Shown here piece by piece: positions 1 to 41,709 of a DNA stretch of 41,709 bases. The DNA is from Spinellus fusiger (Eukaryota; Mucoromycota; Mucoromycetes; Mucorales; Phycomycetaceae). The stretch spans positions 1 through 41,709 of the forward strand of contig JALLLS010000147.1 of NCBI GenBank assembly GCA_025094145.1, written 5' to 3'. Every line of letters starts with the position of its first letter. Position 1 is the stretch's first letter. The notes beneath the pieces were generated by a model. That model was not told where the DNA came from. It ran no database searches and saw only the letters and a program-made list of their open reading frames with translations. Made by a program: the position numbers and the translations under genes.

Positions 1-2663
1 TGCTGGGCAGGTCACAGATATGCTTCAACACCTGAGTAGAGCTAGTGGGGTGGCCACCTATGATCATTCTTAGGCACCTGTCTTGTATCTTCTCCAGAGC
101 TTTGATATCTTTCTTCAAAAGAACAGTGATTGCCAGACCATACTCAAACTTTGGCCTAATGAAGGTCTTGTATAGTCTTGAGCTGAGGAGCAAAGAGAAA
201 CCAGAATTTGAGGCACCAACAGCATGCAGTGTGGACATGGCAAACATTGTGCCTTGCTTCTGTGTGAGATAATCCCAGAGAGTTGATTCCATTGTAGACA
301 AAGGGCATGCCAAGGTAAATAAACTCATTGGCTGCTGGAAGGGCCTCTCCATATATCTTGAACTGGTTGGCCTGGGAAACAGAAGGGGGAAGGACCACTG
401 CACACCTGGATGGACTCCATCTAAAGCCAACTGAAACAGAGTAGTGCTCTGCCAAACGCAGCATGTGCTGAACCTCTCCAACCTTACCAAAGACAGCAAT
501 ATCATCAGCAAAGAAGAGTGAGTTGATTCCTGTAGGCTTATCCATAGTGGTGCTACTGTTGTCTGTTAGTGATTCTTCATACTCTGCCAAAGATGATGGT
601 GAGCTAGACTGCACATGTGTTGTTGTTGTTGCTGTTGCCACACTTCTGAAAAGACATGCAAGTGGGTTAATGTAGATTGAATAAAGGTGGGGGCTGAGAA
701 CTGAGCCTTGCAGTACACCAGTTACTGGAGAGAACAAGAGGACACATAGTTGTTCAGGATGACTGACACATGGAATCATCAAACAAGTGGACAAGCAAAG
801 CAAGCAGTGGTGGCGGTGTGTTTCTCTTGTGCAGGGCATCCCAGATCAGGTTCCTGTCTACAGTATCATAGGCTGCCTTGATGTCCAAGTAGGCTACCAC
901 AGGATAGTGGTGGTGTCTCTGATAATATCTCTTCATCAGGTTGTGTAAACACAGAGCCTGGTCCAGTGCACCTTGTCTTGGTCTGAATCCACCCTGAGCA
1001 ACATCAAGTGGGGGAGAGTACTTGTGCAGGTCTGGTGCTAGACATACCTCAAACAGCTTTCTGAGAACAGAAGTCAATGAGATTGGCCTGTAGTTGGCTG
1101 GATCACTTGGGTCACCCTTTTTGAAGATGGGGAACACCTGTGCTTGACGCCATGGGAGAGGAACATAGGACCACTGCCAACACATGGTGAACAGACCAGA
1201 AAGAATGGGGACAATGGTGGTGCTGAGTGGCTTTAGCATTTCTGCTCTCAGGTGGTCTACTCCTGGTGCTTTCCTATTTGGCAGCAGCTTCATACAGAAC
1301 TTGACAACAGGTTGTGAGAATGGTGTTGTGGCTGCTGGGAAGGGATGCTGATGCTGCTGTGCTGTTACTGGTGGTCTAAGTGATGTTAATAGTGAGCCTC
1401 TATAAACACTCTCAAGGTGTTGGCTCATCACTTCTGCTGCTGCTGCTGGCCCATCTGGGTGTTGGAATGTCTGCTGTGGCTGTCTTCTTCTACAAATCTG
1501 CTTCACCTTGGATGTAGCCTTTGCATAGTCTCTCTCCATGCTCTTGCAAAACTCCTGCCAGTGTCTTCTCTTGGCTCTTTGCACCTCACACCTAAAGGCC
1601 CTCTGTGCATCCAGGTGCCTCTGCCACCAACAAACCTTGTCCAGGCCTCTTGCCCTTTTCCAGCTCTTGAAGCTGTGCTCCCTCTTCTCAACTGCCACCT
1701 GCAGAGCCTCACTCCAGAACTTCTGCCAATGTGCAGGTCTATGTGTCTTGCTTCCAACAGAGCTGTCCAAAGCAGAGTAGATGCAGCTGCTGAGCTGATC
1801 TGTCAGGCCATCAATGTCAGGACAGACACCAGGAGGATTGCTCACTGTAGATGTAATTAGTTGACATAGTTGAGAGGAGAGACTATCAAACTTGTCTCTG
1901 TATAGATCAGCAACATCTGGCTCCACAAGGCGTGAGAGGTTCCACATTCTTCTGATGGGTGGTGGTGTGAGAGGAGCTGTAGACATGTCATGATCAAATG
2001 TCATACTGAGCAGCCTATGGTCTGAACCAAGAGAGAGATCACCATACACCATCATGAATGTGTTGTCAAAGAGATAGTTGGACACAAACAGATCCACAAT
2101 GCTACCATCTCTTGTTCTTGTTGGAAAGAGTGGTAGGTTGCTTGACCAAAGGCATGCATGCTGTTCTGGACATACAGCTGACGTTCTTCTAGCCATTCCA
2201 GTAGGGCTGTACCTCTAGGATTTGTGTCATGGTCCCCAAGAACTGCACCAAGTCTTGCATTCAGATCCCCACAGATGATTGTGTCCTCTGTCAAAGAAAT
2301 GGAGTTGAGCACTGCAAAAGTGTCTTCAAGGGAAAGGGAGGGGGGAAGGTAGAGACATATAATTCTCAGTGAACCAATTTGGACACCAAGGGCATAGGGG
2401 GAGGGCATAGGGATGTGGGTAACATGGTAGGGACAGGAGGGAGAAACAAGAGCACAGATACCAAGTGAGCCATGGTAGCTGTTCTCAACAGGCTTGCCAT
2501 AGGTGTGGAACTGTGTCCAGGAAGTAGGGAGGTGGGAGGGAGAGAGGAGCCAGGTTTCTGTGATAAAGAGCATAGTAAAGGAGTGTGAGTGTGTCATAAT
2601 GTCATATACCATAGACTGTTGAAGTCCATTGGCATTCCATAGGCCTATAGAGACTCTATTCAT
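1..2663 (-). pseudogene. LINE copy 1 ORF2 (endonuclease-reverse transcriptase), frameshifted and partial
   Basis: This is the copying enzyme of LINE 1: an N-terminal APE-like endonuclease (FITETW, CGDLNARLG, GSDHRLLSM), then a reverse transcriptase (AYLDIKAAYDTVDR, QGSVLSPHLYSIYIN, SLFFADDIAVFG). The start ATG at 2663 overlaps the ORF1 stop. Compared with the intact copy at 14482-17802, the frame is broken by single-base losses near 2107 (GGG to GG), 772, 735 (TTT to TT), 282 and 263 (AAA to AA). Nearly all other bases agree, so this is either a very young copy or one affected by sequencing/assembly indels. The C-terminal part lies beyond base 1. Confidence 0.9.
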
Positions 2664-3585
2664 ATTGGTGTTTGTTGTTGGAGGACTCAGACATGGCAAC
2701 AGAGCTTCTTCTGCTCACTTGGAAGGCATTTGCTGGGTCATCTCTGTCAATGTATCCCTTGTTGGTTGGCTTGGGGGGCATCTGCTCTTCACTGATCTAG
2801 CCATTGGCTACAAAAGCAGCAGCAACAGAAAAAGCAATGTGGGGGCGCATGTACTGGATAGCCTGCATGCATCTGTTCTCTTGGAGTCTGGCTGCCTCAA
2901 TGCACATCTGCTCAACATTGAAGGTGGCATATTTTGGGTCTGCCAGATGCTTGGGGTCCAGAGGGTCAAAGTTCTTGTAGATATCTACCTTGGCCTTATT
3001 CAAGACTGCAGTAAGAGACTCAACATACTGGACATGGACCAAAAGACCAAGAACAGAATGGGCAGGGAAACACACATCCAGGATTCTACCTGTTTCCAGG
3101 CCAAGGGTTCTCAGGAGGCGTCTTGCCTCTGGGCGGTTCATGCATCTGCCTCTTGGAATGTACACATAAGTGTAACCTTTAGGACCTTCTTGGATGATGA
3201 AGGCACATGCAGCAGATTCCACTCTCCTAGTTGAAGGTGCTGGGCGGGTCTTTTTGGCTACAGTAGCCCATGTGGAGTCCTTGGCTGTCTTCTCAGCCTG
3301 TTGGTGGTTCTTTGTTGCCTGTGTCACCTCTTGTATCACAGGAGTTGCCTTATTAGTCAAGGCAGCAAGCTTTGCCTCAAGGGCTGCCACAGTCTCTCTC
3401 AGCTGCTTGTTTTCTTCCATAATGGCCTCAAAGGCCTCAAGTCTCTGCTTCTGATGGGTGTGCTCAGAAGCCATTTGAGCAAAGCTCTGTTGGAGTGACG
3501 TCACTGCCGAGATAAGTTGAGCTTTGGTGGTGGTGGTGGTGGCATTAGCCAAAAGGTGTTGTTGTCCTGCTGGAGAAGAGAACAT
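2656..3585 (-). pseudogene. LINE copy 1 ORF1 (coiled-coil RNA-binding-type protein) with one internal stop
   Basis: ORF1 encodes the presumed nucleic-acid-binding partner of the LINE ribonucleoprotein. The first ATG after the 5' UTR is at 3585. Residues about 25-85 form a heptad-rich coiled coil (LEAFEAIMEENKQLRETV), followed by a basic WATVAKK linker and a conserved folded region with KGYTYVYIPRGRCMNRPE and ILDVCFPAHSVLGLLVHVQY. A TAG at 2797-2799 replaces the Trp codon found in the copy at 25915-26874. Without it the frame runs on 46 codons to the TAG at 2656, overlapping the ORF2 start as ATGAATAG. The same stop occurs in copy A. No CCHC knuckle is visible in ORF1. Confidence 0.8.
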
Positions 3586-3761
3586 AGTGGATCTGGTCAA
3601 GTTTGAGAGCTGGAGGTCTGAAACTTTTGTAGAAGATAGTCGGGAGATGGGGGAAGATGGATTGATGATGGATGCAGATGGATGCAGATGGGTGCAGCTT
3701 TTTGGAGACGGATGGACGTTTTTGAATTTTTGGATTGAACTTACGAATTTTGGAAAAAAGT

Positions 3762-3833
3762 GGCTTCTTGGTTTAGTGGTATAATTCTCGCTTAGGGTGC
3801 GAGAGGTCCCGGGTTCGATTCCCGGAGAAGCCC
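3762..3833 (+). tRNA. tRNA-Pro (AGG)
   Basis: A 72-nt cloverleaf. Acceptor GGCTTCT pairs with AGAAGCC, box A is TGGTTTAGTGG, the anticodon loop TTAGGGT gives AGG, and box B is GGTTCGATTCC. Sequence and fold match eukaryotic tRNA-Pro. There is no intron. Its 5' end touches the 5' end of LINE copy 1. The nearest pol III-type T run is TTTT at about 3862, inside the loop of the downstream palindrome. Confidence 0.95.
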
Positions 3834-3835
3834 AA

Positions 3836-3884
3836 AATATGTATTCATAGTCATGTCTTACTTTTCTGACTATGAATACATATT
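3836..3884. repeat. Perfect 18-bp inverted repeat just 3' of tRNA-Pro
   Basis: Left arm 3836-3853 (AATATGTATTCATAGTCA) is the exact reverse complement of 3867-3884, with a 13-nt loop containing TTTT. It may be a transposon terminus that duplicated as a palindrome, since the decayed transposase begins 8 bp away and a weak match (CTTAGAATACAC) lies near 4970-4982. It may also simply form a hairpin in the tRNA trailer. The arms are certain; the origin is not. Confidence 0.8.
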
Positions 3885-3891
3885 CTTTCAG

Positions 3892-4933
3892 TTAAAAAAA
3901 ACATTTTTTATTTTTAAAGAGGCTTCTCTTGTAAGCAATCCTTAAATCTATCAACAGAGTATTTGAAAAACCCTCTGAGGTCACTGAGAAGAACTTGGTT
4001 TGATGCATTGGCAATTCTAGATAACAGAGTTTCTTCTTCTTTGAAACAGGCAACATTTGAGGCTGTCTTACTTTTATGTTGACAAGGCCTTGAGCAGATG
4101 TTTCTCCCATAATAGTTGTTGTTTTGGCCCTTGTTCTTGGTACTTTTACTACTGCACAAGTACCTAATTTTGACCAAGCAAAAGTATGCTTCATGTTGAT
4201 GTGGAATGCCACCTCATCTATAAAGACACAGTTGCTCATGTAGTCCATGTCTGTCTCTATCCATTTCTGTACCCACTCCTTTTGATTCTTGATCTTTTCA
4301 GGACTATTATGATCAACTGAATGAAAATGGGCTTTTTTTTAGACTGATCTTACAATTTTTGGTAACAAAATTGTAGAGAGCTGTTTTTGATATCTCCAAA
4401 TCATTAAAAGACGTTCTCAAACTCTTCATCATTTGATCCAGGACTAAAGAGGGCTGATCATCTAATAAATCAACCAAAAATCTTTTGTGGCTATTGTTAA
4501 GTAGTGATGGCCTACCAACTGACCTTCCACTACCTTCTTTTCTGGCAATGAATGTCTGAGAATTCTGCTGATTGTTTGAGTACCATTGCTGAGCAGTGCA
4601 TGGGTGGATTTGAAGTTTCAGCACAGCAGCTCTGACACTTATACCCCTTTCATAAATCAATACAAACAACTGCTCTTTTTTGGAATCTTTGTACTGCCTG
4701 TGGATACCAGGAGCTCTGTTATCCTCTTCTGTATTGACATCTCTGTCTACAGATTGTTGTACAGTTCTTCTTTCTGGCTTCTTGGGTGGTTTGAGGTCAA
4801 GGTACATCCCAAAATTTGTAACTGTCTCAATGGGGTACATCTCCTCATCTACCTCCATCTCCACTACTGTAATGGCTATGCCTTCATCATTATAGATATT
4901 TCTTTGGCCATCTTTGTGCACAATGTTATTCAT
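3892..4933 (-). pseudogene. Tc1/mariner (IS630-type) transposase, frameshifted and truncated
   Basis: Residues from 4933 downward give an acidic N-terminus, then a helix-turn-helix region (ERGISVRAAVLKLQIHPCTAQQWY) and a linker with GRPSLL. After a frame change at the A8 run near 4335 the reading continues to a DDE-domain start, CVFIDEVAFHINMKHTFAWS, whose Asp is the probable first catalytic acid, followed by KTTTIMG. The second Asp and the final Glu block are not recognisable, so the C-terminal half is missing or replaced. The helix-turn-helix region resembles the fragment at 36648-36903. The element is inactive. Confidence 0.75.
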
Positions 4934-5108
4934 TTTTTAAGAAAAGTAAAATGTAAGAAAACCTCAAGTACTTAGAATACACCAGTTTTAAATCTTTTAC
5001 TATGCCAAATTTTAATTAATTAATGCAACATATTTTAATTTATTAATGCAACACATTTTTCTCTAAATGTGCAACAGTAATAAGTGAAAATAGTGTATAT
5101 CATCTAAT

Positions 5109-5170
5109 ATGTCCAACACTACTGAGCAGGACACAAAGCCTATTGGATACAAATAGATGATAAAGAACTA
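5109..5170 (+). pseudogene. Remnant of a Tc1-like transposase N-terminus
   Basis: ATG TCC AAC ACT ACT ... reads MSNTTEQDTKPIGYK then a stop, clearly similar to the start MSNTTKQTTKPFGNRK of the transposase at 8928. Only about 20 codons are recognisable. It is a relic of the same transposon family. Confidence 0.6.
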
Positions 5171-5204
5171 TTTTATTCATTATAACATTAAATATATCAG
5201 TAGA

Positions 5205-5682
5205 TTTTTGATATTGTTTAGACAAGTAAGATTTATAAGACTGAACTGTAATGACTAGTTTGTTCTTGGCAAATTATGAAAGTAATTTGGGCATCACCAA
5301 TGGTCTTGTCCCAGACAAACTCATTTGTCTACCATTTGTCTCAGCCATTATAAGTCTCTCTTTTCCTACTCTTATCTTTGTCTTGGATTTTGTTATAATA
5401 ATTAGATTGTTTTATTAAATAATATAGAATTAGATTGCAGTATAGAACACTCTAATATAAATACTTAACTTATTTGTAAAATAAAAACAATATCCTGATA
5501 TCTGTTTCCTACCTGTACTCTGTCCTTGTCTTCTCTTGTCTCTTACCTTTGTTCTCTTCTTGCTTTCCTACCTGTTCCTGAAGCACAACACTGAATACCT
5601 CTGCTTCTTTCTCCTGCCTTGACCCTGATCCTTACATGAACAAAGATAATTTTTTTATTAAGTGAAGAATGGTTTATTATTA
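5205..5682 (-). repeat. Old fragment of the ACCATAAGGT LTR family, split by a younger LTR
   Basis: 5209-5246 (ATTGTTTAGACAAG...AAGACTGAAC) and 5637-5682 (TGAACAAAGATAA...AAGTGAAGAATGGTTTATT) together match the 3' end of the LTR family seen intact at 10120-10775. They are interrupted by the solo LTR at 5247-5636. Only about 85 bp of the old LTR survives; the rest is lost before the gag gene. Confidence 0.65.
5247..5636 (+). mobile_element. Solo LTR with 5-bp target duplication
   Basis: A 390-bp unit begins TGTAATGACT and ends CCTTACA, so its termini are TGTAA/TTACA. It is flanked by direct repeats TGAAC at 5242-5246 and 5637-5641. Inside are a TATA-like TAATATAAATA near 5455 and AATAAA near 5481, both in plus orientation. 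These are the hallmarks of a solo LTR left by LTR-LTR recombination. It sits inside an older LTR. Confidence 0.85.
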
Positions 5683-5698
5683 TTATTTCTTTAAATAA

Positions 5699-7033
5699 TC
5701 ACACATAGGCATCCACTTTGTGTTCCAGGTCTGCCATACACAATGACAATATCACTTGGGGGTCAATTCCCAGGACATGTCCACCAGCTGTCTCTACTTG
5801 TTTGTCATAGATTGTTGTTAAGGGCAGGTCATCAGATAACTCAGGTGATACATAATTAGAGTTAGCTCCACTATCCAGTAGCACTGAAATATCTTTCCCA
5901 TTACAGACAGCTTTGTAAAGTGGTAAATCAGTTTCTTTTATTTTACAGAGAGATTCAATGTACTGCCTGTCTTCATCCCACTTTTTATTCTGCCTTCTTC
6001 TAGGTGTAGGCTCCACAGGCTCCAGATTGATGAGATCTCTCTCATCTTCTACCATATTCAGCAATGAGTTGTTGCTACAAAACTTATTGTTCTGTGGTCT
6101 CTGAACATATCTGTCCCTGAAGGGAGCACAAGAAACAGATTGGGCATCTCTTGCATGTGGGGAAGGGCAATCTTTCTTCATGTGTCCAAAACCAGAACAA
6201 TTGTAGCAGTGGACTTGTTTCTTGTTTTGGGTATGAAACTGTCCCTGAGAGTTCCTTTGCTGATATTGGGGCTTGAAGGGCCAAATGGCATCTAGGTCCA
6301 TGGGAATGGGTCTACCAGAAGAGTACACAGGTGCTTGTGGCATTACTACCTGGTAGGTGAGTGTAAGACAATAAGCAGGTGTGGGGGCAGAGTGCATGTT
6401 CTGGGCACTTTCATAAGCAAGAGCCATTTGCTCTGCTTCTGCTGAGGAACCAGGATAACAAGTCACCACATGGAAATGCACTTGGTCCTTGAGACCACAA
6501 ACAAAATGGTCTTGTGCTTCTTCATCAGTCATGGTAGGAATCTCAATTCTGATGCTACAAAAGTGGCTCACATACTCAGCCACAGAGGCACTTTGGCACA
6601 GTGCTGCCAGGCAATCTCTTGCAACTTGCTTGCAGTTAGGAGTCTCAAATTCTTGATGGATCATGGCTCTGAAACCATCCCAGTCTACTGCATCATTGCT
6701 GTAGTTTTCTTGTTGATGCCACCAGATTTTGGCATCACCATATAACAGAGTAGCAGCATAGTCTACCATATTCACTTTGGACATTTGTACCAGGGAGCTA
6801 TATCTTTCAATAGCTTGTAACCATCCTTCAATTACATTGGGGGTTCTTGTTCCATGGTAAGTATCTGGTTCATGGACACAGAAAGGCACATGTTGTCTTT
6901 TGGAGTCCTTCTCCAGTATCTTTGCCAGTGCTTGTATGACCAGTGTCATTTGTTCCTGACTGGCATTGGCATCTTCAGTCACTTTAGTTTTCCAAAGGCA
7001 TTTAGGAGGTCTTCTTGCATCTTCTTCAGCTAC
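5699..7033 (-). pseudogene. Ty3/Gypsy gag-protease fragment
   Basis: The open frame starts right after the LTR and primer-binding site. It holds a retrotransposon Gag capsid region (IEGWLQAIERYSSLV, AATLLYGDAKIWW, residues about 70-130), a CCHC zinc knuckle CYNCSGFGHMKKDC near residue 285, and an aspartic protease active site LLDSGANSNYVS near residue 395. Gag packages the RNA and the protease would process the polyprotein. The frame stops after the protease, and no RT, RNase H or integrase follows before the LTR remnant at 5682, so the element is truncated. No ATG begins the frame next to the primer site; the first in-frame ATG is near 6949. Confidence 0.85.
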
Positions 7034-7035
7034 CA
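7024..7035 (-). promoter_or_regulatory. Putative primer-binding site
   Basis: Two bases after the LTR end (…AACAACA) the minus strand reads TGGTAGCTGAAG. The first seven bases complement the CCA end of yeast-type initiator tRNA-Met (…GCTACCA), as in Ty1. Only the first seven bases fit, so the primer identity is tentative. Confidence 0.5.
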
Positions 7036-7037
7036 AT

Positions 7038-7426
7038 TGTTGTTCCCTAATTTGGACAGAATAGTTCTAAGCCTGGAGGTATGTGCACAGAGTGGAGTAG
7101 CTAGTGGTTCTTGGTTTGGACTGAAGCCCACGTAGATCAAAGAAGAAGAATAAAAGAGAAGATAGAAGATAATGTTTATTCATTGAATTCACTTGATTAT
7201 TTATACTAAATTCTACAGTGTACAATTGCATATACATGTCTTGTCTTTATATTCTCTTCACAGTGAACATGTTAAGCCAAGACAATATATTGCATTAGCA
7301 TTTATCTTATTAATTATATTATATTATCTGTGTGTATTCACACAGGATAATGTGTGTTCCAAAAAGGGAAGGCATGTGCAGCCAATAGTATTACTCTATT
7401 TGATATAGAACTGTCTAGCACGGACA
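7038..7426 (-). mobile_element. 5' LTR of the Gypsy gag element
   Basis: Reading leftward it starts TGTCCGTGCTAGACAG and ends GAACAACA, 389 bp, just before the primer site and gag. It contains TTTATACTAA-type TATA and AATAAA signals oriented toward gag. A 388-bp relative lies at 37789-38176 and a third at about 23050-23298. Its outer end is 11 bp upstream of tRNA-Arg, suggesting Ty3-like targeting of a pol III start. Confidence 0.85.
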
Positions 7427-7437
7427 CAAGAAGTAGT

Positions 7438-7511
7438 GGCTCTGTAGCGAAATGGATTATCGCGTTAGACTTCGAATCTAAAGGTTGTGGGTTCGAGTCC
7501 CATCAGAGTCG
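7438..7511 (+). tRNA. tRNA-Arg (UCG)
   Basis: A 74-nt cloverleaf. Acceptor GGCTCTG pairs with CAGAGTC (one G-U), the anticodon loop CTTCGAA gives TCG, and box B is GGTTCGAGTCC. There is no intron. An LTR ends 11 bp upstream. Confidence 0.93.
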
Positions 7512-7870
7512 TTGAAGTATATTTGAAATAATTGTTAGATATAAACATGATTTTTTATATTTCAACATGAACATTCAAAGCTTATTTTTTGATATATATT
7601 GGATGAAGAACATATACCCATGAATCCCCATAAGACTTGTTATTGTAAAAATTAGTCAATGTAGCTTAGAAGAAAAGTATATAAGCCTGCTTAATTCATA
7701 TCAGAAGCAATTTGATAAATATATCTATTATATTCCTAAACCACACCTTTTGCCTTTGGGTTTTTTAATGATAGTATTTTTTTTATTCTTAGAGAAACAT
7801 TATAAATATTAAAATTATGAATTATATAATTTTTATTTATTTATATATTTGTTTTGTGTTGAAATGACTA
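7512..7870. other. AT-rich spacer, nothing recognised
   Basis: Low-complexity AT-rich sequence between tRNA-Arg and the displaced transposon terminus. No open frame, RNA gene or repeat match was recognised. Confidence 0.5.
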
Positions 7871-7927
7871 CAGTGTCTGGCAAAAAAATAATAATTTTTT
7901 TTTCTGATAGGATTCTTTTTTGGGGCA
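7871..7927 (-). mobile_element. Displaced 3' terminus of the Tc1-like element
   Basis: After TA at 7869-7870 the sequence CAGTGTCTGGCAAAAAAATA matches the element's other terminus at 8813 almost exactly. Here it is in the same orientation instead of the inverted one expected of a Tc1 pair. It ends in GGGCA (7923-7927) against an LTR; TGCCC at 10115-10119 is the reverse complement of that tag. Confidence 0.8.
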
Positions 7928-8583
7928 TGTTGTGTTCTGACTTCAATCCAAAGATTCTCTATGAATAAGTCAACATGAGTAGTGTGCTGTGACATTCAGA
8001 ATACTCTATGAAAGCTTGAGTGCACACAATTAACATAGTACATCTCTGTATCATCTCACTGATTGGTTGTAACTACAAATCACCTTCTAAAGCTCAGTGT
8101 ACTATTGGACACTTAACAAGAGCCATCTTTATTAATAATCCTAACAGAAAAATATTGACCTATCAGAGTCAATTGAGTAAAGACTCATAATAATTAATGG
8201 TTTCAATAATGGAGTGCTTATCCCAGGAACCAACCATAGGGTTGAATCTAATAATACTACAACTAAGTAAAACATATGAGCCAACCATAAGGTGGCAGTT
8301 ATTAATACTACCATAAGGTAGTAATATAGACACTGACCATAAGGTCAAAGAGAGTGAATTCTACCATAAGGTAGAATGTCCCCACCAACCATTTAGTTGT
8401 AATTGTGAAGCAGCCATAAGGTTGACTATAATGACTACCATAAGGTAGAATAGATTATCCTACCATAAGGTAGAAGCCACTGAAGGATAAGCACCCACCA
8501 AAAGTATAAATAGTGAACCTTTCTTTACTCAATAAAAATTATCTTTGTTCAGTCTTGTTAATCTACCTGTCCAAACAATCTTA
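7928..8583 (+). mobile_element. LTR-A of the ACCATAAGGT palindrome family
   Basis: A 656-bp unit starts TGTTGTGTTCTGACTTC and ends CAATCTTA. TATAAATA near 8507 and AATAAA near 8531 lie close to the 3' end, as in a fungal LTR. The middle carries about nine copies of a short palindrome around ACCATAAGGT. It is nearly identical to LTR-B (10120-10775) in inverted orientation. The left flank GGGCA is its target duplication, but the partner GGGCA is found beside LTR-B. Confidence 0.8.
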
Positions 8584-8810
8584 ATTATGATACTCTTATA
8601 AGAAATAAAAATTTAAATAGTATCATAAATTTAAAATTAACATTGTATTTAAGAAAGTGTGAATATGTAAAATAATTAATAAAAACATGTTTTTTTTCAA
8701 GTATTCAATAATATATCTAAATTAAAACATTAATAATAAATTAAAAAAAAAGTATGTAAAAAAAGAATGTTATATTATGTTTTATACTATGAATTGTCTA
8801 AAGTAGGATA
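8584..8810. other. AT-rich spacer
   Basis: Very AT-rich sequence between LTR-A and the Tc1-like left terminus. No gene seen. Confidence 0.5.
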
Positions 8811-8812
8811 TA

Positions 8813-10119
8813 CAGTGTCCGGCAAAAAAATAATAATTTATTTTGTTTTCCAACCTCTATTCTGGTCAAAAAAAAATTTTTTTTTTACTTATTCCTCATT
8901 TCTTCTTTTTCTGCTATATCATCTATTATGTCTAACACCACTAAACAAACCACCAAGCCTTTTGGAAACAGAAAGAAAAATATCAACAACTTTACTTGTC
9001 AACTCATAGTTCAAGAGGCCACCCAAAATGGCACCAGCCAAGTAGAGATTGCAGCCATGTTTGGTGTCAGTAAACCCACTGTCAACCTCATTGTGAAGAA
9101 GTACAGGGAAACTGGCTGTTTCAAATCAGGGAAGAGCTCTGGGTGCAATCCTGTTCTGAAGTAGAGGGATGAGAGAGAGTTTGTATACAAGATGGAAAGG
9201 GATTCATTTCAGACAATAGATCAACTTTACAAGCAGATGACCGCCAAAGTGTGGATGAGCACTTTTAGAAAAATCATGAAGAAGATTGGCCTATCTTCTT
9301 TCAGGGTGGTTAAGAAACCCTCTCTCAGCATTAAACATAAGAAGTTGAGGCTTACCTGGACTAGGACTTACCTTCATTGGACAGATGAAGACTGGATGAC
9401 AGTCATCTGGTCTGATGAGTCCAAGTACCAGCTAATGAGCAACAACCATTGCAACAGGGTGGTACACAGGAAAAAGAAGGGACTGCTCCCAAGGAATGTC
9501 AAGCCAATGATGAAGTTTGGTGGTGGAGGGGTGATGGTGTGGGGTTTCTTTTCTGGTGAAGGTGTTGGTAGACTTGCTATGGTTGAGGGATCCATCAATA
9601 GTGCCAAATACACCAGTATTTTAGAAATGGCCTATTGCCCCAAGCTGGCTTGTCTTTTGGCACTAAATCCAGTGGTAGGCTATGTTCTTCAAGAGGACAA
9701 TGCCAGTTGCTATACTAGTAAGGAGACTAGAAAATGAAAGGCAAATGAGGGCATTGTTGCTATGGAGGGATGGCCCTCTCAAAGCCCTGACCTGAACCCA
9801 ATTGAGCATCTTTGGGAGGAACTTGACAAAGCAGTTTGGAAGAGAATGACCCCAGCAAGCACCCTCCAAGATTTGAAGGCTCTCCTGGTCCAGGAATGGG
9901 ACAAGATTCCCAAGGAGGTTACCAATAGCCTCATTTCCAGCATGCATTGGAGATATAGGGCTGTGATAGAGGCCAAGGGTGGAAACACAAAATATTAAGG
10001 GTTTCTACCCAATAAACTTGTATATAATATCCTGTTGACCTTCTTTATACTTCATCCAATTTTCAAGTCTCTACTGTGTGTTTAATATGTGTTTTTATTA
10101 CAAGGAATAAGTATTGCCC
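8813..10119 (+). mobile_element. Tc1-like transposon, main part
   Basis: It begins after TA (8811-8812) with terminal repeat CAGTGTCCGGCAAAAAAATA and contains a transposase reading frame. The matching right terminus is absent here. It lies instead at 7871-7927 in flipped position, because an LTR inserted in the element's 3' end (target GGGCA) and an inversion followed. Confidence 0.8.
8928..9998 (+). pseudogene. Tc1-family DDE transposase with two in-frame stops
   Basis: The enzyme would cut and rejoin the element ends at TA targets. From the ATG at 8928 one frame runs to 9998. It has an N-terminal paired-type helix-turn-helix (VEIAAMFGVSKPTVNLIVKK), a second helical domain, then the catalytic triad blocks VIWSDESKYQ (first Asp), VLQEDNASCYTS (second Asp) and SPDLNPIEHLWEEL (Glu). 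TAG at 9162-9164 and TGA at 9735-9737 interrupt it without frame change. The total length of 356 codons is typical for the family. It is probably dead, though repairable by two point changes. Confidence 0.88.
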
Positions 10120-10775
10120 TGAGATTGTTTGGACAGGTAGATTAACAAGACTGAACAAAGATAATTTTTATTGAGTAAAGAAAGGTTCACTATTTATACT
10201 TTTGGTGGGTGCTTATCCTTCAGTGGCTTCTACCTTATGGTAGGATAATCTATTCTACCTTATGGTAGTCATTATAGTCAACCTTATGGCTGCTTCACAA
10301 TTACAACTAAATGGTTGGTGGGGACATTCTACCTTATGGTAGAATTCACTCTCTTTGACCTTATGGTCAGTGTCTATATTACTACCTTATGGTAGTATTA
10401 ATAACTGCCACCTTATGGTTGGCTCATATGTTTTACTTAGTTGTAGTATTATTAGATTCAACCCTATGGTTGGTTCCTGGGATAAGCACTCCATTATTGA
10501 AACCATTAATTATTATGAGTCTTTACTCAATTGACTCTGATAGGTCAATATTTTTCTGTTAGGATTATTAATAAAGATGGCTCTTGTTAAGTGTCCAATA
10601 GTACACTGAGCTTTAGAAGGTGATTTGTAGTTACAACCAATCAGTGAGATGATACAGAGATGTACTATGTTAATTGTGTGCACTCAAGCTTTCATAGAGT
10701 ATTCTGAATGTCACAGCACACTACTCATGTTGACTTATTCATAGAGAATCTTTGGATTGAAGTCAGAACATGACA
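10120..10775 (-). mobile_element. LTR-B of the ACCATAAGGT palindrome family
   Basis: An inverted near-identical copy of LTR-A, 656 bp, running from TGAGATTGTTTGGACAG to ...GAACATGACA. The outer terminus reads TGTCATGTTC instead of the family's TGTTGTGTTC. It is flanked on the left by TGCCC, the reverse complement of LTR-A's left flank. Confidence 0.8.
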
Positions 10776-10833
10776 CTCTTTTTCCCATTTATCACCATGC
10801 TTCCCAACAAATATTAAATAATAAATTCAATGA

Positions 10834-11007
10834 GGGTGAATGCACATTATTGATCAACCAATCAATTAGCCAGATTCACCCTTCTTAAAAAGTGATTTTT
10901 CAGTAATTATATAACTAGCAGTCATATATTGGCCCACAATAGGAATTTTGCAACCTATGTTTTGCTTTGGGGAAAATTTGCCCTTTGTAACAGGCCATGA
11001 CTGCTAG
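10834..11007. repeat. Two small inverted repeats
   Basis: AGGGTGAAT near 10835 pairs with ATTCACCCT near 10875. CTAGCAGTCATATATTGGCC (10915-10934) pairs, with a 5-nt bulge, with GGCCATGACTGCTAG (10993-11007). They could be short MITE-like termini. No function is assigned. Confidence 0.55.
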
Positions 11008-11041
11008 CCCTTTGGGTGTGTACATCAAGCCAATGTTTATC

Positions 11042-11093
11042 AGAGCTGTGTATTAGAACTGTGTATCAGAACTGTGTATTAGAACTGTGTTAA
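11042..11093. repeat. 13-bp tandem repeat, four units
   Basis: Units AGAGCTGTGTATT, AGAACTGTGTATC, AGAACTGTGTATT and AGAACTGTGTTAA lie head to tail. Confidence 0.85.
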
Positions 11094-11109
11094 CATTTAA
11101 TTTGGGATC

Positions 11110-11400
11110 CATATTCCAAGGCAGTAGTGTGCAGGACCCTATTTCTGGTCTCAGGTGGTGATGAGAGAGTCCGCCTGGGTTGTTGTCTTTGGCTTCAACC
11201 AAAGGAAGTCCAGACAGTTCAAAGAGTAAACAAAGTCTGATCTTTATTGATAGGTCTTTTGCACTTGTTTTATAATTCTCTGATTGCTACTGTCTACTAA
11301 TTTTAATAAAAATCTCTCCCTTAATAAAGTATCATTTCTTAGATACACACCTTGCTAATAATTCTTCTTCTATTGTGTGGTCCCTTTTAGGTAGTCTGTG
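11110..11400 (-). repeat. LTR-like fragment
   Basis: Read on the minus strand, this carries a TATA-like AATTATAAAACAAG, then CAATAAAG, then ...ACTGTCTGGACTTCC, the order seen at the 3' end of the other LTRs here. No termini or target duplication were found, so the call is weak. Confidence 0.3.
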
Positions 11401-11814
11401 TTTCTATTGATGGGGATGATGGATATCTCTATCTATGGCAAGTGATTATCTAACAGGGTTTATGCTGTTGAGATACTCTGTTAGAAGATCCATGGCATCT
11501 GATTCATCTGTAAGTGCTTTATCACTACTGTAAAAACTAAAGCCTTCTCTAAAAGAAAATCTGTCCATAATTCAATCATTGATCTGAGGTACTATTGTTA
11601 TTGGTAACCCACAACAATAAATATAGAAGTATTTGTACTTTAAATAACTCATACACTGTTTATAAGATTAAATAGTCAATTTTTCATATATCTTGATAGT
11701 ATCAGATCATTCAAGTAACCTAGAGATATAACAAAAGTAGTCAAGATACATCAAGAAAATTCAGATATACTAATTATGTTTTATTAACAAACTCTTTATT
11801 ATCAAATATTTAAT

Positions 11815-12408
11815 TCAATAATCTGTACCATCCAATATTTGAATGTATTTGGTGGATACATGACATGGATTAAGAATAACAATACTACTTCTTTGTATAA
11901 CATCAGAGTGTTTTGGTGTGATTATAGCTTTTGTAGCTGCTTGGTCTCTTGTATATGATGGCAATGTGTCATTTTCAGGATATAGTATGCTACCATGGAT
12001 TGTATCTGCTAAATGATTCATGTCATGGTGTGTTAACAACATATCATCAGGTACTCTTATCAGCTCTGAGTCTCCTACTGTCTGAACACTTTTATTGCCA
12101 ACATCAAGGAGGTGTTTTGAAAACTGCTGCAAGGTGTTTGCAAGTATACTGTTTTCTGGTGATATGGCTTGCTCAACATGTGTATTCACAACTAACTTGA
12201 ATATTTTCACAAAGTTCCAAGTGGAAGATTGGTTTATACACTGATCAACACCATCCACCATAGTTCCTTTGTGCACTACTGGAAGCACTTTGCATATATT
12301 ACCACCAAATAAAGTAACTTTGCCACCAAAAGGTATGAATCCTAATGTAGGCTGTTGAACTTTTATGATATCTCTGAAAGATCTATTCACTGCATTCAAA
12401 TACACCAC
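11815..12408 (-). pseudogene. PIF1/Helitron-type helicase fragment
   Basis: The frame contains IPFGGKVTLFGGNICKVLPV, matching the PIF1 motif-III block of Helitron helicases (GG-D-RQ-LPV), then FKLVVNTHVEQ, corresponding to the L--NMR block, IRVPDDMLL, and AIITPKHSDVIQ, corresponding to the conserved AI-TPKN segment. The Walker A region upstream and the C-terminal motifs are missing, and some key residues are altered (Asp to Asn in GGN). It is a decayed middle piece of a rolling-circle transposon helicase; a chromosomal PIF1 relic is less likely. Confidence 0.7.
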
Positions 12409-13164
12409 AACTTATCATAAATGCTTTATTCCATACCATTGGTTTTGTATCTGTTTTTTTAAATGAGAAACTGCTAACTGTTAGTCTCTTGTTTTTAGTG
12501 TATAAGACCTGGAGTAACAGTATCATTTACACCACTTAGTATATCTCTTCTCAGTGTGTCTTAGTTGTGCCATATGAAATCTAGGTAACCTTGCTCAATG
12601 TTAGCCTATGCTCTATACTGATAAAAAGGGCTTTCCAAATAAATGCAAGTGATTTAGTTTTCTGTACATTGATCTGAAGCAGTAGTATTTTAGTGTGCTT
12701 ATCTTGACATTTTGGTCATTGACTGAGCATTTTTTTATAGTCCAACCTAAATGCCCTGTAAGAAGAAAAAGGTACTTAGCTCATAGGATTATGACTGATT
12801 CATCTCACTCATTCTTTGCAGTATGCTGGCATCTCTTGGTCATATTACAATGTCTCTACTTTCTGTTTGGTATCTATTATTATTTAGACAGTTACAATGA
12901 CTTTTGCACAAATAGCCATACTTACAACAGCTTGTATATCTATTTTGACAATGGTTCACTCAAATAATACTATTGGGTATATAAATTGGATCAACATACT
13001 TGTTCAAGAAAGTGTTAATACAGCCACACTCAATTGAATTGAATACCTTTAAATATAAATATCAGGACGAAATAGATAGGACATGCTCAACATTAAATAA
13101 AACACTTTACATTTGATATAATAATAGATGTTATAGCAGAAAAAAAATAAATGCAGAATGCTTT
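12409..13164. other. AT-rich spacer, no gene supported
   Basis: Only short spurious frames occur (for example 12695-12967, which looks like random hydrophobic sequence). No recognised repeat. Confidence 0.5.
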
Positions 13165-13239
13165 AAAAAAAGAATTTATTTTGAGCAAAATAAAGGTTGG
13201 AAAATGAAAAAGATTATAGAATTTACATTGGACACTGTA
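13165..13239 (-). mobile_element. Terminal fragment of the Tc1-like family
   Basis: On the minus strand from TA at 13238-13239 the sequence CAGTGTCCAATG...TTTTCCAACCTTTATTTTG aligns with the left end of the Tc1-like element at 8813-8870. Only about 75 bp remain. Confidence 0.65.
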
Positions 13240-13302
13240 ATATCAAACTATTGTCTATTTAATACTTGCTAATTTATTTAAAATAAAAAATATTGAAAGC
13301 TT

Positions 13303-13373
13303 TGCGCTAACCGGGAATCGAACCCGGGCCCTTCGCGTGGCAGGCGAAGATTATACCACTTAACCATCAGCGC
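13303..13373 (-). tRNA. tRNA-Gly (GCC)
   Basis: On the minus strand, acceptor GCGCTGA pairs with TTAGCGC across a 71-nt cloverleaf. The anticodon loop CTGCCAC gives GCC, box A is TGGTTAAGTGG and box B is GGTTCGATTCC. Its 5' end meets the 5' end of LINE copy A. Nucleotide 14 is at 13360. A fragment of nucleotides 1-14 with the same upstream GAAAAGTG is fused to the LINE 3' end at 39263-39276. Confidence 0.95.
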
Positions 13374-13561
13374 ACTTTTCTTTCTGCTAAAGATCACTTT
13401 TTTTTAAAATTCGTAAGTTCAATTCAAAAATACAAAAACGTCCATCCGTCTCCAAAAAGCTGCATCCATCTGCATCCATCATCAATCCATCTTCCCCCAT
13501 CTCCTGACTATCTTCTACAAAAGTTTCAGACCTCCAGCTCTCAAACTTGACCAGATCCAAC

Positions 13562-14489
13562 ATGTTCTCTTCTTCAGCAGGACAACAACACCTTTTGGCT
13601 AATGTCACCACCACCACCACCAAAGCTCAACTTATCTCGGCAGTGACGTCACTCCAACAGAGCTTTGCTCAAATGGCTTCTGAGCACACCCATCAGAAGC
13701 AGAGACTTGAGGCCTTTGAGGCCATTATGGAAGAAAACAAGCAGCTGAGAGAGACTGTGGCAGCCCTTGAGGCAAAGCTTGCTGCCTTGACTAATAAGGC
13801 AACTCCTGTGATACAAGAGGTGACACAGGCAACAAAGAACCACCAACAGGCTGAGAAGACAGCCAAGGACTCCACATGGGCTACTGTAGCCAAAAAGACC
13901 CGCCCAGCACCTTCAACTAGGAGAGTGGAATCTGCTGCATGTGCCTTCATCATCCAAGAAGGTCCTAAAGGTTACACATGTGTACATTCCAAGAGGCAGA
14001 TGCATGAACCGCCCAGAGGCAAGACGCCTCCTGAGAACCCTTGGCCTGGAAACAGGTAGAATCCTGGATGTGTGTTTCCCTGCCCATTCTGTTCTTGGTC
14101 TTTTGGTCCATGTCCAGTATGTTGAGTCTCTTACTGCAGTCTTGAATAAGGCCAAGGTAGATATCTACAAGAACTTTGACCCTCTGGACCCCAAGCATCT
14201 GGCAGACCCAAAATATGCCACCTTCAATGTTGAGCAGATGTGCATTGAGGCAGCCAGACTCCAAGAGAACAGATGCATGCAGGCTATCCAGTACATGCGC
14301 CCCCACATTGCTTTTTCTGTTGCTGCTGCTTTTGTAGCCAATGGCTAGATCAGTGAAGAGCAGATGCCCCCCAAGCCAACCAACAAGGGATACATTGACA
14401 GAGATGACCCAGCAAATGCCTTCCAAGTGAGCAGAAGAAGCTCTGTTGCCATGTCTGAGTCCTCCAACAACAAACACCAATATGAATAG
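13562..14489 (+). pseudogene. LINE copy A ORF1, frameshifted
   Basis: It has the same architecture as the other ORF1 copies: an N-terminal polar region, a coiled coil (about residues 35-85), a WATVAKK basic segment and a conserved folded domain (ILDVCFPAHSVLGLLVHVQY). A two-base loss near 13977 (ACACTTATG to ACACATG) breaks the frame at the KGYTYVYIPRGR block. TAG at 14346-14348 replaces a Trp codon, as in LINE 1. The last codons overlap the ORF2 start in ATGAATAG (14482-14489). A functional product would need to come from another copy. Confidence 0.8.
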
Positions 14490-17400
14490 AGTCTCTATAG
14501 GCCTATGGAATGCCAATGGACTTCAACAGTCTATGGTATATGACATTATGACACACTCACACTCCTTTACTATGCTCTTTATCACAGAAACCTGGCTCCT
14601 CTCTCCCTCCCACCTCCCTACTTCCTGGACACAGTTCCACACCTATGGCAAGCCTGTTGAGAACAGCTACCATGGCTCACTTGGTATCTGTGCTCTTGTT
14701 TCTCCCTCCTGTCCCTACCATGTTACCCACATCCCTATGCCCTCCCCCTATGCCCTTGGTGTCCAAATTGGTTCACTGAGAATTATATGTCTCTACCTTC
14801 CCCCCTCCCTTTCCCTTGAAGACACTTTTGCAGTGCTCAACTCCATTTCTTTGACAGAGGACACAATCATCTGTGGGGATCTGAATGCAAGACTTGGTGC
14901 AGTTCTTGGGGACCATGACACAAATCCTAGAGGTACAGCCCTACTGGAATGGCTAGAAGAACGTCAGCTGTATGTCCAGAACAGCATGCATGCCTTTGGT
15001 CAAGCAACCTACCACTCTTTCCAACAAGAACAAGAGATGGGTAGCATTGTGGATCTGTTTGTGTCCAACTATCTCTTTGACAACACATTCATGATGGTGT
15101 ATGGTGATCTCTCTCTTGGTTCAGACCATAGGCTGCTCAGTATGACATTTGATCATGACATGTCTACAGCTCCTCTCACACCACCACCCATCAGAAGAAT
15201 GTGGAACCTCTCACGCCTTGTGGAGCCAGATGTTGCTGATCTATACAGAGACAAGTTTGATAGTCTCTCCTCTCAACTATGTCAACTAATTACATCTACA
15301 GTGAGCAATCCTCCTGGTGTCTGTCCTGACATTGATGGCCTGACAGATCAGCTCAGCAGCTGCATCTACTCTGCTTTGGACAGCTCTGTTGGAAGCAAGA
15401 CACATAGACCTGCACATTGGCAGAAGTTCTGGAGTGAGGCTCTGCAGGTGGCAGTTGAGAAGAGGGAGCACAGCTTCAAGAGCTGGAAAAGGGCAAGAGG
15501 CCTGGACAAGGTTTGTTGGTGGCAGAGGCACCTGGATGCACAGAGGGCCTTTAGGTGTGAGGTGCAAAGAGCCAAGAGAAGACACTGGCAGGAGTTTTGC
15601 AAGAGCATGGAGAGAGACTATGCAAAGGCTACATCCAAGGTGAAGCAGATTTGTAGAAGAAGACAGCCACAGCAGACATTCCAACACCCAGATGGGCCAG
15701 CAGCAGCAGCAGAAGTGATGAGCCAACACCTTGAGAGTGTTTATAGAGGCTCACTATTAACATCACTTAGACCACCAGTAACAGCACAGCAGCATCAGCA
15801 TTCCTTCCCAGCAGCCACAACACCATTCTCACAACCTGTTGTCAAGTTCTGTATGAAGCTGCTGCCAAATAGGAAAGCACCAGGAGTAGACCACCTGAGA
15901 GCAGAAATGCTAAAGCCACTCAGCACCACCATTGTCCCCATTCTTTCTGGTCTGTTCACCATGTGTTGGCAGTGGTCCTATGTTCCTCTCCCATGGCGTC
16001 AAGCACAGGTGTTCCCCATCTTCAAAAAGGGTGACCCAAGTGATCCAGCCAACTACAGGCCAATCTCATTGACTTCTGTTCTCAGAAAGCTGTTTGAGGT
16101 ATGTCTAGCACCAGACCTGCACAAGTACTCTCCCCCACTTGATGTTGCTCAGGGTGGATTCAGACCAAGACGAGGTGCACTGGACCAGGCTCTGTGTTTA
16201 CACAACCTGATGAAGAGATATTATCAGAGACACCACCATTATCCTGTGGTAGCCTACTTGGACATCAAGGCAGCCTATGATACTGTAGACAGGAACCTGA
16301 TCTGGGATGCCCTGCACAAGAGAAACACACCGCCACCACTGCTTGCTTTGCTTGTCCACTTGTTTGATGATGTCCATGTGTCAGTCATCCTGAACAACTA
16401 TGTGTCCTCTTTGTTCTCTCCAGTAACTGGTGTACTGCAAGGCTCAGTTCTCAGCCCCCACCTTTATTCAATCTACATTAACCCACTTGCATGTCTTTTC
16501 AGAAGTGTGGCAACAGCAACAACAACACATGTGCAGTCTAGCTCACCATCATCTTTGGCAGAGTATGAAGAATCACTAACAGACAACAGTAGCACCACTA
16601 TGGATAAGCCTACAGGAATCAACTCACTCTTCTTTGCTGATGATATTGCTGTCTTTGGTAAGGTTGGAGAGGTTCAGCACATGCTGCGTTTGGCAGAGCA
16701 CTACTCTGTTTCAGTTGGCTTTAGATGGAGTCCTTCCAAGTGTGCAGTGGTCCTTCCCCCTTCTGTTTCCCAGGCCAACCAGTTCAAGATATATGGAGAG
16801 GCCCTTCCAGCAGCCAATGAGTTTATTTACCTTGGCATGCCCTTTGTCTACAATGGAATCAACTCCTCTGGGATTATCTCACACAGAAAGCAAGCCACAA
16901 TGTTTGCCATGTCCACACTGCATGCTGTTGGTGCCTCACGTTCTGGTTTCTCTTTGCTCCTCAGCTCAAGACTATACAAGACCTTCATTAGGCCAAAGTT
17001 TGAGTATGGTCTGGCAATCACTGTTCTTTTGAAGAAAGATATCAAAGCTCTGGAGAAGATACAAGACAGGTGCCTAAGAATGATCATAGGTGGCCACCCT
17101 ACTAGCTCCACTCAGGTGTTGAAGCATATCTGTGACCTGCCCAGCATGAGTTTCTGCTCAGACTCTCTCAAGACAAGGTTCTGTCTATGTGCTGCCTCAC
17201 TTCCACCCCAATGTCTTTTGTCTCTGCTGTTGAACAGTCCAGGAGTGCCACCACTTGAACCACTCACCAAGAATCATCTCTTTGCCTCTCTTCCAGCAGT
17301 ATTGCCAGAATCATCTGCCCAACTCAAACAATACTTCCAGAAACAACACCAACAGCTCCTTGACCAGTATCTGCAAGTGACAGACAAGGTGCTCATCAAG

Positions 17401-17802
17401 GCATGCAGGCCAACACTTGGCATTGATCCAGTCCTCTTCTTGCCAGCAACCAGACATGACAGAAGCAGGCTTATACGTTGGAGAATGGGATGGCTTCCTG
17501 GTAAGCCACGTCCATGTCAGTGCAGTCCAGCAGAGCACACCTCCAGAAGACATCTTTCAGAGTGTCCAGCAATTCCAAGGGACCTATGGGATCAACTACC
17601 ACCAGCACCACAACACTTCCATCCATTGGATCACACCATCAACTGTCTTTCTAAGAAATCTTCTTCCTGTCCTTCTTTCTGGGTGCCTCTACATACAATT
17701 CTCTGGCATATAGACCAGCTTTGCAACCCTGACAGTGAGTTTAGTCCCCACTCAAGTCCAGGCATGCTTTGGCATGATCAGGTGCACCAGGTGCATGAAT
17801 GA
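14482..17802 (+). CDS. LINE ORF2: APE endonuclease-reverse transcriptase, intact
   Basis: An uninterrupted 1106-residue frame from the ATG at 14482, chosen because it overlaps the ORF1 stop and directly precedes NRVSIGLWNANGL, the start of the endonuclease fold. Residues about 1-230 are the APE-like nuclease (FITETW, CGDLNARLG, GSDHRLLS). Residues about 470-830 are the reverse transcriptase (NRKAPGVDHLRAEMLK, VFPIFKKGDPSDPANYRPIS, YLDIKAAYDTVDR, VLQGSVLSPHLYSIYIN, FFADDIAVFG with catalytic ADD). A C-terminal knuckle CQCSPAEHTSRRHLSEC (Cx1Cx4Hx4Hx3C) follows. There is no RNase H domain. The nuclease would nick the tRNA-gene target and the RT would prime on it. The overall look is Tad/Jockey/I-like; the clade is not assigned. 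Confidence 0.93.
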   Translation: MNRVSIGLWNANGLQQSMVYDIMTHSHSFTMLFITETWLLSPSHLPTSWTQFHTYGKPVENSYHGSLGICALVSPSCPYHVTHIPMPSPYALGVQIGSLRIICLYLPPSLSLEDTFAVLNSISLTEDTIICGDLNARLGAVLGDHDTNPRGTALLEWLEERQLYVQNSMHAFGQATYHSFQQEQEMGSIVDLFVSNYLFDNTFMMVYGDLSLGSDHRLLSMTFDHDMSTAPLTPPPIRRMWNLSRLVEPDVADLYRDKFDSLSSQLCQLITSTVSNPPGVCPDIDGLTDQLSSCIYSALDSSVGSKTHRPAHWQKFWSEALQVAVEKREHSFKSWKRARGLDKVCWWQRHLDAQRAFRCEVQRAKRRHWQEFCKSMERDYAKATSKVKQICRRRQPQQTFQHPDGPAAAAEVMSQHLESVYRGSLLTSLRPPVTAQQHQHSFPAATTPFSQPVVKFCMKLLPNRKAPGVDHLRAEMLKPLSTTIVPILSGLFTMCWQWSYVPLPWRQAQVFPIFKKGDPSDPANYRPISLTSVLRKLFEVCLAPDLHKYSPPLDVAQGGFRPRRGALDQALCLHNLMKRYYQRHHHYPVVAYLDIKAAYDTVDRNLIWDALHKRNTPPPLLALLVHLFDDVHVSVILNNYVSSLFSPVTGVLQGSVLSPHLYSIYINPLACLFRSVATATTTHVQSSSPSSLAEYEESLTDNSSTTMDKPTGINSLFFADDIAVFGKVGEVQHMLRLAEHYSVSVGFRWSPSKCAVVLPPSVSQANQFKIYGEALPAANEFIYLGMPFVYNGINSSGIISHRKQATMFAMSTLHAVGASRSGFSLLLSSRLYKTFIRPKFEYGLAITVLLKKDIKALEKIQDRCLRMIIGGHPTSSTQVLKHICDLPSMSFCSDSLKTRFCLCAASLPPQCLLSLLLNSPGVPPLEPLTKNHLFASLPAVLPESSAQLKQYFQKQHQQLLDQYLQVTDKVLIKACRPTLGIDPVLFLPATRHDRSRLIRWRMGWLPGKPRPCQCSPAEHTSRRHLSECPAIPRDLWDQLPPAPQHFHPLDHTINCLSKKSSSCPSFWVPLHTILWHIDQLCNPDSEFSPHSSPGMLWHDQVHQVHE

Positions 17803-18043
17803 ACAGCTTTTTGTTCTGCTTCCCTGGCCTCCTTCATCTCACTGTTACAATCTTTTAACACAGCTGCAGAGTGGAGAGCAGAGACAGCCTTAAAGTCCAG
17901 TAGTCTTAGTTTCTTTCTCTTGCCTGTCTTTTTTTGTTCTTTTATCCTATAGAACTTTTTTGTTTATTTTAATTAGTGTAAGGAGTACAGTAAGGCTTCA
18001 TTAAGCAAATGCATATATCTCCTTTAATAAACAATCTTTAACC

Positions 18044-18057
18044 TAGACCAATGCAGA
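18044..18057 (-). other. tRNA-Glu-like 5' fragment, nucleotides 1-14
   Basis: Read on the minus strand, TCTGCATTGGTCTA fits nucleotides 1-14 of a tRNA with box A start TGGTCTA, most like tRNA-Glu. It lies exactly between the CTTTAACC end of copy A and the 5' end of copy 2. With the sister copy at 22918-22931 (TCCACATTGGTCTA) it implies an ancestor TCCGCATTGG, each copy having lost the CpG differently. Confidence 0.7.
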
Positions 18058-18288
18058 ATGCTTCTCTTTCACTTTCCCATTACTTTTTTGAAAAACTCAG
18101 ATTTTTCAAAAAAAAAAAAAGTTTTTTCAAGTAAACAGTTTTGCATCAGAACAACAAGCATACATCCATTTGCATCCATTGTACATCCCTCAACATCCAT
18201 CCAAGACACACCTTTACACCAACTCTCAACTTCTTTGGACCAAAAACCACCATTCTATCCACTTTTTTCTATTTTTGACAACAAAAAC

Positions 18289-19239
18289 ATGGCCAAAACT
18301 GCCACTTTGACACTGGCAGACCAGCTGGCTGCTATCCAGGCTGCTATTTGCACCCTCAAACAAAAAACCAGCCAACATGACCAGATTTTGGCTAAGTTGT
18401 CAGAATTGACAGCTGAAAACAATTGTTTGCACCTGGAGATTGCCTCTCTCAAGGCCCAGCTCTCTTCCCAGTCTTCTTTGAATACTGTTACACCTCCCCA
18501 AACTGGTTGGACTCATATTCCAACCCAGCCACCACCTGTTTTGCCCTACAAAATAGCCAAAAAGACTAACATTGCTACTAATGTTCCTTCTTACTCCAAA
18601 GTAGCTGCCACTCCCAAGTCCCCTGCTGTTTGTCCCCCTGTTGTTGTCTATTGTGTTGCTGCTGCTGCTTATGGATTCCAGATCCCCACTGGTGCCCAGG
18701 GTTTCCAGTACATCTACATCCCCCTTTCCCACAAGATGCAGCATAAAGAGGTATGCAATTGTCTCTGTTGTCTTGTAGACACCTCCCATATCCTGGACAT
18801 CTTTTTTCCTGCCCATTCTGTTCTTGGTCTGCTTGTGCATGACCAGTTTGCCTTCAACATCTGTGAACTCCTGGAGAAGGTCCAGGTCAAGATCCTGGAT
18901 AACTTTGATCCCATGAGTCCTGAACACCTGGCAGACCCCAGGTTTGAGACATGTTCTGATAGTGAGCTGGCCAACCATGCCCACATGATCCACCTCCAAC
19001 ATTGCTGTCATGCCCTAGTGCACATGAAGTACACCCTGGTTTCCCCTGTCCTCCGCTCTTTTGTTTCCTTTGGCTGGATGCAGCCTGAAGACTATGAGGA
19101 GTTCCTCAAGCAGCAGCCTGCACATCCTCACCTCCATGATCATGACCACCCAGCCAATGGCTTCCAGAGAGATCTGGATGACTATGATATGGACCATGAA
19201 GCTCTGTCTGTCTCATCCTCAGAAAGTCCCTCTTTATAA
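18289..19239 (+). CDS. LINE copy 2 ORF1, open
   Basis: 316 residues from the ATG at 18289. The upstream in-frame stretch is 5' UTR and holds no conserved domain. It has an N-terminal coiled coil (about residues 10-60, LADQLAAIQAAICTLKQK), a Pro/Thr-rich linker, YSKVAATPK, then the conserved ORF1 domain (GFQYIYIPLSHK, ILDIFFPAHSVLGLLVHDQF, LADPRFE). The acidic Ser-rich tail ends at a TAA overlapping the former ORF2 start. It is the only uninterrupted ORF1 in the window, yet it belongs to the copy with a dead ORF2. Confidence 0.82.
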   Translation: MAKTATLTLADQLAAIQAAICTLKQKTSQHDQILAKLSELTAENNCLHLEIASLKAQLSSQSSLNTVTPPQTGWTHIPTQPPPVLPYKIAKKTNIATNVPSYSKVAATPKSPAVCPPVVVYCVAAAAYGFQIPTGAQGFQYIYIPLSHKMQHKEVCNCLCCLVDTSHILDIFFPAHSVLGLLVHDQFAFNICELLEKVQVKILDNFDPMSPEHLADPRFETCSDSELANHAHMIHLQHCCHALVHMKYTLVSPVLRSFVSFGWMQPEDYEEFLKQQPAHPHLHDHDHPANGFQRDLDDYDMDHEALSVSSSESPSL

Positions 19240-22200
19240 GTGATACAATCAATGTAAGTCTTTGGAATGCCAATGGTCTTAGGGCAACCACTGTGCATGA
19301 TGCTCTATCCCACTGTCCCCCCACTACTCTCCTTTTTATCACAGAAACATGGCTTCTCTCTCCTGCTTGTCTTCCCACTGACTGGGAGCAGTTCCATTTG
19401 TATGGCTCTCCTGTGGTCTCCTCCTACTGTGGCTCCATGGGTGTCTCTGCTCTGGTCTCTCCTTCCTTTTCTTACCTTGTCCACCAACTCCCTTCTTCAA
19501 ACAAGTATACCCTTTCATTGAAAGTGGGACCACTTTGTTTCCTATGCCTCTACCTCCCTCCCTCCCTCTCATGTTCTTATCTTATGTCCATTCTTTCCTC
19601 CCTCCCCATCTACCCCAATACCATCCTGTGTGGTGACTTCAATGCAAGACTGGGTGACATTACTGGTAATTCAGTGATGTCTCCCTGTGGCACTGCCATG
19701 GTCCCATGGTTTGAAGAATGGTCCCTGTCTGTGTTGAACTCTTCTCTTTCTTATGGCATTGCTACTTGGCATGGTTTCCAGCAGCAATGCACATGCTCAA
19801 GTATCCTTGACCTATTCTTATGCAACTTTGATATGTCTGCCCCTTCTATGCACATCAACAGTGATTTTTCCCTTGGGTCTGATCATCATCTTATGTCACT
19901 TTCTTTTTCTTATGATATGTCCTTGCCTTCTTGTTCATCTTCTTCCCCTTCTTCTTCAACCATCCACCCAAGGCGCCTCTGGAATCTAGCATGTTTGAAA
20001 GAACAGGATCCATGTGACCTCTATGCCAACACCTTTACCACTCTTTCCTCCCCCCTTTCCACTCATTTCCACTCCCTTGTCACCTCCCCTCCTTCATCAT
20101 GCCCACCCATTGACAATCTCAATGATCAGCTCAATGAGTGCATCTATGCATCCTTGGACACTGCTCTGGAAACAAAAAAGGTCTTGCCCCTCCCACTGGA
20201 AGAAGTACTGGAGACCTGCTCTCCAACAAGCTGCTGAAAACAGGGAACGTTGCTACAGGTGGTGGCAGTATGCAACAGGCATAGACAAGGTGCACTGGTG
20301 GACCCAACACAAGCAAGCATATGCCAGATTCAGGTCTGATGTCCAGGCAGCCAAATGCCAGTCATGGCAGAACTTTTTCAGGTCTCTGGAGACAAACTTT
20401 GCCAAGGCAACAGCCAAGGTGAAGCAGCTCAAGAAACGTCACCAGTCCTCACTCTCCTTTTCCCATGCTGATGGTCCATCCAAGACAGTAGAGGTAATGG
20501 CTTCTCATCTTGCACAGGTGTATAGTGGAGATATCCTTCCTTTGTCCTGTCCTTCCCCTCCTGGTCCCTATGCTCCCCTTATTCCCTTTCCCTCCCCTGA
20601 CTCTCCTTCAAGCACCTCTCCTACCTATGTATCCTCCCCCACCCCCTATGTCCCTCTGGTACCTTCAGCACTATGTTCTCTACTGCTATGATTAGCCAGT
20701 GTATCAAGCTATTACCCAACAGAAAATCACCTGGCTCTGATCACTTGAAGGCTGAGATGCTGAAGCCTATTATCCCCATTGTTTCCCTACTCCTTTCCCT
20801 TATGTTTTGATTATGCTGGCAATGGTCCTACACTCCTTCATTATGGCGCCATGCTGCAGTCTTCCCCATTTTCAAGAAGGGTGACTCAGCACTACCAAGC
20901 AACTACCATCCTATTTCCCTGACTTCTGTGGTCTGTAAGCTGTTGGAGTTCTGTCTGGCACCTTCACTCTCTCAGCTCTCTCCTGTTCCTGATCTGGCTC
21001 AGGGTAGGTTTTGTCCTTGTCATGGTCCCTTGGATCAAGCATTGTGTCTGCATAAGCTGATGAATGCTCATTTCATGTGTCACCATCATTATCCTGTTGT
21101 TGCTTTGCTGGACATCTCCTCTGCCTATGACAAGGTTGACCATAACATTGTCTGGCAAGCTTTGTCTGCTGCTGGTACTCCTCCCCCATTCCTGTCATTC
21201 ATTTCACATCTATTTGACATGGTAACTATTTCTGTGTTGATATCTAACCACTCCTCCTTCCCCTTTTCCCCTGTCACTGGTATACTTCAGGGTTCTGTTC
21301 TCAGTCCTCAGTTGTACACAGTGTACATCAACTCACTTCCGGGTGTTCTCTATTCATTTCCTGGTGCTGGTGATAACTCTCACTCTGTCCATTTTCTGGT
21401 GTCTCCTGGTACTTCCTCTGGTCCTGGTCCTGGTGCTTCTTTTGGTTCTGTGCCTGTGGTAGTGAATTCTCTGCTTTTTGCAGATGATGTAGCTATCTTT
21501 GGTACAAAGGAGTCAGTACAAGTCATGCTGGCTCTTGCTGAACAAACTCATATGCTCTAGGGTTCAGGTGAAACCCCTCCAAGTGTGTGGTCCTCAATCA
21601 TCCATCTCCATTGTCATCAACTGCTCGTGGTTATACTCTGTCTCTGTATGGTGCTCCTCTCCCTTAGGCTGATGAGGTGACTTATCTAGGTTTGCCTTTT
21701 GGTAAGAAAGGTTTGATTGCTTCATCTCTGGTGTCTTCTTGGTCTCCTGGTGTTGCCAAGGTCATGGGCATTCTCAGTCTGATTGGTGTCAGTTGTTCTG
21801 GCTTCTCTCTCCTCCTGTGCTCAAGAATCTACTCCACCTTTGTGCACCCCAAGTTTGAGTATGGCCTAGCCATCTCATTTCTGAAGGCTCAAGACCACAA
21901 AGCTCTGGAGCAGTTACAAGATTGGTGTCTTTGTCTGCTGGTTGGGGGTCACCCCACATCATCTACTACAGTGCTTAGGCACATTACTAACATTCCTTCA
22001 ATGAAGCATAGAGTGAATGTCTTGGCAACTTGCTTTGCTCTACATTTCCAGTCTCTTCCTTCATCCTGTCTCCTGGTTCTCCTGTCCTTGTCTGTCTCTG
22101 TCTTCCACATGTCCTCATTTATCACACAAAATCCTCTCTACCTTGCTCTTCCCAGTCCTGTTCCTGATAAGGACAGCAAGCTCAAGTCCTTCTTCCACTC

Positions 22201-22666
22201 CTTCTGCCAGTCCCTGTTTGACCAGTTCATTCATACTACCTCTCAGGTGCTTATCCAATGGTGCCATCCCTTGCTAGAGGTTGACCCAGTTCTCTTTCTC
22301 CCTGCCACAAGAGCAGAGAGAAGCTGTCTTGTTTGTTGGCATCTTGGCTGGCTGCCTGGTGTGCCAGTTGAGTGTTCTTGTGGCTGTGACCACACTTCCT
22401 GTTGCCATCTCTGTGAGTGTCCATGCATCCCAGAGTCCCTTTGGGATGATCTGCCTGTCTGTCCTGCTGGGGTTCACCCCATAGATGCCTGCCTGAACTT
22501 GTTGCCTGTGAGGCCCAAAAAACACTGTCCCCCTTGGTGGCCTTCCCTACTTACTCTTTTGTGGTATATAGAGACTCTCTCCTACCCAGACCATTTCTTT
22601 TCAGAAGCTTCTTCCCCTGGTTCTCTCTGGCTTGCCTCTGGTGTCCAGCCTGCTGTTCTTGATTGA
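19236..22666 (+). pseudogene. LINE copy 2 ORF2, several frameshifts and stops
   Basis: Homologous along its length to the intact ORF2: endonuclease (FITETWLLS, CGDFNARLG, GSDHHLMS), RT (LLPNRKSPGSDHLKAEMLK, ALLDISSAYDKVDHN, ILQGSVLSPQLYTVYIN, LLFADDVAIFG) and the C-terminal Cys/His knuckle near 22370-22420. The start ATG has become ATA at 19236. Frame changes occur near 20185, 20660 and 21560-21680, and there is a TGA near 20808. Decay is clearly greater than in copy A. Confidence 0.88.
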
Positions 22667-22917
22667 AGACTGGTGTTGTGTCTCCTAGTTGCTCTCCCCC
22701 ACTGCCACAACATTTTAGTGCATGCTGGTGGGTAGACTTCTGAGTCATATTGTTAGTTAGTAGATTTTGGTTTTTTATTTTCTTATCACATTTTCTTTTC
22801 ATCTTTGATTATCTGCTCATTAAGATGTTTTTACTATCCTTTACTCATATATTATCTGAAGAGATCACAATGCTTGACAAAGCTGTGGCATATCTCTAAT
22901 AAACAAAATCTTTAACC

Positions 22918-22931
22918 TAGACCAATGTGGA
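22918..22931 (-). other. tRNA-Glu-like 5' fragment, nucleotides 1-14 (target duplication)
   Basis: Minus-strand TCCACATTGGTCTA immediately follows the CTTTAACC end of LINE copy 2. It matches the fragment before that LINE at 12 of 14 positions, with both differences at one former CpG. Confidence 0.7.
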
Positions 22932-23049
22932 ATCTTTCTTTTGTCACCAATATACTAAATGCTATGATTCCATTGGCCAGCACACTTTTCCTTATTGGAC
23001 TCAAATGGATTACTTCTTTTGGGTTTATTAAATAATCAAACAAACAGTA

Positions 23050-23298
23050 TGTCTTGGATGAAGTCACACTCACCCTGAGTAGACTGAAGACAAGATGTAC
23101 TTAGTCAATTGTATCATATGTAAATTAGTATAAATAAGCAACTATTTTGAATGAATAAAAAGGATCTTCTATCCTCTCTTTACCTATTCTTCTTTGATCT
23201 ACATGGGCTTCAGTCCAGACCTTGTTATCCACAGTTTCCTCTTATTGCTGTCTCTACTTTTGGGCTTAGTATTATCCTGTCCAAATTGGCAACCGACA
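23050..23298 (+). mobile_element. Gypsy-type solo LTR (relative of 7038-7426), left edge uncertain
   Basis: It contains TATAAATAAGC near 23132, AATAAAAAG near 23155, and a 3' end TTTGATCTACATGGGCTTCAGTCC...CCAAATTGGCAACCGACA that aligns with the LTR of the gag element. Its 3' end lies 11 bp before the tRNA-Lys fragment at 23310. No target duplication was found and the left end is set only by a TG. Confidence 0.6.
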
Positions 23299-23309
23299 AA
23301 AAGAGAGAT

Positions 23310-23323
23310 GCCTGGCTAGCTCA
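23310..23323 (+). other. tRNA-Lys 5' fragment, nucleotides 1-14 (target duplication)
   Basis: GCCTGGCTAGCTCA equals the first 14 bases of the intact tRNA-Lys at 23850 (GCCCGGCTAGCTCA) apart from one CpG to TpG change. It is followed at once by GGTTAAAG, the reverse complement of the LINE/SINE end CTTTAACC. Confidence 0.85.
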
Positions 23324-23846
23324 GGTTAAAGATTTTTTATTTTTAGGAGTATTTTTCACAAGCTAGAAATAGTATAGTAACTCTGACAGACATATTAGGG
23401 AAGAATATTTTACATATAAGGATAGGAACATAGAATGAAAGGAAAGGAATTGAAATACAGACAAATTACTAAGACTAAGACTTATTTGAAAGATAGGAAA
23501 GATTGCTTAATTAAGCCCATGAGGGCATCCTTCCACCTGCCAGCACCCCAAGACTAGACCAGCCAAACCAGGAACCACACCAGAAAGAAAATGGCATTAA
23601 ACCCTTTTTGGGCATATATGAATATAAGGACTGCAAGGCAGTGCCTGCATGGGAGGGAAAAGGACAGGATGCATGGTCAAAACTGCCAGCCAAGACTGCA
23701 AAACCAAAGGCAGTCACCCACCTTGCCAGAAAATTAGTAGGGGCTGGGATGCCTGTTTTAGAGCAGAAATTGTTCTTCCCTGGGATTTGAACCTGCAACC
23801 TCTTCAATGCAGCAGATCTTAATACCAACTAGGCCAAGATAAACAT
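23324..23846 (-). mobile_element. tRNA-derived SINE sharing the LINE 3' tail
   Basis: Reading leftward from tRNA-Lys, the head has a box A (TGGCCTAGTTGG) and a box B (GGTTCAAATCC) 34 bp apart, as in a tRNA-derived pol III promoter. The cloverleaf is degenerate and no anticodon stem forms, so it is not a working tRNA. A tRNA-unrelated body of about 400 bp follows, ending AATAAAAAATCTTTAACC, identical over 18 bases to the tail of the LINE at 39277. It is flanked by tRNA-Lys nucleotides 1-14 on both sides. There are no long open frames. The body is unknown to me. Confidence 0.72.
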
Positions 23847-23849
23847 CCC

Positions 23850-23925
23850 GCCCGGCTAGCTCAATCGGTAGAGCGTGAGACTCTTAATCTCAAGGTTGGG
23901 GGTTCGACCCCCCCCCCATTGGGCT
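23850..23925 (+). tRNA. tRNA-Lys (CUU), possibly damaged
   Basis: GCCCGGCTAGCTCAATCGG matches eukaryotic tRNA-Lys, and the anticodon loop CTCTTAA gives CTT. The T arm is GGGGG TTCGA followed by ten C before ATTGGGC, where about seven would fit. The acceptor-T junction is therefore about three bases too long, and one acceptor pair is C-A. This is either a homopolymer error or a drifting gene. Confidence 0.75.
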
Positions 23926-24171
23926 TAATTAATTATCTTTTAGATGAATTATACATTCATAGTTTTTTTTGCAAAATACCTATTTATCCAAAAAAAGGCC
24001 AGTCACAAATAATTAAAAATTTAAGGAAAAACTTAATTTTTTGAATCAATATTCAAAACCTTTATTTTGTGCATCACTAATTTTAAACAAATAATGACAA
24101 CAACCAATTTAGACATGCCATCTGATTTTTACTTGCAAAGACTATTGCCCAATTAACATGAAGAGATTGTC

Positions 24172-24717
24172 AACATTTATTTTGATACCAAGTTAGATTT
24201 TCAAATCTGGTTCAAGAATGTCACAGCTCACCATGCTAGTTGGACAATTAGAACCACTCACTATTCTGGTTCTAATTTCAAGTTCATGGAAGGTCTTCCT
24301 GAGAGTAGTATAGCTATGATTAAGCTACCAAAAGAAAAAACATACTATATATGTGATCATGCTGGTACTTACAAGAGAAAAACTTTTTCTAACAAACCAC
24401 CTTTGAAAAAACAAAGAAAAACAAAAGAGAGTATTAAAGTTGGTTGTACTGCTAAGCTTACTAAGACCATTCTCTATAATGGCAATGTTGAAGTCATGTA
24501 CATTTAGAAGCATATCAACCATAATCCCTTGGAGTTATCTGATATGGTCTCTTCAAGACTTCCCCCTGCTATTAAGTTGTGGATCAAAAAGCAGGTTGAT
24601 TCCAATATGGACTGGAAAGCAATCAAAGCTGGCCTTTGTATGACAGATGAAGATTTGGATACTGTAAGTATAATATTATGGACATTTATTGCATCCACTA
24701 ATATAATGGTTATATAG
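24172..24717 (+). pseudogene. Decayed MULE/FAR1-like DNA-binding N-terminus
   Basis: A single frame, interrupted by TAG at 24505-24507, reads FQIWFKNVTAHHASWTIRTT, then YYICDHAGTYKRK, VGCTAKLTKTILYNGNVEVM, KHINHNPLELSD and LDWKAI-like NMDWKAIKAGL. The spaced Cys and final H-x-H (C, C, HINH) resemble the WRKY/GCM-like zinc fold at the N-terminus of MULE/FAR1-type transposases. The catalytic part is missing. The family assignment is by appearance only. Confidence 0.5.
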
Positions 24718-24815
24718 TTTAACCTGTCAAATGTTATTCCTAAGATTCCTGCTGGTTTGATTATCTTCTATCAAGATTTTCAAAATATCATTTTGGCACA
24801 AATGAACTCTTTATG

Positions 24816-25341
24816 TATTATTCAGACAAATAGAAAATAACAAGACTGAACAAAGATATTTTTTATTAAGTGAAGAGTGGTTCATTATTTATACTTTTTG
24901 TGGGTGCTTATCCTTCAGTGGCATTCTACCTTTTGGTAGTTAATGATCAGTTCATGGCCTAGCTTATTGATAGATGCAACTGTCTGGTTGGTGTAGATGA
25001 TCTATCCTATATTAGTTTACATAGGTGAAGCCTTATGGTTGGTTCATTGAATAAGCACACTATTATAGAGCCATCAAGTATATGTCTTCACTTTAATTGC
25101 CTTTGATAGGTCTTATTTAATTCACTAAGGATTTATAGATGAAGGCAGCTCATTAAGTGTCCAATAATAATTTGAGCTTAGAAGGTTGATTTGTAGTTAC
25201 AACCAATCAGTGAGATGATACAGAGATGTACTATGGTACTTGTGTGCACTCAAGCTTTCATAGAGTATTCTGAATGTCACAGCACACTACTTGTGTTGAC
25301 CTATTCATAGAGAATCTTTGGATTGAAGTCAGAACACAACA
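24816..25341 (-). mobile_element. LTR-C, divergent member of the ACCATAAGGT family
   Basis: It matches LTR-B at both ends (AACAAGACTGAACAAAGAT..., and ...CATTCTGAATGTCACAGC... to GAACACAACA). The middle has lost most of the palindrome array. It is the oldest looking full-length member in the window. Confidence 0.75.
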
Positions 25342-25345
25342 GTTT

Positions 25346-25582
25346 GCTCTCTAGCAGGGACAAAAAAATAGAGTTTTGACACAAAGTCTGGCAAAAGAGA
25401 ATCTAAGAGGTACAGGACCAGGGACTCAACTGGTAACTGGGCAACTATTCTTTAAGCAATCCTTACTTCTCTCAATAGTTCCAACAATACTTAATGTTAA
25501 CAAAAAGGTTGATGTTTTATTGAATGTTCAAATAATGTGGTTTTTATATACTGTTTTCCTTGTGTTGTTAGCTATACCACAG
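25346..25582 (-). mobile_element. Fragment of a second solo-LTR family
   Basis: Aligned with the complete solo LTR at 37326-37717: CTCTAGCAGGGACA, AATAGAGTTTTGACACAAA, GGCAACTATTCT, AAGCAATCCTT, TTTTTATATACTGTTT, TTGTGTTGTTAGCTAT. The orientation is minus by its TATATAAAAACC and AATAAA order. It is cut on the left by LTR-C. Confidence 0.7.
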
Positions 25583-25652
25583 ATAAATAAATATTTTAAT
25601 TGTAAAATACATCTGGCCTAAAAGGCTCAAACTTAAAAAAAAGTAAAAGTGA

Positions 25653-25724
25653 AGGACCCACCGTGATTTGAACACGGGACCTTAGGATCTGCAATCCCAC
25701 GCTCTACCGCTGAGCTATAAGTCC
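25653..25724 (-). tRNA. tRNA-Cys (GCA)
   Basis: On the minus strand, GGACTTA pairs with TGGGTCC. Box A is TAGCTCAGCGG, the anticodon loop TTGCAGA gives GCA and box B is GTTCAAATCAC. It is 72 nt with no intron. Its 5' end abuts LINE copy 3. Confidence 0.93.
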
Positions 25725-25914
25725 ATTTCTCTTTCTGCTAAGAGATAATTTTTCTTTTAAAAAAATTGTAAGTCTATCCAAATTTGAAAATCATCCATCC
25801 ATCATCAAAACGCTGCATCTATCAAAAAACACAATCCATCCACCAACATCACCCACCTCCCCACCTACTGTCCAAGTTTCAGGTCAACACCACTTGAATA
25901 GCAGTAGATACACC

Positions 25915-26874
25915 ATGTTTGCCAATTCTGCTGAACAACAGCTTAATGCTTCAACCCAGGCTGAGATCATTTCGGCCCTTCAATCTCTGAGCTCAGAAAT
26001 AGCTCAGTTAAAGCAGCAGCAACACCAGCAACATGAACAGAAGCAATAGCAGCAGCAAAGACTGGAGGCATTTGAAGCCATCATGGAAGAGAATATGAGG
26101 CTCAAGGCAACCATCACAGCCTTACAGGCTGAGATAAGTGCACTCAAGGCACCATCAACAGCAGCACCAGCAACTTTCACTTCTAAAGTGATACAGAGCA
26201 GAGAAATTGACACAGGCCATTCTCTGCCAACAGTAAAGAACTCTTCTTGGGCCACAGTGGCCAAGAAACACATCCCAGCACCCTCCAAATGCCCCCAGAC
26301 ATCAGCAAGACATGTTGCAGCTGCTTCACGTGCCTTCACCATCCAGGAAGGTGAAAAAGGATACACTTATGTGTATATTCCACGTAGCAGATGAATGAAC
26401 TGTCCAGAAGTGCATAAGCTTCTCAGAACCCTTGGCTTTGACACTGGATGTATCCTGGATGTCTCCTTCCCAGCAAGATCAGTCATTGGTCTTCTTGTTC
26501 ACCTACAGTATGTACCAGATGTAACAGCCCTCTTGGAGAAGGCTAGTGTTACTATCTACAAGGACTTTGACCCCAGAGACCCAAAACACTTGGCAGACCC
26601 CAAGTACAAGGACTTCTCAAAGGAAGACCTCTCACTGAAAGCTATGCATATCCACCAGAAAAGATGCCTGCAGGCCATTGAATATATGAGACCCCACACT
26701 GCACACTCTGTAGCCACCATCTTTGCTGAGATGGGTTGGATTAGTGAGTCCCAGATTCCTGAGAATCCCCACAAGAGAAAAGTGTATGAAGACAGGGATG
26801 ATCCAAAAACTGCATTCAAGTGTCCATATGAAGATATGAACATAGATGAACCCTCACAAGACATCACCTTATGA
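25915..26874 (+). pseudogene. LINE copy 3 ORF1 with two in-frame stops
   Basis: One frame of 319 codons from the ATG at 25915. It has a Gln-rich coiled coil (LKQQQHQQHEQKQ, LEAFEAIMEENMRLKATI), SSWATVAKK, KGYTYVYIPRS, ILDVSFPARSVIGLLVHLQY. Stops are TAG at 26047-26049 (a CAG in a CAG run) and TGA at 26392-26394 in the IPRGRCMN block. Unlike copies 1 and A it keeps the Trp of MGWISESQ and reads on to TGA, which overlaps the ORF2 ATG as ATGA. Confidence 0.82.
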
Positions 26875-29736
26875 ATAGAGTCTCATTAGGCTTATGGAAT
26901 GCCAATGGGCTCCACCACACTATGATCCATGATATTTTAAGACACTCACACTCATTTCATATGCTTTTCATTATAGAAACCTGGCTTCTCTCTCCTTCAT
27001 GCCTCCCAACCTCCTGGACCCAGTTCCACATGTATGGCCTACCAGTTGCTGTAAATTACTGTGGCTCTATGGGTATATGTGCCCTCATCTCTCCCTCCTA
27101 TCCTTTCCCTGTCACTCACCTACCTATGCCTTCTCCCTATGCCCTGAGTGTCCAAGTTGGATCACTCAAAATTGTATGTCTCTACCTTCCCCCCTCTCTA
27201 TCTCTTGAAGAAGCTTTTGGTATTCTGGACTCCATTCTTTTGACAGAAGACACCATTATCTGTGGCAACCTCAATGCAAGAATGGGTGTACTAGTAGGAG
27301 ATCATTCTACTAACACTCATGGTACTGCTCTGGGATCATGGCTAGAAGATCAAAATCTTCATCTCTATAACAGTATGCATGCATATGGTATGCCAACCTA
27401 CCTCACATATTGAAACAACCAACAGCACAGCAGTATCATTGACATGTTTATCTCCAATTGCCAGTTCACCAATGTCACCATGGATATACAGACAGAGCTG
27501 TCTCTCAGTTCTGATCATAAGCTTATCCACTTTGCTTTTGACTATGTCATGGCTGAATTCCCACCACTACCACCACCTCTGAGAAAGACATGGAACTTGT
27601 CTTGCTTGAAAGAGCCTGATATTGCAAGGCTGTATTTACAAAAGTTCAGATTATTCACACATGATCTGTCTTCTAGATTAACATCACTTGTAGCAGAGCC
27701 TCCACCATCATGCCCAGACCTTGACACTCTCAATGAACAGTTCAATAGCTGTGTTTACAGTGCCCTGGATGATTCTGTTTGCAGGAAATCAGCAAGGCCA
27801 TCCCACTGGAAGAAGTTCTGGAATAGTTCTCTGCAGTCAACAGTAGAGCTCAGGGACCACTACTATAAGAAATGGCATTGTTCTGATGGCCTTGACAAGT
27901 TGCTCTGGTGGCAGAAGCATGGTGATGCCCAAAAAGCATTCAGAAGTAAAGTGCAAAGAGCAAAACAACAGCAATGGCAGACCTTTTGTAGGAGTATGGA
28001 AAAGGACTTCACAAAAGCAACATCAAAAGTGAAGCAGATCAAAAGATGTTGCCAGCCCCAGCAAAGCTTTCAGCATGATGAGGGTGATAAAGCAGCAGCA
28101 GAGGCTATGAGCAGACATTTGGCAGAAGTGTACAGTGGATGCATCCTTCCATCAGTCAGACCACCACCACCACCACCACTCAATGATGTCCATTCATTCC
28201 CAGCACTTGACTCACCATTCTCTAGGGAGATTGTGACCATGATCATTGGACATCTACCCAACAGAAAAGCACCTGGAGCAGACCATCTCAAAGCAGAAAT
28301 GCTCAAGCCTCTTAGGCCAGTAATATCCCAGCTTCTTTCCCAGTTCTTTACCTTGTGTTGGCAATGGTCTACTGTGCCTTATCACTGGCATTATGCTCAG
28401 GTTTTTCCAATCTACAAAAAGGGTGACCCAGAAGATGCTGCCAATTACAGGCCTATATCACTCACTTCTGTTCTTAGAAAGCTTTTTGAGATGTGTCTCT
28501 CATCCTTGCTGCACAAACACTCACCACCACTGGATGTTGCTCAGGGTGGATTTAGACCAAGACGTGGAGCATTAGACCAGGCATTGTGCTTGCATGACCT
28601 GATCAAGGCTTACTACAAGAGGCACAAACACTATCCAGTGGTTGCCTATCTAGACATCAAGGCTGCCTATGATACAGTGGATTGTAGAGTCATCTGGCAT
28701 GCACTCAAGCAAAGAAACACACCACCACCACTTCTGGCCCTTCTAGTTCATCTCTTTGATGCTGTTTCTGTGACAGTGATACTGAAAAACTATGAATCAC
28801 GTCCATTTTTGCCAGTGACAGGTGTCCTTCAAGGATCAGTCCTGAGTTCTCATCTGTACTCAATCTACATCAACTCTCTGGCACCTTTGTTCAGAACAGT
28901 GGCAGAACGCCAAACAACAACATTTGTTCCTTCCTTTTCACCTTCTTCCTTGTTGGCTTATGATGCATCTATCATTGGCAGCATTAGTACCAGCACAGAA
29001 CAGCCCACAGCAATCAACTCTTTGTTCTTTGCAGACAACATTGCAATCTTTGGCAAGGCAGAATAAGTCAAGCACATGCTTCAATTAGCAGAGCACCACT
29101 CATTCTTGTTAGGCTTTAGGTGGAGTCCTTCCAAGTGTGCAGTCATACAACCAGCAAGGTCATCACAACAGCATACATACCAACTGTATGGTGAGCCTCT
29201 ACCCTTTGTCAATGAGTTTATCTACCTTGGTATCCCTTTTAGGTTCAATGGTATCCATGCTCCTTCCATAGTCACTCATAGAAAACAAGGCACCATGCTG
29301 GCCATGTCCACACTTCACTCTCTTGGTGCTTCTTGTTCTGGGTTCTCTCTGCTTCTAAGTTCAAGACTCTATAAGACCTTCATAAGGCCAAAGTTTGAAT
29401 ATGGCCTGGCCATTACTTCATTCATTAAGAAAGACATCAAAGCACTGGAGACAATACAGGATTGTTGCCTATGTATGATACTTGGTGGTCACCCCACAAG
29501 CTCAACACAAGTACTGAAGCACATCTGCCATCTCTCTAGCATGCAGTTTTGTTCAGATGTCCTGAGAACCAAGTTTTGTCTTTGATCCAGAGCACTGCCA
29601 TCTCAGTGTCTCTTGTCTCTTTTATCAAGGCACCATCCACAAGATTCTTCACTCTCAGTGCTATGCAATAATCCACTGTACATCTCACTACCACAAGAAC
29701 CTCTTGACACAGCAGCAAAACAAAGAGTGTACTTTG
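26871..29736 (+). pseudogene. LINE copy 3 ORF2 with in-frame stops, 3' truncated
   Basis: The same frame throughout, with no indel seen. It has APE endonuclease (ETWLLSPS, CGNLNARMG where Asp of the usual CGDLN is Asn, SSDHKLIHF), then RT (LPNRKAPGADHLKAEMLK, IYKKGDPEDAANYRPIS, YLDIKAAYDTVDC, GVLQGSVLSSHLYSIYIN, LFFADNIAIFG). The catalytic second Asp of FADD is also Asn. Stops: TGA 27411, TAA 29064, TGA 29583. The C-terminal knuckle is lost to LTR-D. Two catalytic Asp to Asn changes (GAC/GAT to AAC) fit C-to-T damage on the other strand. Confidence 0.87.
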
Positions 29737-30367
29737 TAAGATTGTTCAGACAGGTAGATTAATGAGACTGAACAAAGATCATTTTTATTGAGTAAAGAAA
29801 GGTTCACTATTTATACTTTTGGTGGGTGCTTATCCTTTGGTGGCTTCTACCTTATGGTAGTCATGATAGTCAACCTTATGGCTGCTTCACAATTATAACT
29901 AAATGGTTGGTGGGGACATTCTACCTTATGGTAGAATTCACTCTCTTTGACCTTATGGTCAGTGTCTATATTACTACCTTATAGTAGTATTAATAACTGC
30001 CACCTTATGGTTGGCTCATATGTTTTACTTAGTTGTAGTATTATTAGATTCAACCCTATGGTTGGTTTCTGGGATAAGCACTCCATTATTAAAACCATTA
30101 ATTATTATGAGTCTTTACTCAATTGAATCTGATAGGTCAATATTGTTCTGTTAGGATTATTAATGAAGATGGCTCTTGTTAAGTGTCCAATAGTACACTG
30201 AGCTTTAGAAGGTGGTTTGTAGTTACAACCAATCAGTGAGATGATACAGAGATGTACTATGGTACTTGTGTGTACTCAAGCTTTCATAGAGTATTCTGAA
30301 TGTCACAGTACACTACTTGTGTTGACCAATTCATGAAGAATCTTTGGATTGAAGTTGGAACACAACA
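29737..30367 (-). mobile_element. LTR-D of the ACCATAAGGT family
   Basis: 631 bp, from TAAGATTGTTCAGACAGG to GGAACACAACA. It shares with LTR-E and LTR-F the markers ACCTTATAGTAG, GAATCTGATAG and the loss of one palindrome unit present in LTR-A and LTR-B. It truncates LINE 3 and sits next to the Gypsy pol relic. No target duplication. Confidence 0.8.
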
Positions 30368-30369
30368 CA

Positions 30370-32520
30370 GTAATTCCATCTTTCTTGGATGTTGCTGCAC
30401 CATTGGATGATCTTTGTAATTTGGGCAGCCTTAAAGATTGTTAGACCAAACATCATGAGAAGGCTTTCTATAATCTTCAGATTGCCTTGGCCAATGCACC
30501 TGTCATATCCCCACCTGACCTACACTATTGTTTTCATGTGGCTACAGATGCCTTGATAACTGGTATTGGTGGCATGCTTTATCAAGTCATTGATGGTGAC
30601 ATAAAGTATATTGCTATGGTCTCACGTAAACTTTCTGTATCTGAAAGAAATTACAGTACTACTAAGTGAGAACTACTGGCTGTTGTTTATACATTTACCA
30701 AGTTCCATAAGTGGCTACATCTTATTCCATTTACCTTACATACAGACCACAAGAGCCTGATATACCTTAATACTCAGGAAACACCTAATGCACTTATGCT
30801 AGGGTGGTGGGAATGTATCTTTGCCTACCATTTTGATTGTATTTATCTTCCTGGTTATAAGAATCTTATTCCAGACTGTTTGAGTCACCTGTACTCTAAC
30901 AATGATGACAATGTTGTCATCTTAGAGGGGGGTAATTTTGCTAATGACAAGAAGAACAAAGTAGAAAACATACTGGGTAAACAGAAATATTCATACAGAC
31001 CATTAAAGAAGTCTTGTTCAGATGCCTTCAGAAATAAAATAAGTGAAGCATTGATAAGTGAACAGTCATCTTCAAGCATGAAAAAAGATAATTCACCAGT
31101 ACAAACTGAACAAGAGAATGATAATCCTGTCATCAGAACACTCAAGTTTGCTGAGTACATGATGCCACCTGCTCATGAGAGAGATGATCTTATTTTCAAG
31201 GCTCATATATTGGGGCATTTTGGATTGCAAAGTATTGAAAACCAATTACATCATGACAGTGTACATTGGACCAATATGCAAAAAGATATTCAACACATCA
31301 TAAGTGAATGTCTTGAGTGTAATAGATTCAATATTACCAAAGTGGGTTATCATCCTCCAAAGTCAGTGCTGCCAGATTAACCACTAGATCATTGGTGCAT
31401 GGATCTTGGCTCATTTGACATTACCTCATCAAGTGGCAATAATTTCATGCTAGTGATGGTTGATTACTTCTCCAGGTTTACCATTCTAAGAGCATTGCCT
31501 GATAAACACAGTACAACCATTGCAAAAAAACTTCTGTCTATATTTTCATTATTTGGTTTCCCAAAGATTATCAACAGTGACAATGGTACTGAGTTTGTAA
31601 ATGAGATTGTTACAAATCTTATTGAAATGAGTAGTATTGATTAACAACTGTCTCTACCATATTCTCCAATGGGTAATTCAGTCAATGAAGCATACATTGG
31701 TTTGGCCAAACCTACCATCATTAAAGAACTACATGGTAAAGGTCAAGATTGGGATTTATACCTCAATTATGCACAGTACACAATAAACTGCAGATATGCC
31801 TGTTTACATAAATCAAGACCATATACTGTTATGTTCAATTGGCAACCTGCAGGGTTCCAGAATTATCAGGATGTTAAGCCTACAATTTGAATAAAGAAAG
31901 CTGACATGAAACTTATTGATGAAAAGTACATGTTTGTCAATGAAGTTGTCATACCAGCACTCCACAAACATATTAGAGATACACAGCTTAAAGATCATGA
32001 GCTATTTAACAAGTTGCACAGAGTAGTGCAAGAACAGTACCCTGTCAGGGCAAAAGTAATGATAAATAATATTAATAGACAGAGCAAACTAGATGCTTGA
32101 AATGATAGACCATTCTACATTCACAACATAACTAAGAATGGCAGTTATGTTCTCAAGGATAAAACTAGATCCTTATTATCAAGAGATGTCCCTACTTCAC
32201 ACATCAAACTTATTGCAAACAGTAGTGCTGATGTCCTTGCAGAAATTGAAGAACTTAAAGAAACTCATTACAAGGTACAAGCTGTGATTGATCACAAGAA
32301 CTCTAATGGCAACTACCTATACAGAGTGAGATGGAAAGGCTACCCTGACCCATCTGATAACACATGGGAACCAACAGAACACTTTGACTCTAAAAAACAT
32401 ATTGAAATATATTGGAGTTGTCATACTACTGGTCAGCCATCTAAGAAATGTAAAACTATAAAAACAGTCAATACACATAAGATAGCTACAAGAAAAAAAT
32501 GTAGCCACAATTCTGCCTAA
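30370..32520 (+). pseudogene. Chromodomain Ty3/Gypsy pol: RNase H-integrase-chromodomain, five in-frame stops
   Basis: One frame, with no frameshift seen. RNase H block 30487-30900 (FHVATDALITGIGGML, SRKLSVSERNYSTTK, FTLHTDHKSLIYL). Integrase zinc-binding H2C2 near 31230-31330 (AHILGHFGLQS, ISECLECNR). Catalytic core with MDLGSF and INSDNGTEF, then SPMGNSVNEAY, where Glu follows an altered motif. Chromodomain 32270-32420 (YRVRWKGYPDPSDNTWEPTEH), which usually tethers integration to marked histones. Stops: TGA 30667, TAA 31378, TAA 31642, TGA 31888, TGA 32098. RT proper and gag are missing upstream, where LTR-D begins. Confidence 0.88.
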
Positions 32521-32711
32521 ATTATCAGTGGATATATATCCAATGTAATAACAGGTCTTTTCCTTGTATTTTTGTCCCACTGGGTTTTACAGGCAAGGTT
32601 TTTATTGACCCAATACATTACAGCAATCAGTCACTTGACAAACATGTCAACATTCATCTGTGTACAATACAAAAAGATCACTATAATATGTGCTTGTCTG
32701 AGAAGGGGCTA

Positions 32712-32994
32712 TGTTGTAATCATGAAGACAACAGTAGCAGTGTGATGACCTAATCTGAACACTCCTTTTTACACCATTTTCCATGCCATCAACATCACTC
32801 CTTTATTTTGCATCACTTCTATGTCACTGATCATGCACTCCTTTATTATTTGTATAGCACATGTCACTTAGTAATTGGATAGTACCATAGAAACATTCAT
32901 ATAAATACTTATCCAATTTTCATAATAAAATCTGCATTCTGATATCTGTTATCAGCTTATACTATCTACTATATCTTGTCTTATTTGCACAACA
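32712..32994 (+). mobile_element. 3' LTR of the chromodomain Gypsy element
   Basis: A purine-rich tract AGAAGGGGCTA ends at 32711, then TGTTGTAATCATGAAGACAA starts the LTR. TATAAATACTTATCC and AATAAAATCTGC sit near its 3' end, which is placed at GCACAACA. The order integrase-chromodomain-polypurine tract-LTR is as expected. The right edge is approximate. Confidence 0.65.
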
Positions 32995-33040
32995 CCTAGT
33001 ACTCTTTTCCTACCTGTTTCCAGTGGTCCCTTGCAAACAG

Positions 33041-33270
33041 TCACAGACTAATTATTAAGTTGTCTCCTTTCTACAACATAATCTATAGTTAAGACACTAA
33101 ATATTAAAGTCTACTGTACAGGCCATTATTACTAAGCATCCTAAAAACAGTAACAGATTATTCTTAATAACACAGTCACCTGTCTATTTATTATAAATAG
33201 ACATGTCAAGATTGTTTTAATAAAAGTATCTTGTTCTTAAGTCTGATATTCTTTCTTGGAATTTAACACA
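33041..33270 (+). mobile_element. Partial LTR, related to 36904-37162
   Basis: CACAGACTAATTATTAAG through TATAAATAGACATGTCAAG, AATAAAAGTATCTTG and the terminal TTTAACACA align with the inverted copy at 36904-37140. The first 25 bp or so are missing. Confidence 0.7.
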
Positions 33271-33275
33271 TTAGC

Positions 33276-33480
33276 TGTAAGGATTACTGTACTGCTACCT
33301 ACAGTACCTGATAACAATTAGTCATAATGACTCTATAATACTTCTAATAATCAGAGAAATGGAATAGAATAGTATAAATATCTACAATTCTATATAAAAA
33401 ATAAAGTGTCTTTTCTCTACCCAAAAGTTTATCTTTCTACTTCTCTAGTCATCTAAGGCTTCCAATCTCAATAGTCCCTC
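33276..33480 (+). repeat. LTR-like fragment
   Basis: TGTAAGGATTACTG..., AGTATAAATATC and AAATAAAGTG follow the LTR pattern, but no second copy or target duplication was found. Confidence 0.3.
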
Positions 33481-35230
33481 AAATTTATTTTACTATTTAG
33501 ATAATTAATAGACTAATTTTTTTTATAATATTCAAAATGTATACTTGTATAAATAATAAATATTTATGTACATTTGACTATTTAAAATTCAATAATATAA
33601 TATTGCTATAATAATATATTTATTATATTAAAAGACATAATAAATATCTTAAAATGCTTTTCTTTTAAATAAATATACTAATCCTATAAAATATTTACAT
33701 GCTTATAAATTATTTTTTTATAATTGATCCATTGTCTATTTAATGATCAATCAAAATGAGAATTAAAGTAAATGTTTATAAGGATTAGCAGGTTATATAA
33801 TGTTATTTAAAATTAAGAAGTTGGAATTTTCACTTCTGATTGATAAAAAAATTAATTATTTTAAATTTGGTTTAAAGATAGGTAGAGTACTAGTTACAGG
33901 GGTTTTTAGTTGAATGTATTATTTTTAATTTCTTGTTTTGATACATTAGAAAATATATCTATAGATCATCTTGGATATTAATAAAATGTTTTTTAAACAA
34001 CAATAAAGAACATCCTACTAACAATCATTTAGTAATACCTTTAGAAATTTGTATTGTTTTATTTTTATATAATTATGCTAATAGTATAATATGTCATAAC
34101 AAAACACTTATACTATTTTGGTACAATATATTAATGCTGGTATGATATTAGATTATGGTATAATATGAATTGGATTATAGATTATTACACTGATAATCTT
34201 TTTATAGACCATATGAAAAAGATATCCCTCAATAACAGCCTCTTATTTATTAATACAATTAATTATTGTGATAGAGTTTGGACATAAATATGTAAAAACA
34301 TTTTATGGATAATAATATTTTTTATAGTAGTGATACCATTCTAAAGAATATCAAGCAGAGATTCAAAGTTGACTATAGACTATGCATATTTATAGGCAAC
34401 AAATAAATTGATATAAGCACTATTGAGGTTAGTAAAAATGTTACAACAACCAAAGTGAAGGATGATCATTTGAAGCTGGTGCTAGAAGCAAAGACAATTA
34501 TAGTAAGAATTGTAAATACATTTCACTTTATAAAACCATCCTCTATTTTAGTTTCTACCCTACAAATCTGTCAATTAAAGACAGATTTGACTTTTACAAC
34601 ACTTGAGTTACCATCTCAATATGTCACTAAATATATATACAGAAAAATTAGGGCAATTATGTAGACAGAGAATACACAATAAATGAAGAAGTTGTTGAGG
34701 AGAAATTATTTTTTATCTGTAAAATAGAGTGATCCAGTATCTATTTGTAAAGATAGCCTTAGGAAAGTAGGAAATCAGTGAAGTTGCTAAAATTAGTTAG
34801 AGCAATGGAATGCTTTAGAAAAAAGTATATATAATAAATAATTGTACATTTTAATAAAATAAAAATGAAAGTCAATATATATCTTTGATTCCACAAGAAG
34901 GATGGTTTATACCCTTGGTAAAGTATAGTTGTTGGATCTTGCTTTGTTCCTGTTTGTTTCTTTTGTTTGTTTTTTTTGTTTGTCTGTTGTTAAGAAGATT
35001 ACCATTATCTGTCGTTAAGAAGGTTACCATTATCTGTCTTCTTATTTCCCCACAGGCTTGCCCTCAATGTATTTTTTCCAGACCATCACAACTATAGTTT
35101 CTTGCAGCTATAGAAAACCAAGTTTCCTATCTCCTATCTACAGGCCCTCTCAAGTTCATATACTTGCAAGAGCAGATAGCCTTTCCCCAAGGTCCTGTAC
35201 ATCTTCATTTCAATCTCTTGTGCCCAAAAC
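33481..35230. other. Long AT-rich tract, no gene seen
   Basis: Low-complexity AT-rich sequence with only short chance frames. I recognise no RNA gene, transposon end or protein similarity. Confidence 0.55.
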
Positions 35231-35861
35231 TGTTGTGTTCCAACCTCAATCAAAAGATTGTCTATGAATAGGTCAACACAAGTAGTGTACTGTGACATTC
35301 AGAATACTCTATGAAAGCTTGAGTACACACAAGTACCATAGTACATCTCTGTATCATCTCACTGATTGGTTGTAACTACAAATCACCTTCTAAAGCTCAG
35401 TGTACTATTGGACACTTAACAAGAGCCATCTTCATTAATAATCCTAACAGAACAATATTGACCTATCAGATTCAATTGAGTAAAGACTCATAATAATTAA
35501 TGGTTTTAATAATGGAGTGCTTATCCCAGAAACCAACCATAGGGTTGAATCTAATAATACTACAACTAAGTAAAACATATGAGCCAACCATAAGGTGGCA
35601 GTTATTAATACTACTATAAGGTAGTAATATAGACACTGACCATAAGGTCAAAGAGAGTGAATTCTACCATAAGGTAGAATGTCCCCACCAACCATTTAGT
35701 TATAATTGTGAAGCAGCCATAAGGTTGACTATCATGACTACCATAAGGTAGAAGCCACCAAAGGATAAGCACCCACCAAAAGTATAGATAATGAACCTTT
35801 CTTTACTCAATAAAAATTATCTTTGTTTAGTCTTGTTAATCTACCTGTCCAAACAATCTCA
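35231..35861 (+). mobile_element. LTR-E, left arm of a 631-bp inverted pair
   Basis: TGTTGTGTTCCAACCTC to AACAATCTCA with TATAGATAATG and AATAAAAATT near the end. Its reverse complement is essentially identical to LTR-F, including private variants such as GTTTAGTCTTG and AAAGATTGTCTATG. Confidence 0.85.
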
Positions 35862-36013
35862 CATGTTTCTGTGATAAAAAGGAGAGTAGTGGGGGACAGT
35901 AAGATAGAACATCATGCACAGTGGTTGCCCTAAGACCATTGACATTCCAAAGACTTACATTGATTGTATCACTCATAAAGAGGGACTTTTTGAGGAGACA
36001 AAGAGAGCTTCAT
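35862..36013 (-). mobile_element. LINE fragment (ORF1/ORF2 junction, copy 2 subfamily)
   Basis: On the minus strand ATGAAGCTCTCTTTGTCTCC through GTGATACAATCAATGTAAG to TTTTTATCACAGAAACATG matches 19196-19350 of LINE copy 2. Here the ORF2 start is intact (TTATGAGTG), whereas copy 2 has ATA. Both ends are cut exactly by LTR-E and LTR-F. Confidence 0.9.
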
Positions 36014-36644
36014 TGAGATTGTTTGGACAGGTAGATTAACAAGACTAAACAAAGATAATTTTTATTGAGTAAAGAAAGGTTCATTATCTATACTTTTGGT
36101 GGGTGCTTATCCTTTGGTGGCTTCTACCTTATGGTAGTCATGATAGTCAACCTTATGGCTGCTTCACAATTATAACTAAATGGTTGGTGGGGACATTCTA
36201 CCTTATGGTAGAATTCACTCTCTTTGACCTTATGGTCAGTGTCTATATTACTACCTTATAGTAGTATTAATAACTGCCACCTTATGGTTGGCTCATATGT
36301 TTTACTTAGTTGTAGTATTATTAGATTCAACCCTATGGTTGGTTTCTGGGATAAGCACTCCATTATTAAAACCATTAATTATTATGAGTCTTTACTCAAT
36401 TGAATCTGATAGGTCAATATTGTTCTGTTAGGATTATTAATGAAGATGGCTCTTGTTAAGTGTCCAATAGTACACTGAGCTTTAGAAGGTGATTTGTAGT
36501 TACAACCAATCAGTGAGATGATACAGAGATGTACTATGGTACTTGTGTGTACTCAAGCTTTCATAGAGTATTCTGAATGTCACAGTACACTACTTGTGTT
36601 GACCTATTCATAGACAATCTTTTGATTGAGGTTGGAACACAACA
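36014..36644 (-). mobile_element. LTR-F, right arm of the inverted pair
   Basis: 631 bp, the mirror copy of LTR-E across a 152-bp LINE spacer. Flanks TTCAT and ATTAC do not match, so it is not a simple solo insertion. Confidence 0.85.
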
Positions 36645-36647
36645 ATT

Positions 36648-36903
36648 ACAGCAATTTTACCCAGGAAATGCTCATTGACTGTATGCTTGAAAGTCCTCAA
36701 GAGCATAGACTAGTTGCTAAGATTGCATGAAATTTAAATATTAAATATTGTACTGCATTAAGATGGTGGCATGTCTATAAAGAAACAGAAGAAATAGCAT
36801 CTAAAAAGAGTGAGCAAAACTCTGGCCCAAAAAGTTCTTTTACAATAAAACATAATAAGTATATTAACAAACTTCTTGGTAACAACCCTCAGTTGTATTT
36901 GGA
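36648..36903 (+). pseudogene. Transposase helix-turn-helix fragment (Tc1/mariner type)
   Basis: The plus frame reads TQEMLIDCMLESPQEHRL, a TGA at 36727-36729, then NLNIKYCTALRWWHVYKET and NKYINKLLGNNPQLYLDVL. It resembles the helix-turn-helix region at 4313-4933 (the TA-W-Y helix, then LL-D-P-L). It has no catalytic part and is cut by LTRs on both sides. Confidence 0.55.
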
Positions 36904-37162
36904 TGTGTTAAATTTGAAAGGGAATTAATCAGACTCAAGAACAAGATAATTTTATTAAAACAATTTTGACATGTCTATTTATATTAAATAGACAGGTAAC
37001 TGTGTTATTGAGAATAATCTGTTACTGTTTTAGGATAATTGATAATAATGGCCTGTACAGTAGACTTTAATATGCAGTGTCTTAACTATGAATTACATTG
37101 TAGAAAGGAGACAACTTAATAATTGGTCTGTGACTGCTACCATTGTCTTCATGATTACAACA
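36904..37162 (-). mobile_element. Solo LTR, 259 bp
   Basis: Minus-strand TGTTGTAATCATGAAGACAA to TTTAACACA with TATAAATAGACATG and AATAAAATTATC. It interrupts the LINE 5' fragment just after ...GGCCAGAACAATAT. Its start matches the LTR at 32712 and its body matches 33041-33270. There is no clear target duplication. Confidence 0.7.
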
Positions 37163-37325
37163 ATATTGTTCTGGCCAAAAAGTGTAAAAAGTAAATAAAC
37201 TGATGGTTTTTTGTCCAAAGAAGTTGAAAGTTGGTAGGAAGGTGTGTTTTGTAATGATGTTGATGGATGTAAAGTTAAAGCAGACAGGTGTATGCTTGTT
37301 GATAAGATGCAAAACTGTTTACTTA
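37163..37325 (-). mobile_element. LINE 5' UTR fragment (copy 2 subfamily)
   Basis: AAGTAAACAGTTTTGCATC... and CAACTTTCAACTTCTTTGGA on the minus strand align with 18131-18285, just short of the ORF1 start. It continues, after the LTR at 37326-37717, into 37718-37788. Confidence 0.8.
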
Positions 37326-37717
37326 TGTAATATTGGGCACAGGCTATCAACAGGACTACCAGAGAGATGAATGTGTAGGTATTTGGTCTCTAGCAGGGAC
37401 AGCAAAATAGAGTTTTGACACAAACTTAGAAACAGGAAAAACCAAGGGGTATGGTGGTGGGGATATGACACACAATTTGAATACAATTTGTAACTAGGCA
37501 ACTATTCTATAAGCAATCCTTGCTTCTCTTAATGGTCCCAACAATACTTAACATAAACACAAAAGGTTAATATTTATTTATGATTCAATTAATGGGGTTT
37601 TTATATACTGTTTCCTTGTGTTGTTAGCTATAGCTATTAATCTCATTAACTTTTTAACACTGTTTATATCTTGGCAAAGTTATTGACTATCCACACTATA
37701 GCCACTGCTATATCACA
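37326..37717 (-). mobile_element. Solo LTR with 4-bp target duplication
   Basis: 392 bp with near-matching ends (TGTAATAT and, inverted, TGTGATAT), flanked by CTTA at 37322-37325 and 37718-37721. The interrupted LINE sequence AAGTAAACAG is restored when the unit is removed. TATATAAAAACC and AAATAAATA run in minus orientation. The fragment at 25346-25582 is a second copy. Confidence 0.82.
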
Positions 37718-37788
37718 CTTACTTAAAAAAACTTTTTTTTTTTTTTGAAAAACTCAGATTTTTCAAAAAAGTAGTGGGAAAGTGAAAG
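37718..37788 (-). mobile_element. LINE 5' end fragment (copy 2 subfamily)
   Basis: CTTTCACTTTCCCACTAC, the TTGAAAAA hairpin and the A13-G-T run match 18066-18136. The six bases at the centre of the hairpin (TCTGAG) are flipped relative to copy 2 (CTCAGA). Confidence 0.85.
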
Positions 37789-38176
37789 TGTCTGTGATAG
37801 ACACTGTGCTATCAAATAGAGTAATACTGTTGGCTGCACATGTCTTCTTTTTTTGGAACACACATTATCCTGTGTGGATACACACAGATAATATAATATA
37901 ATTAATAAGATAAATGCTAATACAATATATTGTCTTGGCTTAACATGTTCACTGTAAAGAGAACATAAAGACAGGACATGTATGTGCAATTGTACACTGT
38001 AGAATTTAGTATAAATAATCAAGTGAATTCAATGAATAAATATTATCTTCTATCTTTTTTTTATTCTTCTTCTTTGATCTATATGGGCTTCAGTCTAAAC
38101 CAAGAACCACTAGCTATTCCACTCTGTGCACATACCTCTGGGCTTAGAACTATTTTATTCAAATTAGGGAACAACA
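37789..38176 (+). mobile_element. Solo LTR of the gag-element family
   Basis: TGTCTGTGATAGACAC to GGGAACAACA, 388 bp, aligned end to end with the LTR at 7038-7426 (shared CAATTGTACACTGTAGAATT and GGGCTTCAGTC). It interrupts the LINE at its extreme 5' end, where a tRNA start would lie about 8-11 bp away by comparison with copy 2. No tRNA is visible beyond it now. Confidence 0.8.
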
Positions 38177-39262
38177 AAATTAATGTGTGTGGTATATAGG
38201 TTTGTGTGATAAATGGATAAGAAGGTAAAAATATGCTGTAAGTAAAGGATTATCAGCAATAATGGAGGTTTGTGGGGTTTGGATAAAAGGGGATAGTCTC
38301 TTCAACTGAATTGACTATTAGAATAAAATAAAGTAATTTACACTCACAAGTGAATGCAAAAGAGAAAGGTGTATAATAGGATACAAGTATGGATAAAAAC
38401 AGTGAACAAGTTCACAAAGAAAAACAGTGCAATCAAGACTATGCAGAGAATTGACTTGCACAAGAAACAGAAAAACAACAGATAATTCACAAATAACTTC
38501 AACAGAATGTAATACTTGTCTCAGAAAGATCCAATTGCAATGGAAGAATAAGAAGATAACAAAAAGAATAAAGAAAAATATTCAAAAGAAGTATCACAAT
38601 AGAATTTGACCATTTATTTCAGTTCTTTGTAGATAGGGTATTTATACTAAAGAACAACTAATAAAAATACAGAATGATTTCATAAGAAATTAACTTAACA
38701 AAAATAATTAAGACAATTGTATTGTTGCTACATCATAGATGAATAACAACTACAAATTTAATAAACTATACTAGCATTGTTACAAGAATATATCATAACA
38801 ATGATTCTTCAGAAGAAAAGAAAAAAGAAAGAAACTAAAATAGTGCTATTGAGATGAACTTGTAGTGACAAAGTTATCCACTGCAAAAGCAACTAAAATA
38901 GTATAAAGAAATACATCATAGAGAAAGGAAAACAAGTTTAGGTAGAAAACAGAATAACATAAGAAAAAGAGTAAAGAAAGGAAAAAGATTGTGGGACAAG
39001 AGCATTGATCTCTTTACCATGTACAGAAAATGTCAGAAACATATTGGCTTCCAAAAGAGAAAGAAAAGAGAAGACTGACACAAAAGGAAAGAAAGAGAAA
39101 CTGAGGGGCAAGGAAAACTTAGCAATTCTATCTTCATTGGACAGAGGAAGGCTGCGGCACACATTATAGTTCAAGACCAAACAAAAGAGAAGCATGGCCT
39201 GTTCCAGCTTCTTTGTGGCTGAGGCCAACAAGTGGCACACACACTGTGTCAAAATATGAAAA
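38177..39262. other. A-rich spacer, no gene seen
   Basis: Purine-rich and AT-rich sequence, with a few short chance frames. A TATTTATACTAAAG near 38640 could be part of an old LTR; nothing else supports that. Confidence 0.5.
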
Positions 39263-39276
39263 GTGCTGATGGTTAA
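39263..39276 (+). other. tRNA-Gly 5' fragment, nucleotides 1-14
   Basis: GTGCTGATGGTTAA matches tRNA-Gly nucleotides 1-14 (GCGCTGATGGTTAA) and is followed directly by GGTTAAAG, the LINE end. The bases before it (GAAAA) also fit the tRNA-Gly upstream flank if a CG or GC pair was lost (GAAAAGTGCTG versus GAAAAGTGCGCTG). Confidence 0.85.
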
Positions 39277-41709
39277 GGTTAAAGATTTTTTATTAAAGGA
39301 GATATATGCATTTGCTTAATGAAGCCTTACTGCACTCCTTGTACTAATTGAAATAAATAAAAAAGTTTTACAGGACAAAAGAAAAAAAAAGACAGGCAAG
39401 AGAAAGAAACTAAGACTACTGGACTTTAAGGCTGTCCCTGCTCTCCACTCTGCAGCTGTGTTAAAAGATTGTAACAGTGAGAGGGAGGAGGCCAGAGAAG
39501 CAGAACAAAAAGCTGTTCATTCATGCACCTGGTGCACCTGATCATGCCAAAGCATGCCTGGACTTGAGTGGGGACTAAACTCACTGTCAGGGTTGCAAAG
39601 CTGGTCTATATGCCAGAGAATTGTATGTAGAGGCACCCAGAAAGAAGGACAGGAAGAAGATTTCTTAGAAAGACAGTTGATGGTGTGATCCAATGGATGG
39701 CAGTGTTGTGGTGCTGGTGGCAGTTGATCCCATAGGTCCCTTGGAATTGCTGGACACTCTGCAAGATGTCTTCTGGAGGTGTGCTCTGCTGGACTGCACT
39801 GACATGGACATGGCTTACCAGGAAGCCATCCCATTCTCCAACGTATGAGCCTACTTCTGTCATGTCTGGTTGCTGGCAAGAAGAGGACTGGATCAATGCC
39901 AAGTGTTGGCCTGCATGCCTTGATGAGCACCTTGTCTGTCACTTGCAGGTACTGGTCAAGGAGCTGTTGGTGTTGTTGTTGGAAGTATTGCCTAAGCTGT
40001 GCAGATGATTCTGGCAATACTCCTGGAAGAGAGGCAAAGAGATGATTCTTGGTGAGTGGTTCAAGTAGTGGCACTCCTGGACTGTTCAACAGCAGAGACA
40101 AAAGACATTGGGGTGGAAGTGAGGCAGCACGTAGACAGAACCTTGTCTTGAGAGAGTCTGAGCGGAAACTCATGCTGGGCAGGTCACAGATATGCTTCAA
40201 CACCTGAGTGGAGCTAGTGGGGTGGCCACCTATGATCATTCTTAGGCACCTGTCTTGTATCTTCTCCAGAGCTTTGATATCTTTCTTCAAAAGAACAGTG
40301 ATTGCCAGACCATACTCAAACTTTGGCCTAATGAAGGTCTTGTATAGTCTTGAGCTGAGGAGCAAAGAGAAACCAGAATGTGAGGCACCAACAGCATGCA
40401 GTGTGGACATGGCAAACATTGTGCCTTGCTTTCTGTGTAAGATAATCCCAGAGGAGTTGATTCCATTGTAGACAAAGGGCATGCCAAGGTAAATAAACTC
40501 ATTGGCTGCTGGAAGGGCCTCTCCATATATATTGAACTGGTTGGCCTGGGAAACAGAAGGGGGAAGGACCACTGCACACTTGGAAGGACTCCATCTAAAG
40601 CCAACTGAAACAGAGTAGTGCTCTGCCAAATGCAGCATGTGCTGAACCTCTCCAACCTTACCAAAGACAGCAATATCATCAGCAAAGAAGAGTGAGTTGA
40701 TTCCTGTAGGCTTATCCATAGTGGTGCTACTGTTGTCTGTTAGTGATTCTTCATACTCTGCCAAAGATGATGGTGAGCTAGACTGCACATGTGTTGTTGT
40801 TGTTGCTGTTGCCACACTTCTGAAAAGACATGCAAGTGGGTTAATGTAGATTGAATAAAGGTGGGGGCTGAGAACTGAGCCTTGCAGTACACCAGTTACT
40901 GGAGAGAACAAAGAGGACACATAGTTGTTCAGGATGACTGACACATGGACATCATCAAACAAGTGGACAAGCAAAGCAAGCAGTGGTGGCGGTGTGTTTC
41001 TCTTGTGCAGGGCATCCCAGATCAGGTTCCTGTCTACAGTATCATAGGCTGCCTTGATGTCCAAGTAGGCTACCACAGGATAGTGGTGGTGTCTCTGATA
41101 ATATCTCTTCATCAGGTTGTGTAAACACAGAGCCTGGTCCAGTGCACCTCGTCTTGGTCTGAATCCACCCTGAGCAACATCAAGTGGGGGAGAGTACTTG
41201 TGCAGGTCTGGTGCTAGACATACCTCAAACAGCTTTCTGAGAACAGAAGTCAATGAGATTGGCCTGTAGTTGGCTGGATCACTTGGGTCACCCTTTTTGA
41301 AGATGGGGAACACCTGTGCTTGACGCCATGGGAGAGGAACATAGGACCACTGCCAACACATGGTGAACAGACCAGAAAGAATGGGGACAATGGTGGTGCT
41401 GAGTGGCTTTAGCATTTCTGCTCTCAGGTGGTCTACTCCTGGTGCTTTCCTATTTGGCAGCAGCTTCATACAGAACTTGACAACAGGTTGTGAGAATGGT
41501 GTTGTGGCTGCTGGGAAGGAATGCTGATGCTGCTGTGCTGTTACTGGTGGTCTAAGTGATGTTAATAGTGAGCCTCTATAAACACTCTCAAGGTGTTGGC
41601 TCATCACTTCTGCTGCTGCTGCTGGCCCATCTGGGTGTTGGAATGTCTGCTGTGGCTGTCTTCTTCTACAAATCTGCTTCACCTTGGATGTAGCCTTTGC
41701 ATAGTCTCT
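39277..41709 (-). mobile_element. LINE copy G, 3' part, continues beyond window
   Basis: Near-identical to copy A from the ORF2 middle to the AATAAAAAATCTTTAACC tail. The 3' UTR between 39516 and 39277 is conserved. The 5' end is outside the window. Confidence 0.92.
39517..41709 (-). CDS. LINE copy G ORF2, C-terminal 730 residues, open to window edge
   Basis: The frame is open from base 41709 to the TGA at 39517 with no interruption. It holds the reverse transcriptase (NRKAPGVDHLRAEMLK, YLDIKAAYDTVDR, QGSVLSPHLYSIYIN, FFADDIAVFG) and the C-terminal knuckle CQCSPAEHTSRRHLAEC. It differs from copy A by scattered substitutions, including one extra Thr in a Thr run. Together with copy A it indicates a recently active subfamily. 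The endonuclease half lies past the edge. Confidence 0.9.
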   Translation of the reverse strand, partial: RDYAKATSKVKQICRRRQPQQTFQHPDGPAAAAEVMSQHLESVYRGSLLTSLRPPVTAQQHQHSFPAATTPFSQPVVKFCMKLLPNRKAPGVDHLRAEMLKPLSTTIVPILSGLFTMCWQWSYVPLPWRQAQVFPIFKKGDPSDPANYRPISLTSVLRKLFEVCLAPDLHKYSPPLDVAQGGFRPRRGALDQALCLHNLMKRYYQRHHHYPVVAYLDIKAAYDTVDRNLIWDALHKRNTPPPLLALLVHLFDDVHVSVILNNYVSSLFSPVTGVLQGSVLSPHLYSIYINPLACLFRSVATATTTTHVQSSSPSSLAEYEESLTDNSSTTMDKPTGINSLFFADDIAVFGKVGEVQHMLHLAEHYSVSVGFRWSPSKCAVVLPPSVSQANQFNIYGEALPAANEFIYLGMPFVYNGINSSGIILHRKQGTMFAMSTLHAVGASHSGFSLLLSSRLYKTFIRPKFEYGLAITVLLKKDIKALEKIQDRCLRMIIGGHPTSSTQVLKHICDLPSMSFRSDSLKTRFCLRAASLPPQCLLSLLLNSPGVPLLEPLTKNHLFASLPGVLPESSAQLRQYFQQQHQQLLDQYLQVTDKVLIKACRPTLGIDPVLFLPATRHDRSRLIRWRMGWLPGKPCPCQCSPAEHTSRRHLAECPAIPRDLWDQLPPAPQHCHPLDHTINCLSKKSSSCPSFWVPLHTILWHIDQLCNPDSEFSPHSSPGMLWHDQVHQVHE

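Follow-up and report, generated by a model that had tools for sequence, protein, structure and literature searches.

Elements and tRNA genes in the window

The window, a 41,709-nt contig of Spinellus fusiger that was analysed over its whole length, contains copies of several retroelement families that lie against whole tRNA genes or short pieces of them:

1-3761 (minus strand): F1 LINE copy whose 5' end (3761) adjoins tRNA-Pro and lacks about 20 bases; the copy runs past the contig start
3762-3833 (plus strand): tRNA-Pro(AGG), whole
13303-13373 (minus strand): tRNA-Gly(GCC), whole, at the 5' end of an F1 copy
13374-18043 (plus strand): F1 LINE, full-length, 4,670 bp
14446-17802 (plus strand): F1 ORF2 (1118 aa), encoding an APE-type endonuclease and a reverse transcriptase
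18044-18057 (minus strand): tRNA-Glu remnant, nucleotides 14-1, TAGACCAATGCAGA
18058-22917 (plus strand): F2 LINE, 4,860 bp, broken frames
22918-22931 (minus strand): tRNA-Glu remnant, nucleotides 14-1, TAGACCAATGTGGA
23310-23323 (plus strand): tRNA-Lys remnant, nucleotides 1-14, TGAGCTAGCCAGGC in the SINE direction
23324-23849 (minus strand): F4 SINE, 526 bp
23850-23925 (plus strand): tRNA-Lys(CTT) adjoining the SINE; the 3' half of this tRNA contains a long stretch of C
25653-25724 (minus strand): tRNA-Cys(GCA), whole
25725-29756 (plus strand): F5 LINE with its 5' end on tRNA-Cys
39263-39276 (plus strand): tRNA-Gly remnant, nucleotides 1-14, TTAACCATCAGCAC in the LINE direction
39277-41709 (minus strand): F1 LINE copy, 3' part with ORF2, running past the contig end

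The LINE 3' ends at 18043, 22917, and 39277 all terminate in CTTTAACC, and the 14 bases that follow them match the heads of tRNA-Glu, tRNA-Glu, and tRNA-Gly, respectively, with one mismatch each. By itself the shared terminus is weak proof: the window contains it 4 times where 1.59 would be expected, and 7 of 100 shuffled sequences have as many; the evidence sits in the flanks. The initial annotation gave these three as all the LINE 3' ends in the window. Its description of their tRNA flanks is borne out, but it missed a fourth element 3' end, that of the F4 SINE, which uses the same tRNA site and lies between tRNA-Lys and a Lys remnant. The 5' ends at 3761, 13374, and 25725 do abut whole tRNA-Pro, tRNA-Gly, and tRNA-Cys head to head, as first described, while a search for the 3' end of the F5 copy in the window did not find one. 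The only window LINE that is readable on both sides (13374-18043) is flanked by Gly at its 5' end and by Glu at its 3' end. Within the window, a matching duplication is thus shown by the SINE alone and by no LINE.

In a profile search, the F1 ORF2 matches PF14529 (residues 111-230, 45.5 bits) and PF00078 (85 bits), both above the cut-offs. It contains the APE-type endonuclease motifs WNANGL, GDLNA, and SDHR and the reverse transcriptase motif FADD. A domain search gave no RNase H match in this protein, and the nearest structures among solved chains include R2 and LINE-1 ORF2. F1 ORF2 and three relatives share an N-terminal APE domain, although the match in one of these relatives scores under the curated cut-off; the F2 ORF2 is about 43% identical to that of F1. 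Some LINE copies are shortened (C12, C88, C30, C134, and C116). With these domains, some 5' truncation, and target-site duplications, the elements are APE-type non-LTR retrotransposons (LINEs). The F4 SINE has box-A-like and box-B-like motifs in its head (by eye), and ARAGORN reports no tRNA inside it. Its last 66 bases are 78% like the tail of the F3 LINE (E 9e-9), and it likely uses the enzymes of related LINE families. Relatives of these elements were also searched for in viral_contigs, and none was confirmed there.

Position of the 3' joins across the assembly

The survey of the window and the 38-Mb assembly to which it belongs covered 71 3' ends from six types of element, after 8 weak or partial matches and 5 of 52 pattern matches that were not LINE ends had been excluded. 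An end was scored as a match when the first 14 flanking bases equalled nucleotides 14-1 of a tRNA from the same genome with at most 2 mismatches. By this measure 55 of the 71 ends are joined directly to nucleotides 14-1 of a tRNA; the heads used for comparison came from the stretches examined, many of them beside these elements, and are thus not independent of the copies. With the same heads, 80 other offsets (-40 to +40) gave matches only at -5 and +5, one each, and random 14-mers matched a tRNA head at a rate of 0.00024 (of 200,000). One additional F1 end (C103, Glu, 2 mismatches) stands outside this control set. The peak at offset 0 is therefore sharp, and the proposals that most 3' flanks would be tRNA nucleotides 14-1, that the join is fixed after A14, that the elements lie antisense in tRNA genes, and that many isoacceptors are hit all hold beyond the window, with 15 tRNA heads covering 13 amino acids.

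The remaining 16 ends include two F1 ends joined at TTTA^GC (tRNA A9|G10; the caret marks the join), four that share a tRNA-like head of no given isotype, two Glu-like ends with deletions, two with 5 extra bases ahead of a tRNA-like head, one flank without assignment, and five F3 or F5 copies in non-tRNA flanks, every one beginning TGA. Accordingly, the claim that the join lies inside box A stands for most copies, whereas a strict tRNA register fails at the two TTTA^GC ends and at the five copies in non-tRNA DNA. A nick after nucleotide 15 was also considered and is ruled out, because tRNA-Gln and tRNA-Lys carry A at nucleotide 15, yet the element end there is still C; this fixes the join at A14|15. 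The tRNA with the head GCATCAATAGTTTA, predicted from four remnants, was not found apart from junctions, and two sequence patterns tried for an intact tRNA behind the remnant TAAACTATTGATGC matched only the junctions themselves.

Flanking tRNAs and the length of the duplication

On the 5' side, where intact tRNAs had been expected throughout the genome, 22 of 30 F1 ends adjoin a whole tRNA head to head and 3 of 30 adjoin the 3' end of another element. The distance to the tRNA end called by ARAGORN is mostly at most 1 bp; two copies deviate, one with 3 bp and one with 5 bp. For F5, 29 of 44 matches were examined; 4 of their 5' ends lie at tRNAs, 11 at another element's end plus remnant, and 14 are interrupted. 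Both sides bear the same tRNA sequence in 27 of 35 copies (SINE 12/14, F3 3/3, F5 3/3, and F1 9/15), a count in which two of the SINEs form an inverted duplicate and C74 may be read as Ile or Thr. The idea that insertion rebuilds the tRNA is thus upheld across the genome. Loci of the same isotype mostly differ outside the tRNA, which argues that many of the insertions were independent.

The fixed orientation of the tRNA at F1 5' ends would also be expected if the tRNA were a part of the element itself, a tRNA-headed LINE, rather than its target. This reading is extremely improbable and can be regarded as refuted: copies of one family bear many different tRNAs with mostly unrelated outer flanks, the 3' remnant in most copies comes from the very tRNA found at the 5' end, and some 5' ends adjoin other elements instead.

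Different tRNAs flank the two sides in 8 of the 35 copies, namely six F1 copies (C54 in the window, C17:7459, C79, C49, C36, and C88) and two SINEs. Both SINEs lie at C59, one inverted relative to the other; they share 99.7% identity over 385 bp, and their flanks are exchanged (Lys|Asn against Asn|Lys), the pattern expected from an inversion. Recombination or misassembly can only be assumed in the case of the six F1 copies; downstream sequence examined as a sign of it is common to the C17 copies over 415 bp and is compatible with an LTR. It might be asked whether all junctions arose by recombination or as assembly artefacts within repeat clusters, given these discordant flanks, the swapped SINEs, and the inverted duplicates present at C17 and C110. 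Recombination inside elements, however, reshuffles flanks and cannot make a boundary at nucleotide 14 or matched 14-bp repeats, and the short SINE has matching flanks in 12 of 14 copies, all of which renders this explanation very improbable.

An insert, apparently an LTR, separates tRNA and element in 4 of the 27 concordant copies. Among the 23 with direct junctions, the duplication is exactly 14 bp in 14 copies (0-2 mismatches) and 14-15 bp in 4, while in 3 the repeat continues into a look-alike older element end; the exceptions are C135 (13 bp) and C130 (11 bp with an irregularity). The shortened copies C12 (F1) and C30 (F3) also have duplications of exactly 14. A duplication of 14 bases plus a few upstream, as first suggested, was therefore not what was found; it is about 14 bp, and it extends upstream beyond the tRNA only in those F1 copies whose cut followed A9 rather than A14. 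In the F1 copy at C59, for instance, 9 tRNA bases and 5 upstream bases make up 14, and C130 is similar, with its irregularity. Because the C59 repeat is still 14 bp and those of non-tRNA copies are 13-17 bp, the tRNA 5' end is excluded as the cue for the second cut. Entry of the C59 F1 copy into a bare remnant is not required either, as a later F3 insertion explains this locus.

Within the examined sequence, a biased sample, none of the 7 Leu, Met, and Arg tRNAs has an element 5' end that could be recognised. Scoring covered 63 of 1446 tRNA candidates. Among the rebuilt tRNAs, some appear damaged, such as Ala at C135 and the Lys tRNA of the window, which scores 49.5 bits in Rfam over model positions 8-63 only.

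Cut site, targeting, and relation to known elements

Taken together, these data indicate, with a probability of roughly 0.88, that several families of APE LINEs and a SINE sit antisense in tRNA genes, mostly joined after A14 of box A, with nucleotides 1-14 duplicated, so that the element has a whole tRNA gene at its 5' end, whereas its 3' end is followed by no more than a 14-base remnant. The endonuclease would nick the tRNA-sense strand between A14 and R15, and the 3'-OH of A14 would prime reverse transcription of the element RNA from its terminus (...CUUUAACC, ...CUUUAAAC, or ...CUUUAAUC). The second strand would then be cut 14 bases away, opposite the nucleotide 1 boundary; with the two cuts spaced to fit the gene in this way, the tRNA gene would remain complete. 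tRNA promoters are internal, and the rebuilt gene would hence still be transcribed. As read from the sequence, insertion into a tRNA gene is likely harmless, and the target likely stays open for the next insertion. Reuse of the rebuilt site would explain the arrays in which a tRNA is followed by element, 14-mer, element, and 14-mer.

The join motif is mostly ...TA^R in F1, F2, and F7 (AA^R in Gly) and CTCA^R in F3, F4, and F5, and two close families with 61% identical ORF2 differ in it. Two copies in non-tRNA DNA, C134 (206 bp, 98.5% identical to F5, repeat of 14-17 bp) and C116 (217 bp, 94.5% identity, repeat of 13 bp), both lie at CTCA^G. At full-length distance, no 5' end was found for four non-tRNA copies or for an interrupted one; in C134 and C116 truncation accounts for this. 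These two truncated copies, with their repeats of 13 to 17 bp, imply that cleavage follows the DNA sequence (TA^R or CTCA^R). Motifs this short occur often, so something further would have to steer the cut to tRNA genes, possibly a Pol III factor or recognition of an extended box A.

Tethering to the Pol III machinery (TFIIIB/TFIIIC) has been proposed for Dictyostelium TRE5-A, and here the exact position would be the place where box A holds the complex. The short cut motifs alone cannot account for most copies being in tRNA genes, and, in the passages available, TRE5-A depends on the B box, and TFIIIB subunits are bound by its ORF1 (PMC5391098, PMC5911963). On the other hand, the positional spread seen with TRE5-A (23-181 bp upstream) does not occur here, and the two non-tRNA copies and the A9 copies obey the cut motif with similar repeat lengths. 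Tethering is therefore possible, though improbable on balance, and it may act together with sequence-specific cutting.

LINEs specific to tRNA genes are in print, as the available passages describe NeSL-1_TV (tRNA-Pro), LIN15_SM (tRNA-Arg), and LIN25_SM (tRNA-Glu) (PMC4640811). These share the specificity for tRNA genes with the present elements. However, they are described as related to the restriction-like endonuclease clade with one tRNA type each, as opposed to APE-type elements at 15 tRNA heads; a shared exact site is possible. In Dictyostelium purpureum, NLTR-A is placed 2-6 bp upstream of tRNAs (PMC5006619). According to the passages at hand, it is likewise a LINE with an APE endonuclease and an end near tRNA nucleotide 1 (PMC5006619, PMC5911963), but it has an RNase H after the reverse transcriptase, for which F1 ORF2 gave no match, and is placed outside the gene in passages that mention neither a box A cut nor a duplication of nucleotides 1-14. 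NLTR-A may represent the same mechanism seen from one side. TRE5 and TRE3, as excerpted, are tRNA-linked APE LINEs found 40-54 bp upstream or 40-150 bp downstream of tRNAs (PMC5391098, PMC5911963), with TRE5 antisense upstream; TRE5-A inserts about 47 bp upstream, in contrast to insertion inside the gene.

Almost the same spot is struck by several lineages of Dada DNA transposons (tRNA nucleotides 8-13 in box A; PMC8869645, PMC3706591), yet in the excerpts these have a DDE transposase and a 6-7-bp duplication inside a gene described as disrupted. The zebrafish LINE Dewa is also linked to a tRNA gene, but is located in a tRNA-Leu spacer (passages of PMC3706591). In the related host group, Ty3-type elements of Rhizopus oryzae co-localise with tRNA genes but are LTR elements, and the available passages hold no statement on LINEs at its tRNA genes (PMC2699053). 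Thus the initial view that no LINE with this exact target had been described agrees with the titles and abstracts of the open-licence papers listed, among which none was found, while LINEs at tRNA genes as such (the NeSL types, NLTR-A) are known. What is new here is an APE-type variant that hands its target back.

A broader proposal can be put forward tentatively, with the odds somewhat against it: a guild of LINEs and a SINE would have fixed its two-cut distance (14 bp) to the distance between the box A cut and nucleotide 1, each insertion returning a complete gene and a fresh target, so that stacked elements would build up into long tails on tRNA genes, and Dictyostelium NLTR-A would be a second, unrecognised case. 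The two-cut geometry, by leaving a whole tRNA gene, offers a clean answer to how an element can land in a small essential gene without damaging it or exhausting it as a target. The compact cut motif, the fixed spacing, and two close families with different motifs make target choice by the endonuclease testable, and LINEs that rebuild their target would be attractive tools for inserting genes safely.

The 14-base remnants, which seem to be under no selection, record the order of insertion and show CpG decay. Across the 55 remnants, CpG transitions account for 25 of 37 differences, whereas only 78 of 770 sites are CpG (P 7e-17). Where the two sides of a concordant copy differ at a CpG, the 5' side retains it intact in 12 of 12 cases.

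Element types and their joins to tRNA genes

The assembly that contains the window (contig C54) comprises 38.1 Mb in 197 contigs; C followed by a number denotes its contigs and the element copies on them. The following element types were distinguished:

F1: LINE, window 13374-18043, and relatives
F2: LINE, window 18058-22917
F3: LINE, 4,952 bp at C79
F4: SINE, ~526 bp
F5: LINE, ~4.7 kb, window 25725 onward
F6: further tail type, with two occurrences (C61 and C58), each upstream of an F5 copy
F7: known from 3' ends only

The F5, F2, and F3 ORF2 are 61, 43, and 41% identical to that of F1, respectively. Among the 120 matches listed, the best match to a LINE ORF2 was 54% identical, and the named relatives included Rhizopus, Mucor, Phycomyces, Umbelopsis, and Lichtheimia proteins. 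These relatives point to a fungal host that probably belongs to the Mucorales or to a closely allied group. ORF1 (window 2797-3600, minus strand; 13547-14059, plus strand) gave only a sub-threshold CtIP_N match over residues 31-99, a part that is probably a coiled coil.

The initial annotation had proposed that LINEs in the window insert exactly after nucleotide 14 of tRNA genes. Its window coordinates were confirmed on re-check and all 3' ends it gave hold, but a fourth, that of a 526-bp SINE beside tRNA-Lys, had been overlooked. In 55 of 71 tabulated 3' ends (F1, 20; F2, 7; F3, 14; F4, 15; F5, 10; F7, 5), the 14-base flank is tRNA nucleotides 14-1 (≤2 mismatches), as matched against tRNA heads (nucleotides 1-14) found in the examined stretches of this assembly. 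When the 14-base frame was moved by 1 to 40 bases in either direction, no offset gave more than one match (n = 66-71 for the offsets reported), and random 14-mers (n = 200,000) matched a tRNA head with a frequency of 0.00024. Even where the target is a Gln or Lys tRNA, in which nucleotide 15 is A, the last base of the element is C; therefore, the join lies after A14. At C36:63369 and C177:61925, five extra tail-like bases (TAATC and AAACC) separate the element from the tRNA part, as if reverse transcriptase had slipped at the start. Four remnants (bare nucleotides 14-1 at an element 3' end) at C1:190195, C36:56827, C36:61654, and C134:312724 have in common the tRNA-like head GCATCAATAGTTTA, with an extra base in one; no intact tRNA for this head was found in the assembly.

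At the other end, F1 borders a whole tRNA, as called by ARAGORN, at 22 of 30 5' ends and the 3' end of another element at 3; the remaining 5 are unclear or interrupted. Among 29 of 44 F5 matches examined, 4 5' ends lie at tRNAs, 11 at another element's end plus remnant, and 14 are interrupted, mostly by apparent LTR ends (judged by eye). Of 1446 tRNA candidates, 63 were scored. All 7 Leu, Met, and Arg tRNAs in the examined stretches, a biased sample in which truncated elements would escape, were without a recognised element 5' end. Arrays that exemplify serial insertion also occur: tRNA-Cys-F3-TGAGCTATAAGTCC-F5 at C79, F3-TGAGCCAAGAAGGC-F5-TGAGCCAAGAAGGC at C176, and Thr remnants after both F3 and F5 beside tRNA-Thr at C30. 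The window array, F1-Glu remnant-F2-Glu remnant, fits two successive insertions into one tRNA-Glu.

Target-site duplication and cut motif

The same tRNA sequence stands on both sides in 27 of 35 copies readable on both (SINE, 12/14; F3, 3/3; F5, 3/3; F1, 9/15), with an insert between tRNA and element in 4 of these 27. Of the 23 copies with direct junctions, 14 have a repeat of exactly 14 bp and 4 one of 14-15 bp; in 3 others (C125 and C17, F1; C176, F5), the repeat extends into an older element end that resembles it. The C135 copy has a 13-bp repeat plus an extra partial repeat, and the C130 copy an 11-bp repeat followed by an irregularity. Eight copies are discordant: six F1, for which exchange between copies or misassembly is assumed, and two SINEs, both at C59. 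The latter (C59:25525-26938) are oppositely oriented and 99.7% identical over 385 bp, with flanks Lys|Asn and Asn|Lys, apparently swapped through inversion by recombination between the two. The first 130 bases differ in one member, perhaps a second SINE subtype. An apparent inverted duplication at C110:491830-495441 comprises two SINE copies that mirror each other in their arrangement with tRNA-Lys and have identical flanks.

F1, F2, and F7 occupy tRNAs with ...TA^R (AA^R in Gly; ^, cut), and F3, F4, and F5 those with CTCA^R. F1 also occurs at TTTA^GC, after A9, in one Asn and one Thr tRNA. Because the A9-cut Asn copy at C59 keeps a 14-bp repeat, reaching 5 bases upstream of nucleotide 1, the spacing appears to be a property of the enzyme and not of the tRNA end. 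In ordinary DNA, two F5 copies, both truncated, sit at CTCA^G and are flanked by repeats of 14-17 bp and 13 bp. Since F1 and F5, the closest pair, have unlike motifs, while F2 has the motif of F1 and F3 that of F5, the motif probably changed more than once, judging from these sequences, with position and spacing unchanged.

CpG decay and the rebuilt tRNAs

The 55 remnants show 37 differences from tRNA heads of the same genome, 25 of which are CpG transitions, with CpG making up 78 of 770 remnant sites. In five elements examined, LINEs and SINE (window 13374-22917 and L167), CpG observed/expected is 0.03-0.11 and TpG/CpA is raised. This depletion suggests that the genome undergoes either methylation of CpG followed by deamination or a process resembling RIP. 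The 5' side carries the intact CpG in 12/12 concordant copies (same tRNA on both sides) with a CpG difference, although for C38 and C59 the 5' side is a remnant too; this pattern would fit selection on the rebuilt tRNA gene. The C135 tRNA-Ala and the window tRNA-Lys look damaged; the latter (23850-23925, beside the SINE) contains a long C run and may be a pseudogene.

Proposed mechanism and neighboring elements

The join position, orientation, duplication length, and motif are established here. Target-primed reverse transcription would start from A14, a second cut would follow 14 bases away, and tRNA transcription could continue after insertion. The SINE probably uses LINE enzymes, since its tail is 78% like that of F3 over 66 bases. 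NeSL-related elements of the restriction-like endonuclease group include tRNA-gene LINEs (PMC4640811). The distance upstream of the tRNA is 2-6 bp for NLTR-A (PMC5006619) and ~47 bp for TRE5-A (PMC5391098), and Dada transposons insert at tRNA nucleotides 8-13 (PMC8869645). The titles, abstracts, and passages covered by the searches of open-licence literature held no description of a LINE cutting at A14|15 with gene regeneration.

An LTR-like end (window 7037-7437; ...CACGGACA) of a Ty3-type element, whose Gag ORF occupies 5699-7036, stops 10 bp before tRNA-Arg. Ends of this kind interrupt many LINEs at the 5' end, a few bases away from the tRNA, which looks as though Ty3-type elements targeted the same tRNAs close to where transcription begins. 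A Tc3-like transposase fragment (PF01498) and a repeated element (D1) present several times in the window were noted at 9192-9737, with copies at 10253, 29845, and 36122.
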